Both the position numbers and the translations under genes were made by a program. From Solirubrum puertoriconensis (GTDB lineage: Bacteria > Bacteroidota > Bacteroidia > Cytophagales > Hymenobacteraceae), in the NCBI RefSeq assembly GCF_001483135.1, contig NZ_LNAL01000007.1:248001-312000 (forward strand): a stretch of 64,000 nt of DNA, written 5' to 3'. Every line of letters starts with the position of its first letter. Positions within the stretch are counted from its first letter, which is position 1. Below are positions 1 to 64,000 of this stretch, piece by piece. A model generated the notes under the pieces. It was not told the origin of the DNA. It made no database searches and was given only the letters and a program-made list of their open reading frames with translations.

Positions 1-180
1 CTCGCCTACCATCGTGAGCAAATCACCTAGGGTAAACACCGAGCTCGTATCGGGCTGCGGGGTGGCCCTAGGTGCCGTGGGTGCCTGGGCTGCTGCCGGG
101 GTAGGCAGGGCCGTGGAGGTGGTTCCGAGCAGCGCAGCGCCTAGCAAGGTGGTCAGCCAAAAACGGCGCTTAAGTATCAT
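1..180 (-). CDS. TolC-like outer membrane efflux protein, N-terminal part only
   Basis: An open frame begins with ATG at 180 and runs off the left edge, giving 60 residues. It starts MILKRRFWLTTLLGAALLG, a basic n-region and hydrophobic core typical of a Sec signal peptide, followed by an Ala/Pro/Thr-rich stretch and then SVFTLGDLLTMVGE, which resembles the start of the first helix of TolC-type outer membrane factors. Its ATG overlaps the TGA of the HlyD-family gene (ATGA at 177-180), so the two are translationally coupled. With the ABC and HlyD genes upstream it would complete a tripartite exporter by forming the outer membrane channel. The family call rests mainly on context because only the leader and the first mature residues are visible. 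Confidence 0.6.
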   Translation of the reverse strand, partial: MILKRRFWLTTLLGAALLGTTSTALPTPAAAQAPTAPRATPQPDTSSVFTLGDLLTMVGE

Positions 181-1580
181 AGCTCGGTTTCGTCGGAACT
201 GCTAGCAGATTTGTCTTTGGAGGCTTTGGCTTTGTCGGCTTTGTCGTCGGCACCGCCGCCGCCGTAGCCCACGAAGTTGGGCGGGAAGCCGTTGAGCTGA
301 CGCCAGAGCTCGTACCAAATGGGTACATCATCGAGCAGGGCCCAGCCGTACACGCCCGAGCCCACGCGCAACGGTTTAGGCCAGGGTTCTTCGTCGGGGT
401 CGGGCGTTACCAGAATGCGGTAGCGGCCCTGCGAATCGAGGTTGTCGATTACGGCCACCACGCCGCCGAACGTACCAAAGCTGGTGCCCGGCCACCCCGA
501 AAACACCAAGGCGGGCCAGCCATCGAACTGCAAGCGCACCTTGCGGCCCACCTCGAGCAGCGGAATATCCATGGGCTGCACGTACAGCTCGGCGGCCAGC
601 TGCGGCTTATCGGGCATTACGGTTACAATCGGTTCCCCTTCCTTAATTACCTCGCCCAAGCCAGCTTTCAGAGCGCGCACCACGTAGCCATCTTGCGGCG
701 CCGTGATGCGGTAAAAGCCCGAACGTATGCTCAGGTTGGCGTATTCGTTGCGCATTTTGGAAATCTGGCCCTCGGTATCGAACTGGTACGCCAGCGTGCT
801 GCGGCGGTCCGATTCGGATTTGGCCAGCTTATCCTGGTACTCGGCCTGCAACGAGTTCAGCTCCAACTCGGCGTTTACCAACTCTTGGCGGGTGGCAGCT
901 ACCTTGTTTTCGACAGCTTGGCGCTTGGCCGTCGATTCCTGAAACTTCAGGCGGCGCTGTTCCAACTCGGTTAGCGACTTAAGGCCCTGGCGGTACAAAG
1001 CCTCCTGGCGCTCCAGCTGCTGCTGGGCAATGGCAAAATCGTTGTTGGCAGCCTGCAGCTCGGCTTGGTCGCTGTTCAGCTTTAGGCGGGTTTGCTCCAC
1101 TTTGTTGCGGGCCTTATTAAGGCTTACCTGCAAACCGGTGCGCAAGGCAGCCTGCTGATCTTCGAGGGCTTCGCCTTTGGCTACGTTTTCGCGCAGCGAG
1201 GCCTCCTTGGCCGCCAACTGCTCGCGCGTGCGGGCCAGGAGTTGCGGGTCGAAGTACTTGTCCTTGATTTCGGCAATTTCCACGAGCGTATCGCCGCGCT
1301 TCACCAGCTGGCCCTCGCGCACACGCCACCGCTCAATGCGGCCGGCAATGGTGCTGGGTACGGTTTGGGGGCGGTCTTGCGGGCGCAAGGTGGTGAGGGT
1401 ACCACCCGAGCGAATGTTCTGCGTCCAGGGCAGGAAGCCTGCCAGGAATATACCTAGGCTCAGTCCGGCGCACCAGCGAGCCAGGGTGCGGCCGGCCGTA
1501 GGCGTTTGCACCAAATCGAAGGAGCGGAAAACTCCGGCCGAGGGGTGCGTTTCGGGACTTGGTTTCTCAGCGAAAGGCAT
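177..1580 (-). CDS. HlyD-family membrane fusion (periplasmic adaptor) protein
   Basis: 467 residues. A short cytoplasmic N-terminus is followed by one membrane segment around residues 35-55 (CAGLSLGIFLAGFLPW), then a biotinyl-lipoyl-like half (STIAGRIERW, VREGQLVKRGDTLVEI), a long Gln/Glu/Ala-rich coiled coil at about 110-280, the second lipoyl half (TAPQDGYVVRALKAGLGEVIKEGEPIV), and a beta-barrel C-terminus ending in a Lys/Asp/Ser-rich tail. This is the HlyD/EmrA layout; the protein links an inner membrane transporter to a TolC channel. It lies 108 nt downstream of the ABC gene and overlaps the TolC-like start by 4 nt. ATG at 1580 is the first start after the preceding gene. The substrate is not evident. 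Confidence 0.9.
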   Translation of the reverse strand: MPFAEKPSPETHPSAGVFRSFDLVQTPTAGRTLARWCAGLSLGIFLAGFLPWTQNIRSGGTLTTLRPQDRPQTVPSTIAGRIERWRVREGQLVKRGDTLVEIAEIKDKYFDPQLLARTREQLAAKEASLRENVAKGEALEDQQAALRTGLQVSLNKARNKVEQTRLKLNSDQAELQAANNDFAIAQQQLERQEALYRQGLKSLTELEQRRLKFQESTAKRQAVENKVAATRQELVNAELELNSLQAEYQDKLAKSESDRRSTLAYQFDTEGQISKMRNEYANLSIRSGFYRITAPQDGYVVRALKAGLGEVIKEGEPIVTVMPDKPQLAAELYVQPMDIPLLEVGRKVRLQFDGWPALVFSGWPGTSFGTFGGVVAVIDNLDSQGRYRILVTPDPDEEPWPKPLRVGSGVYGWALLDDVPIWYELWRQLNGFPPNFVGYGGGGADDKADKAKASKDKSASSSDETEL

Positions 1581-1688
1581 GAGGTTATGAGCAATGAGGA
1601 ATTGAATGACTGCGGACCGGAGCGCGCCTTGCGGAAAGGACGGTTTCGAAGGTCCGGGAATCCAGTTGCGCTCAATGGCGCCAGGAGG

Positions 1689-3425
1689 TTATTGGGCAAG
1701 CAAGGAGCGAAGCTCTGGCTCGCGCGATACTTCTGCGTACGGGCCATCGGTTACGATGCGGCCGTCGCGCAGCAAAGCGGTGCGGGGGCAAAGCGCCAGC
1801 AGGCGCGGGTCGTTGGAGGCTACGAGCAGCGTCCAGGGTTGATCGGGTGCCACCAAGCGTTGCATTACCCGCAGGCGCTCGGCGGGCTCTACGTTGGGCA
1901 AAAAGTGGTCGAGCAGCAGCAAGCGGGGGCGGCGTACTACCGCACGGGCAAGCAGTAGCTTTTGGTGGACGTGGTCGGGTATGGCTACGCCGGCCCCAAG
2001 TTGGGTGGCAAGCCCTGCCGGGCGGGCAAAGAAGAAGTCGCGCAGGCCAACTACCTCGAGTGCCCAGGTAACATCGGAAGGGCTGATGTTGGGCTGATCG
2101 AGCGTGATGTTTTCGAGTACGGTGCCCGAAAACACGTGCTGGTGCGAAATATTTTCGCCCACGGCATCGGCCAGAGCAGACGGCGATAAGTCGCGCAACG
2201 CTACGCCATCGTAGGCAACCACACCTGTGTAGTCGTGCAGCAAACCGGCTAGCACGCGCATCAGCGAGGTTTTGCCCGAGCCATCGAAGCCCGCAATGCC
2301 TAGGTGCTCGCCAGGAGCCAATTGCAACGAGATACCATCGAGGGCAGGGTTGCGGCCATCGGGGTAGTGGTAGTGCACATCGCGCATCTCCACGGCCAAA
2401 CCTTGCTGCGAGCGGTTGAGCTCGAGGCCGGCCCCGTTGTATTCGGGTACCAAGGGCAAATCGAGCACATGGCCGATCTTATCGAGCGAGGTAAGCGCAT
2501 CGTAGAGCACATCGAGCTTGATGAGGACCTTCTCGACGGCGTTGATGGTAAGAATGATAACGATTTCGGCCGCTACAAACTGACCAATGTTGATTTGCTT
2601 GTTGATCAGCAGCCACGAGCCGATGATGAGCAGCGCGGCCGTAATCAGGGTTTTGAACGCCACAAAGCCAAAGTACTGCGTGAGCAGCACCTTAAAGTGG
2701 CCGCGACGAGCCGAGAGGTAACCACCCACTAGGTCGTCGGTGCGGCCGAGCACCAGGGGGCGGCGCGGCGCCAACCGGAAGGTGTGCACCGTGCGGGCTA
2801 CATCTTCGAGCCAAGCAACCACCCGGTACTTGTATTTCGACTCGGTAAGGCTAGTGCGAAGACCACTGGGCCCGGTAGCGCGCAGCAATATGGCGAGCAG
2901 CCCCACCAGCAGCAGGCCAAACGCAATGAAAATAGGGTGGTAAAACGACAGCAACAGCAGCCCGAACAGGATTTGCAAGCCGGCCGCCGAAAACTCAAGC
3001 AGCAGCGTAGCCAAACCTTTTTGCAGCGTGGGCGCATCAAGCAGACGGTTCATCAGCTCGGGTAGGTACTGGCCACCTAGGGCCTCGGTGCGTACGCGGG
3101 GCAGGCGCACGGCAAAGTCGAAGGCCACGCGGGCAAACAAGCGCTGCTGCACAAACTCAACCAAGTAAGCCTGCATTACTTGCAGGCCCCCCACCACGAG
3201 CGTACCCAACACAATGAAACCGATGAGCACAATAAGCGAAGTGCTTACCGCGCCGCTCGATACGAAGTTGACGACGCTTTGCACCCCCAGCGGGAGCGAA
3301 AGGTTGATGACGCCGGCCAAGGCAGCGTACACATATAAATAAGTGATGTCGCGGCGCTCGGCACCGAGAAGGCGCCACAAGCGTTGGCCCGGCGTAAGCG
3401 AGGCGTAAGGCTGCGAGTCGGCCAT
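1689..3425 (-). CDS. ABC exporter (fused TM and ATPase domains) with degenerate catalytic motifs
   Basis: 578 residues from ATG 3425 (an in-frame TTG at 3452 is the only longer option). Residues about 30-300 hold six hydrophobic segments of a type-1 exporter membrane domain; the nucleotide-binding domain follows. Walker A is intact (GFDGSGKT, about 378-385). In the position of the LSGGQ signature the protein reads IPDHVHQ (about 485). Walker B is LLLLDH with His in place of the catalytic Glu (about 506). The H-loop region reads VASNDP with no His. ATP binding may remain, but hydrolysis by a homodimer looks impaired. It sits between a TetR gene and the HlyD gene in one leftward operon, so it should be the inner membrane part of the exporter, perhaps with a partner ATPase elsewhere. 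Confidence 0.85.
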   Translation of the reverse strand: MADSQPYASLTPGQRLWRLLGAERRDITYLYVYAALAGVINLSLPLGVQSVVNFVSSGAVSTSLIVLIGFIVLGTLVVGGLQVMQAYLVEFVQQRLFARVAFDFAVRLPRVRTEALGGQYLPELMNRLLDAPTLQKGLATLLLEFSAAGLQILFGLLLLSFYHPIFIAFGLLLVGLLAILLRATGPSGLRTSLTESKYKYRVVAWLEDVARTVHTFRLAPRRPLVLGRTDDLVGGYLSARRGHFKVLLTQYFGFVAFKTLITAALLIIGSWLLINKQINIGQFVAAEIVIILTINAVEKVLIKLDVLYDALTSLDKIGHVLDLPLVPEYNGAGLELNRSQQGLAVEMRDVHYHYPDGRNPALDGISLQLAPGEHLGIAGFDGSGKTSLMRVLAGLLHDYTGVVAYDGVALRDLSPSALADAVGENISHQHVFSGTVLENITLDQPNISPSDVTWALEVVGLRDFFFARPAGLATQLGAGVAIPDHVHQKLLLARAVVRRPRLLLLDHFLPNVEPAERLRVMQRLVAPDQPWTLLVASNDPRLLALCPRTALLRDGRIVTDGPYAEVSREPELRSLLAQ

Positions 3426-3555
3426 GTTGGAAGAGACGTATTGCTGGCGCAAGCCGGCAAGTGGTTGATGGGGCTAGGTGGGGAGCACTGCGCGGCAACG
3501 CAGTCCGAAAAGGGCGGCATCAGAAACGACCCATAACCAAAGCGCTAGGGCAGGC

Positions 3556-4236
3556 CTATTGTTGGCGAAGTGCCGAAAAAGCGATGTTTTCGAGAAAGTA
3601 CAGAATGTGCGTTTCGGCCTTTTTGGCGTCCGATGCATCGCTGAGCGAAGGCAAATGTTGGGCAAAAAACAGCTGTTTGCGTGCCGACTCCAGCAGCGTA
3701 CTTACCAGCGAGTGCGGGAAGGGGTACGTGGGGTTTATTTCGAGCACTACCTCCACGATATCGGCCGCCAAACGCTTGTATTCGCGGTAAAAACCCTCGC
3801 GGTTCACCTCGTCTACCTCCTTCGTTAAGTACGTTTTGGAGGCTTCCGTTACGACTATGCGGTACAGCGCCGCTTCATCGAGCTCGGTAGTGGCGGCGTG
3901 GTCGCGGTGAGCCCGCGTGATGATGCTCAGGATAAGGCGCAGGCGGCCTTCGGCATCGGGCACGTTGTGCGTATGAAACCGAATTTGAAAGCGCAGCCAA
4001 GCCCAGTGCCACGACACCAAGTACACCAGCAGGCGGTGCTTGTTTTCGAAGTAGCGGTACAACGAAGCCTCGGTTGAGCCTATTTGCTGCGCAAGTTTCT
4101 TGAAAGTGAACTGCTCAAAGCCGAGCTCGTCGATCAGCTGAACGCTTTCCTGAATGATCTTGCGACCTAGGTCGGTTTCCTGCGGGTCGCGCAGGTACAG
4201 CTTTTCGTTTAGTTCTGGTCGTAGGGTGGTAAACAT
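3556..4236 (-). CDS. TetR/AcrR-family transcriptional regulator
   Basis: 226 residues from ATG 4236; an extension to 4269 is open but lacks family features. An N-terminal helix-turn-helix is clear at about 20-65 (GRKIIQESVQLIDELGF, FTFKKLAQQIGSTEASLYRYFENKHRLL), followed by a helical ligand/dimerisation domain with no recognised effector pocket. It precedes the ABC exporter gene by about 130 nt on the same strand, so it probably represses its own operon and is released by a substrate of the pump. A 9-bp inverted repeat about 75-105 nt upstream is the obvious operator candidate. Confidence 0.88.
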   Translation of the reverse strand: MFTTLRPELNEKLYLRDPQETDLGRKIIQESVQLIDELGFEQFTFKKLAQQIGSTEASLYRYFENKHRLLVYLVSWHWAWLRFQIRFHTHNVPDAEGRLRLILSIITRAHRDHAATTELDEAALYRIVVTEASKTYLTKEVDEVNREGFYREYKRLAADIVEVVLEINPTYPFPHSLVSTLLESARKQLFFAQHLPSLSDASDAKKAETHILYFLENIAFSALRQQ

Positions 4237-4309
4237 AAGCGGGGTGTGGCAATGGTAGGGGGCTGACACCTAAGCAGGTGCGGTTACAACCGGTAGCTTG
4301 TGATACGTA

Positions 4310-4343
4310 CTGAACCTCGCAGTATCGGCAGTTTGAGGTTCAG
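4310..4343. promoter_or_regulatory. Inverted repeat upstream of the TetR gene, candidate operator
   Basis: Perfect 9-bp arms CTGAACCTC (4310-4318) and GAGGTTCAG (4335-4343) are separated by 16 nt. They lie upstream of the TetR start and downstream of the icd terminator. The 25-nt arm-to-arm period is close to two and a half helical turns. The operator role is an inference from position; TetR sites are often shorter-spaced. Confidence 0.35.
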
Positions 4344-4348
4344 GTCTG

Positions 4349-4391
4349 GCCGGCCGCTCTTCTCCATTTTCGTTTGCAAAGAGCGGCCGGC
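4349..4391 (-). terminator. Hairpin downstream of icd
   Basis: A 13-bp perfect stem (4349-4361 with 4379-4391, core GCCGGCCGCTCTT) and a 17-nt loop lie 45 nt past the icd stop. There is no long T-run, so it is a stem-type terminator or an mRNA end-stabilising hairpin. Confidence 0.55.
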
Positions 4392-4435
4392 GAGCTTAAC
4401 CTCGAATTAAGTTGAGCTTAAATTCTTGTTAAATT

Positions 4436-5968
4436 CTATTCGCCTTGCCCAAGTGAAAAACCTCGTTCGCCGTCGAACAGGTACAAGTTTTCGGTTTTCA
4501 CAATCTCGAAGCCGGCATCGGAGAGGCGGTGCTGCAGCGCCAGCACATCAATAAATGACACAGCACCGTACCCAACGGCAGGTACCGAGCCAGGGGCTAC
4601 AAATCGGCAGCGCCAGTGGTCGGTGCAATAGGTTTCGGGTTGGCCATCGGGGTACACCTTAACTCCGCGGTTCGTAATAAGTTTTAGTTGCACCCGTTCG
4701 CCGGCAAGCGCGGTTAGCTGTTCGCCTAGTTCGTGGGGCGTGCCTTTATGCCACCGCAGAAAAATATCGACCCCCACGAGCTGCTGCACGGGCTGGGCTT
4801 TGGTCGAAGTGCTGGTTGCGGCCGATACTGCCGGCGCTGCGTTCACAACAGTTTCAAGTGTCTGCGCTTTGAAATTGCTGGGCTCCTGACCTAGGCGGGT
4901 AATTACCGCATCGGCAAAACCTTTGGTGCTGACCTTCTCGAGGCTGTGGCCGGGGCGGAAAATGTCGACGGTGTGCAGGCCGTCTTCGAGGGCGCACAAC
5001 CAGGCATTTTGCACGCGGGCGGCTACCTGCGTTTGGCCTAGGTGCTGCAGCATTAGCACCGCGGCCTGCAGCAAGCCCGAGGGGTTGGCCATGCCCTTGC
5101 CGGCAATGTCGGGTGCCGAGCCGTGAATGGCCTCGAACATGGCGCAGTCGCGGCCGATGTTGGCCGAGCCTGCCAGGCCCACCGAGCCCGTCAGCTCCGC
5201 CACCACATCCGAGATAATGTCGCCGTAGAGGTTCAGGGTCACTACTACATCGTAACGCTCGGGCTGGGTAGCCAAGCGGGCCGTGCCAATGTCAATAATC
5301 TGGTGCTCTTGCTGAATGTCGGGGTACTCGCGGCCGATTTCGTCAAACACCTTATGAAACAAACCGTCGGTCAGCTTCATAATATTGTCCTTGGTCATGC
5401 ACGTAACCTTACGACGACCGTGGCTGCGGGCGTACTCAAAGGCGTAGCGCACAATCCGTTCGCAGCCCGAGCGGGTAATCAGCTTCAGGCACTGCACCAC
5501 ATCGGGCGTATGCTGGTGCTCGATGCCAGCGTAGAGGTCCTCTTCGTTTTCGCGAATGATTACTACATCGAGCTGGGGGTGGAGCGAGCTAACCGCCGGC
5601 GCCAGCGAGCGGCACGGGCGCACGTTGGCGTACAGGCCTAAGCTTTTGCGCAAGGTGACGTTGAGCGACTTGTAGCCGCCGCCTTGCGGCGTGGTAATCG
5701 GGCCTTTCAGCAACACGCGCGTTTGGTGCAACGACTCCCAAGCTTCAGGCGCAATGCCCGAGGAGTGCCCCGCGCGGTACAACTGTTCACCCACCTCAAT
5801 GTACTGCGGTGCCAACGATGCACCTGCGGCCTCCAAAATGCGCAGTACCTGCGTCATGATTTCGGGACCGATGCCGTCGCCGGGGGCTACGGTGATGGGT
5901 GCGGGCTGCGGATGGTCGAGGTCAGCAGAGGTAGGCATGGGAGCGGGTTTAAGGGAAGAGTGCGGCAT
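4436..5968 (-). CDS. icd: NADP-dependent isocitrate dehydrogenase
   Basis: 510 residues. It has the isocitrate/isopropylmalate dehydrogenase fold: ITVAPGDGIGPEIM near the N-terminus, KSLNVTLRKSLGLYANVRPC (substrate-binding Ser/Arg region), IIRENEEDLYAGIEH, the catalytic Lys region TCMTKDNIMKLTDG, metal-binding NLYGDIISDVVAELTGSVGLAGSANIG, and EAIHGSAPDIAGKGMANPSG. After the catalytic core there is an extra C-terminal domain of roughly 150 residues, linked by an Ala/Ser/Thr-rich segment; this matches the long (about 480-510 residue) IDH subfamily. It oxidises isocitrate to 2-oxoglutarate in the TCA cycle. It is monocistronic, diverges from the gene at 6147 and ends in a hairpin. Start: ATG 5968; ATG 5938 also fits. 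Confidence 0.88.
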   Translation of the reverse strand: MPHSSLKPAPMPTSADLDHPQPAPITVAPGDGIGPEIMTQVLRILEAAGASLAPQYIEVGEQLYRAGHSSGIAPEAWESLHQTRVLLKGPITTPQGGGYKSLNVTLRKSLGLYANVRPCRSLAPAVSSLHPQLDVVIIRENEEDLYAGIEHQHTPDVVQCLKLITRSGCERIVRYAFEYARSHGRRKVTCMTKDNIMKLTDGLFHKVFDEIGREYPDIQQEHQIIDIGTARLATQPERYDVVVTLNLYGDIISDVVAELTGSVGLAGSANIGRDCAMFEAIHGSAPDIAGKGMANPSGLLQAAVLMLQHLGQTQVAARVQNAWLCALEDGLHTVDIFRPGHSLEKVSTKGFADAVITRLGQEPSNFKAQTLETVVNAAPAVSAATSTSTKAQPVQQLVGVDIFLRWHKGTPHELGEQLTALAGERVQLKLITNRGVKVYPDGQPETYCTDHWRCRFVAPGSVPAVGYGAVSFIDVLALQHRLSDAGFEIVKTENLYLFDGERGFSLGQGE

Positions 5969-6016
5969 GGTGGTGTGATAGTGTTTTGACGGCGCAATAT
6001 ATACATGCTTCCTGTA

Positions 6017-6035
6017 ATGATAGTTTTACTATCGT
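6017..6035. promoter_or_regulatory. Small palindrome in the divergent icd / 6147 intergenic region
   Basis: GATAGT TTT ACTATC (6019-6033), extendable by one A-T and one G-T pair, lies about 50 nt upstream of icd and 110 nt upstream of the rightward gene. Its dyad symmetry and divergent placement fit a regulator-binding site; nothing identifies the regulator. Confidence 0.25.
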
Positions 6036-6058
6036 GAAAAATAGTTGCTGTGCTGGGC

Positions 6059-6092
6059 TTGTATCGTTGGGTGCGGCAACTGCGTACCTTTG
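6059..6092 (+). promoter_or_regulatory. Bacteroidota-type promoter for the gene at 6147
   Basis: A -33 TTGT at 6059-6062 and a perfect -7 box TACCTTTG at 6085-6092 are separated by 22 nt. The predicted start is near 6097, giving a leader of about 50 nt. Confidence 0.6.
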
Positions 6093-6146
6093 CCTGTCGG
6101 GCTACCCTGCATGGCCCCGTTGTTCCCCCTTGCCGACGTTTTTTGT

Positions 6147-8156
6147 ATGCGGTCTTTTCTTGCTTGCCTTCTAGTAGCCTCTTGGCTGGTGTTGCCCACA
6201 TCGGCCCAGCAGCCCACCCGTACGCAGCCTGCTCCGGCTAAGCCTGCTGCTACCAAACCAGCAAGCACTGCCAGCACCGCTCCAAAACCAACTGCGCCCG
6301 CTAGCAAAACGGCCACCGGCAAAGCATCCGATAGCGCAACGCCCGCGGCCAACACGGCTGCTAAGCCCGGCACCGGCAATGTCACTACCAAACCTGCTAC
6401 TAAGCCCGGAACAACGGGTGCTACCACCAGCAAGCCTGCTACAAGCACTGCCGCCGGCACGCCCGCTACTCCGGCCGCTAAGCCTGCGTCCGTTGCCAAG
6501 CCTGCTCCCGCGCTGCCCGCCAACCTAGGCTCTCAAGACCCCGACACACGCTACCGCAACGGCAAAACGCTCATCGATCAGAGCCGCTTTGAGTTGGCTA
6601 TGGATGAGTTGCTGCCACTTACGCCGCCATCGGCTAAGTACGGCCGGGGCCCTGAGGCCGCTTACCTGTATGCAGTGGCGGCCACCCGCGCCCGCAAATG
6701 GGCCGAAGCCGAGCAGATGCTGAACTTGCTGCGCACCGAGTATCCGCAGTGGCCGGGCCTGAGCGAGGCGTATTTTCTGCAAGCGCAAGTGTCGTTTGAA
6801 CAGGGCGAGCCAGATAACGCGCTGCGTGTGTTAGGCGAAATACCTGCCGGCCAATTGCGCCCACAGCAGCAAGCCATGAAAGCCACGTACCTGGCCCGCC
6901 TGCGAGACAAAGCGTTGTGGCAAAACCTGATGCGCCGCTACGCGCAGGATACTGCCGTGGCCCGGGCTTACGCCGAGCAGCTGGTATTTGGCGGCCTCTA
7001 CACCGATGCCGACCGCAACCAACTAGAGCAAGTAGTAAAGCAGTTCAACCTCGACCGCACGCGCTACACGCCGCGCCCCCGGCCGCAGCGCAAAAGCAGC
7101 TACAACGTGGCCGTGCTGCTGCCTTTCGAGTTCGACGATACAAGCTGGGAAACCCGCCGCCGCTTGCAGTTTGTAACCGATCTGTACGCCGGCATGAAGC
7201 TGGCCTCCGACTCCTTGCAGCGGGAAGGGCGTAGTATCAACCTGTTCGCCTACGACACCGGCGCCGATACCATTGGCCTGAAGCAAGTGCTTGCCTTGCC
7301 CGAGGTGGCTTCGATGGATATGATCATCGGGCCGGTATACAAATCGGGGGCAAAAATCCTGGCTCGTTATGCGCAGCAAAACCAGATCATGGCCATCAAC
7401 CCGTTGTCGCAGGATGCCTCGTTGGTGCAGGACAACGCATGGTACTACTTATTTGAGCCGAGCTTGGCTACGCAAGGGCGGTTGGCTGCCGAGTATGCCT
7501 ACCGAAGCCTAGGTGGCCGCCCGGCCATGATTTTTCATGAAGACACCAAAGACGAAGCCGCATTCAGCGAAGCCTACAAACGGGCCTACGAAGGCTTGGG
7601 CGGGCGCGTACTCGCAGTACGTCACTTCGATTCTAACAACCCCGAATCGTTGAACGCGGGTTACGGCGGGGTTGACCTGAGAAGCGCTGGCCACCTGGTA
7701 GTAGCTTCTGACAACCGCAAGGCCGGGCCCTACGCCTTAGGTGTAATGCAAAGCCAAGGCCTCACGGTACCCTTGCTCACCTACGCTTCCTGGATGGATA
7801 ACCCCAGCATCAGCCTAGGTCAGCTCGACCGCCGCGACATTCATTTCGTGCAGCCCAAGTACCTCGATGCCACGCAGCCGGGTGTACGGCGCTTCCGCCA
7901 ACTCTACACGCAGCAGCAAAACATTCCGCCTTCGGTATTTGCGGCTACAGGATTCGAATTGCTGTACTACTTCGGAAACCAACTGCACCAGCACGGACCG
8001 GCTTTTCAGCAGCAGCTAGCCAACTCTGGGCCGATTTCGGGCATGCTTTTCCAAGGCATCGGCTACTCCAACCAAGCCCACGACAACCAATACGTGCCGA
8101 TTACCAAGTTGGAGCGCCTGGAGGTGGAAGTGCAAAACCCGGTAGGTGTGCGTTAG
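6147..8156 (+). CDS. Periplasmic-binding-fold protein with Ala/Pro/Thr-rich linker and TPR-like region
   Basis: 669 residues. The start at ATG 6147 gives a clean Sec signal (MRSFLACLLVASWLVLPTSAQ); the upstream open extension is discarded because the promoter box lies inside it. Residues about 22-130 are low-complexity Ala/Pro/Thr/Lys. About 130-300 contain TPR-like helices (RYRNGKTLIDQSRFELAMDEL, AAYLYAVAATRARKWAEAEQML). From about 320 to the end is a type-I periplasmic binding fold (YNVAVLLPFEFDD, INLFAYDTGAD, MIIGPVYKSGAKILARYA, NPLSQDASL). This resembles the LppC/penicillin-binding-protein-activator group and the Bacteroidota amino-acid-binding proteins related to it. A role in cell wall or nutrient sensing is inference; no ABC partner is adjacent. 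Confidence 0.7.
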   Translation: MRSFLACLLVASWLVLPTSAQQPTRTQPAPAKPAATKPASTASTAPKPTAPASKTATGKASDSATPAANTAAKPGTGNVTTKPATKPGTTGATTSKPATSTAAGTPATPAAKPASVAKPAPALPANLGSQDPDTRYRNGKTLIDQSRFELAMDELLPLTPPSAKYGRGPEAAYLYAVAATRARKWAEAEQMLNLLRTEYPQWPGLSEAYFLQAQVSFEQGEPDNALRVLGEIPAGQLRPQQQAMKATYLARLRDKALWQNLMRRYAQDTAVARAYAEQLVFGGLYTDADRNQLEQVVKQFNLDRTRYTPRPRPQRKSSYNVAVLLPFEFDDTSWETRRRLQFVTDLYAGMKLASDSLQREGRSINLFAYDTGADTIGLKQVLALPEVASMDMIIGPVYKSGAKILARYAQQNQIMAINPLSQDASLVQDNAWYYLFEPSLATQGRLAAEYAYRSLGGRPAMIFHEDTKDEAAFSEAYKRAYEGLGGRVLAVRHFDSNNPESLNAGYGGVDLRSAGHLVVASDNRKAGPYALGVMQSQGLTVPLLTYASWMDNPSISLGQLDRRDIHFVQPKYLDATQPGVRRFRQLYTQQQNIPPSVFAATGFELLYYFGNQLHQHGPAFQQQLANSGPISGMLFQGIGYSNQAHDNQYVPITKLERLEVEVQNPVGVR

Positions 8157-8185
8157 GCAGCTGCCCAGAATAGCCTAAAGGAAAC

Positions 8186-8233
8186 CTCAAACGGTAAGGG
8201 CCGGCGCAGATGCGTCGGCCCTTACCGTTTGAG
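8186..8233 (+). terminator. Long perfect hairpin downstream of the 6147 gene
   Basis: An 18-bp perfect stem (8186-8203 CTCAAACGGTAAGGGCCG with 8216-8233) extends by four inner pairs including one G-T, leaving an AGAT loop. It starts 30 nt after the stop. No T-run follows. Confidence 0.65.
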
Positions 8234-8257
8234 TACATGGCGGCTGGAGTATTTTAA

Positions 8258-8272
8258 TTAGAACTAATCTAA
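8258..8272. promoter_or_regulatory. Fur-box-like inverted repeat before the TonB receptor promoter
   Basis: TTAGAACTAATCTAA contains TTAGAA and ATCTAA half-sites in inverted orientation around a 3-nt centre, and also the exact palindrome ATTAG-AA-CTAAT. It lies just upstream of the -33 element of the TonB receptor gene. An iron repressor site is inferred from symmetry, AT-richness and the receptor/PepSY context. Confidence 0.35.
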
Positions 8273-8279
8273 ATAAAGC

Positions 8280-8310
8280 TTGGCTCCATTGGGCTTGAGC
8301 TATACCTTTG
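8280..8310 (+). promoter_or_regulatory. Promoter of the TonB receptor gene
   Basis: TTGG at 8280-8283, a 19-nt spacer, and a perfect TACCTTTG at 8303-8310. The expected start is near 8315, 29 nt before the ATG at 8344. Confidence 0.65.
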
Positions 8311-8343
8311 CGGCATATTTGGAAGAGTTCTAAACCGCTGCCA

Positions 8344-10725
8344 ATGTCTTTCCGCTTTTTCGCCCGCTTGCTGTTTACCCTAAGCGGGCTGCTTGTTTCC
8401 TTATCTGTACTGGCTCAAACCCTAGGTACCCTGCGCGGCAACGTGCGCGATGCCAAGGGGGCCAGCTTGCCAGGTGCCACCGTGCGCCTGCTCAATACCA
8501 ACCTAGGCGCGGCTACTGATGGCAGCGGCACCTACGAAATTGCCAACGTACCCGCTGGCCAGTACACGCTGGCTGTAACTGCTGTAGGCTACACCGCTAC
8601 CCAACAGCAGGTGCAAGTGCAGGCCGACCAGGTGCAAACCGTGTCTGATGTAGTGCTGGCCGAAAGCCGCGCCGAGCTGGGCGAGGTGATTGTGTCGGCA
8701 AGCCGTCGGGCCGAGCCCATCCGCGAAACGCCCGTTTCGGCCACCATTCTGAACGCCCGCGAAATTCAGCTACAAGCTGCCGCCACGCCCAACAACCTAG
8801 CTGCCGTAGTTGGCAATGCCGTGCCAGGCCTGGGCCTCACTACCAACCAAACCGGCAACGTAGGCCAAACCCTGCGCGGCCGCAACGTATTGGTGCTCAT
8901 CGATGGTATTCCGCAAAGTACTCCGTTGCGCGCCGGTGGCCGCGACATCCGCACCATCGACCCCACAGTGATTGAGCGGGTTGAGGTAATTAAAGGGGCC
9001 ACGGCCATTTTCGGCAACGGTGCCGATGGCGGCCTCATCAACTACATTACCAAGCGTCCGGTGGCCGGCCAGAAGTTTGGCGGGATGACGACCCTAGGTG
9101 TAAACGGCAACGTGGCACACCCGAGCAACTCGCTGGGCTACCGTGCTATGCAGCAGTTCTATGGCAAGCCCGGCAACTTCGACTACGTGGTTAGCGGCAC
9201 CTTCGATCAGAGCGGCGTGTACAAGGACGCTCGCGGTGAGGTGATTTCGCCCCGCTACGGCCTCGGCGAAACCAAAACCTACAACGGCTTTGGCAAGCTG
9301 GGCTACGATGTAAACGAAAAGAACCGCTTGGAGCTGATGTACAACTACTTCAGCTCGCGCCAGAACTCCGATTACGTACTGCGCACTGGCAAATATGGCC
9401 AGTACCCCACCATTGGCGTGAAGGGCGACCGAGGCGGGGTTGATGAGGGTACCCGCCACAACCACAACGCCTACCTAACCTACCGCGGCCAGGAAGTGCT
9501 GCCGCTGCGCAGCAGCGTGGAGGTAACCGGCTACTGGCAGGATTTCCGCACCGTCTACGACGCCGAGCCTACGTTCTTCGAAGGGGGTGGGCAGTCCGAA
9601 ATCAACTCCAACAAGCTGGGTTTGCGCCTGAACCTGAACACGCCCATCCTGACGGGCGACCGGTTTAACGCCGATGTAACCTACGGCCTCGATTTGCTCG
9701 GCGACGAAACCGTGCAGAACCTCGTGGACGGCCGCCTCTGGACGCCGCGCATGCAAATGCGCAACCTGGCGCCCTACGCCCAGCTGCGCGCCACTTTGCT
9801 TGAGCACTTTATCCTGAAGGGCGGCGCCCGCGTAGAGAACATTCGCGTGGAGGTACCCGACTACACCACGCTGCGCACCCAAAGCGGCAACACCTACGTG
9901 GGCGGTGTGGCAGTACAAGGCGGTACGCTTAAGTACAATACCACCGTGTACAACGCCGGCCTGCGCTACGCCCGGTATAAGTGGCTGAACCCCTTCGTGA
10001 GCTACTCCGAGGGCTTCTCGCTCTACGAGCTGGGCCGCACGCTGCGCACGGCGCGTGCCAACACCTTGTCGCTGCTCGAAACCGAAGCCATTGTGGTGCG
10101 CAACTACGAGGCCGGCGCCAGCAGTGAACTGGGCCCGCTGACGCTGAGTGGTGTGTACTTCGTGAGCAAATCCGACCTAGGCGCCAACCTCGTCGACCAA
10201 GGCAACGGCATTCTGGTGCCGCAGCGCGCCCCCGAGCGCGTGTGGGGCTACGAGCTAACGGCCGACTTCGCCCCGCTGAAAACCCTGAGCTTAGGTGGTT
10301 CGTGGTCGTGGGTGGAAGGCCGGGCTACGCTTACCTCGCGCGTAAACGGCCAGGATGTGCAGCAAGGCGTGTGGCTGAACGGCAACCGCATTGCGCCGCC
10401 CAAAGCCACGGCTTACGTGCGCTACCAACCCATCGAGCCCCTGAGCCTGGCCCTGAACTACGTGTATTCCGGCACCCGCACGCGCTTCAATGCCAATTCC
10501 CGCACCGGCGCCTACGCTTCGGGCGAGGGCCCGGTGAACTCGTTTGGCCTGGTCAACTTCACCTCGACGTACAGCTTCACCGAAAAGCTACGCCTCACCT
10601 TGGGTGTGGAGAACCTGCTGAACAACGTGTACTACGCACCCATTGCGCAGTTCAACGGCACCGATGCCAACTACACCCGCGGCAACGGCGCCCGTTTCAA
10701 CCTCACGGCCGGCTATTCTTTCTAA
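8344..10725 (+). CDS. TonB-dependent receptor (siderophore/metal-type)
   Basis: 793 residues from ATG 8344. A signal peptide (FFARLLFTLSGLLVSLSVLAQ) is followed by a CarboxypepD_reg-like beta-sandwich (about 25-105, LRGNVRDAKGASLPGATV), a TonB-box-like GEVIVSASR, a plug domain (VGNAVPGLGLTTNQTG, LRGRNVLVLIDGIPQSTPLR, IERVEVIKGATAIFGNGADGG) and a 22-strand-type barrel ending in aromatic F (FNLTAGYSF), the usual outer membrane insertion signal. The closest resemblance is to ferric-siderophore receptors of the FhuA/FecA kind. The PepSY-domain gene 180 nt downstream supports iron-siderophore import, with the PepSY protein helping with reduction at the inner membrane. The actual ligand cannot be read from sequence. 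Confidence 0.88.
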   Translation: MSFRFFARLLFTLSGLLVSLSVLAQTLGTLRGNVRDAKGASLPGATVRLLNTNLGAATDGSGTYEIANVPAGQYTLAVTAVGYTATQQQVQVQADQVQTVSDVVLAESRAELGEVIVSASRRAEPIRETPVSATILNAREIQLQAAATPNNLAAVVGNAVPGLGLTTNQTGNVGQTLRGRNVLVLIDGIPQSTPLRAGGRDIRTIDPTVIERVEVIKGATAIFGNGADGGLINYITKRPVAGQKFGGMTTLGVNGNVAHPSNSLGYRAMQQFYGKPGNFDYVVSGTFDQSGVYKDARGEVISPRYGLGETKTYNGFGKLGYDVNEKNRLELMYNYFSSRQNSDYVLRTGKYGQYPTIGVKGDRGGVDEGTRHNHNAYLTYRGQEVLPLRSSVEVTGYWQDFRTVYDAEPTFFEGGGQSEINSNKLGLRLNLNTPILTGDRFNADVTYGLDLLGDETVQNLVDGRLWTPRMQMRNLAPYAQLRATLLEHFILKGGARVENIRVEVPDYTTLRTQSGNTYVGGVAVQGGTLKYNTTVYNAGLRYARYKWLNPFVSYSEGFSLYELGRTLRTARANTLSLLETEAIVVRNYEAGASSELGPLTLSGVYFVSKSDLGANLVDQGNGILVPQRAPERVWGYELTADFAPLKTLSLGGSWSWVEGRATLTSRVNGQDVQQGVWLNGNRIAPPKATAYVRYQPIEPLSLALNYVYSGTRTRFNANSRTGAYASGEGPVNSFGLVNFTSTYSFTEKLRLTLGVENLLNNVYYAPIAQFNGTDANYTRGNGARFNLTAGYSF

Positions 10726-10903
10726 CCCTCCGAACTGCTTTCGGGCATCCTTCTTTCCGCTCTGGTGTTCGCTCAGCCAAGGCCTGGTTGCCGACTTTGA
10801 TTTGGTACCTAGGTGAGTGAATGGCATCAGCAAAACCTGCCAACCGGGCCGCGACTGGGCGAGCACCTAGGCGGAACAAGGAACACCCCGAACGCTCTTG
10901 TAT

Positions 10904-12013
10904 ATGAACCTTAAGCGCCGCCTCTTTACCCTGCACTCTTGGTTGGGGCTCATTTGCGGAGCCTTTATCCTGGTGTTCTTCTTCACGGGCTCCCTTATGG
11001 TGTTCCGCGAGGAGCTGAACAAGCAGCTGCACCCCGAGCTGTTTCGGGTGGCAGTAGGGGAGCGGCGCCTCGGTTACGACGAGCTGTACCGAAGGGCCAA
11101 AGCCGCCGAGCCAGCAGCGCAGTTCTACTCGTTCCGGTACATACCTCAAGCCCCCGACGAGTCGCTCGAAATCCGCATCTACGAAAAGCAGGAGCCCGGC
11201 CGCTTGTTCATCAACCCCTACACGGGGCAAGTGCTGGGCAAATCGTTCGGGTCGTTTACCGATCAGCTCATCATTCTGCACTACAGCTTCTTTATCGGCA
11301 AGCTGGGTGAGGCGTTGGCGGGCGTTTTGGCCATTGCCTTGCTGGGTTCGGTGCTCACGGGCTTTGTGGTGTACCGCAAGCACTTGCTTCATGCCTTGCT
11401 GTTTCGTACTACCATTCGTTGGAAAAACTGGCGCACCGCATCCTCGGGCCTGCACCGCGTGCTGGGCTCGTGGGCCTTGCTATTCAATGTGGTGCTTGCC
11501 GGCAGCGGCCTCTGGATGAGCTGGGATGCTTTCGATCTGAAGAAGATTTTCGCCGACGATAAGGATAAGAAGGAAAAAGCCCTGCCTGCTGTGGCTGCTA
11601 ATATTGATGCGCTTATTGCCGAAGCGCAACGCTTGGAGCCCGGTCTGGAGTTGGTACGGGTAAACTTCCCCCGCAAGCCCGATGCGCCCGTTACGGTGCT
11701 TGGCCGCGCCCCCGGCAGCGCCTGGATTTGGGGCCGCACCGCCAGCAAGGTGGAGTTCCGTAACCAAGCCGGCGTGGTGCAGGTGAAGAAGGTGTTTCGC
11801 GAGCAGGACTTAGGCCCCGCCGAACGCTTCGACTTTGCCCTGCGCACCTTGCATTTTGGACAATACGGCGGCTTAACCGTCAAAATCATTTACAGCCTGC
11901 TGGCCCTCAGCAGCGCGGTTATTACCATCACGGGCTTTATGCTGTGGTGGCGCCGGCTGCGGCCGGCTAAGCGTTCGGCGCCGGTGCGGCGTTCGGTGGC
12001 CGTCTCGGCCTGA
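10904..12013 (+). CDS. PepSY-associated transmembrane protein
   Basis: 369 residues from ATG 10904 (a TTG two codons earlier is less likely). The N-terminus LKRRLFTLHSWLGLICGAF with a His in the first membrane helix is the hallmark of the PepSY_TM family. Further membrane helices lie near residues 140-165, 195-215 and 325-350; periplasmic PepSY-like segments lie between them. Members in siderophore loci are thought to be inner membrane (often haem-binding) reductases that release iron from siderophores. It follows the TonB receptor on the same strand and precedes a small Cys-rich gene, so the three probably share a transcript. Confidence 0.85.
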   Translation: MNLKRRLFTLHSWLGLICGAFILVFFFTGSLMVFREELNKQLHPELFRVAVGERRLGYDELYRRAKAAEPAAQFYSFRYIPQAPDESLEIRIYEKQEPGRLFINPYTGQVLGKSFGSFTDQLIILHYSFFIGKLGEALAGVLAIALLGSVLTGFVVYRKHLLHALLFRTTIRWKNWRTASSGLHRVLGSWALLFNVVLAGSGLWMSWDAFDLKKIFADDKDKKEKALPAVAANIDALIAEAQRLEPGLELVRVNFPRKPDAPVTVLGRAPGSAWIWGRTASKVEFRNQAGVVQVKKVFREQDLGPAERFDFALRTLHFGQYGGLTVKIIYSLLALSSAVITITGFMLWWRRLRPAKRSAPVRRSVAVSA

Positions 12014-12052
12014 TCCTCATTCTTGCTACGCGTTTACACTCGCTGATTAGGT

Positions 12053-12382
12053 ATGGCGCAGCTACTTCACCACAACACCTTTGGCTACACGGCTCGCTGC
12101 CCGCGGGCAGCTGGTTTCGTGCACCTGTGCTTCGGCAACCTAGGGCTGGCACTTACCCCCGCCGAGCTGGCCGATTTTCGCACGCGCATTGCCAGCACCT
12201 ACCGGCAGTGCACCACCGGCTCGCGCCCCTGCGACCTTGATGCGCGATGCATTGCCGTGCCCACGCCCGCCACGCGCATGGCCATGGTATTTACCCTAAC
12301 CGAGCTAGCGCAACTGGTGGAGCTGCTCGATTGCACGGCGCTGTTTCTGGAAGCCGAGGAGCTGCTGAAAGGCGAAGCTTAG
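12053..12382 (+). CDS. Small Cys-containing protein of unknown function (possibly DUF6686-like)
   Basis: 109 residues, starting at an ATG 40 nt after the PepSY gene. It contains five Cys, including YTARCPRAAGFVHLCFGNL and CDLDARC, then an amphipathic helical C-terminus (TELAQLVELLDCTALFLEAEELL). There is no signal peptide or membrane segment, so it should be cytosolic. It resembles from memory the small Bacteroidota family DUF6686, but this is not certain. Placement suggests a role linked to the receptor/PepSY pair. Its last four bases overlap the 3-prime end of the convergent amidotransferase gene. Confidence 0.6.
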   Translation: MAQLLHHNTFGYTARCPRAAGFVHLCFGNLGLALTPAELADFRTRIASTYRQCTTGSRPCDLDARCIAVPTPATRMAMVFTLTELAQLVELLDCTALFLEAEELLKGEA

Positions 12383-13083
12383 GCCTCCTGCTGATGCGCC
12401 AGCGCATCGAGCAAGCCGAACAAAAACGCTTGGCTTTGCCCTAGATGCTCCATGCCGGCACGAAGCTCGGCAGCCGTTTGCACGTAAGGCCCTGGCACCA
12501 GCTCGTGCCCGTCGTGCCGAATCATCTGCTCCAGAATATCGGCCGTCATTTCGGGGTGGAACTGTAGGCCGACTACCCGCGTGCCGTACACAAAGCCCTG
12601 TTGTTGGCACGCCTCCGACGCACCTAGGGGTTCGGCACCTGTTGGCAGAGCAAAGGTGTCGCCGTGCCAGTGCAGAAACGTAGCCTGCCCGCCTGCGTGG
12701 GCAAACAGCGGGTGCTGTTGAGCCGCCTCCGAGAACCGTACCGGATAAAAGCCAATCTCGGGCAGGTGGTTCTGCGTCACCGCAGCTCCCAAGGCATTGG
12801 CTACTAGCTGGGCACCTAGGCAAATGCCAAGCACCGTTTTGCCAGCCACTATAGCTTGGCCAATGAACGCCTTCTCGGGCGCCAACCACGCCAGCCGTTC
12901 GTCGTCGTGCACGCTCATGGCACCGCCTAGCACCACCAGCCAGTCAACCTCGGCCAACGGGGGCAACTGCGGGGCTGGCTCATCGAAACGGGTGACGCTG
13001 AGCTGATGGCCGCGCTGCCGTGCCCAATCAGTAATCAGCCCCGGCGTTTCGAAGCTGATGTGTTGAAAGCAGTGAATGCGCAT
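12379..13083 (-). CDS. Type 1 (class I) glutamine amidotransferase-like protein
   Basis: 234 residues. The class I GATase fold is shown by VDWLVVLGGAMSVHDDE, the nucleophile elbow GICLGAQLVANALG (Cys about 96) and the catalytic His in LQFHPEMTADIL (about 176-180), with Glu two residues on. It is a stand-alone domain of the GuaA-N-terminal type, as in the YfeJ-like group; the acceptor substrate is unknown. It lies 3 nt downstream of the secreted-protein gene at 13087 on the same strand and converges on the small gene at 12053. Confidence 0.82.
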   Translation of the reverse strand: MRIHCFQHISFETPGLITDWARQRGHQLSVTRFDEPAPQLPPLAEVDWLVVLGGAMSVHDDERLAWLAPEKAFIGQAIVAGKTVLGICLGAQLVANALGAAVTQNHLPEIGFYPVRFSEAAQQHPLFAHAGGQATFLHWHGDTFALPTGAEPLGASEACQQQGFVYGTRVVGLQFHPEMTADILEQMIRHDGHELVPGPYVQTAAELRAGMEHLGQSQAFLFGLLDALAHQQEA

Positions 13084-13086
13084 GGG

Positions 13087-13845
13087 CTACTTCAGGTCCT
13101 CGTGCTCGAGGTAGAGGCTTCCGCTAGCCCGCAACGCGGCCTTGCGGCCCGCAACTTCGCCGGTAATTGTAGCCGGGGTCGTGATTGGCTCTGCGCTGGC
13201 TGCCAAACGGGGTTGGGTGAGTACCAAGCTGCCTTGCTGCGCCAGTTGCTTGCGGGTACGGGCATCGGGCAGGCTCACGCGCAATACTTGGTCGAAGTTG
13301 GGCCGGGCGCCGATGCGGTGCACCAGGAACTGCTCCTGCTCGTTGCCTACCAACACGTACTCGGCCTTGGTTTCGGGGTCGGGATTGGCTTGTAGCTGCT
13401 TGGCGTAAAGTACCTTGGCAATGCGCACCGTTACGCCGCCGGCAATAGGAGTGCCGCCCCGCTCGAAATGCCCCCGGTACAGCGTAGCCTTAAACGGCCG
13501 CGGCTGCTGCAGCATGGCCGGCAGCACAAACTTCTCCGGCTCCAGGGTATACACCTGCTCGTCGGGGAATTTGCGGCGGCTGGTAGTGTACGCCGCGCGC
13601 GCCGAGTCGCTCAGGATAATTTCCAGCAGCACCTGGTAGTCGTGCGGGCTGTGAAACATGGGCAGGTGCGAGGCATACACCCGGCCGGTACCAAAAACCA
13701 GCATGCCGTGTACGCCGGGGCGGTCGGGGGTGCTAAGCGGAGCGGGGGAGTGTTGGCTGTGCTGCGCGTGGGCAGTAGCCTGTACGAACAGGAGCGCTGC
13801 GGCCAGAGCTACACAGTGCTTCACCCGGCGAAGGGTAGTAACCAT
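13087..13845 (-). CDS. Secreted protein of unknown function
   Basis: 252 residues from ATG 13845. A Sec signal peptide (VKHCVALAAALLFVQATAHAQ) is followed by His-rich HSQHSPAP, then a beta-rich body including GMLVFGTGRVYASHLPMFHSPHDYQV, repeated strands and LVGNEQEQFLVHRIGARPNFDQVL. I do not recognise the family. The His-rich start and HLPMFHSPHDYQ suggest possible metal contact. The amidotransferase gene follows after 3 nt, so they form one operon driven from the box at 13894. Confidence 0.6.
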   Translation of the reverse strand: MVTTLRRVKHCVALAAALLFVQATAHAQHSQHSPAPLSTPDRPGVHGMLVFGTGRVYASHLPMFHSPHDYQVLLEIILSDSARAAYTTSRRKFPDEQVYTLEPEKFVLPAMLQQPRPFKATLYRGHFERGGTPIAGGVTVRIAKVLYAKQLQANPDPETKAEYVLVGNEQEQFLVHRIGARPNFDQVLRVSLPDARTRKQLAQQGSLVLTQPRLAASAEPITTPATITGEVAGRKAALRASGSLYLEHEDLK

Positions 13846-13893
13846 TTGTCAGAGGTAGACAAAAAGGGGGATTGCCAATACGCGGCACCAAAG

Positions 13894-13901
13894 CAAAGAT
13901 A
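13894..13901 (-). promoter_or_regulatory. -7 box for the 13087-13845 gene
   Basis: TATCTTTG on the minus strand, 49 nt upstream of the ATG. No convincing -33 TTG is visible at the right distance. The remaining intergenic stretch up to 14232 holds only the guaA hairpin and one CCTAGG. Confidence 0.45.
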
Positions 13902-14162
13902 AGGTTTGTATGGATTTGCCTGCATTTCATAATGCACTTGTAAACGGTCCTGTACGCTCAGCCCGCTCATAGAGAGAAGTTAAAGCAGTCGTCAGCAACG
14001 ACACCGTTCAACGATTGCGGCGACTGCGGCTAACGCCTTCGCCGCCGCGCCCTAGGTGCTTATGGTAGCAAACGGCAAGCAGAGCACATCATTAGCCCGG
14101 ACATCCACTGATGACAGCGTTGCCTGCAGTAGTCGGTTACGCATCAACGAGGAACAGGACAC

Positions 14163-14204
14163 AATCAAGAAGCCGCCCCAGAGAACTAGGGCGGCTTCTT
14201 GATT
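14163..14204 (-). terminator. Terminator hairpin of guaA
   Basis: A 16-bp perfect stem (AATCAAGAAGCCGCCC 14163-14178 with 14189-14204) and a 10-nt loop, about 30 nt past the guaA stop. Read leftward, the stem ends in CTTGATT rather than a T-run. Confidence 0.65.
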
Positions 14205-14232
14205 CATTAACTCACAATTTCCTAAACTGAGC

Positions 14233-15765
14233 TTATTCCCACTCGATGGTTGCTGGCGGCTTCGACGAAATGTCGTACACCACGCGGTTGATGCCGCGCA
14301 CCTGGTTGATGATGCGGTTCGATACATCAGCCAAGAACTCATAGGGCAGGTGCGCCCAGTCGGCCGTCATGCCATCAACGCTGGTAACGGCACGTAGGGC
14401 CACCACCTGCTCGTAGGTGCGCTCATCGCCCATTACGCCCACGCTCTGGATAGGCAGCAGAATAGTACCGGCTTGCCACACCTTGTCGTAAAGGCCGGTT
14501 CGGTGCAGCGCGTCGATGAAGATGGCGTCGGCTTCTTGCAGCAGGCGTACCTTCTCGGGCGTAATGTCGCCCAGAATACGGATGCCCAAGCCCGGGCCGG
14601 GGAAGGGGTGCCGGTGTAAAATGTTGTGCGGCAGACCTAGGGTGTCGCCCACTTCGCGCACCTCGTCTTTGAACAGCATGCGCAGCGGCTCCACCACTTT
14701 AAGGTGCATTCGCTCTGGCAAGCCGCCTACATTGTGGTGGCTCTTGATAGTAACGGCCGGGCCTTTTACCGATACCGACTCAATCACATCGGGGTAAATA
14801 GTGCCTTGGGCCAACCACTTGGCGCCTTCTACTTTGTGCGCCTCGCGGTCAAACACCTCAATAAAGGTGCGGCCAATGGCTTTGCGCTTGTGTTCGGGGT
14901 CGGTGAGGCCTCGGAGCGCAGCGTAAAACTCTTCCGAAGCATCTACGCCCGTTACGTTCAGGCCCAGACCTTGGTAGGAGTGGAGCACGCTCTCAAACTC
15001 CTCTTTCCGCAGCAAGCCGTTGTTCACGAAGATACCGTGCAGGCGCGGACCGATAGCGCGGTGCAACAGCAGCGCCGCCACCGACGAATCGACTCCGCCC
15101 GAAAGACCTAGGATTACCTGGTCGTCGGGGCCAATGGTTTGCTGCAGCGCAGCCACGGCGCCATCCACGAAGTGCTCCGGCGTCCAGTCCTGGGCGCAAC
15201 GGCAAATGTTCACCACAAAGTTGGCCAGCAACAGCTTGCCCTGGGTGGAGTGCGTTACCTCGGGGTGAAACTGAATGCCGTAGGTGGGCTGATTATCGAT
15301 CTGGAAAGCGGCCACCCGCACCTCGGGCGTGCTGGCAATAACGTGGTAGTTATTGGGCAGCGTCTTAATCGTGTCGCCGTGCGACATCCAGACCTGCGAG
15401 TTGAGGCTTATGCCGTGCATGAGCGGGTTCTCGTCGCGCAGGTCGGAGAGGCGTGCCCGCCCGTACTCCCGAATGGTAGCCGGCAGCACCTCGCCGCCGG
15501 CTTGGTGGGCCAGCAGCTGTGCCCCGTAGCACACGCCCAGCACCGGCACCTTGCCTAGGTACTTGCTGAGGTCGGGGTTGGGAGCTTCGGGGTCGCGCAC
15601 CGAGCAGGGGGAGCCCGAAAGCACAACGCCCCGGATGTCCTCAGTGAGGTCCGGGGCGTGCGTGAAGGGGTGGATTTCGCAGAAGACGTTCAGCTCGCGG
15701 ATGCGCCGCGCTATCAGCTGCGTGTACTGCGACCCGAAATCAAGGATCAAAATCTGTTGAGGCAT
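14233..15765 (-). CDS. guaA: GMP synthase (glutamine-hydrolysing)
   Basis: 510 residues from ATG 15765; the in-frame TTG at 15771 overlaps the -7 box. An N-terminal class I amidotransferase ([20 protein letters not shown], nucleophile [18 protein letters not shown]) precedes the ATP-pyrophosphatase domain with the PP-loop [21 protein letters not shown], and the C-terminal dimerisation domain ends with the conserved [18 protein letters not shown]. It converts XMP to GMP using glutamine and ATP. The length is normal. The gene is monocistronic with its own promoter, whose predicted transcription start falls at the initiation codon, and its own terminator. Confidence 0.97.
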
Positions 15766-15768
15766 GGG

Positions 15769-15800
15769 CAAAGGTAGGATGCCAGAGCCGAGCTATCCAA
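15769..15800 (-). promoter_or_regulatory. guaA promoter, apparently giving a leaderless transcript
   Basis: On the minus strand TTGG (15797-15800), a 20-nt spacer, then TACCTTTG (15769-15776), only 3 nt before ATG. The identical architecture at the SRP RNA gene places the RNA 5-prime end 5 nt after the last G, which here is the start codon itself. Confidence 0.7.
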
Positions 15801-16010
15801 CCCCTAGGTGCTAAGCCTGCCGCAAAACGAACTAGCAAACGCCAGCAAGTGGGTGGGCGCTTTAGCTATATAGTACCAAATTAGGATAGTGCCAATGGCT
15901 TGTTTTAATTTATTGATAAACAGCTGGTAAATGCGGTTTATTGGTTGCATGATGAAAGCAGAATTAGTTTTTTTACAGAATACCCCGAACTCCGCTTTAC
16001 CACCTGTTGC

Positions 16011-16736
16011 TTGAAAAAACTTCTACTTCTGCTTCTTTGCCTGCCAGCGTTTTCCGAGGCGCAAACACTGCCCGATAGTTCTGCCACGGCCACCTCGCCG
16101 AAGTGGCAAGGCGGTATGCTCATCGGCCACGATTTGTTTCGCGTCACCAACCCCGAGCCGGGCTTTGTGGTAGGCCAGTACCAGATAATTCCGCGGCTTA
16201 CTACCCCTTCGGCGGGTTTCCGGATTGGGTTTTGGGCGCGCCACAACTTTGGCGGCCCCGAGCGTCGCTGGTTTGTGCAGCCCGAGTTCACGTACTCGCG
16301 CAGCCAAAGCTGGCACCACATCAACAACACCGCCAAGCAGCCCTCGAACAATGATTTCTGGTCGATGTCATCGGCGCAGGATTGGCAGCGCCTGAACGTA
16401 GCCGTGCCCGTGGGTTACCGCCTAGGTAAGCGGCTGCGCGTGCTTGGTGGTGTTGCTTATGCCCTGCGCATCCCAACTGGCTACGAGCGGGCCGAGCAGG
16501 ACTACGAAACCCGCATCGTGAGTAGCATTAACCGGAGCATGCGCCGGCAGGGCTTTGCCTTGCAAGCGGGCCTGGGCTACGATGTGGGCAGGGTGTTGCT
16601 GACTGCGCGCTACGAACGCGGGCTCACCAAAGCCGCTACCAAAATTAATCTGGATGGGCGGGAGTACAACTTCGTGCACTACGTGAGCCAGTTGAGCTTT
16701 GGAATGGCCCTGCGGCTGCTTCCGTTTAAGCCCTAA
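16011..16736 (+). CDS. Outer membrane beta-barrel protein
   Basis: 241 residues using TTG 16011, which places a textbook signal peptide at the N-terminus (KKLLLLLLCLPAFSEAQ). No ATG or GTG precedes the signal in frame; an open extension back to TTG 15945 is possible but would bury the signal. The mature part has alternating strands (GFRIGFWARHNF, WFVQPEFTYSRS, LNVAVPVGYRLGKRLRVLGGVAYAL, GLGYDVGRVLLTARYERGL, SQLSFGMALRLLPF), typical of the PorT/OmpW-like small barrels of Bacteroidota. Function is unknown. The TTG start and A/T-rich upstream region are the only oddities. Confidence 0.65.
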   Translation: MKKLLLLLLCLPAFSEAQTLPDSSATATSPKWQGGMLIGHDLFRVTNPEPGFVVGQYQIIPRLTTPSAGFRIGFWARHNFGGPERRWFVQPEFTYSRSQSWHHINNTAKQPSNNDFWSMSSAQDWQRLNVAVPVGYRLGKRLRVLGGVAYALRIPTGYERAEQDYETRIVSSINRSMRRQGFALQAGLGYDVGRVLLTARYERGLTKAATKINLDGREYNFVHYVSQLSFGMALRLLPFKP

Positions 16737-16769
16737 TAGCAGCAAAAAAGCAGAAAAAACGCGCTGGGC

Positions 16770-16801
16770 TTGCAAATCCGCGGCTAGGCGTGTTACCTTT
16801 G
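16770..16801 (+). promoter_or_regulatory. Promoter of the SRP RNA gene
   Basis: TTGC (16770-16773), a 20-nt spacer, and TACCTTTG (16794-16801). The conserved RNA 5-prime end (GGCGAA at 16806) follows 4 nt later, which calibrates start-site predictions elsewhere in this window. Confidence 0.75.
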
Positions 16802-16805
16802 CAAC

Positions 16806-16902
16806 GGCGAATCAGTACGACCAGCTCCTGCTGAACTCCCCCAGGACCGGAAGGTAGCAAGGGTAGGTGGTTGAGCGGTGCGATACTGGTTCGCTTTTTT
16901 TT
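16806..16902 (+). ncRNA. ffs: Signal recognition particle RNA, small bacterial type
   Basis: The apical domain IV is diagnostic: CAGGACCGGAAGGTAGCAAGGG at 16842-16863 carries the GGAAG tetraloop side and the asymmetric internal loop bound by Ffh. The ends pair: GCGAA-CAGTA (16807 onward) with TACTGG-TTCGC (16884-16894), followed by an eight-T run as terminator. The RNA is about 90 nt, similar to E. coli 4.5S. It pairs functionally with Ffh, encoded at 44506-45846. Confidence 0.93.
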
Positions 16903-17003
16903 GTGCCTGCCCCAACTAGCCGAGGCGAAGGTTCGTTTCCTTCGCCGCCAACAAACGGTTAGCTTTGGGGCATCTTTTGTTTTAGGGCTTTAAGCTTTTT
17001 CGA

Positions 17004-17660
17004 ATGAAGTTTTTCATTGATACCGCCAACCTGAAGGACATTCAGGAAGCTGTGGAGCTGGGCGTGCTCGACGGCGTTACTACCAACCCCTCGCTGATGG
17101 CAAAAGAAGGCATCGGCGGCCACGACAACGTAATGGCGCACTACAAGCGCATTTGCGAACTGGTAGACGGCGACGTTTCGGCGGAGGTAATTGGCACCAC
17201 GTACGATGAGATTGTGCGCGAAGGCGAGGCCCTGGCTGAACTGCACCCCAACATTGTGGTGAAAGTGCCCATGATTCGGGAAGGGGTAAAGGCTATCAAG
17301 CACTTCTCCGAAAACGGCATCAAAACCAACTGCACGCTCATCTTCTCGGCAGGCCAAGCCTTGCTGGCTGCCAAAGCCGGTGCTACCTACGTGTCGCCTT
17401 TTGTAGGCCGCCTCGACGATATCGGGCACGATGGTTTGCAGCTGATCGAGCAGATCGTGAGCATCTTCGGTAACTACGGCTACCCTACGCAAGTGCTGGC
17501 TGCCTCGCTGCGCCACGTGCCGCACCTTATTCAGTGCGCCGAAATTGGTGCCGACGTGGTTACCTGCCCGCTTAATGTAATTACGGGCCTGCTGAACCAC
17601 CCGCTTACCGACAAAGGCCTGGCTACCTTCCTGGCCGACCACAAACGCGTTAACGCTTAG
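17004..17660 (+). CDS. Transaldolase-like fructose-6-phosphate aldolase (TalC/FSA subfamily)
   Basis: 218 residues, the usual length of the short class I aldolase subfamily. [31 protein letters not shown], the Schiff-base Lys in NIVVKVPM (about residue 85), [29 protein letters not shown] and the C-terminal [12 protein letters not shown] are all family signatures. It catalyses either sedoheptulose-7-P transaldolase or DHA/glyceraldehyde-3-P condensation; distinguishing the two requires active-site Gln/Phe inspection by alignment. A TAGCTTTG box at 16960-16967 gives a leader of about 30 nt. Confidence 0.92.
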
Positions 17661-17668
17661 TTATAGCT

Positions 17669-17754
17669 GAGTTCTGAATGCTGGATTCTGATTCGCGCTT
17701 CGTTTCCTAAACAATAAGCCTGCTTCAGAATTCAGCATTCATCATTCAGAACTC
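17669..17754. repeat. Imperfect inverted repeat between the aldolase gene and the 67-residue gene
   Basis: Left arm 17669-17691 begins GAGTTCTGAATGCTG; right arm 17725-17754 is its reverse complement apart from a 7-nt insertion. The arms are A/T-rich, unlike the flanking genes, and resemble the TTCTGAAT-type dispersed palindromes that occur between genes in many bacteria. It could act as a weak terminator or be a decayed miniature element. Confidence 0.6.
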
Positions 17755-17760
17755 CGAAGG

Positions 17761-17964
17761 ATGTACATTATCAAAGTCAAAGGCAAGGCCAAGATTCCGG
17801 ATTACATTCAGCTACGCGACAACGATTTCGTGCTGATTGCCTATTTCCGCGCCGACCGCCCCCTGAAGGACCTGCACCGCTACGGCCTCGAAGGAAAGGA
17901 AACCGAGTTGGCGGCCTTAATCGAGCAACTCGAGTTCGGCAAGCTGCAGCCGCTGAATTTGTAA
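17761..17964 (+). CDS. Small conserved-looking protein of unknown function
   Basis: 67 residues: an N-terminal beta-rich half (MYIIKVKGKAKIPDYIQLRD, FVLIAYFRADRP) and an amphipathic helix (KETELAALIEQLEFGKLQPL). It has no signal or membrane segment. The codon use matches neighbours, and it sits 100 nt before ftsE on the same strand, immediately after the inverted repeat. I do not recognise a family; a compact alpha/beta domain is likely. Confidence 0.6.
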   Translation: MYIIKVKGKAKIPDYIQLRDNDFVLIAYFRADRPLKDLHRYGLEGKETELAALIEQLEFGKLQPLNL

Positions 17965-18065
17965 CGCTGCTTGCCTAAGCGGTACACTCCGCCGCTCACC
18001 ATTACTTTACAAGCCTGCCCTAGATAGCCGAATGCAGGCTGCCGGAATAGCCGCTTTTCATCGCC

Positions 18066-18770
18066 ATGGACAACTCCGCCGTTATTGAGCTCCGCGACGC
18101 CTACATTATGCAGGACGTAAACACTGTGCTGCAAAACGTGTCGTTCGAGTTGGGCAAGGGCGAGTTTGCTTATTTGGTGGGCCGCACCGGTTCGGGCAAA
18201 AGCTCGTTGCTGAAAACTCTGTACGCCGACTTGCCGCTGCACGAAGGCATGGGCACGGTGGTAGGGTATACGTTGCGTAACCTTGCTCCCGAAAAAGTGC
18301 CTTACCTGCGGCGGAAACTGGGCATTGTATTTCAGGACTTTCAGCTGCTCTACGACCGCACCGTGGCCCAGAACCTGCTATTTGTGCTGCAAGCCACCGG
18401 CTGGCGCGACAAGGCCAAAATGAAGCAGCGCGTGCAGGATGTGCTCATACGCGTAGGCCTCACGGGCGTAACCGGCAAAATGCCGCATCAGCTTTCGGGC
18501 GGCGAGCAGCAGCGCGTGGTAATTGCCCGCGCCCTGCTTAACGAGCCGATGCTGCTGCTGGCCGACGAGCCCACCGGTAACCTCGACCCCGACGTGACCG
18601 ACGGCATTATGCGCTTGTTCATGGAAATCAACAACGCCGGCACGGCCGTGTTCATGGCCACCCACAACTACGAGCTGATTCGGCGTTACCCCAAGCGCGT
18701 TTTCCGCTGCGAAGAGGGCAAGCTGCGCGTTATCAGCAACGACGACCTACGCGTAAGCACCTGGCTCTAG
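18066..18770 (+). CDS. ftsE: Cell-division ABC transporter ATP-binding protein FtsE
   Basis: 234 residues. All ABC motifs are intact: Walker [13 protein letters not shown] (about 40), Q-loop [10 protein letters not shown], signature [16 protein letters not shown], Walker [14 protein letters not shown]-loop [20 protein letters not shown] and the overall length fit FtsE rather than LolD or MacB. FtsE with FtsX controls periplasmic peptidoglycan hydrolases at the division site. ftsX is not adjacent, which is common in this phylum. Confidence 0.88.
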
Positions 18771-18830
18771 CCGAGGCCGCCCCAGCCGCCTAGGTTTGTA
18801 TTGTTGCCTTTTCTTCAGCCCCTTGCTACC

Positions 18831-19748
18831 ATGCCTGGCCTGTCGGTACTCATACCGGTGTACAACTGCGATGTGCGGGCGCTGGTGCAAGCATTGGTAA
18901 GCCAAGCCGCCGCTTGGCCTGGCCCCGTGGAGCTGCTGTGCTTCGACGATGCCTCCGAAGAACCGTTTAGAAAGCTTAACCGCGAAGTTGCGGCCTTGCC
19001 TAGGGTGCGTTACCACGAGCTGCCGCACAACCTAGGGCGCTCGGCCATTCGCAACCGCTTAGCCGCCGAAGCTGTCCACCCGTGGCTTTTGTTGCTCGAC
19101 AACAACGTGCGCATTACAAGCCCCGAGTTTTTGGCGCGGTATGCTGCCGCGCTGCTCCAAGTTCCGGTAATTGTGGGCGGCTCGGTGTACTCCGAAACAC
19201 CGCCCGCCGACGTGCGCCAGCACCTGCGCTGGCACTATGGGCGCACTCGCGAAGCCCGTCCGGCCACGGAGCGGCAGCAGGCACCCTACGCGCAGTTCAA
19301 CCTGAAGAATGTGCTGATTAGCGCGGCCGTGTTCCGGCAATTTCCGCTTGATGAAACCCTGACCCAATACGGCCATGAGGACACCAAGCTAGGTTGGGAG
19401 CTGCACCAACACGCGGTGCCCGTGTACCACATGAATAACCCCGTTGAGCACGCCGCGCTTGAGCCAGCCGAGGTGTTTCTGCAGAAAAGCCAAGCGGCGG
19501 TGTACAACCTGCTGCAGCTCTACCAAGCCCATGGTCTAGGTGCCGAAACCAAGCTGCTGGCTACGGGTTTGCGGCTGCGACGCCTAGGGCTGGCAGGTGT
19601 GGCTTTGCGTGCCCTCAGACAAGCCGAACCGTGGCTGACGCGCAAGGCACAGCAGGCAAATCCCAGCTTGCGAAGCTTCGACTTGCTCAAACTTTTATGG
19701 CTGCTGCAAGCGTGGGAGCCAAACTCTGAAAACAAAAAGCCGGCCTAG
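18831..19748 (+). CDS. Glycosyltransferase family 2 protein
   Basis: 305 residues from ATG 18831 (TTG 18801 is less likely). The GT-A fold start LSVLIPVYNCDVRALV, FDDASEE, LPHNLGRSAIRNRLA and ETLTQYGHEDTKLGWELHQ are typical GT2 landmarks. The usual DxD-like metal motif after the second Rossmann half reads LLLLDNNVRI, so the second acidic residue is Asn. The gene is isolated, with a TAGGTTTG box at 18791-18798 and a strong hairpin that overlaps its stop codon. Sugar donor and acceptor are unknown; a role in surface glycan or glycolipid synthesis is likely. Confidence 0.85.
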   Translation: MPGLSVLIPVYNCDVRALVQALVSQAAAWPGPVELLCFDDASEEPFRKLNREVAALPRVRYHELPHNLGRSAIRNRLAAEAVHPWLLLLDNNVRITSPEFLARYAAALLQVPVIVGGSVYSETPPADVRQHLRWHYGRTREARPATERQQAPYAQFNLKNVLISAAVFRQFPLDETLTQYGHEDTKLGWELHQHAVPVYHMNNPVEHAALEPAEVFLQKSQAAVYNLLQLYQAHGLGAETKLLATGLRLRRLGLAGVALRALRQAEPWLTRKAQQANPSLRSFDLLKLLWLLQAWEPNSENKKPA

Positions 19749-19764
19749 GTAAGGCCGGCTTTTT
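19734..19764. terminator. Bidirectional intrinsic terminator
   Basis: AAAAAGCCGGCCT (19734-19746) pairs perfectly with 19752-19764 around a 5-nt loop and ends in T5 on either strand. It serves the GT2 gene and the convergent lipoprotein gene. The stem/loop junction includes a CCTAGG and the GT2 stop codon. Confidence 0.9.
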
Positions 19765-19790
19765 CATGCAATAGGCAATGGGGTAGTAGC

Positions 19791-20768
19791 TTAATCGTTG
19801 TCGGTGTTTTTCACTTCCGATTTCACTTCCTTGTAGGCGCCCTTCACGGCACCGCCTACCTTCTGACCAACGTTCTTGGCGCCTTGGCCAGCGTCTTTGC
19901 CAGTTTCGGCGGCGTCCTTGCCTACTTCTTTAGCATCGGAGCCAGCATTGCGAGCCGATTGCTCGAGGCGTACGCCCGAACCTTTGGCCGCGGCTTCTTC
20001 GCGGTTGCCGGTGGCCAGATCGGCGCCCTGCGATACGCGGGTTTCGGCTTTGTCGTACGATTTAAAGGCGGCGTATTTCACCTTCTCCTTGGCAATTTCG
20101 GCTTTGTCGCTGCCGCTCACGTCGCCTTTGATCTGTTCGTACTTCTGGTCGAGGGCGCGCCACTCAGCGTTAATGTTACGCCAGTCGTTGATGTCGTAAC
20201 GGTCTTCGTTTTGCTTCACCATCTGCACGAAGTCTTCGTAGGTCTGGCGGGCATTGGTGGCCGTAAGGTTAGCAGCAGGGTTGCTGGGCTTGTAGTACTT
20301 GCCCATGGTGCCGGCGGCCGATGAGGTGTTCATGGAGCTGCTGCCCGAAGCCGAGCTGCCGCCGGTGGTCGTGTTCATGGCTACCGCGCCGCGGTTGCGA
20401 TACGCTTCTTCGCGACGCGTGTAGGCCGTGGTGTAGCGGGTTTTTAGCTGCTCGTACTCGGTTTTGCGGTTGTCATCCCAAGTGGCCATGTCGGCCTCAG
20501 CAGCGGCCACTCGGCTGTCGTAGTCGCTTTTGAGCTGGGTCGTTTCTTCGTTGAACTCAGCCTCCGTCATTTCGCCAATGTTTTCGGCACGGGCTTCGGT
20601 GTTGGCTACAAACGATTTGAAATCGTTGTAGGCATCGTTGGTAGCGGCAGCCGTTTCGTTAGCAGTTTCCTGGCGTTCGGCGCGGTTGCAGCTAGCTTGG
20701 CTGAAGGCAATACCCCCGCCCAGCAACAGCAGGGCTAGGGCGTGTGTGGAAATGGTTTTCTTAAACAT
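19791..20768 (-). CDS. Lipoprotein with helical and LEA-like C-terminal region
   Basis: 325 residues from ATG 20768, which gives MFKKTISTHALALLLLGG and a lipobox ending SQASC, so the product should be lipidated and exported. Residues about 25-150 are helical and charged (ETTQLKSDYDSRVAAAEADMATWDDNRKTEYEQLKTRY). A Ser/Gly/Thr linker follows, then a second helical block repeating the pattern. The C-terminus is a Lys/Gly/Ala/Glu repeat (AKEVGKDAAETGKDAGQGAKNVGQKVGG) of the LEA/YtxH type seen in desiccation-tolerance proteins. I infer an envelope stress role. An extension upstream to 20858 is open but unsupported. Confidence 0.65.
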   Translation of the reverse strand: MFKKTISTHALALLLLGGGIAFSQASCNRAERQETANETAAATNDAYNDFKSFVANTEARAENIGEMTEAEFNEETTQLKSDYDSRVAAAEADMATWDDNRKTEYEQLKTRYTTAYTRREEAYRNRGAVAMNTTTGGSSASGSSSMNTSSAAGTMGKYYKPSNPAANLTATNARQTYEDFVQMVKQNEDRYDINDWRNINAEWRALDQKYEQIKGDVSGSDKAEIAKEKVKYAAFKSYDKAETRVSQGADLATGNREEAAAKGSGVRLEQSARNAGSDAKEVGKDAAETGKDAGQGAKNVGQKVGGAVKGAYKEVKSEVKNTDND

Positions 20769-20954
20769 GATGGTCAGGAGTTTGGTGGGAAGGAAGCCAC
20801 CTGCGGCAGCGGCTATCTTGGCCCGCTTAACGCAGGGCATACATAGTAGGTTACGCATGTTTAGTAGCCAGGATGCCTGATTTCACCGATTTTCGTTGCG
20901 TCAATCCAGCTTAAAAACTACTGCGGGGCTATATTTCGGTTTTCCTGCCCTGTT

Positions 20955-22124
20955 TTGCCCCCTTCCTTGCCTACCGTAGTTCCTGCTTCGCCTATTCGCC
21001 TGCTCGATTTACCAGCGCAGCATGCCCCTCTGCAGGCCGAGTTCGACGCTTCCCTGCAACGCGTTATGCAAGCCGGTGATTTTATTCAGGGAGCAGAGGT
21101 GCAACGGTTTGCCGACGAGCTTGGCGCCTTCCTTGGCGGCGCGCATGCGGTTCCTTGCGCCAACGGTACCGATGCCTTGCAGCTGGCCCTGATGAGCCTG
21201 AACCTGCAACCCGGCGACGAAGTGCTGGTACCGGCGTTTACCTACGTTGCTACCGCCGAAGCCGTGGCGGTGCTGGGCCTAAAACCCGTGTTGGTCGATG
21301 TGCGCCCCGATACCTTTACGCTCGACCCAGTTGCCGCGGCCACTGCTATTACCCTCCGCACCCGCGCCATTATGGCCGTGCACCTCTACGGCCAATGCGC
21401 CGACCTTACCGCATTGCAGCAACTCTGCAGGCAGCACGGCCTCGCCTTAATCGAGGACAACGCGCAAGCCATCGGAGCTACCTGGCAACTGCCAGATGGT
21501 GGGCACGTAGCAGCCGGCACGGTTGGGGAGGTAGGTACCACTTCTTTCTTTCCCTCCAAAAACCTAGGTGCTATGGGCGACGGCGGCGCCATGCTCACCC
21601 GCGACGCCTCCAGGGCTGCGCAGCTCCACGAGCTTGCCAACCATGGCCAGCGCCGCGGGCAGAAGTACGTGCACCACCGCATCGGGCTTAACTCGCGCCT
21701 CGATACCCTCCAAGCTGCCTTGCTGCGCACCAAGCTGCCACACCTAGGAAGCTGGACGGCCGCCCGCCAGCACATAGCCGCTCAGTACGACGCTGCCTTA
21801 GGTGGCCTGACACGCTTACACATACCCGCTCGGCAGCCGGGCAGCACCCACGTATTTCACCAGTACACCATTACGCTTGCTAACCAAACCGAGCGCGATG
21901 CACTGCAGCAATACCTGCAGCAACACGGTGTGCCCTCGGTGGTGTACTACCCCACGCCCCTTCATTTGCAACCTGCTTATCAGTACCTAGGGCATCGACC
22001 GGGCGAGTTTGCGGTGGCCGAGCACCTGTGTGCCACGGTGCTTTCGTTGCCCATTCATCCGGTTATGCCACCCGAGCAGGTTCGCTACGTTGGGGAGGTA
22101 GTCCAAACTTGGGCACGAGGGTAG
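20955..22124 (+). CDS. DegT/DnrJ/EryC1-family PLP aminotransferase
   Basis: 389 residues from TTG 20955 (TTG 20967 is equally possible; there is no ATG before the conserved RLLDLPAQHAPLQ). Fold type I signatures are VPCANGTDALQLALMSLNLQPGDEVLVPAFTYVATAEAV, IEDNAQAIGA, the PLP Lys in TSFFPSKNLGAMGDGGAM (about residue 195) and IGLNSRLDTLQAALLRTKL. It resembles WbpE/WlbC aminotransferases acting on UDP-3-keto-N-acetylhexosaminuronate. A Gfo/Idh/MocA oxidoreductase 1 kb downstream (23113) is the type that makes that keto sugar, so the pair could feed a 2,3-diamino sugar pathway, though an M48 protease lies between. Confidence 0.85.
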   Translation: MPPSLPTVVPASPIRLLDLPAQHAPLQAEFDASLQRVMQAGDFIQGAEVQRFADELGAFLGGAHAVPCANGTDALQLALMSLNLQPGDEVLVPAFTYVATAEAVAVLGLKPVLVDVRPDTFTLDPVAAATAITLRTRAIMAVHLYGQCADLTALQQLCRQHGLALIEDNAQAIGATWQLPDGGHVAAGTVGEVGTTSFFPSKNLGAMGDGGAMLTRDASRAAQLHELANHGQRRGQKYVHHRIGLNSRLDTLQAALLRTKLPHLGSWTAARQHIAAQYDAALGGLTRLHIPARQPGSTHVFHQYTITLANQTERDALQQYLQQHGVPSVVYYPTPLHLQPAYQYLGHRPGEFAVAEHLCATVLSLPIHPVMPPEQVRYVGEVVQTWARG

Positions 22125-22188
22125 GGGCTACTGGCACTGTTTTTTCTTGCGTCCGTACAAGTCGTCATCAACCCGATTACCTACGCTC

Positions 22189-22995
22189 ATGACCCGCTCC
22201 TTTCTTGGCCTGCTGGCGGGCCTTACGGCACTAGCCGGCCTTACCACCGCTGCTATCAACAAACCCCACCAAGGCTTCAATATTTTTTCCGTCGATCAGG
22301 ACATTGCCCTGGGGGCGCAGGTGGCTCGTCAAACCGACTCGCTCTACCAAGCCAAGGGCCAGCTGCTCGCGCGCGGCAGCAACGCCCGCGCTTACCAACT
22401 GCTCGATGGCGTGGTGAAACGCGTGCTCGACAATGGCAACATCAAGTACCGCAACCAGTTCGTTTGGGACGTCAAGATCATCAAGGACGACCAGATGCAG
22501 AACGCGTTTGCCACGCCCGGAGGCCACATCTACGTGTTCACGGGCCTGATTAAATTCCTCGACAACGAAAGCCAGCTGGCCGGTGTGCTTGGCCACGAAA
22601 TTGCCCACGCCGACCGCCGCCACAGCACCCAGCTGTTGCAGCGCCAGTACGGTATCAGCCTGCTCATGGGCGTGGTACTGGGTAAAAACCCCAACATGCT
22701 CGCGCAAATTGCCTCGGGCCTGGGCCAATTGAAATTCAGCCGCACTTTTGAGCAAGAGGCCGATAAGTACTCCACCGTTTACCTGAACGGCACGCGCTAC
22801 TACGCCTGCGACGGAGCGGCGGGCTTCTTCATCAAAGCCGAAAAGCAGGGCGGCGGCCGTTCGCCCGAGTTCCTGAGCACGCACCCCAACCCCGGTTCGC
22901 GCGTTACGAGCATCCAAAACAGTGCCCGCCAGTTGGGCTGCACCGGCCGCTCGGTTGGCAATGGCAACTTCGAAGAGCTCAAGCGTATTCTCTAA
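22189..22995 (+). CDS. M48-family zinc metalloprotease, exported
   Basis: 268 residues from ATG 22189. The N-terminus TRSFLGLLAGLTALAGLTTAA is a signal or membrane anchor. The zinc site is GHEIAHADRRHS (HExxH, about residues 138-142), with the third ligand in FEQEADKYSTVYL. NAFATPGGHIYVFTGLIKFLDNESQLAGVLGHE is typical of the BepA/LoiP-like Oma1 group. It probably degrades misfolded periplasmic or outer membrane proteins. The downstream hairpin with a T7 tail ends the transcript. Confidence 0.9.
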   Translation: MTRSFLGLLAGLTALAGLTTAAINKPHQGFNIFSVDQDIALGAQVARQTDSLYQAKGQLLARGSNARAYQLLDGVVKRVLDNGNIKYRNQFVWDVKIIKDDQMQNAFATPGGHIYVFTGLIKFLDNESQLAGVLGHEIAHADRRHSTQLLQRQYGISLLMGVVLGKNPNMLAQIASGLGQLKFSRTFEQEADKYSTVYLNGTRYYACDGAAGFFIKAEKQGGGRSPEFLSTHPNPGSRVTSIQNSARQLGCTGRSVGNGNFEELKRIL

Positions 22996-23016
22996 GCATT
23001 GACAGCCTAGGTATGT

Positions 23017-23053
23017 AAAAGCTCCGCTGCTTACCTGCAGCGGAGCTTTTTTT
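23017..23053 (+). terminator. Intrinsic terminator after the M48 protease gene
   Basis: AAAAGCTCCGCTGC (23017-23030), a 6-nt loop, GCAGCGGAGCTTTT (23037-23050), with the T-run continuing to 23053. Confidence 0.9.
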
Positions 23054-23112
23054 ATTGGTTACGATATGGTTAACACGGCCGCAACGAAGCTGCTTTTTTC
23101 GGAGCTTGCGGC

Positions 23113-24159
23113 GTGTTTTCTGCAAGTACCTCTGCTACCGAATCGGGCGCGGCTGCGTCGTCGGTTGTTCGTTTTGTAATTTGTGGGGTTGGCCACATTG
23201 GCAGGCGCCACGCCACGCTGGTGGCGCGCAACCCAGCGGCGCGTTTAGTAGCGCTTATCGATACAAACCCCGCGTTGCAGGTGGAGTTTCCGGGGGTGCC
23301 CTTTTTCACCTCGCTCGATGAGTACCTAGGTAACGGCCCCGCGGCTGATGTGCTAACGGTAGCCACGCCCAATTACCTACACGCCGAGCAAGCCATTCGG
23401 GGGCTGCGCCACGCGCTGCACGTAGTGGTAGAGAAGCCCATGGCCCTGCGCCGTACCGATGCTGAGGCCATTGTGCAAGCGGCGCAGCATACCAATCGGC
23501 TAGTGTTTGGGGTGATGCAGAACCGTTATTCGCCGCCCGCTGCCTGGCTAAAGCAGGTGTACGACGAAGGCCACTTAGGACAGATTTACCTGGTGCAAAT
23601 CAACTGTTTCTGGAACCGCGACGCACGCTACTACCGCCCCGGTAGCTGGCACGGCACGCGCGCCCACGATGGCGGCACCCTGTTTACGCAGTTCAGTCAC
23701 TTCGTCGATTTGCTCTACTGGGTTTTTGGCGACGTTACCAACCTAGCAGCCCGTTTCCGCGACTTCAACCACCACGATTTGACCGAGTTCGAGGATTCGG
23801 GCTTGATTACGTTCGACTTGGTACGAGGCGGCAGCGGCACCTTGCAATACAGCACGAGTGTGTGGGACCGTAACTTCGAAAGCTCCATTACGGTAGTAGC
23901 CGAGCACGGCAGCCTGCGCATTGCCGGCCAGTACATGGATCAGGTGGAGTACTGCCACATCCGCAACTATCAGCTGCCCGAGTTAGCCCGCACCAACCCC
24001 GCCAACGATTACGGCACTTACCAAGGCAGCGCCGCCAACCACGTGCACCTTATCGAGAACGTGATTGACACGTTGCAACTGCGTACCGTAGCCACCACCA
24101 ATGCCCAAGAAGGGCTAAAGGTGGTGGAGATTATCGAACGGATTTACAGCCTTAAATAA
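23113..24159 (+). CDS. Gfo/Idh/MocA-family NAD(P)-dependent sugar oxidoreductase
   Basis: 348 residues from GTG 23113. The Rossmann motif is FVICGVGHIGRRHATLV; the family hallmark is VVVEKPMALRRTDAE (Lys of EKP); NRYSPPAAWLKQVYDEGHLGQIYLVQINCFWNRD and HDGGTLFTQFSHFVDLLYWVFGD match the C-terminal alpha/beta domain of WlbA/WbpB enzymes, which oxidise C3 of UDP-N-acetylhexosaminuronate. With the aminotransferase at 20955 it could act in diamino-sugar synthesis. Neighbours do not include the matching acetyltransferase, so the pathway assignment is inference. Confidence 0.85.
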   Translation: MFSASTSATESGAAASSVVRFVICGVGHIGRRHATLVARNPAARLVALIDTNPALQVEFPGVPFFTSLDEYLGNGPAADVLTVATPNYLHAEQAIRGLRHALHVVVEKPMALRRTDAEAIVQAAQHTNRLVFGVMQNRYSPPAAWLKQVYDEGHLGQIYLVQINCFWNRDARYYRPGSWHGTRAHDGGTLFTQFSHFVDLLYWVFGDVTNLAARFRDFNHHDLTEFEDSGLITFDLVRGGSGTLQYSTSVWDRNFESSITVVAEHGSLRIAGQYMDQVEYCHIRNYQLPELARTNPANDYGTYQGSAANHVHLIENVIDTLQLRTVATTNAQEGLKVVEIIERIYSLK

Positions 24160-24162
24160 GGC

Positions 24163-24657
24163 TTACTGCACAAACGTAACGCGCCGAATCAGGCCGTTTT
24201 CAACCTCGTAAATGGCCACCGCTTCCAACACTTGCCCGTTGGGCAAGCCCGTAACACGCTCGTGGTCTATTACTTTATTGCCCAGTACTGTACGATGCAC
24301 AATCTGGCAATTCAGATCGGGCGTTTGGGCAAAAAACTGGCTGTAGCCTTCGCGCAGCTTGGCTATGCCTTTGGAGCGCAGCGTGGCCGGAAAGGTGAGC
24401 AACTCTACCTGCTCGTGGTATGTGGCCGCAAAGGCCTCGAGGTTGCGGGCGTTATACGCATCGAGCTGTTGCTGCACCACCTGCTCAGCTGCTGAAACTG
24501 GAGCAGCTGGTTGTAGAGCAGGCTGCGGCGCTGCGGTGGTGGGCGCAGTAGGTTGGGCAGGCTTTTTAACAGGAGCCGACTGCTTGGAAGGGCGTTGCTG
24601 GGCATGCACGGCCGGAGCGCCTAATAACATCAACAAGCAGAGGAAAACAGGTTTCAT
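24163..24657 (-). CDS. Exported SnoaL/NTF2-like protein
   Basis: 164 residues from ATG 24657, giving a signal peptide (KPVFLCLLMLLGAPAVHAQ). Residues about 22-55 are Pro/Ala/Gln/Thr-rich, then an NTF2-like domain: VVQQQLDAYNARNLEAFAATYHEQVELL, SKGIAKLREGYSQFF, GQVLEAVAIYEVENGLIRRVTFVQ. This cone-like fold holds many small-molecule-binding or enzymatic proteins; no catalytic site can be assigned. An open stretch continuing upstream to 25323 is antisense to the next gene and is not part of it. It converges on the oxidoreductase gene with only 3 nt between stops. Confidence 0.78.
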   Translation of the reverse strand: MKPVFLCLLMLLGAPAVHAQQRPSKQSAPVKKPAQPTAPTTAAPQPALQPAAPVSAAEQVVQQQLDAYNARNLEAFAATYHEQVELLTFPATLRSKGIAKLREGYSQFFAQTPDLNCQIVHRTVLGNKVIDHERVTGLPNGQVLEAVAIYEVENGLIRRVTFVQ

Positions 24658-24801
24658 GAAGCGGTGAGTAAGGTGTAGTATTCTGCAATAGCGGCTCGCT
24701 AATAAACGGCTTAATAAATTAACTTTTGACCGCGATGCCCTGGTGCGCACTTGCTCGCAGCATCGGAACACGGCTTCTTCCTCGCTAACCTTGCCAGTGC
24801 C

Positions 24802-25524
24802 ATGACTCCCGACGAACAGCAAGCTTACCAAGAATTGCGGGCTTGGCAGCAGCGCATGCAGCGGCCGCCGTCGGCGATGAGCCGCTTTGCTCGCCACGTG
24901 CAAACCCGCCTGAATGGCCTGCTGCCCGAGCGTGTACACCAGGCCCTTACCACCGCCATTAAGCAAATGGTGCGCGGGGTACTGTTCGGCTCGATGCACA
25001 CCACGCGCCAGCCACTGCAACAGGCAACTTTGGCCCAGCGCGAAGCAGCCGTTCGCATCCGCATCAAGTACTACCGCAACACCGCCGCGGCCGAAGGCGC
25101 TGTTACCGGGGCTGGCGGTTTTTTGCTGGGCCTTGCCGATTTTCCGCTGCTGCTGGGCATCAAGCTCAAGCTGCTTTTCGATGTTGCCGCGCTTTACGGC
25201 CACAACGTGCACGATTACACCGAGCGCCTGTACCTGCTGCACGTATTTCAGTTGGCCTTCAGCAGCCAGCAAACCCGCAACGAGGTGTACCAGCGTTTGG
25301 CTAATTGGGATGCATACCGCCAAACCTTACCCACCGATGTGCAGGCCTTCGACTGGCGCACGTTTCAGCAGGAGTACCGCGACTACATCGATTTAGCCAA
25401 GCTGGCACAGCTGCTGCCTATAGTTGGCGCGGCGGTGGGGCTGGTAGCCAATTACCGCCTGCTCGAGCAACTCGGCGACACGGCCATGAACTGCTACCGT
25501 ATGCGCATGCTGCCGGCCTCCTAG
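24802..25524 (+). CDS. EcsC-family protein
   Basis: 240 residues from ATG 24802 (MTPDEQQAYQELRAWQQRM). The body matches the EcsC family: KQMVRGVLFGSMHTTRQPL, a glycine-rich amphipathic segment GAVTGAGGFLLGLADFPLLLGIKLKLLFDVAALYGHNVHDYTERLYLLHVF, and a second hydrophobic stretch LAQLLPIVGAAVGLVANYRLLEQLGDTAMNCYRMRML. EcsC-like proteins are membrane-associated and of unclear function, first known next to the EcsAB transporter in Bacillus. No transporter is adjacent here. The stop is followed by the riboswitch promoter. Confidence 0.82.
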   Translation: MTPDEQQAYQELRAWQQRMQRPPSAMSRFARHVQTRLNGLLPERVHQALTTAIKQMVRGVLFGSMHTTRQPLQQATLAQREAAVRIRIKYYRNTAAAEGAVTGAGGFLLGLADFPLLLGIKLKLLFDVAALYGHNVHDYTERLYLLHVFQLAFSSQQTRNEVYQRLANWDAYRQTLPTDVQAFDWRTFQQEYRDYIDLAKLAQLLPIVGAAVGLVANYRLLEQLGDTAMNCYRMRMLPAS

Positions 25525-25553
25525 GTGCCCCAACGGGCACCCAAGCGTTGGTG

Positions 25554-25586
25554 TTTGCACAATCAGCCATTTGCGGGCTACCTTTG
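25554..25586 (+). promoter_or_regulatory. Promoter of the SAM-I riboswitch transcript
   Basis: TTTG (25554-25557), a 21-nt spacer, and a perfect TACCTTTG (25579-25586). The predicted start near 25591 is about 20 nt before helix P1 of the aptamer. Confidence 0.75.
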
Positions 25587-25611
25587 CGGTATCAATTCTT
25601 TACTCTGAAGG

Positions 25612-25712
25612 ATTGTTTTTATACAGAGGCGTGGAGAGACAGGCTCTACGAAGCGCCGGCAACCCTCCGGATCATCCGGAACGGTGCCAATTCCTGACCA
25701 TATAAAAACAAG
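25612..25712 (+). ncRNA. SAM-I (S-box) riboswitch
   Basis: Aptamer landmarks are in order: P1 TTGTTTTTATA (25613-25623) pairs perfectly with TATAAAAACAA (25701-25711); the k-turn/P2 side is GTGGAGAGACAGGCTCTACGAA; then GCGCCGGCAACC, P3 with CTCCGGATCATCCGGA, and the J3/4-P4 element GGTGCCAATTCC. This is the S-adenosylmethionine-binding S-box consensus. No T-run terminator follows within 100 nt, so the expression platform may act on translation or on a longer structure. The next protein genes are two mini-ORFs (25758 and 25874) and then the APC permease at 26072. Confidence 0.9.
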
Positions 25713-25757
25713 TAGCTGTGGGCTTTACCTGCCACTTTCCCGCTTCTAGCTTCCATT

Positions 25758-25874
25758 GTGCACCTGCACACCGCCCGTTTGCCCGCTCTGCTTCGGCTGC
25801 GCAATTGCCAACGCGCGCCTGTTGCTGTTGTTGTTGAGGCTAGTTGGCGCAGCAGTGCTGAGCCACTAAGATAA
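25758..25874 (+). CDS. Candidate 38-residue leader peptide after the SAM riboswitch
   Basis: GTG start at 25758, TAA at 25872-25874. The product begins (V/M)HLHTARLPALLRLRNCQRA and continues with PVAVVVEASW, then RSSAEPLR; it is Arg-rich and has one Cys. Its stop overlaps the ATG of the next mini-ORF by one base (TAATG), the classic sign of translational coupling. It starts 46 nt after helix P1. No known family is recognised; coding is supported only by position, coupling and host-like codon use. It could be a regulatory leader peptide or a chance frame. Confidence 0.4.
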   Translation: MHLHTARLPALLRLRNCQRAPVAVVVEASWRSSAEPLR

Positions 25875-25948
25875 TGCCGCGCCTGAAGCCGACTGCTCGG
25901 GCCACCTACGCGCATTACTTCCTAGGCTACGCCCGTCCTGGCGCCTAA
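25874..25948 (+). CDS. Candidate 24-residue peptide overlapping the first mini-ORF
   Basis: ATG at 25874 shares its A with the preceding TAA. The product is MPRLKPTARATYAHYFLGYA plus RPGA, basic and aromatic. The codon pair CTA GGC lies in a CCTAGG. Between its stop (25948) and the permease ATG (26072) there are 123 nt with no visible gene. Confidence is low because of the length. Confidence 0.3.
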   Translation: MPRLKPTARATYAHYFLGYARPGA

Positions 25949-26071
25949 CTCCTGTGCTAACCATTTCTTTTCTGGCTGCTGCAAGCCTGCCCAAGCTCTG
26001 GTGCTGAAGGGTGGTGTGCGCGGCGCCTCATTTTCGTTCGCACGCGTTGAAGCGCGTGCAACAAGCTGATT

Positions 26072-27553
26072 ATGCTAAAAAAATCACTGGAGCTGCTGCG
26101 GCAAGAGGCCGCAGAGAGCGGCTCGCACACGCTTAAGCGTAGCCTAGGTCCGCTCAACCTTATTGCTATCGGGGTAGGGGTAATTATTGGGGCAGGCTTG
26201 TTCTCCCTTACCGGCATTGCTGCCGCCAACCACACAGGTCCGGCCGTTACGCTGTCGTTTGTAGTGGCCGCTGTGGGCTGTGCTTTCTCGGCCTTGTGCT
26301 ATGCCGAGTTTGCCTCCATGGTGCCGGTGGCCGGCTCGGCTTACACCTATTCCTACGCCACCATGGGCGAGCTGTTTGCCTGGATTATTGGTTGGGATTT
26401 GGTGCTGGAGTACTCCGTGGGCGCTGCCACGGTAGCTATCAGCTGGTCGCAATACCTAGGTAAGTTTCTGAGCAAATACGGCATTCATTTGCCGCCGCAG
26501 CTGATGATGTCGCCGTGGGAAACGGCTACCCAAGCAGATGGCAGCACGGTAAGCGGGCTAATTAACCTGCCGGCCGTGCTGGTGGTGTTGGCCATTACGG
26601 CCATTATCGTACGCGGCACGCAAGGTTCGGCGTGGTTCAATGCCATCGTGGTAGCCCTCAAGGTGTCGGTGGTGCTAGTGTTTATTGCCTTGGGTTGGCA
26701 ATACATCGATCCGGCCAACTACCAGCCTTACATCCCGGCCAATACGGGCACCTTCGGCGAGTTTGGCTGGAGCGGCATTTTGCGCGGTGCAGGCGTGGTG
26801 TTCTTCGTGTTCATCGGCTTTGATATCGTAGCTACCATGGCACAAGAAGCCAAGAACCCGCAGCGTAACATGCCCATCGGCATTATTGGCTCGCTGCTGG
26901 TGTGCACGGTGCTATTCGTGCTGTTTGGCTACGTAATGACGGGCCTCGCCAACTATACCGAGTTCAAGAACAGTGCTGCCCCAGTGGCCATTGCCATCGA
27001 AAAAACGCCCTACGGCTGGCTGAGCACGGCCATCATCGGCGCTATTCTCATCGGCTACACGTCCGTAATTTTGGTCGATTTGCTGGGCCAGAGCCGCGTG
27101 TTTTTCTCCATGTCGCGCGATGGGCTCCTGCCGAAGGTATTTGCCCAGGTGCACCCCAAATTCCAAACGCCGCTTAAGTCGAATCTGCTGCTCGGCTTGT
27201 TCATCAGCCTGTTTGCCGGCTTTGTTCCGATACACGTGGTGGGGGAAATGTGCAGCATTGGTACGCTGCTGGCTTTTGTGATGGTGTGCGTGGGCGTCCT
27301 CATCATGCGCAAGCGCGAGCCCAACGCCCCGCGGGCTTTCCGCACGCCTTGGGTGCCCGTGGTGCCGATATTGGGCATTGTTACCTGTTTGGTGATGATG
27401 TTCTCGCTGCCAGGCGACACCTGGCTCCGACTATTTGCCTGGTTGGCAATTGGCTTGGTTATCTACTTTGCATACGGCAAAAAGAACAGCAAGCTGGGCC
27501 AAGGCCAGTTGGTGAAAACGGCCGTAGAGCCGGCCGGCAACACGGTTGCCTAG
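26072..27553 (+). CDS. APC-superfamily amino acid permease, probably SAM-riboswitch controlled
   Basis: 493 residues with about 12-14 hydrophobic helices. The cationic amino acid transporter-like N-terminus KRSLGPLNLIAIGVGVIIGAGLFSLTGIAAA contains the unwound helix-1 GxG motif. LCYAEFASMVPVAGSAYTYSYATMGELFAWIIGWDLVLEY and GFDIVATMAQEAKNPQRNMPIGI are conserved. It imports amino acids by proton or cation symport across the inner membrane. No promoter box is evident in the 123 nt before it, so it is probably expressed from the riboswitch promoter, which makes methionine or a related compound the likely substrate. That substrate call is inference. Confidence 0.9.
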   Translation: MLKKSLELLRQEAAESGSHTLKRSLGPLNLIAIGVGVIIGAGLFSLTGIAAANHTGPAVTLSFVVAAVGCAFSALCYAEFASMVPVAGSAYTYSYATMGELFAWIIGWDLVLEYSVGAATVAISWSQYLGKFLSKYGIHLPPQLMMSPWETATQADGSTVSGLINLPAVLVVLAITAIIVRGTQGSAWFNAIVVALKVSVVLVFIALGWQYIDPANYQPYIPANTGTFGEFGWSGILRGAGVVFFVFIGFDIVATMAQEAKNPQRNMPIGIIGSLLVCTVLFVLFGYVMTGLANYTEFKNSAAPVAIAIEKTPYGWLSTAIIGAILIGYTSVILVDLLGQSRVFFSMSRDGLLPKVFAQVHPKFQTPLKSNLLLGLFISLFAGFVPIHVVGEMCSIGTLLAFVMVCVGVLIMRKREPNAPRAFRTPWVPVVPILGIVTCLVMMFSLPGDTWLRLFAWLAIGLVIYFAYGKKNSKLGQGQLVKTAVEPAGNTVA

Positions 27554-27599
27554 GCTGGCCCAGGCCCTGGCTACCTAGTACGTTTCTATCAATTTGCAC

Positions 27600-27626
27600 C
27601 GGGCCCGCGGCAGTGCCGCGGGCCCG
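27600..27626 (+). terminator. GC-rich hairpin after the permease gene
   Basis: A 12-bp perfect stem (CGGGCCCGCGGC 27600-27611 with 27615-27626) and a 3-nt loop. A T-rich stretch (ATTTGCTTTTG) follows. Confidence 0.65.
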
Positions 27627-27669
27627 ATTTGCTTTTGCGTGTATTTTGTGGCCTTATATTCTTAACCCA

Positions 27670-28566
27670 ATGGAACACATATATCCGCAAGAACCCTACA
27701 TGATGGCCGCGCCCGCCACTCCGCGCCGCCCCAAGAAAGCCTATCCGACCTACGCCGAAAGCTGGGGGGCGCTTGGCTGGTTTTTGCTTGCCTCCATCGT
27801 AATGGGCATTCCGCTACTGGTACTACCGCAGTGGTTGCCCCAAGCCCAAGCCGAAACCTACGGTATTGCCATTGGCTCATTTGCTACAGCCGTAGTTGTG
27901 TGGTTTTTAATCAAGCTTGAGGGCCCGAAACGCATTGTGCCGGCTAGTTGGAGTGGGCAACACGATAACGCTAGGTTGTACGCGATTATAGCCGTGGCAA
28001 CGTTGGCACTGCTGTACGTGCGGATACCCATTCATTGGCTGAATCTGCCCTCTTGGTCGTTGCCCGATATGCTGCTGAAGCTGATGGCACAGCCCGCTCT
28101 AGGTTTTGTGGTACTGTGCGTATTGGCGCCCGTGTTCGAGGAGTGGTTGTTCAGGGGAATACTGCTGCCGGGCCTGATGCGCAACTACGGGCCTACCAAG
28201 GCCATTCTGCAAACCAGCCTGTTGTTCGGTATCATCCACCTCAACCCAGCGCAGTCGTTGTCGGCGGCGTTGTTGGGCGTGTTTTTAGGCTGGCTGTATT
28301 ACCGTACCGGCTCGCTCCGGGCCTGCATTCTGGTACACGCCGTAAACAACTTCGTAGCCTGGGTGGGCCTGTTTATGATTCGGACCGACAAAGATGCCAT
28401 AGCCCAAATGACGAAGTACGAGGCGCCCAGCTGGCCCTTGGCTGCAGCAGCATTAGTTGGCGCGGTGGTGCTGGTGTTGATCATACGCTACCTGCAGCGC
28501 CTAACCAAGCCTTCTGAGGATTACGCTATTGTCGAAGCCAGCCCTGTTGCTGAAACCGCGCGGTAA
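27670..28566 (+). CDS. CPBP-family intramembrane metalloprotease
   Basis: 298 residues from ATG 27670 (MEHIYPQEPYMMAAP); the longer frame back to 27250 is antisense-like overlap with the permease and is rejected. About eight membrane helices. Active-site motifs are FEEWLFRGILLPGL (EExxxR, about residue 156), LLFGIIHLNPAQSL (FxxxH) and LVHAVNNFVAW (HxxxN). The family includes Rce1-like CaaX proteases and bacterial proteins linked to bacteriocin immunity or membrane signalling. The C-terminal hydrophobic helix is followed by a short charged tail. No neighbouring target is evident. Confidence 0.88.
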   Translation: MEHIYPQEPYMMAAPATPRRPKKAYPTYAESWGALGWFLLASIVMGIPLLVLPQWLPQAQAETYGIAIGSFATAVVVWFLIKLEGPKRIVPASWSGQHDNARLYAIIAVATLALLYVRIPIHWLNLPSWSLPDMLLKLMAQPALGFVVLCVLAPVFEEWLFRGILLPGLMRNYGPTKAILQTSLLFGIIHLNPAQSLSAALLGVFLGWLYYRTGSLRACILVHAVNNFVAWVGLFMIRTDKDAIAQMTKYEAPSWPLAAAALVGAVVLVLIIRYLQRLTKPSEDYAIVEASPVAETAR

Positions 28567-28589
28567 ATTCAGCGCCTGCGCTTAAGCGA

Positions 28590-28649
28590 CTACTCACAAT
28601 CCTGGGCCGGACGAAGCTATGCTTTGCTCCGGCCCAGGATTGTGAGTAG
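28590..28649. terminator. 22-bp perfect inverted repeat between convergent genes
   Basis: Arms 28590-28611 (begins CTACTCACAATCCTGGGCC) and 28628-28649 are exact reverse complements with a 16-nt loop. The right arm and part of the loop encode the last residues of the flippase gene, whose stop is at 28617. It can terminate transcription from both sides, although there is no T-run. Confidence 0.7.
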
Positions 28650-30095
28650 CAAGGGCGTTGCCTCTGGCACTGCCTGTGTTGCCAGCACCAAGCCCCCGTA
28701 TACTGCAGTAAGGGCTGCCGAGCGCACGAACATCGTTAGCCACACGGAGGGGAACGTGGGCACCAGCCAACCTACCAGGCCCGCCAGGGCAGCAATGCCC
28801 AGCAGCAGCGGTATGCGCTTATCGAAGGGCTGCAGCCGGTAGCTGTGCCATACAAACCACGTGCGCGCCACGTTGATGAGCACCAGAGCCAGCGAGGTAG
28901 CCGCTGCCGAACCACCCAACCCGTAGCGCGGAATCAGCACAAGGTTGAGCAGCACGGTAAGCACTGCCAACGAGGCATTGAAGATGAGGTCGTAGCGGTA
29001 GCGCGGTGAGGTTACCACAATCAGCGCGTTTACGCCGGTAATGCCATCAAACAGGCGGCCTAGCAGCAGCAGCAGCACGGCCGTAGCCCCGGCTGCGTAC
29101 TCTGGTTTCATCAGGGAGTAAATAAAATCGAGGTTGAGGCCAATGCCCAGCGCCAGGTAGCAGCCCAGCACGGTGTTGAGGCGCGTGGTGCTGCGGTAAA
29201 ACTCGGCCATGCGCCCTAGGTCGTGCTGCTTCCAGTAGTCGGCCAGCAGCGGAAAGGCAATCTTGTAGAGCGAGCGAAACGGAATGGTTAGCGCCGTGCT
29301 GATAAAAAACGCGACCGAGTAGACCCCCGCGGCTCCTAGGTTAAGCTTCGAGCCAACCATTAGGGCATCAATGGAGCTGATGACAGTGCCTGAAATGTTC
29401 GAGAGGAGGGCAAAGCCGCTAAAGCCCAGTAACTCACCTAGGGGCCGTACTTGCAGCACTTCGCGCTGCGGGCGCAAATGCAACTCGCCGATAAAGGCCA
29501 AGTAAGCCGTGAGTAGCAGGGCAATGCCGCTGTTCAGGCCGATATACAGCAGCACAAACTGATGAAAGTTTAAGTAGCCGGCATCGAACGCCAATGCTGC
29601 TCCTGCCACCAGCACCCGCAGTAGCACCTCCTGCACTACTGAGGAAAAGGCAGTGTGGTACAGGGCTTTCAGGTAAGCATCCTGTAGGGAATAGAGCAGC
29701 GTAAACAACGCCAGTACCACGCCCCATTGGTAGTAAGGGCCAAGCAGAGCTGCGTCAGAAGAATACTGCTCCATTACCAAGGGCTTGCCCCCTAGGTAGA
29801 GCACCGTCATCAGGGCAAAGCCCAGCAAGGGCAAACCCAGCAAGAAAGGCAGAAACCCGTGGTGACCGGCTTCGCGGTTGCGGAAGTAGGGAAAGAACCG
29901 GATGCCCATGCTCGCAAAGCCCACTGCCGACAACTGTGCGTAGATGGTGGCAACGGAGATGAGCACCCGGGTGAGCCCAAGTTGCTCGTCTTCGAGGATG
30001 CGGGGCAACACGAAAACCGTGTTGACGAACCCCAGCCCCAGGCCGATATAGGAGATAGCAGTGTTGCGCAGCCCTTGGCGCTGGACGATGCCCAA
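28617..30095 (-). CDS. Wzx-type polysaccharide flippase (MATE-like/PST family)
   Basis: 492 residues, about 14 membrane helices. The N-terminus RQGLRNTAISYIGLGLGFVNTVFVLPRIL is typical of O-antigen and capsule unit flippases; GSSAAATSLALVLINVARTWFVW and repeated hydrophobic blocks match throughout. TTG 30095 is the best start; no ATG lies between it and the in-frame stop of the preceding gene. It is the last gene of the ten-gene operon that begins at pseC. It should carry lipid-linked glycan units containing the nonulosonate across the inner membrane. Confidence 0.88.
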   Translation of the reverse strand: MGIVQRQGLRNTAISYIGLGLGFVNTVFVLPRILEDEQLGLTRVLISVATIYAQLSAVGFASMGIRFFPYFRNREAGHHGFLPFLLGLPLLGFALMTVLYLGGKPLVMEQYSSDAALLGPYYQWGVVLALFTLLYSLQDAYLKALYHTAFSSVVQEVLLRVLVAGAALAFDAGYLNFHQFVLLYIGLNSGIALLLTAYLAFIGELHLRPQREVLQVRPLGELLGFSGFALLSNISGTVISSIDALMVGSKLNLGAAGVYSVAFFISTALTIPFRSLYKIAFPLLADYWKQHDLGRMAEFYRSTTRLNTVLGCYLALGIGLNLDFIYSLMKPEYAAGATAVLLLLLGRLFDGITGVNALIVVTSPRYRYDLIFNASLAVLTVLLNLVLIPRYGLGGSAAATSLALVLINVARTWFVWHSYRLQPFDKRIPLLLGIAALAGLVGWLVPTFPSVWLTMFVRSAALTAVYGGLVLATQAVPEATPLLLTILGRSKA

Positions 30096-30125
30096 AATCA
30101 GTGCGGAGTTGACAGGTGGCGAAAG

Positions 30126-31514
30126 TCAGGCCGACGTAGGGGCAAACCGGGTCAGCACATCGGACCCTACCACAAACGCGGCATGACGGCTGCGAAGGTA
30201 GCGCACCAACGCGTGGAACTGCCTAGGCCCGTTGAGCTGATTGCGCCGCGAAAAATTTTCGTTGTGCCACAGCAGCGTAAATACCCCGCCAAAATGCTCA
30301 ATCTCGGCCAGCATGGGCCGCACGGCTGGCAGGATGTCGTCGGGGCCAAGCTGCAGGTAGTTGGGGTGGTGCAAGGTGGCATCCATCAGATTCAGTGGGA
30401 TTTCCAAGAACCCATGGCAGCCGCCTGTGGCAAAGTTGTGCGGCCAGAACGGCAGGCAGTAGCTGTGCCGAAAGCCAAAGTGCTCGGCAAAACCCAGGGT
30501 GGTATCAAACTGCACGCCTACCTCGTCGAGCACGGCGGGCGTGCGCTGCGGCTCCCAGCTGAGGTAATGAAAGCGGTTGCCCCGGATAGGAGGTGGCAGC
30601 TGCTCGATTTCGCGCTGCAGCGCCTCGGGGCTGGCGCTGGTGCCAATGCTGCCATGCACCCCAATTTCGGCGCCGCCCGAGCGCAGCCGCTGCAAGCAGC
30701 GCTGGTAGCGGGGGTGGCGCACATCGTAATCGGCATTGGGTGTGCCGTTGGGGGCGGGCTTGGCGTTGCCCAGCATGAAGAACGTGGAAGTTTGGCCGTG
30801 CACGGCAACTTCGCGCTGCACCGTGTCAAGATTATCCCAGGCATCGCGCCCACCTAGGCGGCGCGTAAGCAGCGACATAAACGTGCCTACCTTACCGGCT
30901 TTGAGGGCTTTTTTTCCTTCGGCCTTCCAACCACTGCGGCAGTTATCTACGTCGTGGGTTATCCAGCAGGCAAACGGGGCTTGGTGTGGCCAGGGCCGCC
31001 GAGGCAGAGTATAACCCAGTACATGCTCCACAGCCGTTCGCAGCAAATCGAAATAATAATTAACCACCGGCACCGCCACAAAACCGTAGCGGAGTTGCAC
31101 GCTAGCCCGGTATGGAAAGCGCCCGTGGTGGTCGCGCTCCGGCGAAAAATATTCCTGCCAACCGCTGAGCAGGTAAAACGCATTGGCTACCACATCGGCG
31201 TGGATGGTGGCGCGGCCCGGCGCCAGCGTAAGCAACTCGGCAGCGAGCTTCGGCTGAAAGAAGAACGGCAGCTTACGCCCGGCCCACTCGCGCCACACGG
31301 GTTCGGGAGGGTAGGGCGTGGCCTGCCCAAAGAAGCCCGTTTGTTGCGCTACTACCTGAACGGCGGCCTCGGGGTACAGTCCACCGTAGCCAATCGGCAG
31401 CGGCTCGGCATCGTAGGCCGACCAGAAATGCCGCAGCACATAGGCCAGCATGTTTTGCTGGCTCTCGCGTGCGGCAACGGGCTGCGTAGGCAGTGGTGAG
31501 GTAGCGGTTGGCAT
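30126..31514 (-). CDS. Polysaccharide deacetylase-like protein
   Basis: 462 residues. An N-terminal domain of roughly 165 residues (PLPIGYGGLYPEAAVQVVAQQ, WQEYFSPERDHHGRFPYRAS) precedes a NodB-type region: ACWITHDVDNCRSGWKAEG carries the Asp-Asp metal pair, GQTSTFFMLGNAKP and RSGGAEIGVHGSIGTSASPEAL carry the His motif, and VFTLLWHNENFSRRNQL lies near the end. This two-domain layout is common in Bacteroidota and Proteobacteria surface-glycan loci. It would remove N-acetyl groups from a sugar chain or intermediate; the substrate is unknown. Lies 30 nt before the flippase reading frame. Confidence 0.75.
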   Translation of the reverse strand: MPTATSPLPTQPVAARESQQNMLAYVLRHFWSAYDAEPLPIGYGGLYPEAAVQVVAQQTGFFGQATPYPPEPVWREWAGRKLPFFFQPKLAAELLTLAPGRATIHADVVANAFYLLSGWQEYFSPERDHHGRFPYRASVQLRYGFVAVPVVNYYFDLLRTAVEHVLGYTLPRRPWPHQAPFACWITHDVDNCRSGWKAEGKKALKAGKVGTFMSLLTRRLGGRDAWDNLDTVQREVAVHGQTSTFFMLGNAKPAPNGTPNADYDVRHPRYQRCLQRLRSGGAEIGVHGSIGTSASPEALQREIEQLPPPIRGNRFHYLSWEPQRTPAVLDEVGVQFDTTLGFAEHFGFRHSYCLPFWPHNFATGGCHGFLEIPLNLMDATLHHPNYLQLGPDDILPAVRPMLAEIEHFGGVFTLLWHNENFSRRNQLNGPRQFHALVRYLRSRHAAFVVGSDVLTRFAPTSA

Positions 31515-31585
31515 TGGACCTAAAGTAATGGCTTTGCCCTAGGTATGCCAGTGTTGAGCTTGCACGTGGGGTGCTTAAATTGCAG

Positions 31586-32890
31586 CTAGTGAGTTGGTTG
31601 ACTTAGCCAAAAATTGAGTTGTTGCAAGGCCAACTCTTGGCTGCGGCCTTCGTGCGGGGTACCTAGGGTAGCGCAGTAATACGCGGCACGCTGGTAGTGC
31701 TCGAGCGGTTTGTGCTGGGCGTAGCGCTTTAGCAACTCGCCTAATTCGGGTAGGTTGTGGGCCCGCTCCACCAAGCCTTGGGCAGCATATCCGTAGTAAT
31801 CGTCGGCTACGCCGTGGTTGCTGAAACGGTAGTACAGGCTGGCGAGGTTGAGCAAGGTAGCCTCGAGGTGCGTAGAGGTGTCGGCGGCAATAAGCGCATC
31901 GTGCTGCTGCAGAAACTCAAACACCGACTCCTGCCGCGCGTCGGAAAATTGCAGTTGTGGAAAGCGTTGGCGCAACTCGGCAAAGCTGCGCGCATCGCTG
32001 GGGTGAGCCCGGAAGGTGAAGCTGAGGTGCGGAAAGTTAGCGAGTAAGTACACTACGGCGGCCAGCAGCCCATCGGTATCGTCGAGGGTATTGGCCGCAA
32101 TGGCTACGCGCTGCACCCTAGGGTGTTGGTTGCGCTGCCGGATAAAGGCATCGGCCTTGGGCATGCCTACCAGTTGTACTTGGCCCCGCACCGGTCCGCA
32201 TTGGCGGTATTTATCCAGCGCGTCCTGTCCTTCGAGCAAGCTTAGGTCGAAGCCCAGGGGCGGAAAGTTGGTGCTGACACTGGCATGCTGCACGTAGGCC
32301 GTGGGTATGCCTTCGGCTACGCAGGCCAGTAGTAAAGCGCGGGCATCGTCGTTGTGGTCGTTGGCAAAAACCACCGCTTTGGGTTGATAATGCCGCAAGG
32401 CACGGCGGTACACCTCGTAGTAGCCAACGGCGTTAAAGATCAAGTCGAAAAAACGCCACGCCCTAGGTCCTTCGGTGCGCCACAAACCCAGCAGTACCTC
32501 GGGTAGCTGCCAGTAGTACAACAACTTGCGGCGCAACGAAAGGCGGTTTACCTGCTGGTTGTAGCGGCCAATTTGCTTGGCTTGGCCGGCTACCAGTACT
32601 GCGTCGGGGCGCTGCTCCCGAATGAAGCGCAGCGAGTCGTAGTTGTTTTGGCTGACGACGTACAGCCAGACGGCGCCACGCAACTGCTCGGGGTTCCGGA
32701 TTGGCCGAAACACGTTACCTACCAGCCGCACGGCCGCGTAGCCCAGTACTTTAACCAATCGCTTTAGGGGGTTGGCCGGCGAGATAGACGCGAGGGTTGT
32801 GGCCGGTAGCGAGGCAAACAGCGGCGTAAAACGCAGCTGCAGCGTATCGCGCAAGCGAGCAACGCGGTTGGTAGGCGGCCAAATTGCCAT
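31586..32890 (-). CDS. GT-B-like surface carbohydrate transferase (capsule/polysialyl-type)
   Basis: 434 residues. The layout suggests a two-Rossmann GT-B fold: PKAVVFANDHNDDARALLLACVAEGIPTAYVQHASVSTNF, GMPKADAFIRQRN, then RVAIAANTLDDTDGLLAAVVYLLANFPHLSFTFRAHPSDARS and ALIAADTSTHLEATLLNLASLYYRFSNHG. The QHA, RxHP and DTSTHLEA motifs recall CDP-glycerol glycerophosphotransferases and bacterial sialyl/nonulosonate transferases with His-Pro motifs. Its ATG overlaps the PseI stop (TAATG at 32890). Given this coupling it is my best candidate for the transferase that attaches the CMP-activated nonulosonate. Confidence 0.6.
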   Translation of the reverse strand: MAIWPPTNRVARLRDTLQLRFTPLFASLPATTLASISPANPLKRLVKVLGYAAVRLVGNVFRPIRNPEQLRGAVWLYVVSQNNYDSLRFIREQRPDAVLVAGQAKQIGRYNQQVNRLSLRRKLLYYWQLPEVLLGLWRTEGPRAWRFFDLIFNAVGYYEVYRRALRHYQPKAVVFANDHNDDARALLLACVAEGIPTAYVQHASVSTNFPPLGFDLSLLEGQDALDKYRQCGPVRGQVQLVGMPKADAFIRQRNQHPRVQRVAIAANTLDDTDGLLAAVVYLLANFPHLSFTFRAHPSDARSFAELRQRFPQLQFSDARQESVFEFLQQHDALIAADTSTHLEATLLNLASLYYRFSNHGVADDYYGYAAQGLVERAHNLPELGELLKRYAQHKPLEHYQRAAYYCATLGTPHEGRSQELALQQLNFWLSQPTH

Positions 32891-33930
32891 TAGAGCACGT
32901 CCCAGGTGAGCGGCGTACCAGCTTTCAGGTCGTGGCGGGCCGTGCGACCGAGCACCTGCTCGTAGAACCTGGGAGCCAGCCCATCGCCGGGGCGCACCAC
33001 CCGGATGTTTTCGGCCGTAAACGGCTCCCCAAAACGAATGTCTTTGGCCACGTAGATGGAGCGCTTAAACAAGCGGCTTTTCTCTTCGGCTCGTTGCACG
33101 CCGTATTGCACCTGACCTAGGGCCTGCCAGGCGCGTTCGGTTTCGCTAACCAGTTGGGCCACTTCCTCGGGCTCAAGCGAAAAAGCTGAATCGACGCCCC
33201 CATCGGCCCGGCGCAACGTTACGTGCTTCTCCACCACGCAAGCACCTAGGGCAACAGCGGCAACGGCAGCACCTACGCCCATGGTATGATCGGATAGACC
33301 GACGAGGGTATCGGGGAAGAGTTGCTGCAAGTGCGGAATGGTACGCAGGTTGGTATTTTGGGGCGTAGCAGGGTAAGTGCTGGTGCATTTCAACAGCACT
33401 AGGTCGCGGCAGCCGGCGCTGCGGAGCACATCTACCGCTTCGGCTACTTCGGCTAGCTTGCTAGCGCCTGTGCTCATAATTACGGGCTTGCCCGTAGCGG
33501 CTACCCGGCGCAGCAAGGGCCAGTCGGTATTCTCAAAGGAGGCAATTTTATAGGCCGGCACATCGAGCGTTTCCAGAAAATCGACGGCTGTTTCATCGAA
33601 CGGTGAGCTGAACGCCAACATTCCATGCTGCCGGGCACGGTCGAACAGGATCTGATGCCATTCCCAGGGAGTGTGCGCCTCTTCGTAGAGCTCGTACAGC
33701 TCGCGGCCGTACCACAACGAGCTGGGGTCTTCGATGCGGTGCGCTCCGCGCAGCGTCATGGTTTCGGCGGTGTACGTCTGTAGCTTAATAGCGTGTGCAC
33801 CAGCTGCGGCCATGGCATCCACGATGGCCAAACCACGCTCCAACGACTGGTTGTGGTTGCCGCTGAGCTCGGCAATGATGAGGGGCGGCTGATCGGGGCC
33901 AATCAGGCGGGAGCCAATCTGTATGTTCAT
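32890..33930 (-). CDS. pseI: Pseudaminic acid synthase
   Basis: 346 residues. An N-terminal TIM barrel of the NeuB family (PLIIAELSGNHNQSLERGLAIVDAMAAAGAHAIKLQTYTAETMTL, YKIASFENTDWPLLRRVAATGKPVIMSTGASKLAE, GLSDHTMGVGAAVAAVALGACVVEKHVTLRR) is followed by the SAF/antifreeze-like domain (KRSIYVAKDIRFGEPFTAENIRVVRPGDGLAPRFYEQVLG). It condenses phosphoenolpyruvate with the PseG product to give the nine-carbon acid. The length is typical. The next upstream gene ends 18 nt before its ATG, and the next downstream gene overlaps its stop. Confidence 0.92.
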   Translation of the reverse strand: MNIQIGSRLIGPDQPPLIIAELSGNHNQSLERGLAIVDAMAAAGAHAIKLQTYTAETMTLRGAHRIEDPSSLWYGRELYELYEEAHTPWEWHQILFDRARQHGMLAFSSPFDETAVDFLETLDVPAYKIASFENTDWPLLRRVAATGKPVIMSTGASKLAEVAEAVDVLRSAGCRDLVLLKCTSTYPATPQNTNLRTIPHLQQLFPDTLVGLSDHTMGVGAAVAAVALGACVVEKHVTLRRADGGVDSAFSLEPEEVAQLVSETERAWQALGQVQYGVQRAEEKSRLFKRSIYVAKDIRFGEPFTAENIRVVRPGDGLAPRFYEQVLGRTARHDLKAGTPLTWDVL

Positions 33931-33948
33931 TCCGCTGAGGGAGGAATA

Positions 33949-34632
33949 CTATTGTTGTAGGGTAGGAGTATAAGCATCTTCGGCAACAACCACCGAAGGT
34001 GCTGGTTCACCCAGGTTCGAAACTTTGGTGCGTATCTGCAGCACGGCCTCGGCGGTAGCTACGCGACGAATTACCACGACCGTAAGCACGGCCATGGCAA
34101 TCGATAAGCTGTATTCCAGCACCAAAAGGTTGGTATAGGCCGAGCTGCCGGGTGCCGCATCGGCGCGGCTTGATACTTGAGCCGCGCCTAGGTGCAACAC
34201 AAACATCAGCCACCAGGCACGCAACAGGCCGTGGGTCTGCACAGCGTCGTACGCCAGCAGTTGAGTGTGGCGCCATACTTCCTTCATCATGCTGTAGGGC
34301 CTGAAGAAGCTTACAATTGGTACAAACCAAGCACCGGCCGCCCAGCCATCGGAATACTGCGTTGGCTCGCCGGCCCGCGCAATATTGGCATAAGCTCTGC
34401 GAAACCAGCGAATCAAAAACACATAGCTGGCAATGCGAATAAGCAGGTAAAGAATTGCGAACGAAAAAACGCCTAAGCCCAGCAGGTTTAGCTCGTCTTC
34501 GGCGGTTGCATACACCGATTGCGGATTGGCAGCGTCGAGCAAGCCCAGCAGCATGTTGAGGCCGGCCGCAACGGCCGTTAGAACGAAAAACCAGACTGCC
34601 TGGGTGGCGCGCTGGCTGTTGTCACGAATCAT
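33949..34632 (-). CDS. DUF4328-type membrane protein inside the glycan operon
   Basis: 227 residues from ATG 34632. Hydrophobic segments lie at about 10-30, 48-72, 105-120, 145-165 and 178-200. FLIRWFRRAYANIARAGEPTQYSDGWAAGAWFVPIVSFFRPYSMMKEVWRHTQ is the DUF4328 signature (PxxxFxRPYxxMxEIW). Function unknown. It lies between pseG-pseH and pseI with 18-19 nt gaps, so it is co-transcribed, yet has no known role in nonulosonate synthesis. Confidence 0.8.
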   Translation of the reverse strand: MIRDNSQRATQAVWFFVLTAVAAGLNMLLGLLDAANPQSVYATAEDELNLLGLGVFSFAILYLLIRIASYVFLIRWFRRAYANIARAGEPTQYSDGWAAGAWFVPIVSFFRPYSMMKEVWRHTQLLAYDAVQTHGLLRAWWLMFVLHLGAAQVSSRADAAPGSSAYTNLLVLEYSLSIAMAVLTVVVIRRVATAEAVLQIRTKVSNLGEPAPSVVVAEDAYTPTLQQ

Positions 34633-34651
34633 AAAGAGAGGTAGAGCAGGT

Positions 34652-36145
34652 TTAGAACACCCACGCAAAAGTAACCGATTCGGGGTGGCTTGCCTCGGCT
34701 TCCGACAGCTCCGTAAAACCAGCTCGGCGGAACGACTTAAGCGAAGCTTCGTTGCGCAGCTGCACATGGCCCAACACACGCTTTACCTGCGGCTGCAACT
34801 GCTGCACGGCCTCGGTGCCGGCAACGAGCAGCGGCGCCGAAAGGCCACGGCCGCGGTGTTCGGCCGCAATCTGGTAGCTAAGAGTGGCGTCGGGGCCTGC
34901 TAGAGCGAAGCGAATGAGCCCTTGGGGGCTGTTGGTTGCAGCATCTTCGGCAATAAGCAACACGGTCTCGGGGTTGCCCAGGCGGCTGGCAAACCAAGCC
35001 TCGTGCTCGGCGCGCCCGATGGGGTTGGGATTGAAGGAGAATTGCCGAACCGTCGGGTCGTTGCTCCAGGAAAAAAGCAAATCGGAGTCGGCAGCGGTTA
35101 CTTGGCGCAAGCCGAACGCGCGAGCTGGTAGCTGCAGGGCTGCAAAGGCCTGCCGCAGGCGCTGCGGAGCAAGTCCGTCAAACTGGCGCCGTTGTGCAAG
35201 GCGCATTTGTTCTGATAAACGGCCCGCTTCGGGTGAGGTAAGCACGTTAGTAGCTGCGTGGAAAGGCAAAGCCAACCCCGAGCTGCGCAAAAACAGATCG
35301 ATGTCGTGTTGGTTATCGGCCACAGGCTGTACAAACAGCAACCCGCCCCCAGCCGCGCAGTACTCGTAGCTGATGGTGCTGGGCGAGCAAACCGCTGTGC
35401 CGCATTGTTGCATCAGGGTGCACAGTTCGGCGGCGCCTAGGTTGCGGTGCAGCAACAGGCGTGGTTGGTCGTTGGCCCAGTTTTGCAGCGCCTCCCAGCC
35501 AGCAAAGGCGCTGCCCACTACGGCGTGTACCTGCCGAATGGGCTCAAGCTCGAGCAACATATGGGTAATGCGCTGGGTTTGCTGCGTAGGGTCGGCGCCA
35601 CCTAGGCAAACCAATACCGTGTGTGCCGATGGTGCTTCGGCGGTTGCTTGTTGAGCTGCTTGCTGAAAAGCCGGCCGCAGCGGCGCGTAGCGCGGCCCCG
35701 ATAGCACCCGCGCACCGGGCTGGCGCAGTTCATAATCCTTGGCCGAAATACCACCGGCAGGGTTGATGATGAGGTCGGCGGCCTGCGGGAAGGTGTGCAG
35801 GTCGTCGATGTACACCAGGCGGGCTACGTGGGGGCGCAGGACTTGCTGGTAATTGTACTCAAAGCCGTAGCCATCGAGCACTAGTACATCGGTGGGCTGC
35901 AGCACTTGCTGCGCTAGCCAGGCCGGCTCGCCCTCGTAGGGCATGGGCGGCGCTTCCACTACCTCGTTACAGGTGGCGCGCAGCAACTGCAGCAGCTCGG
36001 GCCAGGGTTCCTGCACCACAAATACGGTTTGGTACTGCTCGCCCAGGATATCGGCTAGGGCAAGCAACCGCATTACGTGGCCCAAGCCAATGCGTGGGTT
36101 GCCATCGGCACGAAATACCAACCGGGACGAAGCAGTAGCAACCAT
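34652..36145 (-). CDS. Fused PseG sugar-nucleotide hydrolase and PseH-like N-acetyltransferase
   Basis: 497 residues. Residues about 5-330 are PseG: FRADGNPRIGLGHVMRLLALADIL (catalytic His and G-rich motif), VLDGYGFEYNYQQVL, VYIDDLHTFPQAADLIINPAGG, VLVCLGGADPTQQTQRI and SPSTISYEYCAAGGGLLFVQPVADNQ. Residues about 340-497 are a GNAT acetyltransferase: FGLRQVTAADSDLLFSWSNDPTVRQFSFN and LSYQIAAEHRGRGLSAPLLVAGTE (acetyl-CoA loop). In Campylobacter and Helicobacter these are separate proteins (PseH acetylates N4, PseG removes UDP). Here the two consecutive steps sit in one chain with the acetyltransferase second. ATG 36145 is 3 nt after the SpsF-type gene. Confidence 0.88.
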   Translation of the reverse strand: MVATASSRLVFRADGNPRIGLGHVMRLLALADILGEQYQTVFVVQEPWPELLQLLRATCNEVVEAPPMPYEGEPAWLAQQVLQPTDVLVLDGYGFEYNYQQVLRPHVARLVYIDDLHTFPQAADLIINPAGGISAKDYELRQPGARVLSGPRYAPLRPAFQQAAQQATAEAPSAHTVLVCLGGADPTQQTQRITHMLLELEPIRQVHAVVGSAFAGWEALQNWANDQPRLLLHRNLGAAELCTLMQQCGTAVCSPSTISYEYCAAGGGLLFVQPVADNQHDIDLFLRSSGLALPFHAATNVLTSPEAGRLSEQMRLAQRRQFDGLAPQRLRQAFAALQLPARAFGLRQVTAADSDLLFSWSNDPTVRQFSFNPNPIGRAEHEAWFASRLGNPETVLLIAEDAATNSPQGLIRFALAGPDATLSYQIAAEHRGRGLSAPLLVAGTEAVQQLQPQVKRVLGHVQLRNEASLKSFRRAGFTELSEAEASHPESVTFAWVF

Positions 36146-36148
36146 AGC

Positions 36149-36892
36149 TTACACTTTTACTTGCGAGTTCTGATCGTTGATGTGCACCAACCACGGGTGC
36201 TGCTTAAGTAGCTCGCCCGCCTCTGCCAGATCAAAGCCCGACGGCAAAGTGCTGAAAAGAAGATGCAGCAAGGCGTAGTCACTCGGGTAATCGAGGGTAA
36301 GCCGTAAGGTAGTTGGTACTTCGGCCATTCCGAAGTCGAGCGTCTGCAGCCGGAACAGTTCGGGGTGCCGACGAAGATAGGGAGTTACGTGCTCACGCTC
36401 TTCGGGTGCTGTGGCCTGCGCAAAAGCTGTTGCTAGTGCCTGCTGGTTGACTACCTCGAGGTTGGTACCTAGGGGCAAGCCGGTGGTAAGGGTATAATCG
36501 GCACCGGCTGCGAGGTGAGCTAATATGGCGCGGTCGAGGTAACCGGGGTCGATGGCCGGGTTATCAGCAGTTAGGCGAACCACCACATCAAGCTGATGCG
36601 CAACTGCGGCTTCGTGAAAGCGGCGGAGCACATCTTGTTCGTCGCCGCGGTAAACGACTACCTCACTAGCTTGCGCGGCGTTAGCAATGGCGTCGTCGGC
36701 AAGCAGGGTAGAGGTAGCCACTACTACAAGGTGCACCTGCTCGGCGGCCTGAGCCCGGGCTATTACATGGCCTAGCACAGAGGTAGCGCCACCCAGCGGC
36801 AGCGGCAACAGCGCCTTGCCGGGCAGGCGCGTCGAGCCCATGCGGGCCTGCACCAAAGCGCCCACGCGGGGCGAAATTAGCGTATGGTCCAT
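36149..36892 (-). CDS. SpsF-type cytidylyltransferase (CMP-nonulosonate activation)
   Basis: 247 residues. The nucleotidyltransferase start is VGALVQARMGSTRLPGKALLPL, followed by VVVYRGDEQDVLRRFHEAAVAHQLDVVVRLTADNPAIDPGYLD and LRLTLDYPSDYALL. This is the SpsF branch rather than the KDSA/NeuA-like PseF branch (which would start with a PARxGSKR motif). By position between SDR and PseG it most likely makes the CMP-sugar. Overlaps the SDR gene by 16 nt. Confidence 0.8.
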   Translation of the reverse strand: MDHTLISPRVGALVQARMGSTRLPGKALLPLPLGGATSVLGHVIARAQAAEQVHLVVVATSTLLADDAIANAAQASEVVVYRGDEQDVLRRFHEAAVAHQLDVVVRLTADNPAIDPGYLDRAILAHLAAGADYTLTTGLPLGTNLEVVNQQALATAFAQATAPEEREHVTPYLRRHPELFRLQTLDFGMAEVPTTLRLTLDYPSDYALLHLLFSTLPSGFDLAEAGELLKQHPWLVHINDQNSQVKV

Positions 36893-37674
36893 CCGCCGTC
36901 GACAACCAAGTTGTGCCCCGTTACGAAATCAGAGGCGCTGGAGGCCAGAAACACGAAGGCACCGGCTAGGTCCTGTGGTTGCCCGATCCGGCCCAGCGGA
37001 ATGCGCTGCTCCAGTTGCTGCATAAACTCGGGGTGCTGCTGCACTCCGGGGCTTGGAAATGCGCCCGGCGTCACGCAGTTTACCTGGATATTTTGTGGAC
37101 CCAGGTAGGAAGCAAAGTACTTAGTAAGCTGAATAACGCCCGCTTTGGCCGCACCGTAGTGCGGCGGATTGGTAAACTGAGGAGTTGCCTCGTAAGCTGC
37201 AAAATCGGGTGCTACCACGCCGTACATCGAGGCTACATTGATGATTTTACCGGCGCCCCGCTCGCGCAGGTAGGGCAGCACCTCGCGTATGCAGCGGTAG
37301 GCACTGCCCAACGACCCATCGAGGCCAAACGCAAATTCGTCGTCGGTGAGGGCGTCGGGCTGATTACCTCGGCTGTAAAAGGCGTTGTTCACGAGCACGG
37401 CCGGCAAGCCCAGTTGCGCCCGCACCTGGGCATAAGCTTCTTTTACCGACTCCGTATTGGCTACGTCGCATCTCTGAAAGTGCAGGTTTTCAAGCTCGGG
37501 GAAAGCCTCTGCAAAAGAGTCTTCGTTGCGACCGAGTACCATCACTTTAGCTCCGTGGGCGGCAAGCCCAAGCACAACGGCCTTGCCGAGGTGCCCGTAG
37601 CCGCCGGTTACCATCACCACCTGCTCGTGCAGCGAAAACATGTTTGCGTAAGACGCTAGCGCTGGGTTGGCCAT
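36877..37674 (-). CDS. Short-chain dehydrogenase/reductase in the nonulosonate operon
   Basis: 265 residues. The cofactor motif is MVTGGYGHLGKAVVLGLA (TGGxGxLG); then LVNNAFYSR (NNA), INVASMYG, and the catalytic HYGAAKAGVIQLTKYFA (Tyr-xxx-Lys); the C-terminus is FLASSASDFVTGHNLVVDGGW. It is a classical NAD(P)-dependent SDR. Overlaps the aldo/keto reductase gene by 19 nt and the SpsF-type gene by 16 nt, so it is tightly coupled. Together with the aldo/keto reductase it could epimerise or reduce a keto intermediate of the nonulosonate. Confidence 0.88.
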   Translation of the reverse strand: MANPALASYANMFSLHEQVVMVTGGYGHLGKAVVLGLAAHGAKVMVLGRNEDSFAEAFPELENLHFQRCDVANTESVKEAYAQVRAQLGLPAVLVNNAFYSRGNQPDALTDDEFAFGLDGSLGSAYRCIREVLPYLRERGAGKIINVASMYGVVAPDFAAYEATPQFTNPPHYGAAKAGVIQLTKYFASYLGPQNIQVNCVTPGAFPSPGVQQHPEFMQQLEQRIPLGRIGQPQDLAGAFVFLASSASDFVTGHNLVVDGGWTIR

Positions 37675-38549
37675 GCGTAAGGGAGAATGTACGTGTCGGT
37701 AGGTTCGGCTAAGGCCTGCAGCTGCTCACGCAGTTGCTCGACCTGGGCTAAGTAAGCGCCCGCGGCAAGGTTGGCTTGCAGGTTTTCGGGCGAATCTACG
37801 CCAATAACCACGCGTGCCATGCCCGGCGCGGTTGCTGCAAACAGTAGCAGTCCAGCTTCGAGCGGGATACCAGCTTCGGCAAGCATCGCACGCATCTGCA
37901 CCAGCTTAGGCCTCAGCGGCTCAAAAAAAGACGGCAGCGTATGCAGCGGGCGCAGCAACAAGCCCTGCAGAAACGCCGAACGACCATGCACTTCTATCCC
38001 GGCATTGGCTAAATGCGGCAACAGCGCGGCAAAGCGCTGGTCGAGCACGTTGTATGGCACTTGCAGCAGCTGCGGTTTGTAGCCATGCTCGAGTAGCCAC
38101 TCGGCTTGCCAAGGGTGGTACAGCGAAATGCCGATGCGCTGGGTATAATCGGCAGCTTGGGCTGCTAGCAACCCTTGCCAAGCCTCGGGTTGTTGCTGAA
38201 AGGCCCCGAAGTCGTGAAACAGCACCCCATATACCTGCGGTTGCTGCAAGCGAGACAAAGAGGCCTGTACCGAGCTGAGCACCTCGGCCGCCGAAGCGGC
38301 ACCTACCTTGGTTACCAGCTCAAAAGCCCCTGTCGGCTGCTTGCTTAGCCAATGTCCCAAGCGGGCTTCGCTGTCGCCGTAAGCCGCAGCGGTATCCAGC
38401 AAGGGAACCCCGGCGGCATGGGCGTCGGTGAGGATATGTTGCAGCACCGCATCAGTGGGCCGACCTAGGGTGTTGTTGATGCCATACGCCAAGCCAAACT
38501 GCGCAGTACCTAGAACAAGCCGCTCCGTAAACGCCTCGGCCGTCATCAT
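37656..38549 (-). CDS. Aldo/keto reductase in the nonulosonate operon
   Basis: 297 residues. (beta/alpha)8 signatures: LVLGTAQFGLAYGINN, LLDTAAAYGDSEARLGHWL (catalytic Asp and Tyr), FELVTKVG (Lys), VYGVLFHDF (His), IGISLYHPWQAEWLL and the NADP-binding-end ARVVIGVDSPENLQANLAA. The start ATG overlaps the PseC stop (ATGA at 38546-38549). Such AKRs appear next to SpsF-type enzymes in flagellin and capsule loci; their exact step is not established. Confidence 0.87.
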   Translation of the reverse strand: MMTAEAFTERLVLGTAQFGLAYGINNTLGRPTDAVLQHILTDAHAAGVPLLDTAAAYGDSEARLGHWLSKQPTGAFELVTKVGAASAAEVLSSVQASLSRLQQPQVYGVLFHDFGAFQQQPEAWQGLLAAQAADYTQRIGISLYHPWQAEWLLEHGYKPQLLQVPYNVLDQRFAALLPHLANAGIEVHGRSAFLQGLLLRPLHTLPSFFEPLRPKLVQMRAMLAEAGIPLEAGLLLFAATAPGMARVVIGVDSPENLQANLAAGAYLAQVEQLREQLQALAEPTDTYILPYAWPTQR

Positions 38550-39715
38550 GCCCCTATAAACTCCCGCACGCTCGCAATAACGTACTGCTGTTCCTCATCG
38601 GTGAGGGAAGGAAACATGGGCAGGCTTAAGCAACGGGCATAGTACGCTTCGGCTATCGGAAAGTCGCCGCGCTGCCAGCCAAGTTGTTGGTAATAAGGCA
38701 TGGTGTGCACCGGAATGTAGTGCACCTGCGCAAAAATCTGCCGGGCGCGCAGAAAGTCGTAGAGCCCACGGCGGTCTTCTACCTGAATGACGTACAGGTG
38801 ATAAGCATGACCAGCGGAGCCAGCCAGCGGAGTAATGCCAGCCATGCCGGCAAACGCGGCATCGTATTGCCGGGCCAGTTGGCGGCGGCGTTCCAAGCCC
38901 TCGGCGGCGCGTTGCAGCTGCGTTATGCCTAGGGCGCAGAGCATATCGGGCATGCGGTAGTTGTAACCGAGCTCTTGCATTTCGTAGTACCAACCGCCTT
39001 CGTCGGGCAGCGTGAGGCGAGCCGCGTCGCGGGTGATGCCGTGGGTACGCAGCAGCAACAGTTGCTCGTAAAGGTCGCGGCGGTTGGTGGTAATCATGCC
39101 GCCCTCGCCGGTGGCAATGTGCTTTACCGGGTGAAAGGAGAAGATGGCCAGATCGGCCAACTGCCCGTTGCCGCAGCGTTGTTGGGCGCCGTTGCTGTCG
39201 AGGAAGTAGCCGCCCGGAGCGTGGCAGGCATCCTCAATTATCCATAGGCCAAACTCGTCGGCCAGTTGGCGGGCTTCTTCCAAATTCACTGGTAAGCCGG
39301 CAAAGTCCACCGGAATCAGGCCGCTGAAGTAACCCTTGGGGTGCTGCTCCAGCAAGCGGCGTACTTGGCCTAGGTCGATGAGTGCCGTGGCTGGGTCGAT
39401 ATCCACGAAGTGTACTTCGCCGCCGCAGTAGCGCACGCAGTTGGCCGAGGCTGCAAACGTGATGGGTGTGGTAATGACGCGCTGGCCCGCCTGTACACCT
39501 AAGGCCAAGGCGCACAAGTGCAAGGCGGCTGTGCCGTTGCTTACGGCCACCGCGTAATCAACCCCGATGTACTCGGCAAACTGTTTTTCGAACTCGGCCA
39601 CTTTCGGGCCCTGCGTCAGAAAATCAGACTGCAGTGTTTCGACAACGGCTTGAACATCGGCCTCGGTGATGTGCTGGCGGCCGTAGGGGATAGGGCGAAT
39701 TACAGGAGTGCTCAT
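38546..39715 (-). CDS. pseC: UDP-4-amino-4,6-dideoxy-N-acetyl-beta-L-altrosamine transaminase
   Basis: 389 residues. DegT-family PLP enzyme: IPYGRQHITEADVQAVVETLQSDFLTQGPKVAEFEKQFAEYIG is the specific PseC N-terminus; VSNGTAALHLCALALG, ITTPITFAASANCVRYCGGEVHFVDID, IEDACHAPGG, PLP Lys in FSFHPVKHIATGEGGM and LGYNYRMPDMLCALGITQLQR. It transfers the amino group onto C4 of the keto sugar made by PseB. It is the first gene of the ten-gene operon, with a TAnnTTTG box almost touching the start codon. Confidence 0.92.
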   Translation of the reverse strand: MSTPVIRPIPYGRQHITEADVQAVVETLQSDFLTQGPKVAEFEKQFAEYIGVDYAVAVSNGTAALHLCALALGVQAGQRVITTPITFAASANCVRYCGGEVHFVDIDPATALIDLGQVRRLLEQHPKGYFSGLIPVDFAGLPVNLEEARQLADEFGLWIIEDACHAPGGYFLDSNGAQQRCGNGQLADLAIFSFHPVKHIATGEGGMITTNRRDLYEQLLLLRTHGITRDAARLTLPDEGGWYYEMQELGYNYRMPDMLCALGITQLQRAAEGLERRRQLARQYDAAFAGMAGITPLAGSAGHAYHLYVIQVEDRRGLYDFLRARQIFAQVHYIPVHTMPYYQQLGWQRGDFPIAEAYYARCLSLPMFPSLTDEEQQYVIASVREFIGA

Positions 39716-39722
39716 GCGGTTT

Positions 39723-39730
39723 CAAAGATA
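39723..39730 (-). promoter_or_regulatory. -7 box of the pseC operon, with almost no leader
   Basis: TATCTTTG on the minus strand ends 7 nt before the pseC ATG (39715). By the spacing seen at the SRP RNA gene the transcript would begin about 3 nt before the start codon. The -33 element is weak (GTTC-like). Confidence 0.5.
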
Positions 39731-39786
39731 GGCGGCTCGCTTCTTAGCTGAACGCCATTTCCATAGGGGTTGGCTAGTTCCTTTAA

Positions 39787-39820
39787 CAACGAAGGCCCGC
39801 GTGTTGGCGGGCCTTCGTTG
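39787..39820 (-). terminator. Terminator of pseB
   Basis: CAACGAAGGCCCGC (39787-39800), a 6-nt loop, and its exact complement (39807-39820). It separates the pseB transcript from the pseC operon. Confidence 0.75.
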
Positions 39821-39838
39821 TGGCAATGAGAAATGAAC

Positions 39839-40858
39839 CTAGGCGGTAAACTCCGGATCGACGTGCAGGCGAATCTCCTCACGCAGCTGCTCGGCCGAAA
39901 GCCATTCGGTGTTGTTGGCCGAGTCGTAGTGGAAGCCTAATGGCACACGCTTGCCGCCGAAGTGCTGGATAAACTTCTCTTCGCTCCACGGCGGGGTGGA
40001 GGGCAGAATGACGTAGTACTTCTCCAGCTCCACCGTGCTTAGGGCATCGGTTTCGGTAATCATTTCTTCGTGCAGCTTCTCGCCGGGCCGGATGCCCACA
40101 ATCTTCTGCTCGCAATTGGGAGCAATGGCCGTGGCCAACTCCGTGATTTTGTACGAAGGAATCTTCGGCACGAAGATTTCGCCGCCCCACGCGTGCTCCA
40201 GCGCGTACAGCACTAGGTCAACGCCTTCTTCAAGCGAAATGTTGAAGCGCGTCATGTCGGGGTGGGTAATGGGCAGCACGCCTTTTTGGCGCTCCTGCAA
40301 GAAAAACGGCACCACCGAGCCGCGCGAGCCAATTACGTTGCCGTAGCGCACCACCGAAAAGCGCAAGTCGCGCGAGCCTTTCATGTTGTTGGCCGCCACG
40401 AACAGCTTATCCGAGCAGAGCTTGGTAGCGCCGTAGAGGTTGATGGGCGCGGCGGCTTTGTCGGTGCTCAATGCTACCACGTCTTTCACGCCGCAGTCGA
40501 GAGCGGCATTAATCACGTTTTCAGCCCCGAAGATGTTCGTTTTGATGCACTCCATCGGGTTGTACTCGGCGGCGGGCACCTGTTTCAGGGCCGCGGCGTG
40601 TACAATGATATCGATGCCCTCGCAGGCGCGCTTCATGCGTTCGGCGTCGCGCACGTCGCCGATGAAGTAGCGCATTGCGGGGTATTTGCTCTGCGGAAAC
40701 TGCTGAGCCATTTCGTACTGTTTCAGCTCATCGCGCGAAAACACCACGAGGCGCTTCACCTGAGGGTACCGATCAAGCACCAGCTGCACGAACTGTTTGC
40801 CAAACGAACCGGTGCCGCCGGTCAGCAGAATAGATTTATGGTTGAGGTCGAGGGCCAT
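39839..40858 (-). CDS. pseB: UDP-N-acetylglucosamine 4,6-dehydratase (inverting)
   Basis: 339 residues from ATG 40858. Extended SDR: ILLTGGTGSFGKQFVQLVLD (GxxGxxG), VRDAERMKRACEGIDIIVHAAALKQVPAAEYNPMECIKTN, VALSTDKAAAPINLYGATKLCSDK (Thr-Asp-Lys and Tyr-xxx-Lys), then SVVRYGNVIGSRGSVVPFF and FVPKIPSYKITELATAI. These are PseB/FlaA1 signatures. It makes the C5-inverted 4-keto sugar that begins the pseudaminate pathway. It has its own promoter (40901-40908) and terminator, so it is regulated apart from pseC onward. The open frame beyond 40858 carries the promoter and is not coding. Confidence 0.93.
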   Translation of the reverse strand: MALDLNHKSILLTGGTGSFGKQFVQLVLDRYPQVKRLVVFSRDELKQYEMAQQFPQSKYPAMRYFIGDVRDAERMKRACEGIDIIVHAAALKQVPAAEYNPMECIKTNIFGAENVINAALDCGVKDVVALSTDKAAAPINLYGATKLCSDKLFVAANNMKGSRDLRFSVVRYGNVIGSRGSVVPFFLQERQKGVLPITHPDMTRFNISLEEGVDLVLYALEHAWGGEIFVPKIPSYKITELATAIAPNCEQKIVGIRPGEKLHEEMITETDALSTVELEKYYVILPSTPPWSEEKFIQHFGGKRVPLGFHYDSANNTEWLSAEQLREEIRLHVDPEFTA

Positions 40859-40874
40859 GCCTTGCGTTTTGTGG

Positions 40875-40896
40875 CTTGCCGACCTAGGCCGGCAAG
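40875..40896. promoter_or_regulatory. Near-perfect palindrome in the pseB leader, centred on CCTAGG
   Basis: CTTGCCG-ACCTAGGC-CGGCAAG: 20 of 22 positions are symmetric. It sits between the -7 box and the pseB ATG, so it could form a 5-prime hairpin or bind a regulator. Confidence 0.45.
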
Positions 40897-40900
40897 GGCG

Positions 40901-40908
40901 CAAAAGTA
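40901..40908 (-). promoter_or_regulatory. -7 box of pseB
   Basis: TACTTTTG on the minus strand, 42 nt upstream of the ATG. No clear -33 TTG is seen. Confidence 0.45.
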
Positions 40909-40963
40909 GGCAATCGGGGCGGGGTTTGCGTAGTTTTGCAGGCACGTACCCACGTCGTAAGTT

Positions 40964-41057
40964 ATCCTGAGCGCAGCGAAGGACCTTGCGACGCGGGTAC
41001 GGCTGACGTCGGATAACTACCGTCTGACGTGATAAGGTCCTTCGCTGCGCTCAGGAT
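40964..41057. repeat. Inverted repeat with 24-bp arms (REP/MITE-like)
   Basis: Arms 40964-40987 (ATCCTGAGCGCAGCGAAGG plus ACCTT) and 41034-41057 are exact complements flanking a 46-nt centre. Similar GAGCGCAGCGAAGG elements are, from memory, scattered between genes in many Bacteroidota. The right arm ends in the ATG of the FkbH-like gene. Confidence 0.8.
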
Positions 41058-42903
41058 GACAGTTGCACCCCCTATTTTTCCCGATCCCGTCAAGCTCGTT
41101 ATCTGGGACCTCGACGATACCTTTTGGCGCGGTACACTGTCGGAGGGCGAAGTGGAAGCCATAACCGACAACGTGGAGCTGGTGCGCGCAACCGCGGCCC
41201 GGGGCATCATTCACACCATCGTCAGCAAAAACGACCTAGGGCCCGTTGAGGCGAAACTTACCGAGCTGGGCGTGCGCGAGTTGTTTGTGTTTCTGCGGGT
41301 AAGCTGGCAGCCCAAAGGCCCCATCATCAAGCAATTGCTTGAAGACATGCAGCTGCGGGCGCCCAATGCCTTGTTCCTCGATGATAACTCGATGAACCGG
41401 GCCGAGGCGTTGCACTACAACCCCCAGCTGCAAGTGGCCGACCCCGCCGATTTGCCCCGCCTGGCCCCGCAACTACTCACCTTGGGTAAACCCGACCCGA
41501 GCTACGCGCGCTTGGAGCAGTACCGCCTGCTCGAGCGGCAGCAGCAAGCCCGCGCCGAGTACCAAGGCGACAACCTCGCTTTTCTGCGCGATGCCCAGGT
41601 GCAGGTGGAGGTGCGCGAAGGTGCTGAAGCTCTGCGCCCCGACCTAAGCCGCATCGACGAGCTGATTAACCGCTCCAACCAGCTGAACTACACCAAGCGC
41701 CGGGCAGCGGTGCCCGAGCTGGAAGCCAGCTTTGCCAATGCAGCGTTGCGTTGGGGCACTGTGCGCGTGCACGACCGTTTCGGCGATTACGGCTTGGTGG
41801 GCGTGTATTGCCTGAACATCCAAACCAACGAGTTGGAGCAATTCACGTTCAGCTGCCGCATCCTGCACCTAGGCGTTGAGCAGTGGACCTACGCGCACCT
41901 AGGCTATCCGCAGCTCAAGGTGCAAGCCGACGTAGCTACCCAACTCAACAATACCAATAAGCCCGACTGGATAACGCTGGCAGCGCACAGCCCCATCGAG
42001 GATGTGTCGCAGCACAAGTCAGCCAAGCCTCGCCTTCGCATTCTGCTCAAGGGAGGCTGCGACCTAGGGCAACTGACACCGTATCTGCAGACTTACCAGG
42101 TCGACGTGGTAGAGGACTTTAACTACGTCAACGCGAACCAGATTCCGGTGCACACCGAGCACACGGAGCTGTTGCGTCTCAGCCGCACATTGGCCTCCGA
42201 AGAACAGCAACGGCTGGTCTTATCACTTCCATTTCTGGATGCCGAAGCCTTCCGGCCGCTGCTGTGGCAGGGGGGCTTCGATGCCGTGGTGTACAGCCCA
42301 CTGATGGACTATACCCAGGACTTGTACCGCGAAAACAGCACCGGTATTGCCATTCCCTTCGGCGGTTATCAAAACCTAACCACCGTCGATCCGCAGCAGC
42401 AGGCGCAGCGTTACCAGCAGCGCAAGTTTAGCGGCATGGATGAAGGTTTTCTGCAGCGTTTTCAGCAGGCGTTTACTTACCAGGGGCCGCTCACACCCGA
42501 GCAGTTTCAGCAGAACCTCGCGTGGCTGCGCGAGCAACTACCCACGGGCGTGCCCTTGTTGCTGCTAACGGGCGCGGAGGTAGAAATACCTGGTTCAGTG
42601 GAAGCAGGCGCGACTGAGCGCCACCGGCTGATGAACCAAGCTCTGGTAGAGTTCGTGGAACGCACGCCGAATTGCTACCTCATCGATGTGCGCGTCATCG
42701 TCGAAACTCGAGCCGATGTCACCAATAACATCCGCCATTACCAGCGCCCGCACTACAAGGCTTTGGCCGAAATGCTAGCCGATGTGCTGGCACAATGGCA
42801 AGGTCAAAAGCTCAACCGCTCAACCCTAGGTCGGCTGCGCGCCGGTCTGCTCGATGCGCTGCCCAAGCCCGTGCGGAAAGTGTGGGAGCGGCTGAAGTCG
42901 TAG
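41056..42903 (+). CDS. FkbH-like HAD-IIIC family protein
   Basis: 615 residues from ATG 41056, whose first two bases belong to the right arm of an inverted repeat. The HAD domain shows KLVIWDLDDTFWRGTLSEGE (nucleophile Asp about 18-20), HTIVSKND (motif II) and ALFLDDNSMNRAEA (motif III). A middle acyltransferase-like part contains DELINRSNQLNYTKRR, RWGTVRVHDRFGDYGLVGVYCL and FTFSCRILHLGVEQW, as in FkbH/BryA. The C-terminal half has DAVVYSPLMDY and LLLLTGAEVEIPG, recalling an SGNH-hydrolase-like fold. FkbH proteins load glyceryl or phospho-substituted units onto carriers. Within a glycan locus a role in transferring an acyl or glyceryl group is possible. Confidence 0.82.
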   Translation: MTVAPPIFPDPVKLVIWDLDDTFWRGTLSEGEVEAITDNVELVRATAARGIIHTIVSKNDLGPVEAKLTELGVRELFVFLRVSWQPKGPIIKQLLEDMQLRAPNALFLDDNSMNRAEALHYNPQLQVADPADLPRLAPQLLTLGKPDPSYARLEQYRLLERQQQARAEYQGDNLAFLRDAQVQVEVREGAEALRPDLSRIDELINRSNQLNYTKRRAAVPELEASFANAALRWGTVRVHDRFGDYGLVGVYCLNIQTNELEQFTFSCRILHLGVEQWTYAHLGYPQLKVQADVATQLNNTNKPDWITLAAHSPIEDVSQHKSAKPRLRILLKGGCDLGQLTPYLQTYQVDVVEDFNYVNANQIPVHTEHTELLRLSRTLASEEQQRLVLSLPFLDAEAFRPLLWQGGFDAVVYSPLMDYTQDLYRENSTGIAIPFGGYQNLTTVDPQQQAQRYQQRKFSGMDEGFLQRFQQAFTYQGPLTPEQFQQNLAWLREQLPTGVPLLLLTGAEVEIPGSVEAGATERHRLMNQALVEFVERTPNCYLIDVRVIVETRADVTNNIRHYQRPHYKALAEMLADVLAQWQGQKLNRSTLGRLRAGLLDALPKPVRKVWERLKS

Positions 42904-42904
42904 C

Positions 42905-43028
42905 GCTGTAGCGCGGACTTTGTAGTCCGCAGCCCACAGATAGCAATACATCAACGCTAGTACGCCTGGTAGTTCTTTCGATAGAGAATACTATCCGGGG
43001 ACGCGGACTACAAAGTCCGCGCTACAGC
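42905..43028. repeat. Second inverted repeat, with 26-bp arms that are themselves palindromic
   Basis: Arms 42905-42930 and 43003-43028 are exact complements. Each contains GCGGACT-TTG-TAGTCCGC, a small hairpin of its own, so cruciform alternatives are possible. The 72-nt centre is A/T-richer. It separates the FkbH-like gene from the convergent GT4 gene and may act as a terminator for both. Confidence 0.8.
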
Positions 43029-43032
43029 ATTG

Positions 43033-44337
43033 TTATCCCCTTATCAGCCCCGCCAACCGCTGTGTAAGCGCGCGGCGCGAATACCGCGAGTGGCTAAAGG
43101 CTGGCAGATCCAAATTCGGGTTCTGCAGCCAGGCACTTACCAGCTGCTCCAGGTGCTCCTGCATGTCGCGCCGGTCGTCGTAACCGAATGCTACGCCTGC
43201 GTGGCTTTCGTCGAGAATGTGGGCGGCGTCGCTGGCTGTTGGGCCGATGCAGATAATCGGCTTATTGGCAGCCATGTACTCGAACAGCTTACCCGGCAAG
43301 ATGCCTAGGTTGTGCGGCACATCGGGAATGGCCAGCAGCAAGGCGGTGCTACGTAGCAGGTAGCCTACAGCTTGATCGTGGGGCACAAACTCAAGCAAGT
43401 CGGTGCGGTCTTGCAGGCCAGTCTGGGCAATTTGCCGCTCTACTTCTTTGCCCACCCGGCCCACAAAGCGCAGCCGCAACGGCACCTCAGAATGGCGCTG
43501 GACGCAGGCCGCAACTTCCTCTAAAAAGGGCTGCACGTGGTATTGGCCTGTAATAGTGCCCACGTAAGTAATAAGCAGCTGATCGGCGGGTGGGGCAGAG
43601 GGCAGCCGGAAGTCGGCCTCGTCGTAGCCGTTGGGCAGCACCACAAACTTGTTGGTAGGCAGGCCAGATGCTTTGCCCAACAGCAAGCGGCGCGTATCCG
43701 AGCTGGTGGTGATGACCACATCGGCGCCCTCGAGCACTTGCCGCTCGTAGCGGGCATCGATGCGGCGGGCCAGGGCCGTGCGGTGCAGGGCTTGATTGTA
43801 GTAAATATCCGTCCAAGGGTCGCGCATGTCGGCCAGCCAGCGCAAGCCGTAGCGGCGTTTCAGCTCTAGGCCGATAAGCTGCGTAGAGTGGGGCGGCGAC
43901 GAAGTAAGCACGGCATCAAACCGCTCACCGGCTTGCATCAGCTCTTCTACTTGGCGCAACACAAAGCGGTTCCAGCCCCGGCGCGGGTCGGGCAAAAAGA
44001 GGTTGCCGCGCACAAACCGGGCAGCTCGTTGGGCAAAAGAAGGGCGGCCTTCGTTGGCAAAGCCACCGTGCGGAATAGGCCGGTTGGTCAGTTTCTGGTA
44101 AGCACCAAATGGCTCAAGCGTGCCCGTGCGCAGCACTCGTACGCTGGCCGGCACGTCGGCTTCCAGCGAAGCATCCAAAACGGGGTAGGCCGCTACCTCC
44201 GGGTCAACGGTGATTACCGTGGGCTCCACGCCCATTTCGGGCAGGTGCTTAACCCATTTCAGACAGCGTTGCACGCCTGCCCCGCCCGATGGAGGCCAGT
44301 AGTAGGTAATGACCAGCAAACGAAGCGGTGCGGGCAC
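43033..44337 (-). CDS. Glycosyltransferase family 4 protein
   Basis: 434 residues. GT-B fold: LLVITYYWPPSGGAGVQRCLKWVKHLPEMGVEPTVITVD at the N-terminus (glycine-rich acceptor loop), ADMRDPWTDIYYN, ADVVITTSSDTRRLLLGK and NGYDEADF (hinge), then ITYVGTITGQYHVQPFLEEVAAC, LLLAIPDVPHNLGILPGKLFEYMAANKPIICIGPT (the Glu of KLFEYMA contacts the donor phosphate). It probably adds a sugar during surface glycan assembly. It stands alone, leftward, ending next to the inverted repeat. Confidence 0.87.
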   Translation of the reverse strand: MPAPLRLLVITYYWPPSGGAGVQRCLKWVKHLPEMGVEPTVITVDPEVAAYPVLDASLEADVPASVRVLRTGTLEPFGAYQKLTNRPIPHGGFANEGRPSFAQRAARFVRGNLFLPDPRRGWNRFVLRQVEELMQAGERFDAVLTSSPPHSTQLIGLELKRRYGLRWLADMRDPWTDIYYNQALHRTALARRIDARYERQVLEGADVVITTSSDTRRLLLGKASGLPTNKFVVLPNGYDEADFRLPSAPPADQLLITYVGTITGQYHVQPFLEEVAACVQRHSEVPLRLRFVGRVGKEVERQIAQTGLQDRTDLLEFVPHDQAVGYLLRSTALLLAIPDVPHNLGILPGKLFEYMAANKPIICIGPTASDAAHILDESHAGVAFGYDDRRDMQEHLEQLVSAWLQNPNLDLPAFSHSRYSRRALTQRLAGLIRG

Positions 44338-44505
44338 GGCAAGGCACTTTTTGGTGTTACTGAAACGCGAAAGTAAACCACCGAACCGGCATTCATGGTT
44401 TTGTGGCTATTTTTGTGCTTGGTACCGGGTAAGCAGCTCCTCCTACGGAGTGCGCGAGCGGCACCAGGCTCTCAGCCCGAAGCATTCTTTTGCTACGCAC
44501 AACCC

Positions 44506-45846
44506 ATGTTTGATAATTTATCTACCAAGCTCGACCGCGCCTTCAAAACCCTGAAGGGCCAAGGCAGCATCACCGAAATTAACGTTGCCTCGACCGTTAA
44601 GGAAATCCGCCGCGCGCTGGTTGATGCCGACGTAAACTATAAGGTGGCCAAAGAAGTCACCGACAAGATTAAGGACGAGGCCATGGGCCGCGAGGTACTC
44701 ACCGCAGTATCGCCGGGCCAGCTCATGGTGAAAATCGTGTACGACGAGCTGACCCAACTGATGGGCGGCGAAAAGCAGGACATCGTCATTAAAGGCGAAC
44801 CTGCTGTGGTGCTGCTGTCGGGTTTGCAGGGTTCGGGTAAAACCACCTTCGCCGGCAAGCTCGCGTCGTTTATCAAAAAGCAAAACCGCACCGTACTGCT
44901 AGTGGCTGCCGACGTGTACCGTCCGGCCGCTATCGACCAGCTGAAGGTGCTCGGCGAGCAAATCGGCGTGGAGGTGTACTCCGAAGTGGAGAACAAAAAT
45001 CCCGTTCAGATTGCGCAAAACGCCATTCAGTTTGCGAAGCAGAACAATAAGAAAGTAGTCATCATTGACACCGCCGGCCGCTTGGCCGTGGATGAGGAAA
45101 TGATGCGCGAAATCGAGCAGGTGAAGCGCGCCATCAACCCGAGCGAAACCTTGTTCGTGGTTGACTCGATGACCGGCCAGGACGCCGTGAACACGGCTAA
45201 GTCGTTCAACGAGCGCATCAACTTCGATGGCGTGGTGCTCACCAAGCTCGACGGCGACGCCCGCGGCGGTGCTGCCCTCTCGATTCGCGCCGTGGTGGAG
45301 AAGCCCATCAAGTTCATCTCGACGGGTGAAAAGATGGAGGCGCTCGACTTGTTCTACCCCGATCGTATGGCCCAGCGTATCCTGGGCATGGGCGACGTAA
45401 TCTCGCTGGTAGAGCGCGCCCAACAGCAGTTCGACGAGGAGGAGGCCAAGCGCATCAACCAGAAAATCCGCAAAAACCAGTTCAACTTCGACGACTTTCT
45501 CTCGCAGCTCGAGCAGATCAAGAAGATGGGCAACCTGAAGGATCTGGTGGGCATGATTCCGGGCATGGGCAAGGCCATGAAAGACGTGGAGATTGACGAC
45601 GACGCCTTCAAGCCGATCGAAGCCATCATCCGCTCGATGACCCCGCAGGAGCGCGCCAACCCTGATTTGCTCAACGGTTCGCGCCGCAAGCGCATTGCCG
45701 CTGGTTCGGGCCAGGGCATTCAGCAGGTAAACAACCTGATGAAGCAGTTCGATGAAATGCGCAAGATGATGCGCACTATGAACAAGATGAGCCAGACCAA
45801 AGGCGGTATGCTGCAAATGGCCCGCATGATGGGCATGCGCCGCTAA
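44506..45846 (+). CDS. ffh: Signal recognition particle GTPase
   Basis: 446 residues from ATG 44506. N domain MFDNLSTKLDRAFKTLKGQGSITE; G domain with G1 GLQGSGKTTFAGKLA (about 106), VAADVYRPAAIDQL, G3 DTAGRLAVDEEMM, G4 TKLDGDARGG, G5 FISTGEK; then the Met-rich M domain (GMIPGMGKAMKDVEIDD, LMKQFDEMRKMMRTMNKMSQTKGGMLQMARMMGMRR), which binds SRP RNA and signal peptides. It targets nascent membrane proteins to the Sec translocon. Its RNA partner is encoded at 16806. A strong hairpin follows. TATTTTTG at 44408-44415 is a plausible -7 box. Confidence 0.97.
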   Translation: MFDNLSTKLDRAFKTLKGQGSITEINVASTVKEIRRALVDADVNYKVAKEVTDKIKDEAMGREVLTAVSPGQLMVKIVYDELTQLMGGEKQDIVIKGEPAVVLLSGLQGSGKTTFAGKLASFIKKQNRTVLLVAADVYRPAAIDQLKVLGEQIGVEVYSEVENKNPVQIAQNAIQFAKQNNKKVVIIDTAGRLAVDEEMMREIEQVKRAINPSETLFVVDSMTGQDAVNTAKSFNERINFDGVVLTKLDGDARGGAALSIRAVVEKPIKFISTGEKMEALDLFYPDRMAQRILGMGDVISLVERAQQQFDEEEAKRINQKIRKNQFNFDDFLSQLEQIKKMGNLKDLVGMIPGMGKAMKDVEIDDDAFKPIEAIIRSMTPQERANPDLLNGSRRKRIAAGSGQGIQQVNNLMKQFDEMRKMMRTMNKMSQTKGGMLQMARMMGMRR

Positions 45847-45862
45847 GCCTCGCGCGAACTCA

Positions 45863-45909
45863 AAAGCCAACGGGCCCGGATGCAACATGCGTCCGGGCCC
45901 GTTGGCTTT
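45863..45909. terminator. Terminator between ffh and the disrupted membrane gene
   Basis: An 18-bp perfect stem (AAAGCCAACGGGCCCGGA 45863-45880 with 45892-45909) and an 11-nt loop; usable from both strands. Confidence 0.85.
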
Positions 45910-45927
45910 ATGCTTATTGTAAACAAA

Positions 45928-46995
45928 CTAGAGAGTTCCTTGCGGCCGCCGGCCAGCGGCTATGTCGGCCAATTGAGCCGGGGCATAGGGAGCAGAACAT
46001 ACTTGCGCTTCCGAATGAAAAACTCGAAAAAGGGTAAATACATACCGCATTCGCTCCTTGATACGCGTCCAATCATGGGCAGCAGTGCCCGAATGAGGTA
46101 CTACTGCGTCGACGGCAGTGCCGCCCACGGTGCGAAGTAATGCAAGGGGACCGTGTTTTTGGTCAGAAAGATTGGGTAGCTGCAAAGCCGCTTCTTGTAA
46201 GGGAACGTCTTGCGCCACAGCTAGGCGTCTAGCGCCAATGTCAAACTGGAGGAGGCGCTTGGTAACGCAACGCCGAATGATGAGCGGCATGGCGCCGCGG
46301 ATGTACGGCTCCAAGCGCAGATGCTCGTGCCACACGGCAAAGCAGTTGCCCAGCTAAGTAGCCCGCTGCTTTTCGGCAGGAGTAAGGACCGTTAAGGCTT
46401 CAAAGTATTGAGTAAAGGCATAGCGCAGCAGATTGGGGGACCCAGAGCGCCCCGCAGGTATGTCGGCCAAAAATAACTCAAGGTCGCTGGACTGAATCTT
46501 CTGGAGGGAGCCAAACTGGCGAATGAACCGGACAGTTTGCATGCCGATATCCTCAAGTACTGTGCGGTTGCCGCCCAGAATCAGCTGAGCAGAAATTCGC
46601 CGACTACGGCTTATGACGTACCTGCCAGCAGCCACACCACAGCCTAGGCCGAGCAGAGCCGCAGCAGGCAGTAATAGCACTGGAAAGCTCAACAACCAAC
46701 CACATCCCATGCCTACAAGTCCGCCCACAAAGCCGCCCACCGCGGTGCCATCACGTCTGGCTTGGTCCAGATCTTCTTGGCGGATAGTCACGCCTGCTTT
46801 CCTGGAGCCCCATACCGCCCAGGAGTGAAAATTAGCTCCAGCTTCAGCACCCAAAAGAGCTTCCATTGCTTGTGCGAGCAGGTAATGACAACGCGTAATG
46901 CATAGGTTAGCTAGTACTGGGTCTGAGATTTTAAGAGCTGACTGAATCTCTGCTTCAAGCTCATTTGCACTCAGAGTGGTAGGTGTGTCGGGCAT
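45928..46995 (-). pseudogene. Membrane protein gene interrupted by an in-frame TAG
   Basis: ATG 46995 opens 213 codons ending with TAG at 46354-46356; the same frame then continues for 141 codons to TAG 45928. The first part has helices, two hydrophobic segments (VGGFVGGLVGMGCGWLLSFPVLLLPAAALLGLGCGVAAG) and VISRSRRISAQLILGGNRTVLEDIGMQTVRFI. The part after the stop reads LGNCFAVWHEHLRLEPYIRGAMP, which looks like the HEQTRLQP-type motif that follows directly in related proteins I recall. Codon use stays coding-like through the second part. I therefore read it as one gene broken by a nonsense mutation (or a sequencing error, or readthrough). Function of the family is unknown. Confidence 0.6.
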
Positions 46996-47081
46996 TATTT
47001 GATATGAAGGGTCATGGAGGATTCTAGTAGCTTAAGGTATAGCAAAAGGCTTATAATCCGAGGCTGCTTCCGCCGAATGCT

Positions 47082-47113
47082 AACAGCCCGACCACACCTG
47101 TAGTCGGGCTGTT
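47082..47113 (-). terminator. Terminator of the deaminase gene
   Basis: An 11-bp stem (AACAGCCCGAC 47082-47092 with 47103-47113) and a 10-nt loop, just beyond the stop at 47141. Confidence 0.65.
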
Positions 47114-47140
47114 GCTAAGTATGGCTATTGTTGAGCCTAA

Positions 47141-47617
47141 CTAGTAATCGGTACGGCCTTCGTGTTTCTCCCAGGCCTGAAAACCTGCAATGGCCTCATC
47201 ACGCAGCAACTGCTCCATCGGAATCTGCCGGTCGGAGAGGGGCTTCTCGATTTCGTCGTAGATGAACTGGTCATCGAAGCCGATGGCGGCGGCATCTTGC
47301 TTGGTGTTGCCATAGAACACCCGCCGAGGGCGCGCCCAGTAAATGGCACCTAGGCACATGGGGCACGGTTCGCAGGAGGTATACAGGTCGCAGCCGTCGA
47401 GCTGGAAAGTGCCGAGCTCCTTGCACGCTTTGCGGATTGCATCAACCTCGGCGTGGCAGGTGGGGTCGTTGGTGCTGGTTACCTGGTTAAAACCGCGGGC
47501 AATGATGCGGCCGTCCTTCACGATTACCGCACCAAACGGGCCACCGTGGCCGGCTTGCATTTTCTCTATTGAGAGGCGAATGGCCTCGCGCATGAATTCG
47601 GGATTGGGAGTGTCCAT
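47141..47617 (-). CDS. Nucleoside/guanine deaminase of the cytidine deaminase superfamily
   Basis: 158 residues from ATG 47617. The zinc site is intact: CHAEVDAIRKAC (HAE, His ligand and catalytic Glu) and SCEPCPMCLGAIYWARPRRVFYG (PCxxC). HGGPFGAVIVKDGRIIARGFNQV and the C-terminal DEAIAGFQAWEKHEGRTDY, which swaps into the active site of the dimer, match Bacillus GuaD-type guanine deaminases rather than TadA. It would convert guanine to xanthine. A TACTTTTG box lies about 30 nt upstream. Confidence 0.88.
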   Translation of the reverse strand: MDTPNPEFMREAIRLSIEKMQAGHGGPFGAVIVKDGRIIARGFNQVTSTNDPTCHAEVDAIRKACKELGTFQLDGCDLYTSCEPCPMCLGAIYWARPRRVFYGNTKQDAAAIGFDDQFIYDEIEKPLSDRQIPMEQLLRDEAIAGFQAWEKHEGRTDY

Positions 47618-47644
47618 AGCTAGGTACTGAACGGGAAAAGGCTG

Positions 47645-47652
47645 CAAAAGTA
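47645..47652 (-). promoter_or_regulatory. -7 box of the deaminase gene
   Basis: TACTTTTG on the minus strand, 27 nt upstream of the ATG. Confidence 0.45.
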
Positions 47653-47892
47653 CACGTCTCGTTGCAATACTGCCGTTTCAAGGTTTTGTCCTGCTTACGG
47701 CGCAGCGAAAAAAATCTAAGCTAAGATGAACAAGATGGGCACCAACTGAAATGTATGTCTGTTATGACGTGACGTTCTTTCGCAGCAAAGCATTGATGCA
47801 ACTTTTTAGGGCATTAATTGCTCTTGAAGTAGGAATCAGAGGCACAGAGCACATTTTTTTAAGCAAAATGTTTCTGGCACGAAGATTGTCTT

Positions 47893-47967
47893 TACCTTTG
47901 TGAAAGAATAGTTTTTTAGGTGTTTTGGTTGTGGAAAAGAGGCGGTGCTATGCTCCGCCTTTTTTTA
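47893..47967 (+). ncRNA. Candidate small RNA at the host/prophage border
   Basis: A perfect TACCTTTG (47893-47900) is followed by about 40 nt without a start codon frame and then an intrinsic terminator: AGGCGG (47940-47945), CCGCCT (47955-47960) and a run of T to 47967. The predicted transcript is about 60 nt. The 530-nt stretch 47648-48181 otherwise contains only the repeat cluster at 48028 and no gene. It may instead be the promoter and terminator remnant of a lost gene. Confidence 0.4.
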
Positions 47968-48027
47968 TTGCCTCAAAATCAGCGTTTTGACGCAATCAAG
48001 GCCGTTTTTACAGGGTAACAAATAGAG

Positions 48028-48106
48028 GTCTGTACTGAAGTATGTACTGAACTCTGTACTGAAACCCGCGAAATCAGTACAGACTTACACCCCGTCAGTA
48101 CAGAGT
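48028..48106. repeat. Five interleaved inverted copies of TCTGTACTGA
   Basis: Forward copies: 48029-48038, 48042-48050 (ATGTACTGA), 48053-48062. Reverse copies: 48074-48083, 48095-48104. Extending the matches by one or two bases pairs the first with the fourth (GTCTGTACTGA) and the third with the fifth (ACTCTGTACTGA), an A-B-A'-B' order. The last three starts are spaced 21 nt apart, two helical turns. It lies about 80 nt before the first phage gene, so an operator array for a phage regulator or a recombination site is plausible. Confidence 0.65.
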
Positions 48107-48181
48107 CCGGGCGCCCTGAGTTTTGTGTTTTATCTTTAAATCCTACTATTCAGGTTCTCCGGAACTTGATATTCCTGAGTT

Positions 48182-49222
48182 ATGAACCGAATGGAAGAAA
48201 GGCTGGCTAAGGCAGCGGCCTACGAACGCGAAGAAGCACGGCGGGAGCTGGAGGCTAAGGCTGACTTGATAGCAGCATTCAAGGAACATTGTGCCCAGTA
48301 CGATGTCATCCTGACCGACGAACATTTTAGTTACCAGGACCGCATCGGTGTCGTGGCTACGTACCCCAATCTGGTACACCTCATTTGCCCAGAACTACCA
48401 CGTGATAAAGATGGCTTGACTAGCTACGGGGAGTTACGTAGCCTCTATAAGTGTCACCCTTTCGCAGCCGGGTACTTCTTCGGGGAGAAGTTTGTGTTAA
48501 TGGCACATACGTACTTCCGTCGGGGGTACCTTGGGGTAACCAACTGGGCGCCAAACTTTCTTGGCTACTTCGGCGCCACGGATGACCCTGCTATTGTTTC
48601 AAAGCTTGCCCTGGACAACGACAGGGTAAGGGTTAACGTCGATACTAGTGCATACCTAGAGCTTGATGCTTGGTACGGGCCGAAATTCAATCCTGACATC
48701 CTCCAGATGGCTGACGGAATCGTTCGCCACATACCTCCGGCCTGGATGTCCGAAAACCGTATCCAGTGGTACTTCAACGGTGTTTACGCCTTGGATGTGA
48801 AGTGGAGTACCGCAGGCAACATCAAAACTTTCCAGGCGGAAGAATTCCGAACCATTGATGTTACCGTTGACCTTGACGGTGAAACCTATTTTCCAGCCAG
48901 GTACCTCCACGCAGAATTCGACCTAGAACGGAACTACTTCCGCCATTTTGACGGAGCGTTGCACCTCTACAACTTCGATGAGTACTGCGAACGCAGGGAC
49001 AGCGACTTCAACTACAACGCGAAGCACAACAAACAAATCAAGTCCGGGTCACAGAAATTGTTCCGATTAGACGGTGCCTTCGGGGTAGAACTTTGGATGG
49101 AGTTAACCAGTCAGTTCCTGACGGGTAATCCACTTATTCACGAATACTTCACAGGCCGGATGCCTGAATCCTACGACCGCATTTTAGAAGCGTTGAAGAA
49201 CATTCCCGAGGGAGAAGACTAG
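48182..49222 (+). CDS. Phage-region protein of unknown function
   Basis: 346 residues from ATG 48182 (ATG 48191 is also possible). The N-terminus is a charged helix (EERLAKAAAYEREEARRELEAKADLIAAFKEH). The rest is a mixed, aromatic-rich globular domain (CHPFAAGYFFGEKFVLMAHTYF, GVTNWAPNFLGYFGATDDPAIVSKLALDNDRVRVNVDTSAYLELDAWYGPKFNPDI, ERNYFRHFDGALHLYNFDEYCERRDSDFNYN). There is no signal, membrane segment or recognised motif. It is the first gene of the rightward group, 75 nt after the repeat cluster, and has phage-like codon use. Confidence 0.7.
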   Translation: MNRMEERLAKAAAYEREEARRELEAKADLIAAFKEHCAQYDVILTDEHFSYQDRIGVVATYPNLVHLICPELPRDKDGLTSYGELRSLYKCHPFAAGYFFGEKFVLMAHTYFRRGYLGVTNWAPNFLGYFGATDDPAIVSKLALDNDRVRVNVDTSAYLELDAWYGPKFNPDILQMADGIVRHIPPAWMSENRIQWYFNGVYALDVKWSTAGNIKTFQAEEFRTIDVTVDLDGETYFPARYLHAEFDLERNYFRHFDGALHLYNFDEYCERRDSDFNYNAKHNKQIKSGSQKLFRLDGAFGVELWMELTSQFLTGNPLIHEYFTGRMPESYDRILEALKNIPEGED

Positions 49223-49322
49223 CCCAGGTAACTACGCTAGTGTGGAAAACTTTCGGTAGAGTTTTCGTTTGGCGTGGTTGGGCTTGCTGGTAACTTGCTT
49301 CTTCACTTCAACGCCACCAACG

Positions 49323-49886
49323 ATGTTTGTCAAGCTATCTAACGGTAACCTCGTTCACACTTCGGTTATCCAACGTGTTGAGCGATATACGGCCAATGTT
49401 CCTGACCCATCCTTACCGGATACCCGTACCGAGTCGGAAAAGCACTGGGGATGGGATGAAGACAAGCGCCCGAAGGTTAACCGTCCAGGTATCCGGGTAG
49501 TGATGGGTGAAAATCTAGTGTTCAGTCCTTACTTCAACACCGAGGCAGAACGGGAAGCCGAAATGTCACGGTTGGAAAGCGCCCTGTTGCCCGCAACGAA
49601 GGCGGTGTTCCCGAACCTTGCCGTTCGGTACGAAAGCATCCAGGTAGTTCATTTCCTCTGGGAGTCTAAAATAACGGACTACGTGTTGAAGGCTTCCATT
49701 CAAACAGCCAACGCAGAACCTTACGTGATTCTTGTAACTGAAGACTTGTGGCCGATGGCTGAAGCTTTAGCGCAAGCCTTTGACCTCACCATACCGCAGA
49801 AGCCAAAAACCGTTTCCGAGATGATTCGGGAACGTTACGCCAATAAAGAATCCGACCTGCCCTGGGACACCAACACCGAGAACTAA
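49323..49886 (+). CDS. Phage-region small protein, paralogue of the 50322 gene
   Basis: 187 residues from ATG 49323; the upstream TTG frame is not used. It begins MFVKLSNGNLVHTSVIQRVERY and later has VVMGENLVFSPYFNTEAEREAEMSRLESALLPA. The gene at 50322 shows the same order: MF(V/I) start, an (A/I)xRV/KAI strand, a central hydrophobic strand and an F-x-T-(E/S)-AERE/D helix. Here there is an Asp/Glu/Trp-rich insertion after the first strands and a longer C-terminus (VSEMIRERYANKESDLPWD). Function unknown. Confidence 0.65.
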   Translation: MFVKLSNGNLVHTSVIQRVERYTANVPDPSLPDTRTESEKHWGWDEDKRPKVNRPGIRVVMGENLVFSPYFNTEAEREAEMSRLESALLPATKAVFPNLAVRYESIQVVHFLWESKITDYVLKASIQTANAEPYVILVTEDLWPMAEALAQAFDLTIPQKPKTVSEMIRERYANKESDLPWDTNTEN

Positions 49887-49898
49887 ACCTACAAACCA

Positions 49899-50228
49899 AT
49901 GAGCACTGTACTAGCAACGTTCGGCACCTGGGAAGTGACCCCAGACGGTATCAACAGCACCCAGGAAGACCGGTATGAGTTGGGGATAGATGAAATCTTC
50001 CGCACCAACCACGAAGACGGTTACAAGGTGTGGGATTTTCCGGTCCACCTGACACACAAATCTTGGTTGCTCGGTGAGAATGATTACCGTCTTGATGAGT
50101 TCAACGAAGCGTTCAAGTATGCGCAGAAGAAGTTTGCGCATCAGCGTCCAGAAGGTACCGAGGACGTATCCGAAGCGTATACATACCAGCTCCAGCGGGA
50201 TTTACGGCAGGCTATGAACCGCCGTTAA
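49899..50228 (+). CDS. Phage-region small protein of unknown function
   Basis: 109 residues, acidic (TWEVTPDGINSTQEDRYELGIDEIFRTNHEDGYKVWDFPVHLTHKSWL) with a helical C-terminus (LDEFNEAFKYAQKKFAHQ, QLQRDLRQAMNRR). It begins 12 nt after the preceding stop, so it is co-transcribed. No family recognised; a cytosolic accessory protein is likely. Confidence 0.6.
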   Translation: MSTVLATFGTWEVTPDGINSTQEDRYELGIDEIFRTNHEDGYKVWDFPVHLTHKSWLLGENDYRLDEFNEAFKYAQKKFAHQRPEGTEDVSEAYTYQLQRDLRQAMNRR

Positions 50229-50321
50229 CAGCCACGTCATTACACAAAAACATCCGCCGCCGCAACGTTTCCTTTCCCTGGGTTCGTGGGTATCTTGGTA
50301 CACACAACAAAACCCAACCCA

Positions 50322-50594
50322 ATGTTCATCAACATTCAGCTTTCCGAAGAGGAAAGTGTACTGGTTAACACCGCAGCCGTAAAAGCCATTTCGCCCATCG
50401 CTCCCGTTGATTCGCGTAGACTGTACGGCATTGAACTGGAGTTCATCAACCGCAAAGAGAAGAGTTACGTCATTCAGTTCAAGACCAGCGCCGAACGCGA
50501 CAGGGCTTTGCAAGCTATAATCGAAGCGGTAAACCCGGATGTCTCGTTTGCTGCTGACAATGTAGAACTTCGGGAAAAGGGCTGGAACGACTAG
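50322..50594 (+). CDS. Phage-region small protein, paralogue of the 49323 gene
   Basis: 90 residues from ATG 50322. MFINIQLSEEESVLVNTAAVKAISPIAP, then YGIELEFINRKEKSYVIQFKTSAERDRALQAIIEAV. The beta-beta-helix pattern is like the N-terminal half of the 49323 product. Small strand-rich domains of this kind occur in Bacteroidota phages and plasmids without known role. Confidence 0.6.
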   Translation: MFINIQLSEEESVLVNTAAVKAISPIAPVDSRRLYGIELEFINRKEKSYVIQFKTSAERDRALQAIIEAVNPDVSFAADNVELREKGWND

Positions 50595-50655
50595 CCGCTA
50601 ATAACCAGGTACGGGTAGGGGTGATTCTTATTTATCGGTGTAAGCTATACCGATA

Positions 50656-51066
50656 ATGACCAGAGAATTCATCCTTACCCGTACTGATTTTACCTCCGAA
50701 AGCACCATTGGAACGCTTACGCACAACGGCAAACACGTCTGTTACATCCTAGAGGATGTTGTTCGCGGCGAAGACGATGCCAAGGTTCACGGGAAAACAG
50801 CCATCCCCAGGGGCCGTTACGAAATCGTCATCACCCCGTCACCGAGGTTTAAGAAAGACTTACCCAGGCTGCTGAAGGTGCCTGGGTTCGCGGGTATCCT
50901 GATTCACTCCGGGAACTCCGCAGCGGATTCCGAAGGGTGCCTGATTACGGGCAGCGCGAAGGCGAAGAACTGGGTATCCGGTTCGAAGGTCGCACTAGCG
51001 AAACTCCAGACGATGTTGAAGACCTACCTGGACGCAGGCGAACAGTGCTTCATCACCATCCGGTAA
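50656..51066 (+). CDS. DUF5675-family phage protein
   Basis: 136 residues. EFILTRTDFTSESTIGTLTHNGKHVCYILEDVVRGEDDAKVHGKTAIPRGRYEIVITPSPRF, KVPGFAGILIHSGNSAADSEGCLITGSAKA carry the DUF5675 core: RG(R/K)Y, a conserved His in ILIHSGN and the EGC Cys. The HxGN...S.GC arrangement resembles L,D-transpeptidase (YkuD) active sites, so a cell-wall-modifying or lysis role is reasonable but unproven. A TTCTTATTTATC box lies about 20-31 nt upstream. A terminator follows. Confidence 0.82.
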   Translation: MTREFILTRTDFTSESTIGTLTHNGKHVCYILEDVVRGEDDAKVHGKTAIPRGRYEIVITPSPRFKKDLPRLLKVPGFAGILIHSGNSAADSEGCLITGSAKAKNWVSGSKVALAKLQTMLKTYLDAGEQCFITIR

Positions 51067-51097
51067 CCGCGAACATTTTTAAGAATTAAAAAAGTAG

Positions 51098-51131
51098 CCC
51101 CAGCCGGAAGCGATTCTGACTGGGGTTTTTT
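51098..51131. terminator. Intrinsic terminator between the two phage transcription units
   Basis: GCCCCAG (51097-51103) and CTGGGG (51120-51125) form the stem base with a mismatched upper part, followed by T6. A related CCCCAG/CTGGGG hairpin with A and T runs is at 61528-61557. Confidence 0.75.
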
Positions 51132-51151
51132 GTTGCTGCTCAGCAGCGGGG

Positions 51152-51334
51152 TTATTCGTCTTTGAACATTGTTCGGGTCTTCATCACCAACCACGTAGCC
51201 AGCGGAGCGAAGGCGTACAGGCGGTCAATGCCTTCGGCGGGAATGTTCAGGCCCAGGTTGATTTGCCAAGCCAGGACGAAGAGGATAACACCGATGATGA
51301 AGAACCAATACGGATGCGTTAACAGGGATTTCAT
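51152..51334 (-). CDS. Small phage membrane protein (holin-like)
   Basis: 60 residues with two hydrophobic segments (HPYWFFIIGVILFVLAWQINLGL and LYAFAPLATWLVM) and a basic/acidic tail KTRTMFKDE. Last gene of the leftward structural operon. A holin or membrane anchor is possible from size, topology and the nearby DUF5675 gene. Confidence 0.55.
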   Translation of the reverse strand: MKSLLTHPYWFFIIGVILFVLAWQINLGLNIPAEGIDRLYAFAPLATWLVMKTRTMFKDE

Positions 51335-51351
51335 AGAGGTAATAGGGTTAA

Positions 51352-52359
51352 TTAAATGACGGAGGTTTTATCCAGGATGGTGTAGCTTCCTGGGGCGCCT
51401 GGGTTGTTGCGAACCCGGAGGTCGTAGTAGGTATTCGAGTTCGGCAGCGGCAACGTCGAAACGTGGGTGGTATTCTTCACGCCCAGGTCAACCCATTGGG
51501 AGGTACCCACGGGGCGAATCTGGAACAGCGTACTAGTAGGCGCCGGGTCACCACCGAAATCCAGTTCTATCGCGTTTCCAATGACAGGTTTATCCAGGGT
51601 GGCGTAGACTTCCACCCCAGGGTCAGCGTACCAGCAGTAACCACCGGAGTAGTCACCCTGGTAGTATATCCAGTTGCCGGTTCGCGCCCAGTTCTCGGTA
51701 TCTTGCCACGACGAACCCGGCGCGTAATGTTCGGTACCGCTTCCACCTTTAATCGGGTCACCGTACAGGGTAGCAACCCGGTCATTACCGCTGAGGTCGG
51801 GCGCCGTGGTTGACGTAGCGTCTTTAAAGTCGTAACGGGCAACCAGACCGGTGTTCTGGTAGGTACCCGTCTGGATTTCCTGAGGCGTCAGAATGCGGTC
51901 ATACACGCGAACATCGGCGTACTTCGCTTGGAAGATGTATTCGTTGTGGGTGTGACGGGCGTTGAAGAAGATGTTACCCGCTGTGTTCGCTCCTGTGCTG
52001 GTAAACACCAACCGAATCCATTGGTCTTCAACCAGGGTCGCGTTTAGGGCGCCGTTACCCTGGTTGATGCCGTTCACGTGGTACGCCCAGCCACCACCCA
52101 CGGCAATAGACGTCGCGTAGCTTTCCGGCAGAATATCACGGGCGTCCAGCATATACCTCCAGTTACCGTCGAAGAACATCGGGTCTTCGATGCGAATCCA
52201 GAACGCCACCGTCATCACCGACATCTGGGGTACCGGAACCGTGAAGTATTCGTTGTACTCGGTGGCATTACACATCAGGTAATAGGCGTACGGTGACACC
52301 GGGGTTTGATTCCCGATGCCACTGAGCCGGTTGGAATAGTAGGTTGTGAATAATGCCAT
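51352..52359 (-). CDS. LamG/concanavalin-like phage tail protein
   Basis: 335 residues. The N-terminal two-thirds show a laminin-G-like jelly roll: MSVMTVAFWIRIEDP, WRYMLDARDILPE, WAYHVNGINQGNGALNATLVEDQWIRLVFTSTG, YADVRVYDRILTPQEIQTGTY, GLVARYDFKDAT. The last 90 residues form another strand-rich module (TLDKPVIGNAIELDFGG, FQIRPVGTSQWVDLGV). This layout fits a receptor-binding or fibre accessory protein. It starts 3 nt after the large fibre gene. Confidence 0.7.
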   Translation of the reverse strand: MALFTTYYSNRLSGIGNQTPVSPYAYYLMCNATEYNEYFTVPVPQMSVMTVAFWIRIEDPMFFDGNWRYMLDARDILPESYATSIAVGGGWAYHVNGINQGNGALNATLVEDQWIRLVFTSTGANTAGNIFFNARHTHNEYIFQAKYADVRVYDRILTPQEIQTGTYQNTGLVARYDFKDATSTTAPDLSGNDRVATLYGDPIKGGSGTEHYAPGSSWQDTENWARTGNWIYYQGDYSGGYCWYADPGVEVYATLDKPVIGNAIELDFGGDPAPTSTLFQIRPVGTSQWVDLGVKNTTHVSTLPLPNSNTYYDLRVRNNPGAPGSYTILDKTSVI

Positions 52360-52362
52360 TGA

Positions 52363-54462
52363 TTAGCCTTTCAAGGTGACCACCGAACCCAGGGCGGAAT
52401 CAGTTCTGGTCACGGTTACTTTCAGGGTATCCCCAGCAGCCAGGGTAATCGGAAGGTTCGCGGCCACCCCGTTCTTCTGATAGACTGCGGTACCGTTGCT
52501 GAGCGTTACCGTGTAGTAGGTACCGGCCTGACGGGTACCGATGGTGGCCGTGAAGTCATCGGCGTAACCCGAGGCGAAGACGAATTCCAGGTTCTTTTCC
52601 TCGTTCAACGGGGTATCCGGACGTACCAGGGTAACCACCAATTCACCGTTGACTTCGGCCTGGAAGCCATCCAGGAGCAAATAGACCTGAACTTCTTGCC
52701 CAGCAGTCAGGTACATCGTCCGTTGGTTCAGGACGCCTTTGCGGTTGGCGCCGTTTACCGTTGGGATGGCTGTCCAGAAGAAGGCCGAATCATCGATGTT
52801 CTGAACTCCGGCGCCGATGCCGTAGGAGTTACCCGGCGAACCGTGACCGTCACCCAGGCGGGCCTTCATCGTCATCTGGTAAGTACCGCTGACGGGTACC
52901 ACGTACTTCCCGGTGGTGAGGTTCCAGCCACCGGTTGTACCCGCAGGCTTCATATCTACCGAACTGGTCACAACGGGTACCTGGTTGAACGCTCCAGCGC
53001 CCAACAGGGCCGAATAGAAGACACCCACGGCCACGACACCCAGACCATCGATAACACTAGTGGTAACACCACCGGAACCCAACGGCTGACCGTTTACCGT
53101 CACTTGGTCGTGTTCAATGCGCAGGTTACTACCGGAACCGTCTTCGTGGCTGTAGCTGAGTTGAAGCGCACCGTTAACCAGTGCAACCTGACCGTGAATT
53201 GGCGTACCGTCCTCCAATTCACCGTCCAGGTTGATTTCCGTCACGGTGGCGTTACCACCGACTTCAACCCCGTCCACCGTGAGTTTTCCGGCGTCGTTCA
53301 GGGCTACCACCTTCCGGGTACCGTTGGTGCTGACCATACTGATACCACCTCCGTTCTGCATTAGGTACGCCTGGGGCAGGAACACCATATCCGACAGGTT
53401 GGGCGTGGTGTAGTTGAAGCCACCGATAGCTACCGAGCGCAAGCCGTATCCCACAATTCGGTCACCGCCGATTACGGCAGCGCGTTGGCCGAAGACCTTG
53501 TTATTCGTACCGGCTACGATAGCGGAGAAGTGAGAACCTTCGGGCGCTTCGTTCGTGCCACCGGCAATAATGGCCGTGGCGTAGCTGCGAACTTTGTTGT
53601 TATCACCGGCAACAATAGCGGAGTTGTTCGGCTGGGAACCACCTCCGATAAGGTTATTATTACCACTCACGATACCCGAACGGTCACCGGATACGCTGTT
53701 GCTGGTATCACCCAGAACGAAACTGTTGGTACCCGTGGCGCGGCGAACCGGAACGTCAACCCGTGGGTCAGAATCGGTCACGAATTTGTTGGTACCGCTA
53801 GGAGTTCCCGAAGTACCAGCCAGGGCAGCTTCCTGGTCTGCGGTCAACGAGCTACCGGCGCCTTTGCCGATTAGCTTGACTTCGTGGGTGCCGTTTTGGT
53901 CACCACCTCCGACGTTATCACCGACACGAACAATGCTGGTAACAATGAAATCCGCTGTAGCGTGGTCGTAATCGAAGGTGATTTCGTGTTGGTGACCGTC
54001 TCGAAGTTCGGACAGCGTAGTGACCGTAGCATCTAGGTTTTCAACCAAAAAACGAACTTGCTCAATGCTCAGTTGAACAATGTGGTAATGAAGCGGGTCA
54101 TCGATGGCGTTAACCTGAAAGACGAACGGGTTACCACTACCACCACCACCGGTTTCGAATTCTTCCCAGCGCCCGTTGTCCGTCAGAGCTATGTAGCGGT
54201 CTGCGTTGTCCAGTCCAGGGAACTCCGGAATGTTCAGCCGGTAGATTTTGCCGTCTTCCACCACGGCCACCAACATATTTGGTTTGCGTTGGCCGGAACC
54301 GATTCCGTCTGCATCCAGGGTATCACCGACTGGGATGGCGTCTCGGAGGGCCAGGGTAGCAACCACCCGGTAACCACCCTGACCGAAATCATCATAATGG
54401 GTTGCGTTGGCGCCTGCTGGTACGATAGCATCAGCGACAACGGTACCTTGATTCTTACTCAT
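52363..54462 (-). CDS. Large tail fibre protein with YadA-head-like repeats and a C1q-like domain
   Basis: 699 residues. The N-terminus (residues 1-115) is an attachment-type domain. Residues about 245-345 hold repeated G/N-rich turns (SGIVSGNNNLIGGGS, SAIVAGDNNKVRSYATAIIAGG, SAIVAGTNNKVFGQRAAVIGG), like the left-handed beta-roll of trimeric adhesin heads. About 480-610 read as a C1q/TNF-type jelly roll (GVFYSALLGAGAFNQVP, KYVVPVSGTYQMTMKARLGDG, MYLTAGQEVQVYLLLDG). A small strand-rich tip follows. A trimeric host-recognition fibre is the natural reading. Confidence 0.75.
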   Translation of the reverse strand: MSKNQGTVVADAIVPAGANATHYDDFGQGGYRVVATLALRDAIPVGDTLDADGIGSGQRKPNMLVAVVEDGKIYRLNIPEFPGLDNADRYIALTDNGRWEEFETGGGGSGNPFVFQVNAIDDPLHYHIVQLSIEQVRFLVENLDATVTTLSELRDGHQHEITFDYDHATADFIVTSIVRVGDNVGGGDQNGTHEVKLIGKGAGSSLTADQEAALAGTSGTPSGTNKFVTDSDPRVDVPVRRATGTNSFVLGDTSNSVSGDRSGIVSGNNNLIGGGSQPNNSAIVAGDNNKVRSYATAIIAGGTNEAPEGSHFSAIVAGTNNKVFGQRAAVIGGDRIVGYGLRSVAIGGFNYTTPNLSDMVFLPQAYLMQNGGGISMVSTNGTRKVVALNDAGKLTVDGVEVGGNATVTEINLDGELEDGTPIHGQVALVNGALQLSYSHEDGSGSNLRIEHDQVTVNGQPLGSGGVTTSVIDGLGVVAVGVFYSALLGAGAFNQVPVVTSSVDMKPAGTTGGWNLTTGKYVVPVSGTYQMTMKARLGDGHGSPGNSYGIGAGVQNIDDSAFFWTAIPTVNGANRKGVLNQRTMYLTAGQEVQVYLLLDGFQAEVNGELVVTLVRPDTPLNEEKNLEFVFASGYADDFTATIGTRQAGTYYTVTLSNGTAVYQKNGVAANLPITLAAGDTLKVTVTRTDSALGSVVTLKG

Positions 54463-54492
54463 TTATAGTCTGATAGAATAGATTAGTTAGGG

Positions 54493-55218
54493 TTACTTCA
54501 ATTCGACCGCTAGTGGAACCGATGCGCGGCCACCGCTGCGGTACAGGCGGAACTTTGTGCTGTAACCCTGGGAATTGGTGTAGTCAAATGACCGGAGTTG
54601 GTAGGCTGTATTGGGCAGGCCACCGACTTCGAACGAGGCGTCACCGTAGTCGTCCAGGTAGGCGAAGTAGATGTATTCGTTCGCGGGGCTGAACTCCCGA
54701 GACTGCTGACGTCCGCTGCTGAACTCCTTATTGACGGGGCCGTTCAGAATGCTGGACAGTTCGTCTTCGGGTTTGCTCAGCACGTCTTCAGCGGAGGTAA
54801 ACCAGAACCGTAGGTGACGGTAAGCAACCTGGGCCTGGGCCGAAATTGATTCCGACTCGGTGGTGACGGTCATACTGAACGTCGTGTCCGTATTGGGCGC
54901 CGTATTGGCTTCCTGGGCGCCTGCTGTCGGGGTCAGGGGTTTGGATACCCCGTTCACGGTGACGCTCAACACCGGGTTCGTATTGGCTTGAAACGAGTAA
55001 TTGAGGGTAACCAGGGTAGAAGCCCCGAATTCACGAACGGCGTTCTGGGCCGTGAGGCTTGCCGAGGGTGGTACATCAACAAAGAAGGCTTTGTCCAGGA
55101 ATTCCACGACGTCATCGGCGCCGGTATTCACGCCCTGGAGTCCGGGAACGGCGCGGGTAATGGCCCGATTGCCGTTGAAATAGGTGTTACCACCTCCGGT
55201 TCGTTTTGTCTGATTCAT
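54493..55218 (-). CDS. Phage structural protein, probable tail/fibre component
   Basis: 241 residues, strand-rich, no Cys. GGGNTYFNGNRAITRAVPGLQGVNTGADDVVEFLDKAFF, STLVTLNYSFQANTNPVLSVTVNGVSKPL, then LRSFDYTNSQGYSTKFRLYRSGGRASVPLAVELK at the end, which resembles fibre connector domains. It lies directly upstream of the 699-residue fibre. A GGTAAATAAGAA box precedes it. Confidence 0.55.
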   Translation of the reverse strand: MNQTKRTGGGNTYFNGNRAITRAVPGLQGVNTGADDVVEFLDKAFFVDVPPSASLTAQNAVREFGASTLVTLNYSFQANTNPVLSVTVNGVSKPLTPTAGAQEANTAPNTDTTFSMTVTTESESISAQAQVAYRHLRFWFTSAEDVLSKPEDELSSILNGPVNKEFSSGRQQSREFSPANEYIYFAYLDDYGDASFEVGGLPNTAYQLRSFDYTNSQGYSTKFRLYRSGGRASVPLAVELK

Positions 55219-55283
55219 ACGTAGGTAAATAAGAAGCCCGAACCTTTGGAGTCCGGGCCGGGGTAATGGGATAACTGGGGTAA

Positions 55284-55478
55284 TTATTCGGTGACGTCGG
55301 ATTTCTTCTCCTTCATTATGTCCGTGAACATTATCGGGATGACGATAGCGGATAGGGTAGCGTAGGTTTCGGTTTCGATAATGCCCTGGGCTTTGCAGAT
55401 GGTGAAGCCCACTAGTAAGAGGATAGCCAACAGCGTCGATTTCGGCGCCCGATAGAGGTTCTGGATAACGGTCTTCAT
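55284..55478 (-). CDS. Small phage membrane protein (holin-like)
   Basis: 64 residues: a basic N-terminus, hydrophobic TLLAILLLVGFTICKA, then LSAIVIPIMFTDIM and a charged tail KEKKSDVTE. It lies 4 nt after the 55483 gene, which is also membrane-anchored. The pair may form a holin/antiholin or holin/spanin set. Confidence 0.55.
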   Translation of the reverse strand: MKTVIQNLYRAPKSTLLAILLLVGFTICKAQGIIETETYATLSAIVIPIMFTDIMKEKKSDVTE

Positions 55479-55482
55479 TGGC

Positions 55483-55755
55483 TTATTGCTTGCGCTTCAG
55501 GTCGTAGGTCTGGTAGAACACTCGAACCCGTTCTTCCTGGTCTTTCCACCGTTGTTCGTTCTCCGTTTTGGCGGTTTCCAGGACGGTGATGCGACGGTTC
55601 AAATCCTGCTGTTGAACCAGGATGGTCGTCAGGGTTTCGTTCATCTTATCCTGACCGTCGATGATGCGGTTTCCGAAATAGGTAAGTAAGGATATTAGAA
55701 TACCGATGACACCTACGGTTAACCAGTTAGTGAATTGTTTAAAGGTTGCGAACAT
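55483..55755 (-). CDS. Phage membrane-anchored coiled-coil protein
   Basis: 90 residues. One membrane helix (WLTVGVIGILISLLTYFGNRIID) then a long coiled coil (KMNETLTTILVQQQDLNRRITVLETAKTENEQRWKDQEERVRVFYQTYDLK). The layout resembles small holin-associated or haemolysin XhlA-like phage proteins. Function inferred only from topology and neighbours. Confidence 0.6.
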   Translation of the reverse strand: MFATFKQFTNWLTVGVIGILISLLTYFGNRIIDGQDKMNETLTTILVQQQDLNRRITVLETAKTENEQRWKDQEERVRVFYQTYDLKRKQ

Positions 55756-55761
55756 TGCTTA

Positions 55762-56268
55762 TTACATAAAGTATTGCTTCGGGCCGTAGTCGAACACAAT
55801 ACCAGATGAATAGGCAGGTGTGGAGGTCGGTTCGGGCTTGCTTGATTCGGGAAAGAATTCAGGGAAATCGGCCTTGTTACTCTGGAGGTAACCCAGAATG
55901 TTCTTCTTCACAACCGACGCATTGGCTTCGATTTCCTGTCGTTTGAAGTTCACGATGTCCATATTGGCAACGTGTTCTTCCTGGGTTACACCCTTGTTAT
56001 TGATAGTTAAGAGATTGCTCAACATTGCGCGTTCCGTGCGCAGCGCCATCCAGTACTGAATCTGGTCGAACAATTCGACCTGTTTCGCGGTCAGGGTGGT
56101 TCCGCTGGTTACGTGCGTTTCATAGACCTCGTAAAGCGGCTGGGACAGCAGCGGTTTCACGTCGGCAATGGTCACCTGTTTCAAGGCTACGCGAATCAAT
56201 TTCGCGTCGGTATCCTTGTGAACTCCGGTGTTGCTGGTCAGGTAACTATCGGTAATGAGATATTTCAT
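55762..56268 (-). CDS. Head-completion/adaptor-like phage protein (DUF6712-like)
   Basis: 168 residues. Mostly helical: KLIRVALKQVTIADVKPLLSQPLYEVYETHV, KQVELFDQIQYWMALRTERAMLSNLLTINNKGVTQEE, VNFKRQEIEANASVVKKNILGYLQSNKADFPEF. This matches the small helical proteins found beside portal and capsid genes in Bacteroidota phages (DUF6712), probably head-tail adaptors. Lies downstream of portal and the 162-residue gene. Confidence 0.6.
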   Translation of the reverse strand: MKYLITDSYLTSNTGVHKDTDAKLIRVALKQVTIADVKPLLSQPLYEVYETHVTSGTTLTAKQVELFDQIQYWMALRTERAMLSNLLTINNKGVTQEEHVANMDIVNFKRQEIEANASVVKKNILGYLQSNKADFPEFFPESSKPEPTSTPAYSSGIVFDYGPKQYFM

Positions 56269-56294
56269 AGCTGGTATCAGTAAATAAGTATCGG

Positions 56295-56783
56295 TTACCC
56301 GCTGTTTTGGTCACGGATGTTAAAGTCGGACAGACGGTCAACCCACTGCTGACGCTCGAACGACCAGAGTTGGGTCATAATGCTGAAGGTGTTCGGGCGG
56401 AAGCTTCGCCACTGACCTCGGTGGGCGCCGTTGCCGGTGATTTTGCCCGGAAGACCTCCGCTAGTAATACCCTGGGTAACCGTGGTACCAGCCCTGGACA
56501 CATCGTAGTAGCGTTTGATTTTGGAGTTACCTCGGGATTTGGGCCGGTCTTCGCTGGGAATCAAATCCAGGTTCCGGGTACCGATGCGCGTACTGCTGAT
56601 GCGGCCTACGCGCCCAGCTTTGCGGTTGAATTCGTTATCGGCGTACGTGAAGATGAAGCGTACCCAGGTCTTCCGAGAAGCCAAGTCCCAAACACCTTGT
56701 TCAAAAAGTTCTACCTGACGGCGACGGTCAGCGTCCGTCAGGGTATGGTAGAACTGAAGCTTCTTCTGAGCTTTAGGCAACAT
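56295..56783 (-). CDS. Phage protein of unknown function downstream of portal
   Basis: 162 residues, strongly basic (many Arg/Lys): KKLQFYHTLTDADRRRQVELFEQGVWDLASRKTWVRFIFTYADNEFNRKAGRVGRIS, RPKSRGNSKIKRYYDVSRAGTT. It overlaps the portal stop by 11 nt. No family recognised; a minor head protein or closure protein fits the position. Confidence 0.55.
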   Translation of the reverse strand: MLPKAQKKLQFYHTLTDADRRRQVELFEQGVWDLASRKTWVRFIFTYADNEFNRKAGRVGRISSTRIGTRNLDLIPSEDRPKSRGNSKIKRYYDVSRAGTTVTQGITSGGLPGKITGNGAHRGQWRSFRPNTFSIMTQLWSFERQQWVDRLSDFNIRDQNSG

Positions 56784-58104
56784 CGGCAGGGTAGGGATTA
56801 CGGGGTAACTCCGGTTCGACTTCTTCCGAAGCTGGGTTCGGAATTGATTCCGACTGCGGCTGAAGTTCCGGGCGCAGGTCTTCCACGGTGTACCCGTAGT
56901 AGATGGCAGCGCATTCAGGTTTCAAAATGTCTAAGAAAACCCAGTCAGGAATGTCCTGAATCACCAGATTCAAGGGTTCCACGGCGAATTCCGCGTCTGC
57001 ATACCCGTTGAACTTCAGCACCTTTTTCAGGAAGGCCACCATCGGTTTCTGAAGGTGGCTGATAACGTTCTTCTGGAACTGTTCCTGGGCCGATTTGAGA
57101 AGCTGGGCTTCGCTGCTGAAGCCGGTGTTACCCTGCACCCCAGCCAGGGCCGGATGACAACGGTGGGCCGTGGCTATTGCCTGCTGGGCCTTGCTGCTGA
57201 GGGCTTCCATCATCGGCGTATTGTCACCCGCGTTAATCGGTGTTACCTCAACACCACCTTCCTTCGTTTCGCTGATGTTCACCAGCAGCTTCGAAGCGTT
57301 TTCCGAACCCGTGAAGGAGTCCCGAACGGCGCGTTTGAAGGCTTGCTTCTGTTCGTCCGTCATCGATGCTGTCACCGACAGGATGGCCGAAGCGAAGAAA
57401 CCGTTTAGCATCGTGTTCAGGCCGTACTTCGACATTTCGTCCTCCATCTGGACGTAGTTCAGGCAGCTCACATAGGAGACTTCTGGAAGCCAGGGTTGGC
57501 CGTTGGCGCGTTTGTGGTAGAAGTGAAGCTGGGTGGTTTCGTTGATGTCCGAGGGGTTGAAGCGTTCGTAGAACACCGCTGGGTTCTGCATCAGGTTCGA
57601 CCAGTCTGCGGATACCCAGTACCCGCGAAGCTTCAGCGTCGGGTTACCGTCTTTGTCCAGGGCGTATTGTTTACTAGGACGAACCTTGCTGCTGTCCAGG
57701 TAATCGATGGCGACGATGGCTGTCTTCGTGCGGTTGTAGCGAACCAGGGCCGCAAACGTTTCCAGGATGCTCATATCCGTAGCCCAGTCTTCCCAGAGGT
57801 CTTCCACGGTGGTACCTTCTTCGTCCAGGGACTCCAGGAAGGGTTTCACGTCATCGCCGTAGGTCAGCGCGGCGCCTTTGATGAAGTTTTCGCGCAGGCT
57901 GATGAAGGCGGAATGATTCTCGGACTTCTTCACCGAGTCCATCAGGAATTCCGGGAAGGCGTTGTTATCTCCGTACCGAACCCAGTCGTCGGGTGACATC
58001 CGAACCTGATTGGGGTTAACCTTCGGGATTCGGACTTCGGCCAAATTCACCACGAAGGATTCGTTTCCGCTAACGGCGGGTATTGCTTTACGTTTATTCG
58101 TCAC
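56773..58104 (-). CDS. Phage portal protein
   Basis: 443 residues from GTG 58104 (TNKRKAIPAVSGNESF); the alternative TTG 58146 would overlap the previous gene. Portal-like features: WVRYGDNNAFPEFLMDSVKKSENHSAFISLRENFIKGAAL, the long stem/wing YHKRANGQPWLPEVSYVSCLNYVQMEDEMSKYGLNTMLNGFF, ATAHRCHPALAGVQGNTGFSSEAQLLKSAQEQFQKNVISHLQKPMVAFLKKVLKF and a Pro/Glu-rich tail. Twelve copies would form the DNA channel of the capsid. It lies downstream of the capsid gene, the reverse of the common order. Confidence 0.75.
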   Translation of the reverse strand: MTNKRKAIPAVSGNESFVVNLAEVRIPKVNPNQVRMSPDDWVRYGDNNAFPEFLMDSVKKSENHSAFISLRENFIKGAALTYGDDVKPFLESLDEEGTTVEDLWEDWATDMSILETFAALVRYNRTKTAIVAIDYLDSSKVRPSKQYALDKDGNPTLKLRGYWVSADWSNLMQNPAVFYERFNPSDINETTQLHFYHKRANGQPWLPEVSYVSCLNYVQMEDEMSKYGLNTMLNGFFASAILSVTASMTDEQKQAFKRAVRDSFTGSENASKLLVNISETKEGGVEVTPINAGDNTPMMEALSSKAQQAIATAHRCHPALAGVQGNTGFSSEAQLLKSAQEQFQKNVISHLQKPMVAFLKKVLKFNGYADAEFAVEPLNLVIQDIPDWVFLDILKPECAAIYYGYTVEDLRPELQPQSESIPNPASEEVEPELPRNPYPADVA

Positions 58105-58118
58105 TGTATAGTAGGTAA

Positions 58119-59021
58119 TTATTCCACGAAGGCCGATACCAGCCAAGCGTTGTTATTGAAGGTGAACGTGGCCGAACCGTAGTTGGAATTCACCTTGAAC
58201 TTTTCGGCGCCGTCAATCAGCTTTCCGTTGCCATCGATGGTAATCGGGGCGGTTTCCGCTAAGCCGGTGTAATCCTTGACGGTGTGCTGTTCACCGTTCT
58301 GGGCCGCTACTGGGAGTTTGATAATGGTGCCAGCGGAGGCGAAGACGACACCGATGGAATCCAGGATGACGTAGCCCGTAGGCGGCGCCGTAATCGTGTT
58401 CAGGAAGTTGTTCGGCAGATTGTCACCACCACCGGGGGTACCCGTGGAACCACCGGTGGTGGTAGCCACCCGAATATCCAGGGTGACGCCATCGATGGAA
58501 TCCAGGACGGGGTTGAACGGCTGGTTGAATAGCTGGGCTACGAACTCGGTGTTCAAGCCTTTCACGTTCTGGCGTTGCCGGTTCTGAAGCTTCACCGAGT
58601 ACTGATTCCCGTCTTTGTCAACCTTCTGGTCTTGCTGGGTGAGGCGAAGCGGTTGTTCGTGGCCGATTAACCACCAACGGCGGTTGTTATCCTGGACGAC
58701 AGCGGCCAAATCGGTTTCGCGCATCGCGTCGAACATTCGGTTTTTGGCGTCCGTCTGGATGGTGACGGTGAAGCTGATTTCCACCCCGTACAGGGTGCCG
58801 TTTTTGGTGGTTTCGGGTACCACGGTGTAGCGGAGGTCTTCCAAATGTTGGAACATATTCCAGCCTTCACCCACCCGTAGGACGACTTGTTCCACTAGTT
58901 CACCGTCGTAGAAGAGGGACTGGATAGCGTCTCGGTTCACCAACATCAATCGGGCGGCGCCGGGAACGTTGAAACCCCGTCCGTTGTCCAGACCGGTTTT
59001 GAGGTAATTGGTATAAGGCAT
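58119..59021 (-). CDS. Phage tail/fibre-type protein with C-terminal beta domain
   Basis: 300 residues. The first 180 residues are a compact alpha/beta domain (VNRDAIQSLFYDGELVEQVVLRVGEGWNMFQHL, YGVEISFTVTIQTDAKNRMFDAMRETDLAAVVQDNNRRWWLIGHEQPLRL). A Gly/Thr linker leads to a strand domain, ITIDGNGKLIDGAEKFKVNSNYGSATFTFNNNAWLVSAF, of the kind repeated at tips of phage fibres. ATG overlaps the previous stop at 59021. Assignment beyond structural protein is uncertain. Confidence 0.55.
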   Translation of the reverse strand: MPYTNYLKTGLDNGRGFNVPGAARLMLVNRDAIQSLFYDGELVEQVVLRVGEGWNMFQHLEDLRYTVVPETTKNGTLYGVEISFTVTIQTDAKNRMFDAMRETDLAAVVQDNNRRWWLIGHEQPLRLTQQDQKVDKDGNQYSVKLQNRQRQNVKGLNTEFVAQLFNQPFNPVLDSIDGVTLDIRVATTTGGSTGTPGGGDNLPNNFLNTITAPPTGYVILDSIGVVFASAGTIIKLPVAAQNGEQHTVKDYTGLAETAPITIDGNGKLIDGAEKFKVNSNYGSATFTFNNNAWLVSAFVE

Positions 59022-59317
59022 TAGAGATTGTCGATAAGAATCGATTCCGGTTCACGGAACTGAATGTGGGTGGCGTACACCACTTGGTTATCCTGGACGA
59101 CCTCCAGCGTCCCGTTCAGGCCCAGGCGCGGGAGTTCCGCAGTCGCGGGCGTACTCAGGATGTAGCAGTTGGTCAGAATCGATACCGTGGCCGGTAACTG
59201 AACCTGGAGTTCATTGAACCCGGTCAGGTACACGTCACAGGTCAATCCTAGCGGAACCGTTACCTGGTTTTTGGGTAGCTGGAATAGGTTATCCTTATCG
59301 GTGAATAGCGTAATCAT
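59021..59317 (-). CDS. Small phage structural protein of unknown function
   Basis: 98 residues, strand-rich (LPKNQVTVPLGLTCDVYLTGFNELQVQLPATVSILTNCYIL). Shares one base with the next gene, so the two are translationally coupled. A GGTAAATAAGAA box is 4-16 nt upstream. No family recognised. Confidence 0.55.
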   Translation of the reverse strand: MITLFTDKDNLFQLPKNQVTVPLGLTCDVYLTGFNELQVQLPATVSILTNCYILSTPATAELPRLGLNGTLEVVQDNQVVYATHIQFREPESILIDNL

Positions 59318-59354
59318 CAGAGGTAAATAAGAATGTTCGCCTAGGTGGCGCCGT

Positions 59355-59397
59355 AACGAAAAAAGGTACCCACCCGTGAGGATGGATACCTTTCGTT
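59355..59397 (-). terminator. Hairpin between the tail-tube-like and 98-residue genes
   Basis: AACGAAAaAAAGGTA pairs with TACCTTT-CGTT across a partly paired centre (59355-59397). It may attenuate transcription or protect the upstream mRNA end. Confidence 0.5.
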
Positions 59398-59411
59398 CAG
59401 GATTGAATCGG

Positions 59412-59966
59412 TTACGCGATTCGGGTCAACAGCGCAGACAGCGCCGTGTTATCCATAATCACTTCAACGGCGTGGCCGTGGTTCGAACCCGTCAGGGTAA
59501 ACGAAGCGGTAGCGGCGTCTTCCTTTGCAGCACCGGAATTCTGAGTCGATTCCGTAGCAGCCAGACCATCGGTCAGGCCCAACAGGTAGTATTTGCCGTC
59601 CGACTTGCGCTTCACCAGGGCCGCGTGTTTCGGAGTCAGGATAATTTGGTTGGCTACTTCACCAGCCGTCTGACCACCTTCGTTCACGGAGAACTTCAGG
59701 GTTTGGGTCATAAACTTGTTGGCGCCGGTAGTGAACACGTCTTCGTAGCTAGCGGTACCTTCCACGAAACCGATTTGGACGAACTTCGTGGTGGCTTCTA
59801 CGCTCATACCCGAAACGGCCACGACGTTACCACGGGCGTCCAGAACGTCGGTAGTGGAATCCAGGTGATGACGGGGAATCAGGTATAGTTCAGAAATACC
59901 ACCCGTGGTATATTTCTGGGTGGCAGGGTTACCGAATGCAGCGGTAAGGAAAGGAGTTGCGGGCAT
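59412..59966 (-). CDS. Tail-tube-like phage protein
   Basis: 184 residues. MPATPFLTAAFGNPATQKYTTGGISELYLIPRHHLDSTTDVLDARGNVV, MSVEATTKFVQIGFVEGTASYEDVFTTGANKFMTQTLKFSV, VANQIILTPKHAALVKRKSDGKYYLLGLTDGLAATESTQNSGAAKEDAATASFTLTGSNHGHAVEV. The beta-strand spacing and the tail-tube-like KYYLLG...GA...D form resemble major tail proteins of Bacteroidota siphophages. A 16-bp palindrome and a strong hairpin set it apart from the capsid gene upstream, consistent with separate expression level. Confidence 0.6.
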   Translation of the reverse strand: MPATPFLTAAFGNPATQKYTTGGISELYLIPRHHLDSTTDVLDARGNVVAVSGMSVEATTKFVQIGFVEGTASYEDVFTTGANKFMTQTLKFSVNEGGQTAGEVANQIILTPKHAALVKRKSDGKYYLLGLTDGLAATESTQNSGAAKEDAATASFTLTGSNHGHAVEVIMDNTALSALLTRIA

Positions 59967-59968
59967 AG

Positions 59969-59984
59969 TTTATATCGATATAAA
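59969..59984. promoter_or_regulatory. Perfect 16-bp A/T palindrome before the tail-tube-like gene
   Basis: TTTATATCGATATAAA, 3 nt upstream of the ATG at 59966. Perfect dyad symmetry at this distance could block or recruit ribosomes or RNA polymerase. Confidence 0.45.
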
Positions 59985-60000
59985 TCAGCTTGTTATGAAA

Positions 60001-60031
60001 AATGGGGTAGGCGGAAACCACCCACCCCATT
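60001..60031 (-). terminator. Hairpin after the capsid gene
   Basis: AATGGGGTaGGcGG pairs with CCaCCcACCCCATT around AAA (60001-60031), about 20 nt past the capsid stop, two mismatches. Confidence 0.6.
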
Positions 60032-60051
60032 CCATTCATCACTAGGATTAA

Positions 60052-60897
60052 TTAGGCTTTGTAGAGAACCTTCTGGTTCGGAACGCATACAGCGGCGCCC
60101 AGGGAGTAAGTAGCCTTCAGGAACATTTCGTCACCGATGTTATCCACCTTGCCAACTTCAAGCTTAGCGAAGTCAGCAGCCAAGTCGGTACCCAGGATAA
60201 GGTCTGTCGAACGACCAGCTACAATCGTGTTAGCAGGGAGCGGAACGAATTCCACCGGTACACCGAGGTATTCCACCTTGTCAGCCGATACGCTGAAGAT
60301 GTCGCGGTAAGTCTGCTTCAGGTTTGCCACCTTGATAAGCTGCTTCGCGTTCTCTGGGGCGTAGATTTTGGCTTCGCTCAGGGTTTCACCCGGCATTGCG
60401 CTGTAAATCTTTTCGAATTCAGCCACGATGTTCGAGGCGGTCAAGGCTACACCAGCTACACCGATTTCGCTAGCAGCGGCTTCCAGCTTGGCAACCAGCG
60501 ACGTCCAGAAGCGGCGTTCGATGGCTTTGCCAACTTTCGGGATGGCGAATTCCAGAACGGCCTTCAGGAACTCACTCGATTCCATCTGGGCAGCGCCGGA
60601 CTTCATATCAGCACCGAAACGGGTACCGCGCAGCGCGAACATATCGAACTTGTGAACGACTTGACGAACCTCGGGTTCAATCACCGCGTCAGCGAAGTTC
60701 AGGTTACCAGCGGATACCGGATTTACGGCGTACGGCTGGTCGGTCAGGTCACCGCCGAGGGTCGTTACCGTTTGTTTGTGCTTGATGTTTTCAAGTACAC
60801 GAACCAACGATTTCGCAACCGTATCGTTGGCGTACAGCATTTCGCTGAAGATAGGGCCGAGGGTATTGTTTTCCCAGGTCTGAGGGGTATAGTTCAT
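60052..60897 (-). CDS. Major capsid protein (HK97-fold type)
   Basis: 281 residues. MNYTPQTWENNTLGPIFSEMLYANDTVAKSLVRVLENIKHKQTVTTL, then EVRQVVHKFDMFALRGTRFGADMKSGAAQMESSEFLKAVLEFAIPKVGKAIERRFW, MPGETLSEAKIYAPENAKQLIKVANLKQTYRDIFSVSADKVEYLGVPVEFVPLPANTIVAGRSTDLILGTDLAADF, and a terminal LKATYSLGAAVCVPNQKVLY. The spine-helix/P-domain/A-domain order and the 280-residue size fit HK97-fold capsid proteins. The scaffold-like gene is upstream and a hairpin follows, typical of a highly expressed gene. Confidence 0.8.
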   Translation of the reverse strand: MNYTPQTWENNTLGPIFSEMLYANDTVAKSLVRVLENIKHKQTVTTLGGDLTDQPYAVNPVSAGNLNFADAVIEPEVRQVVHKFDMFALRGTRFGADMKSGAAQMESSEFLKAVLEFAIPKVGKAIERRFWTSLVAKLEAAASEIGVAGVALTASNIVAEFEKIYSAMPGETLSEAKIYAPENAKQLIKVANLKQTYRDIFSVSADKVEYLGVPVEFVPLPANTIVAGRSTDLILGTDLAADFAKLEVGKVDNIGDEMFLKATYSLGAAVCVPNQKVLYKA

Positions 60898-60927
60898 ATA
60901 GAGTTTAGAGGGGATTCAGTAGCGTTA

Positions 60928-61461
60928 TTAGCGGTTCTGATAGCGTTCCCAGGCTAGTTGTGCCGGGGTTTTCACGGCGCCCGTTTGGGCAGATAGAATC
61001 ACTTTCTTATCGGCTGGCTTCGATTCGATTTCGGCCAGTTTGGTAGTCAATTCGGTGTTCGCCTTGCTCAATTCGGCGTTACCGTTCAGCAGCGTTTCAA
61101 TCTGCTTTTTGAGTTCATCGATTTGGGTCTGGAGTTCGTCCAGTTTCGATTCATCCTCAGGGGTTACTTCGGGTTCGGTAGGGGTATCCTCAGCAGCTTG
61201 TTCCTCTTCCTGGGGCGCCTCAGGGGCGTCCTGGATGGTTTCCAGCTTGCCTTCGGTGATTACCAGGATTCGACCGTCTTCCAGTTCGTATTGACCGTCA
61301 GCGATTTCACCCTGGACTTCCAGAGTATCGTCGTTCACGCTGATGACCGAACCTTCTTTGGTTTGATAATCTGATAGGGTTACTTCCTTTTCCGAAAGCC
61401 GAAGGATTTCCTTTGCAATGGCCGAGAGTTTAGCCAACGTTCCGGTTCCTTTGTCTTTCAT
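60928..61461 (-). CDS. Scaffold-like acidic coiled-coil phage protein
   Basis: 177 residues. A short strand-rich start (GSVISVNDDTLEVQGEIADGQYELEDGRILVITEGKLETI), a Pro/Glu-rich acidic linker (EAPQEEEQAAEDTPTEPEVTPEDE), a coiled coil (LDELQTQIDELKKQIETLLNGNAELSKANTELTTKLAEIES) and the C-terminus AVKTPAQLAWERYQNR. Acidic helical proteins just upstream of the capsid gene are usually scaffolds. Confidence 0.65.
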   Translation of the reverse strand: MKDKGTGTLAKLSAIAKEILRLSEKEVTLSDYQTKEGSVISVNDDTLEVQGEIADGQYELEDGRILVITEGKLETIQDAPEAPQEEEQAAEDTPTEPEVTPEDESKLDELQTQIDELKKQIETLLNGNAELSKANTELTTKLAEIESKPADKKVILSAQTGAVKTPAQLAWERYQNR

Positions 61462-61527
61462 TCGGTAGCGATAAGATTAATAGTCAAGAGTAAATAAGAC
61501 CGGTGCCGAACTTTTTCGCAGACGAAA

Positions 61528-61557
61528 AAACCCCAGCCGAATTCACGACTGGGGTTT
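61528..61557. terminator. Intrinsic hairpin after the spanin-like gene
   Basis: AAACCCCAGcCG and CGaCTGGGGTTT (61528-61557) with A and T runs on the outsides; same core as the terminator at 51098. Confidence 0.75.
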
Positions 61558-61578
61558 GATTCAGAATTGATTCCGGTG

Positions 61579-62220
61579 TTACCTAGTGGCAGCGGCGCCG
61601 ATAACGATTCCGATACCTAGGGTTATCCATTTCCATCCTTTCCAGGGTTTCTTCTCGGGAGGTATCAGCGCATCTACGTCAGCGTTCTGAACCATTGGGT
61701 TCGTGTTGCGGGCCGTAATTCGGATACTCCCATCGGATTCCCGGTGATGCGTCACTAGCAATCGATTCGGAATGTTCAGCGAATCGATTCGGAGGGTGTC
61801 ACCCTGGGTTCGGATGCGGTAACTCAGGGTATCCGAGGCGTAGGCCCAGGTATGCGTCTCAGAGGCTCCAGGTTGAACGCTGACGTGTTCGATGACCTTC
61901 GTTGTCTGCTCAATGCTGGAGGCTGTCAGCAGGCGTTTACGCTCCTTTCTGGGCAGCGCCTTGACGTCCTGGACTAGGGCCTTCTGATTTCCGGACAACA
62001 GGCGGTAATTGTTGCCTACTTCCCAAAGGGTCGCTTCCAGTGCCTTCTTTTCCACGACTTCACGCCCCAGCTTATCACGGTAGGTATGAAGGGTATCCTG
62101 GAGGGCAGCGGTCAGGCGCTCGTTGCGCGTAACCTCTGACTGGAGTTCCTTGGCTCGGTGGCAGGTGACAACCAGCAGCGCCACCACGGCAATCAGCAGC
62201 ACCTTAATCCAGTTTGCCAT
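61579..62220 (-). CDS. Spanin-like (Rz-type) membrane protein with coiled coil
   Basis: 213 residues. An N-terminal membrane anchor (WIKVLLIAVVALLVVTCH), a coiled coil (KELQSEVTRNERLTAALQDTLHTYRDKLGREVVEKKALEATL), a beta-rich middle (YASDTLSYRIRTQGDTLRIDSLNI) and a second hydrophobic segment at the end (WKWITLGIGIVIGAAATR). The layout recalls Rz-like spanins and DUF6549 proteins of Bacteroidota phages. Its start overlaps the protease gene by 17 nt. A lysis gene between protease and scaffold is unusual, so a head role is also possible. Confidence 0.55.
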   Translation of the reverse strand: MANWIKVLLIAVVALLVVTCHRAKELQSEVTRNERLTAALQDTLHTYRDKLGREVVEKKALEATLWEVGNNYRLLSGNQKALVQDVKALPRKERKRLLTASSIEQTTKVIEHVSVQPGASETHTWAYASDTLSYRIRTQGDTLRIDSLNIPNRLLVTHHRESDGSIRITARNTNPMVQNADVDALIPPEKKPWKGWKWITLGIGIVIGAAATR

Positions 62221-62842
62221 CGGTGCGCAGCTCGTTCAGGATGGCGTTGATGTCGTCTTCGATGGAACTCCAGTCGATTTCCTTCGGGGTTGCCTCGGAC
62301 ATTTTCACCTGGGATTCGCGGAAACGGCCTTCCAGGCTGAAGCCGGTCACGTTGCCGGTCATCACCTCGGATTCCCAGAAGGTTTCGTCCAAGATTTTGT
62401 ACGTAGCCATCATCGTCCCTTTGGGCAGGTGGAAGCCTAGGGCCGCAGCTTTGTCAACCTTTGGGTCTTCGATTATCCAGGATTCAATCAACTGGGCCTG
62501 GACGGTATCCGACTGGTCGTGGTTCTTGTTGCTCAGGCGCAGGTTGCCCGTCTGCTGGAAGAACTTGTTCCGGATTTTCTCAATGTCGTCACTAGTGAAC
62601 TGGATGTAATGTTCGCCCTGCTGGTCATCGTTGCGGTATATCAGCTTATCGGGAATGATTACAGCTGACGTTAGGTACCGCTTCATCTGGTCGGTGGCCT
62701 TCAGGGTTACTTCCTGGGGTTCCGACTCCGAGAGTTTAACCGCCTGGACTTGCATCGCAGGACGGTCAACCATTGAAATCAGGAACATTCCGGTGTTATC
62801 ATCGAATTCGTCAACCTGAAGTTGGAATACAGGGAGTTTCAT
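62204..62842 (-). CDS. XkdF-like prohead protease
   Basis: 212 residues. KLPVFQLQVDEFDDNTGMFLISMVDRPAMQ, then the XkdF signature: TSAVIIPDKLIYRND...GEHYIQFTSDDIEKIRNKFFQQTGNLRLSNKNHDQ, LIESWIIEDPKVDKAAALGFHLPKGTMMATYKI, WESEVMTGNVTGFSLEGRF. The His in NKNHDQ and Ser in GFSLEG are plausible catalytic residues by analogy with phage prohead proteases. It would cut scaffold and capsid proteins during head maturation. Confidence 0.82.
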   Translation of the reverse strand: MKLPVFQLQVDEFDDNTGMFLISMVDRPAMQVQAVKLSESEPQEVTLKATDQMKRYLTSAVIIPDKLIYRNDDQQGEHYIQFTSDDIEKIRNKFFQQTGNLRLSNKNHDQSDTVQAQLIESWIIEDPKVDKAAALGFHLPKGTMMATYKILDETFWESEVMTGNVTGFSLEGRFRESQVKMSEATPKEIDWSSIEDDINAILNELRTDGKLD

Positions 62843-62858
62843 AAGGTATTGGATAGGG

Positions 62859-64000
62859 TTAATTCAAATAATGGTCGCTGATGCGGGTGCGGTCAGCTTC
62901 GTAGGTCACGATGTCCGAGGGACGAACCGTGATAGGTTTCTGGAGGGCTGCGGCGGTCTGCTGCTGTAGCGTCTGGATGTTCTGTTGCATCGCTACCAGG
63001 ACGGTCATATCAACGCCCTGCTGAGGCGTCGGAACCGCTACCTGGGCGTAACCACCCTGGGCGTAACCGGTGCCGCCGTTTTGACGGGCAACCTCCAATT
63101 GAGCAATCGTAGAACTGAACTTCGGGCTGGTTACCATCCATTTCGGCGCCACCCATTCGTTTTCGTGAACCACCCCAGCCACCCGGAACCCGCTGTCGTC
63201 CGGAGTTCCGAAGCCCGAACCGGTGAAACCACCTTCATCGAACCCGTTGGCTAACTGTTTCGCAGAGGCAATAGCGGAGGCCGTAGCAGCCAAGGCCACC
63301 ACGATAGCGGCGAGGTTACCAGGGAAGGGGATGCTGTTGGCGCCTACCGTGGCCTTCACCGCAGCCTGGATAGCCAGACCAGCCGTGACAGCCTTATCGA
63401 TGCTAGCAGCGGCCAGGGCCAGACGGTTCATCTTCTCCTGTTCCTTCTGCTGTTGCTGCTGAAGGGCAATCTTTTCCTTCTCCGCTTGCTTTGCGCGGGC
63501 ATCTTCTTTCTGCTTATCGGCAGCTATAGCGGCGTTCCGCTGACGTTCTACCTCCAGTTGTTTGATGATGCGTTCACGCTGGGCGCCTTTCGCGTTCAAC
63601 AACTGGTCTTCCAGGGAATCGATTCTGGATTGGGAATCTTCCAACTGGGCATCCAGGGCGTCGGCAGCATCTTTCGCAGCGCCCAAGATGGAATCCGCTT
63701 CCTCCATCTGGGCCTGTAGGGCTTCCATCCGGGCCTGACCAGCCATCGTCAGGAGTTCCAGCGTCGTGTTCATCGCGGCGTCCGCAGCTTCGTTCACTTT
63801 CGCCTTGACTTCATCCAGGTCGTCATCGCTGACACCAAACAGTTTCTTCAGAATGGAGTCACCGAGGTCAGCCGTAGGCGCCGTGGCGATTTGCGTCACG
63901 ATTTCCCGACGTTGCTTCGCGGCTTCGGCCACGATTTTCGTCCGTTGGGCTTCGTTTTCCTTGGTATCCTTCAACTGAGCCAAGGCGAGACGTTCTTCGG
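62859..64000 (-). CDS. Tape measure protein, C-terminal part (continues beyond the window)
   Basis: The frame is open to the right edge; residues before 63983 (EERLAL) are part of the same protein, so the TTG at 63983 is not the true start. The visible 380 residues contain a long coiled coil (MAGQARMEALQAQMEEADSIL, DSQSRIDSLEDQLL, ERIIKQLEVERQRNAAIAADKQKEDARAKQAEKEKIALQQQQQKEQEKMNRL), a hydrophobic helix region (AIVVALAATASAIASAKQLAN), then the Gly-rich FDEGGFTGSGFGTPDDSGFRVAGVVHENEWVAP motif found near the end of many tape measure proteins. It sets tail length in siphophages. It lies upstream of the head genes, an unexpected order. Confidence 0.7.
   Translation of the reverse strand, partial: EERLALAQLKDTKENEAQRTKIVAEAAKQRREIVTQIATAPTADLGDSILKKLFGVSDDDLDEVKAKVNEAADAAMNTTLELLTMAGQARMEALQAQMEEADSILGAAKDAADALDAQLEDSQSRIDSLEDQLLNAKGAQRERIIKQLEVERQRNAAIAADKQKEDARAKQAEKEKIALQQQQQKEQEKMNRLALAAASIDKAVTAGLAIQAAVKATVGANSIPFPGNLAAIVVALAATASAIASAKQLANGFDEGGFTGSGFGTPDDSGFRVAGVVHENEWVAPKWMVTSPKFSSTIAQLEVARQNGGTGYAQGGYAQVAVPTPQQGVDMTVLVAMQQNIQTLQQQTAAALQKPITVRPSDIVTYEADRTRISDHYLN

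What the first reader, a model, noticed from the sequence alone, without database searches (positions are those of the whole stretch)
1..47640. CCTAGG is a highly iterated palindrome in the host part and stops at the prophage
By hand I count about 70 CCTAGG in the first 47.6 kb (one per about 680 bp). At roughly 60% GC a random sequence would give about 15. The 16 kb prophage has only 3, close to chance. Copies occur on coding and non-coding DNA (for example 14051, 15804, 23006, 27549, 40882), often as CCTAGGT or ACCTAGG. In genes they mostly fall as x-CTA-GGn (Leu-Gly), although CTA is otherwise a rare Leu codon here, so the word and not the protein seems to be favoured. This parallels HIP1 in cyanobacteria, whose function is still debated.
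Basis: partly seen in the sequence, partly recalled or inferred. Interest (0 to 1): 0.72.

Follow-up and report, generated by a model that had tools for sequence, protein, structure and literature searches.

The report
Lineage-specific DNA words in Hymenobacter genomes
This bacterium's chromosome carries a short DNA word about once every thousand letters, dozens of times more often than its near relatives do; some related bacteria carry other words instead, and no enzyme found so far explains them, so the word may be a self-recognition tag for DNA.

Summary
In detail: 70 CCTAGG in 1-47640, 3 in the prophage part. The genome has 6212 in 4.80 Mb; five of its seven held congeners have 123-249, a 33- to 63-fold lower density. 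Thirteen of 204 family genomes exceed 1000; of 392 drawn across the phylum only the window's own does.
Here the word is not the palindrome but ACCTAGGS: 471 of 587 sampled sites have A on one side and G or C on the other. Other lineages carry other words at about one per kb: ACCTAGST, CCCTAGGS, TGGCCTA, CCTACCC, all containing CCTA.
Codon use does not explain it: density is twofold higher between genes; in C_GG context Leu is CTA in 323 of 475 codons, 5 of 486 in poor congeners. Nor does simple decay: precursors vary, transversions included.
Four methyltransferase families searched do not track it. Pilus ATPases are over cut-off in 0 of 30 genomes; ComEC is in 29.
Best reading: a self-DNA recognition word with an unidentified reader, in uptake/recombination or genome maintenance.

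The parts
1..47640 (.). Host chromosome with 70 CCTAGG at 26, 67, 1453, 2299, 3076, 4166, 4890, 5037, 6524, 7508, 7814, 8421, 8502, 9093, 10176, 10808, 10866, 12139, 12623, 12815, 14051, 14636, 15107, 15554, 15803, 16421, 18789, 18999, 19031, 19583, 19744, 21563, 21743, 21986, 23006, 23325, 25520, 25921, 26143, 26455, 27549, 29215, 29335, 29437, 29791, 30222, 30853, 31538, 31662, 32117, 32462, 33116, 33245, 34187, 35436, 35601, 36468, 38464, 38928, 39369, 39838, 40883, 41235, 41868, 41898, 42063, 42825, 43304, 46643, 47349
   Evidence: flanks and phases
14233..15771 (-). guaA (GMP synthase) with three sites (14636, 15107, 15554) whose orthologous states were read in seven congeners; 15554 is CCTAGG in G005 and CCCAGG in G006 and in all five poor congeners
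16793..32344 (.). Block collinear with CCTAGG-poor congener G003; part of the orthologous site comparison
47641..64000 (.).
56773..58146 (-). Prophage portal protein, which identifies the element
   Evidence: phrog_11226, E 4.7e-30
62204..62842 (-). Prophage protein with head-maturation-protease matches (best match a family of unknown function)
   Evidence: phrog_24921, phrog_34096, phrog_3017

Best explanation
CCTAGG is the core of ACCTAGGS, a lineage-specific genome word; the core stands at about 1.3 per kb. Shown: the word is enriched 33- to 63-fold over close congeners by whole-genome counts (about 90-fold in sampled stretches), is exact in sequence, is conserved as a word, is used on both strands and in genes and between them, is depleted in the prophage, and is replaced in some other Hymenobacter lineages by other CCTA-containing words at similar density. 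Inferred: a sequence-specific DNA-binding protein, not identified, reads the word, and its specificity has drifted between lineages, giving dialects. Inferred, less certain: the word marks self DNA for uptake and homologous recombination by a pilus-free Bacteroidota machinery with ComEC. Word-bearing fragments would be taken up or recombined preferentially, which drives the word up until most fragments carry one copy. A genome-maintenance reader inside the cell is the close rival.
For: Clade-limited gain: 6212, 5678 and 5325 against 123-249 copies within one genus; the three rich congeners group together in a GuaA tree (support 100/100), and the other rich genomes placed fall in three more groups. 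Dialects at similar density per 100 kb: A ACCTAGGS 112, B ACCTAGST 105, C (G109) CCCTAGGS 100, D TGGCCTA 107, G083 CCTACCC 133, G060 CCTACCC 116; in poor congeners 1 to 11. guaA loci not used to find the D word also carry TGGCCTA at 132-198 per 100 kb in G080, G082 and G172, 4.5 kb each. Word conservation: CTA kept in C_GG context in 59/69 (G005) and 47/69 (G006) codons against 32/119 and 23/116 elsewhere. Varied precursors: 12 of 34 informative sites differ from every aligned outgroup at two or more bases, and 8 of 20 single-step sites are transversions. Apparent protein cost: outgroup is Leu-Gly in 91/166 comparisons at word sites against 290/386 at other Leu-Gly. Even spacing in clade A: variance/mean per 2 kb 0.65, 0.75, 0.76 against null 0.97-0.99. 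No strand bias. Prophage depletion. ComEC in 29 of 30 genomes. Riemerella transforms although no pilus homologues were found in its genome (PMC8459023, passages).
Against: No type IV pilus/T2SS ATPase over cut-off in any of 30 genomes; one match below cut-off, in G060. So the machinery of the well-studied uptake-sequence systems was not found. Forms one base away from CCTAGG are not raised (1-off O/E 0.67-0.74 in rich, 0.69-0.79 in poor congeners), unlike the shoulder tabulated for an Actinobacillus uptake sequence (947 against 86 expected, PMC1939737). Spacing is significantly even only in clade A and marginally in C; not in B, D or the CCTACCC genomes. Site conservation is not unique: in G006 CCTAGG is kept in 62%, and single control palindromes reach 76% (GTGCAC, 22/29), 63% (CAGCTG) and 62.5% (TGCGCA). 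Single-step gains are richer in transitions (12 of 20) than control palindromes (7 of 33). ComEC is equally present in wordless genomes, so it does not discriminate. No receptor was found. One search listed one paper holding 'Hymenobacter', 'natural transformation' and 'competence' together (PMC8565304, on LexA, one occurrence each, not read); I know of no transformation report for the genus.
Confidence: 0.38

Rival explanations
1. HIP1-like genome-maintenance word: an intracellular protein (mismatch repair, recombination, nucleoid or segregation factor) reads the word, and selection keeps one copy per roughly 0.8 kb. The lineage words follow changes in that protein.
For: Density within the HIP1 range (300-2700 per Mb in most cyanobacteria outside Group C1, PMC4390886 Table 2); sharp exact word with no visible 1-off shoulder; even spacing in clade A; palindromic octamers common in B and G109; no pilus found.
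Against: Non-palindromic, drifting words with a shared CCTA core are more like uptake-sequence dialects; no candidate protein; orientation is unrelated to GC skew, which argues against a Chi- or KOPS-like polar reader.
Confidence: 0.34
2. Methyltransferase-coupled HIP (Elhai 2015): a methyltransferase for CCTAGG or part of it creates or maintains the word through repair.
For: In cyanobacteria all genomes with highly over-represented sequences had at least one putative methyltransferase able to methylate them (PMC4390886, Results parts 1-3 of 4 and section 3.4 part 1 of 2). PF02384 is present in 11 of the 13 rich genomes, though also in 4 of 6 poor ones searched. Other methyltransferase families were not searched.
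Against: Of the 13 genomes above 1000 CCTAGG: PF00145 absent from 9, PF01555 from 8, PF02384 from 2, G000 and G164, PF02086 from 13; the single-contig genome G164 has none of the four. Among 72 candidate ORFs read, no aligned pair (over 150 aa, E 1e-20 or better) from two rich genomes exceeds 42% identity; 11 PF02384 matches of rich genomes were not fetched, among them the only ones of G070, G082 and G140. The window genome has one such gene, PF01555 on contig C4, a family absent from G005.
Confidence: 0.13
3. Mutational bias: a context-dependent mutation or very short patch repair process turns CCCAGG/CCTGGG into CCTAGG.
For: Non-conserved sites are often CCCAGG/CCTGGG in G006 (26 of 43; in G005 10 of 31), a common outgroup state too; single-step gains are richer in transitions (12 of 20) than control palindromes (7 of 33).
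Against: Transversions 8 of 20 and multi-step origins 12 of 34; even spacing in clade A; CCTAGG rises by one to two orders of magnitude while its 1-off neighbours do not change; the word differs between lineages.
Confidence: 0.05
4. Codon or codon-pair preference for Leu-Gly.
For: Most coding copies lie as xC-CTA-GGx (372 of 401).
Against: Density is 2.2 per kb between genes against 1.07 in genes; CTA is not favoured outside the C_GG context; the other phase that avoids a stop is used too (29 of 401).
Confidence: 0.01

Closest known systems
HIP1 and alternate HIPs of cyanobacteria (GCGATCGC; GGCGCC, rCCGGy, GCsGC), Elhai 2015, PMC4390886
   Same: About 1 copy per kb genome-wide, sporadic between close relatives, replaced by other words in some lineages, exact and conserved.
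   Different: Word asymmetric in this clade and non-palindromic in some sister lineages (palindromic octamers are common in B and G109); shared CCTA core; no tracking methyltransferase found in four families; Bacteroidota.
DNA uptake sequence dialects of Neisseriaceae (Frye et al. 2013, PMC3630211; passages read)
   Same: Thousands of copies of a short non-palindromic word, lineage-specific variants around a fixed core (CTG there, CCTA here); some relatives without any word.
   Different: 7-8 bp instead of 10-12; no type IV pilus ATPase found; no visible 1-mismatch shoulder of CCTAGG; no uptake shown.
Chi sites (recalled: RecBCD/AddAB recombination hotspots)
   Same: Short over-represented non-palindromic words that differ between lineages.
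   Different: Chi in E. coli is 1008 against 151 expected (PMC1939737 Table 6); here 33- to 63-fold over congeners; no orientation bias seen.
AvrII/BlnI/XmaJI restriction-modification (CCTAGG)
   Same: Same hexamer (enzymes named in PMC1939737).
   Different: Restriction targets are usually avoided (recalled), not enriched; no matching methyltransferase found; flanks matter.

Membership tests
HIP (cyanobacterial type) | Perfect palindrome as the over-represented unit | tested here: not met
   In the window's clade 471 of 587 sites have A on one side and G/C on the other; ACCTAGGT only 18 sites; TGGCCTA and CCTACCC words elsewhere. Palindromic octamers are common in B and G109
HIP (cyanobacterial type) | Density of the order of 1 per kb, genome-wide, genes and spacers | tested here: met
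   6212 in 4.80 Mb; 1.07 per kb coding, 2.2 per kb non-coding
HIP (cyanobacterial type) | Resident methyltransferase for the site | tested here: inconclusive
   Four Pfam families searched, none tracks the word; specificities unknown, 11 matches not read, other families not searched
HIP (cyanobacterial type) | Sites conserved beyond expectation | tested here: met
   79/110 and 71/114 against 251/601 and 280/606 for other 4-GC palindromes pooled, though a few single palindromes match or exceed it in G006; codon test 59/69 and 47/69 against 32/119 and 23/116
DNA uptake sequence (Neisseriaceae/Pasteurellaceae type) | Non-palindromic short word at about 1 per kb, lineage dialects with a fixed core | tested here: met
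   partly palindromic in B and G109
DNA uptake sequence (Neisseriaceae/Pasteurellaceae type) | Type IV pilus machinery | tested here: not met
   PF00437 not over its cut-off in any of 30 genomes; over it in 13 of 14 control genomes
DNA uptake sequence (Neisseriaceae/Pasteurellaceae type) | ComEC inner-membrane DNA channel | tested here: met
   29 of 30 genomes, G000 included, wordless ones too
DNA uptake sequence (Neisseriaceae/Pasteurellaceae type) | Excess of 1-mismatch forms | tested here: not met
   1-off O/E of CCTAGG not raised; for ACCTAGG the 1-offs double (O/E 1.20-1.28 against 0.61-0.67), largely flank variants of CCTAGG by my reading
DNA uptake sequence (Neisseriaceae/Pasteurellaceae type) | Word increases DNA uptake | not testable with these tools
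   needs a transformation assay
Chi site | Orientation bias along replichores | tested here: inconclusive
   Correlation with local GC skew 0.11, -0.15, 0.21 over 20, 14, 18 loci; origin not mapped
Restriction-modification target | Avoidance of the site | tested here: not met
   Enriched, not avoided

The most novel reading that the evidence does not exclude
Hymenobacter has DNA self-recognition words with lineage dialects (ACCTAGGS, ACCTAGST, CCCTAGGS, TGGCCTA, CCTACCC; common core CCTA), read by an unknown, pilus-independent and methylation-independent system. It would be the first such dialect system in Bacteroidota that I know of, with species barriers set by the word.
Probability: 0.35. 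Interest if true: 0.9.

Novelty: new variant of a known kind. Interest (0 to 1): 0.77.

Why it matters
The function of HIP1 and the origin of uptake-sequence dialects are old open questions. Here congeners whose alignable DNA is about 78% identical differ 33- to 63-fold in the density of the word, several lineages carry different words, and neither of the two usual companions was found: no methyltransferase of the families searched tracks the word, and no type IV pilus ATPase was detected. That makes the question testable by simple binding, uptake and gene-content experiments in environmental bacteria, and it may separate explanations that coincide in cyanobacteria and Neisseria.

Tried and rejected
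Rejected: codon or codon-pair use (intergenic excess); C-to-T decay at a Dcm-like CCCAGG as the whole cause (first suggested by G006 states, then contradicted by transversion and multi-step origins, although transitions are over-represented among single steps); PF00145, PF01555, PF02384 and PF02086 methyltransferases as the driver, as far as searched; pilus-based uptake. A polar Chi/KOPS-like word is not supported but the test is inconclusive.

Led nowhere or limited: a first GuaA tree mixed strands and is discarded (the valid one is, which leaves out G164 because its GuaA match is split). The permease used gave few Hymenobacter loci among 80. The spacing result for D and G109 counted overlapping palindromic copies twice; one search corrects it. 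The sets in which words were found overlap those in which they were counted, so the counts are not an independent test, except the guaA loci. A paper search for CCTAGG with Hymenobacter found nothing; related searches showed no such word in Hymenobacter in the titles and abstract starts listed; only the PMC open library was searched. Gene calls come from a simple caller of my own (coding fraction 0.84), not a standard program, so some 'non-coding' DNA may be missed genes. Orthologous states come from local BLAST alignments.
Full report
What is there. The window holds 73 CCTAGG, 70 of them in 1-47640 and 3 in the prophage part. In the whole genome there are 6212 copies in 4.80 Mb against 136 of the control GGATCC. 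Within the genus group g1 (8 genomes held) three are rich (6212, 5678, 5325) and five poor (123, 249, 163, 201, 220); per Mb the window's genome exceeds the poor ones 33- to 63-fold. In sampled stretches the ratio is about 90 (1401 in 1040 kb of clade A, 7 in 480 kb of poor g1). Of 204 family genomes, 13 have more than 1000: three in g1 and ten in g5; the rest have 888 or fewer. In 392 genomes drawn across the phylum, only the window's own exceeds 1000 and the next has 734; in the order sample one genome of another family, G048, has 807.

The word is longer and, in this clade, asymmetric. In 447.6 kb of this genome (20 sampled stretches plus the window's host part) there are 587 sites. The strand-collapsed flank classes are ACCTAGGG 280 and ACCTAGGC 191, so 471 of 587 sites have A on exactly one side and G or C on the other; ACCTAGGA 42; ACCTAGGT 18; the rest 56. 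T is the 5' flank in about 4% of half-sites. Bases further out carry little information in G000 (at most 0.11 bits). The same asymmetry holds between genes: 119 of 160 non-coding sites. The same flanks recur in G005 and G006.

It is not the protein or the codons. Non-coding density is 2.2 per kb and coding density 1.07. In the context C_GG, Leu is CTA in 323 of 475 codons; elsewhere in 744 of 11042; in poor congeners CTA is 5 of 486 in that context. Of 401 coding sites 372 lie as xC-CTA-GGx and 29 in one other phase; the third would place a stop in frame.

It is conserved and was gained. Over about 84 kb of alignable DNA (86% identity) CCTAGG is kept in 79 of 110 sites in G005 and 71 of 114 in G006, against 251/601 and 280/606 for other palindromes with four G/C pooled; in G006 single control palindromes reach the same or more (GTGCAC 22/29, CAGCTG 45/71, TGCGCA 45/72). 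In the five poor congeners 0 or 1 of 35-48 sites is CCTAGG. The sharper test is by codon: with the Leu codon and its context conserved, CTA is kept in 59/69 and 47/69 codons at word sites and 32/119 and 23/116 elsewhere. Among 34 sites kept in G005 or G006 and aligned in at least two outgroups, the nearest outgroup state is 0, 1, 2, 3 changes away in 2, 20, 9, 3 cases; the 20 single steps are 12 transitions and 8 transversions. For 130 control palindromes the same counts are 84, 33, 11, 2, with 7 transitions and 26 transversions, so gains of the word lean towards transitions. Outgroups are Leu-Gly in 91 of 166 comparisons at word sites and 290 of 386 at other Leu-Gly pairs, which suggests that the word has also changed amino acids; these comparisons are not independent. 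One-mismatch forms of CCTAGG are not raised: O/E 0.67-0.74 in the three rich and 0.69-0.79 in the poor g1 sets.

Dialects. A GuaA tree of 29 of the 30 genomes searched puts the rich genomes in four groups: A (G000, G005, G006; support 100/100), B (G070, G076, G158; 100/99), C (G109, G125, G140; with G161, only 507 copies, inside; 82/87) and D (G080, G082, G172; 97/98). G164 was left out of that tree; I place it with D by its word. Unbiased 8-mer counts gave other words in other groups. Counts per 100 kb: ACCTAGGS is 112 in A, 35 in B, 68 in G125+G140, 11 in G109, 1 in poor g1. ACCTAGST is 105 in B and at most 9 elsewhere. CCCTAGGS is 100 in G109, 28 in G125+G140 and at most 6 elsewhere. TGGCCTA is 107 in D and 7-20 elsewhere. 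CCTACCC is 133 in G083, 116 in G060 and 55 in G124, at most 33 elsewhere. Reversed-word controls are at most 15. All words share CCTA. In B and G109 palindromic octamers are a large share of CCTAGG sites (ACCTAGGT 49 of 96 in G070; CCCTAGGG 45 of 103 in G109). No word of this set stands out in G104, G016, G011/G064, YC55/G171/G169 or poor g1. Samples outside A are small (15 to 220 kb a set, 480 kb for poor g1) and overlap those in which the words were found, so the fine shape of the words is provisional; guaA loci not used carry TGGCCTA at 132-198 per 100 kb in G080, G082 and G172.

Spacing and strand. In clade A the counts per 2 kb are under-dispersed (variance/mean 0.65, 0.75, 0.76; null 0.97-0.99, sd about 0.1), with a deficit of gaps under 200 bp (81, 71, 79 against 107, 96, 98); in C the effect is marginal, and in B, D and the CCTACCC genomes it is absent. 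The two orientations of ACCTAGGS are about equal (208/210, 165/178, 187/214) and unrelated to local GC skew.

Candidate machinery. PF00145 is absent from 9 of the 13 rich genomes, PF01555 from 8, PF02384 from 2 (G000 and G164; it is present in 11 rich and in 4 of 6 poor genomes searched) and PF02086 from all 13. G164, a single contig, has none of the four. Of 72 methyltransferase ORFs read from the fetched loci, no aligned pair from two rich genomes exceeds 42% identity; 11 PF02384 matches of rich genomes were not fetched, among them the only ones of G070, G082 and G140. The window genome's one such gene is PF01555 on contig C4; G005 has no member of that family. PF00437 (pilus and secretion ATPase) is not over its cut-off in any of 30 genomes (one match below it, G060), while 13 of 14 control genomes are over it. 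PF03772 (ComEC) is in 29 of 30, the miss being an 82%-complete genome. Riemerella, also Bacteroidota, is naturally transformable although no pilus homologues were found; ComEC, DprA, ComF, RecA and four proteins of unknown function are needed (PMC8459023, passages).

How it most likely works. A word that is exact, similar in density across different dialects, used on both strands, apparently costly to proteins and able to arise from many precursors suggests a trans-acting reader with real specificity. The dialect pattern and the excess between genes are those of uptake sequences (PMC3630211, passages; PMC1939737, passages and section 10). The lack of a pilus, the lack of a one-mismatch shoulder and the lack of regular spacing outside clade A (and weakly C) are not. 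So I commit to self-DNA recognition in uptake or recombination at 0.38, with a HIP1-like intracellular maintenance word close behind at 0.34. The methyltransferase model of Elhai (PMC4390886; outline, Results parts 1-3 of 4, section 3.4 part 1 of 2) is weakened by the searches but not closed, because other families were not searched and specificities are unknown.

Membership. It is not filed as a HIP (palindrome tested and not met in this clade; methyltransferase inconclusive) nor as a DNA uptake sequence (pilus and mismatch shoulder tested and not met). It works like a word of that general kind.

Noticed in passing
genus group g5 (G059-G172 and others), whole genomes: The control GGATCC is almost absent (0-9 copies in about 4-7 Mb) from many g5 genomes and at 150-300 in others: extreme, sporadic avoidance of a second palindrome.
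   Followed up: no
L105, L106, L124 and samples of G098, G154, G169, G171: CTAG, usually rare, is about 3-7 times commoner in several g5 lineages than in poor g1, in varied contexts, without a CCTAGG excess.
   Followed up: partly
window 47641-64000: The prophage has its own over-represented palindromes: GGCGCC 30 (9.8 expected) and ATCGAT 15 (4.0 expected) by third-order Markov.
   Followed up: no
window 32890-40945: Surface-sugar gene run on the minus strand with NeuB, cytidylyltransferase, aldo/keto reductase, DegT aminotransferase and polysaccharide-synthesis genes.
   Followed up: no
G161: Falls inside clade C in the GuaA tree but has only 507 CCTAGG: a possible recent loss of the word, though the genome is 82% complete and the support moderate.
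   Followed up: no
G164:C1:3655428-3656962: GuaA is matched in two overlapping pieces (residues 1-227 and 224-512), which suggests a frameshift or sequencing error.
   Followed up: no
many sampled Hymenobacter sets, rich and poor: TCGCGCA (within CTGCGCGA) is 3-4 times over expectation in rich and poor sets alike: a milder, shared word of unknown meaning.
   Followed up: no
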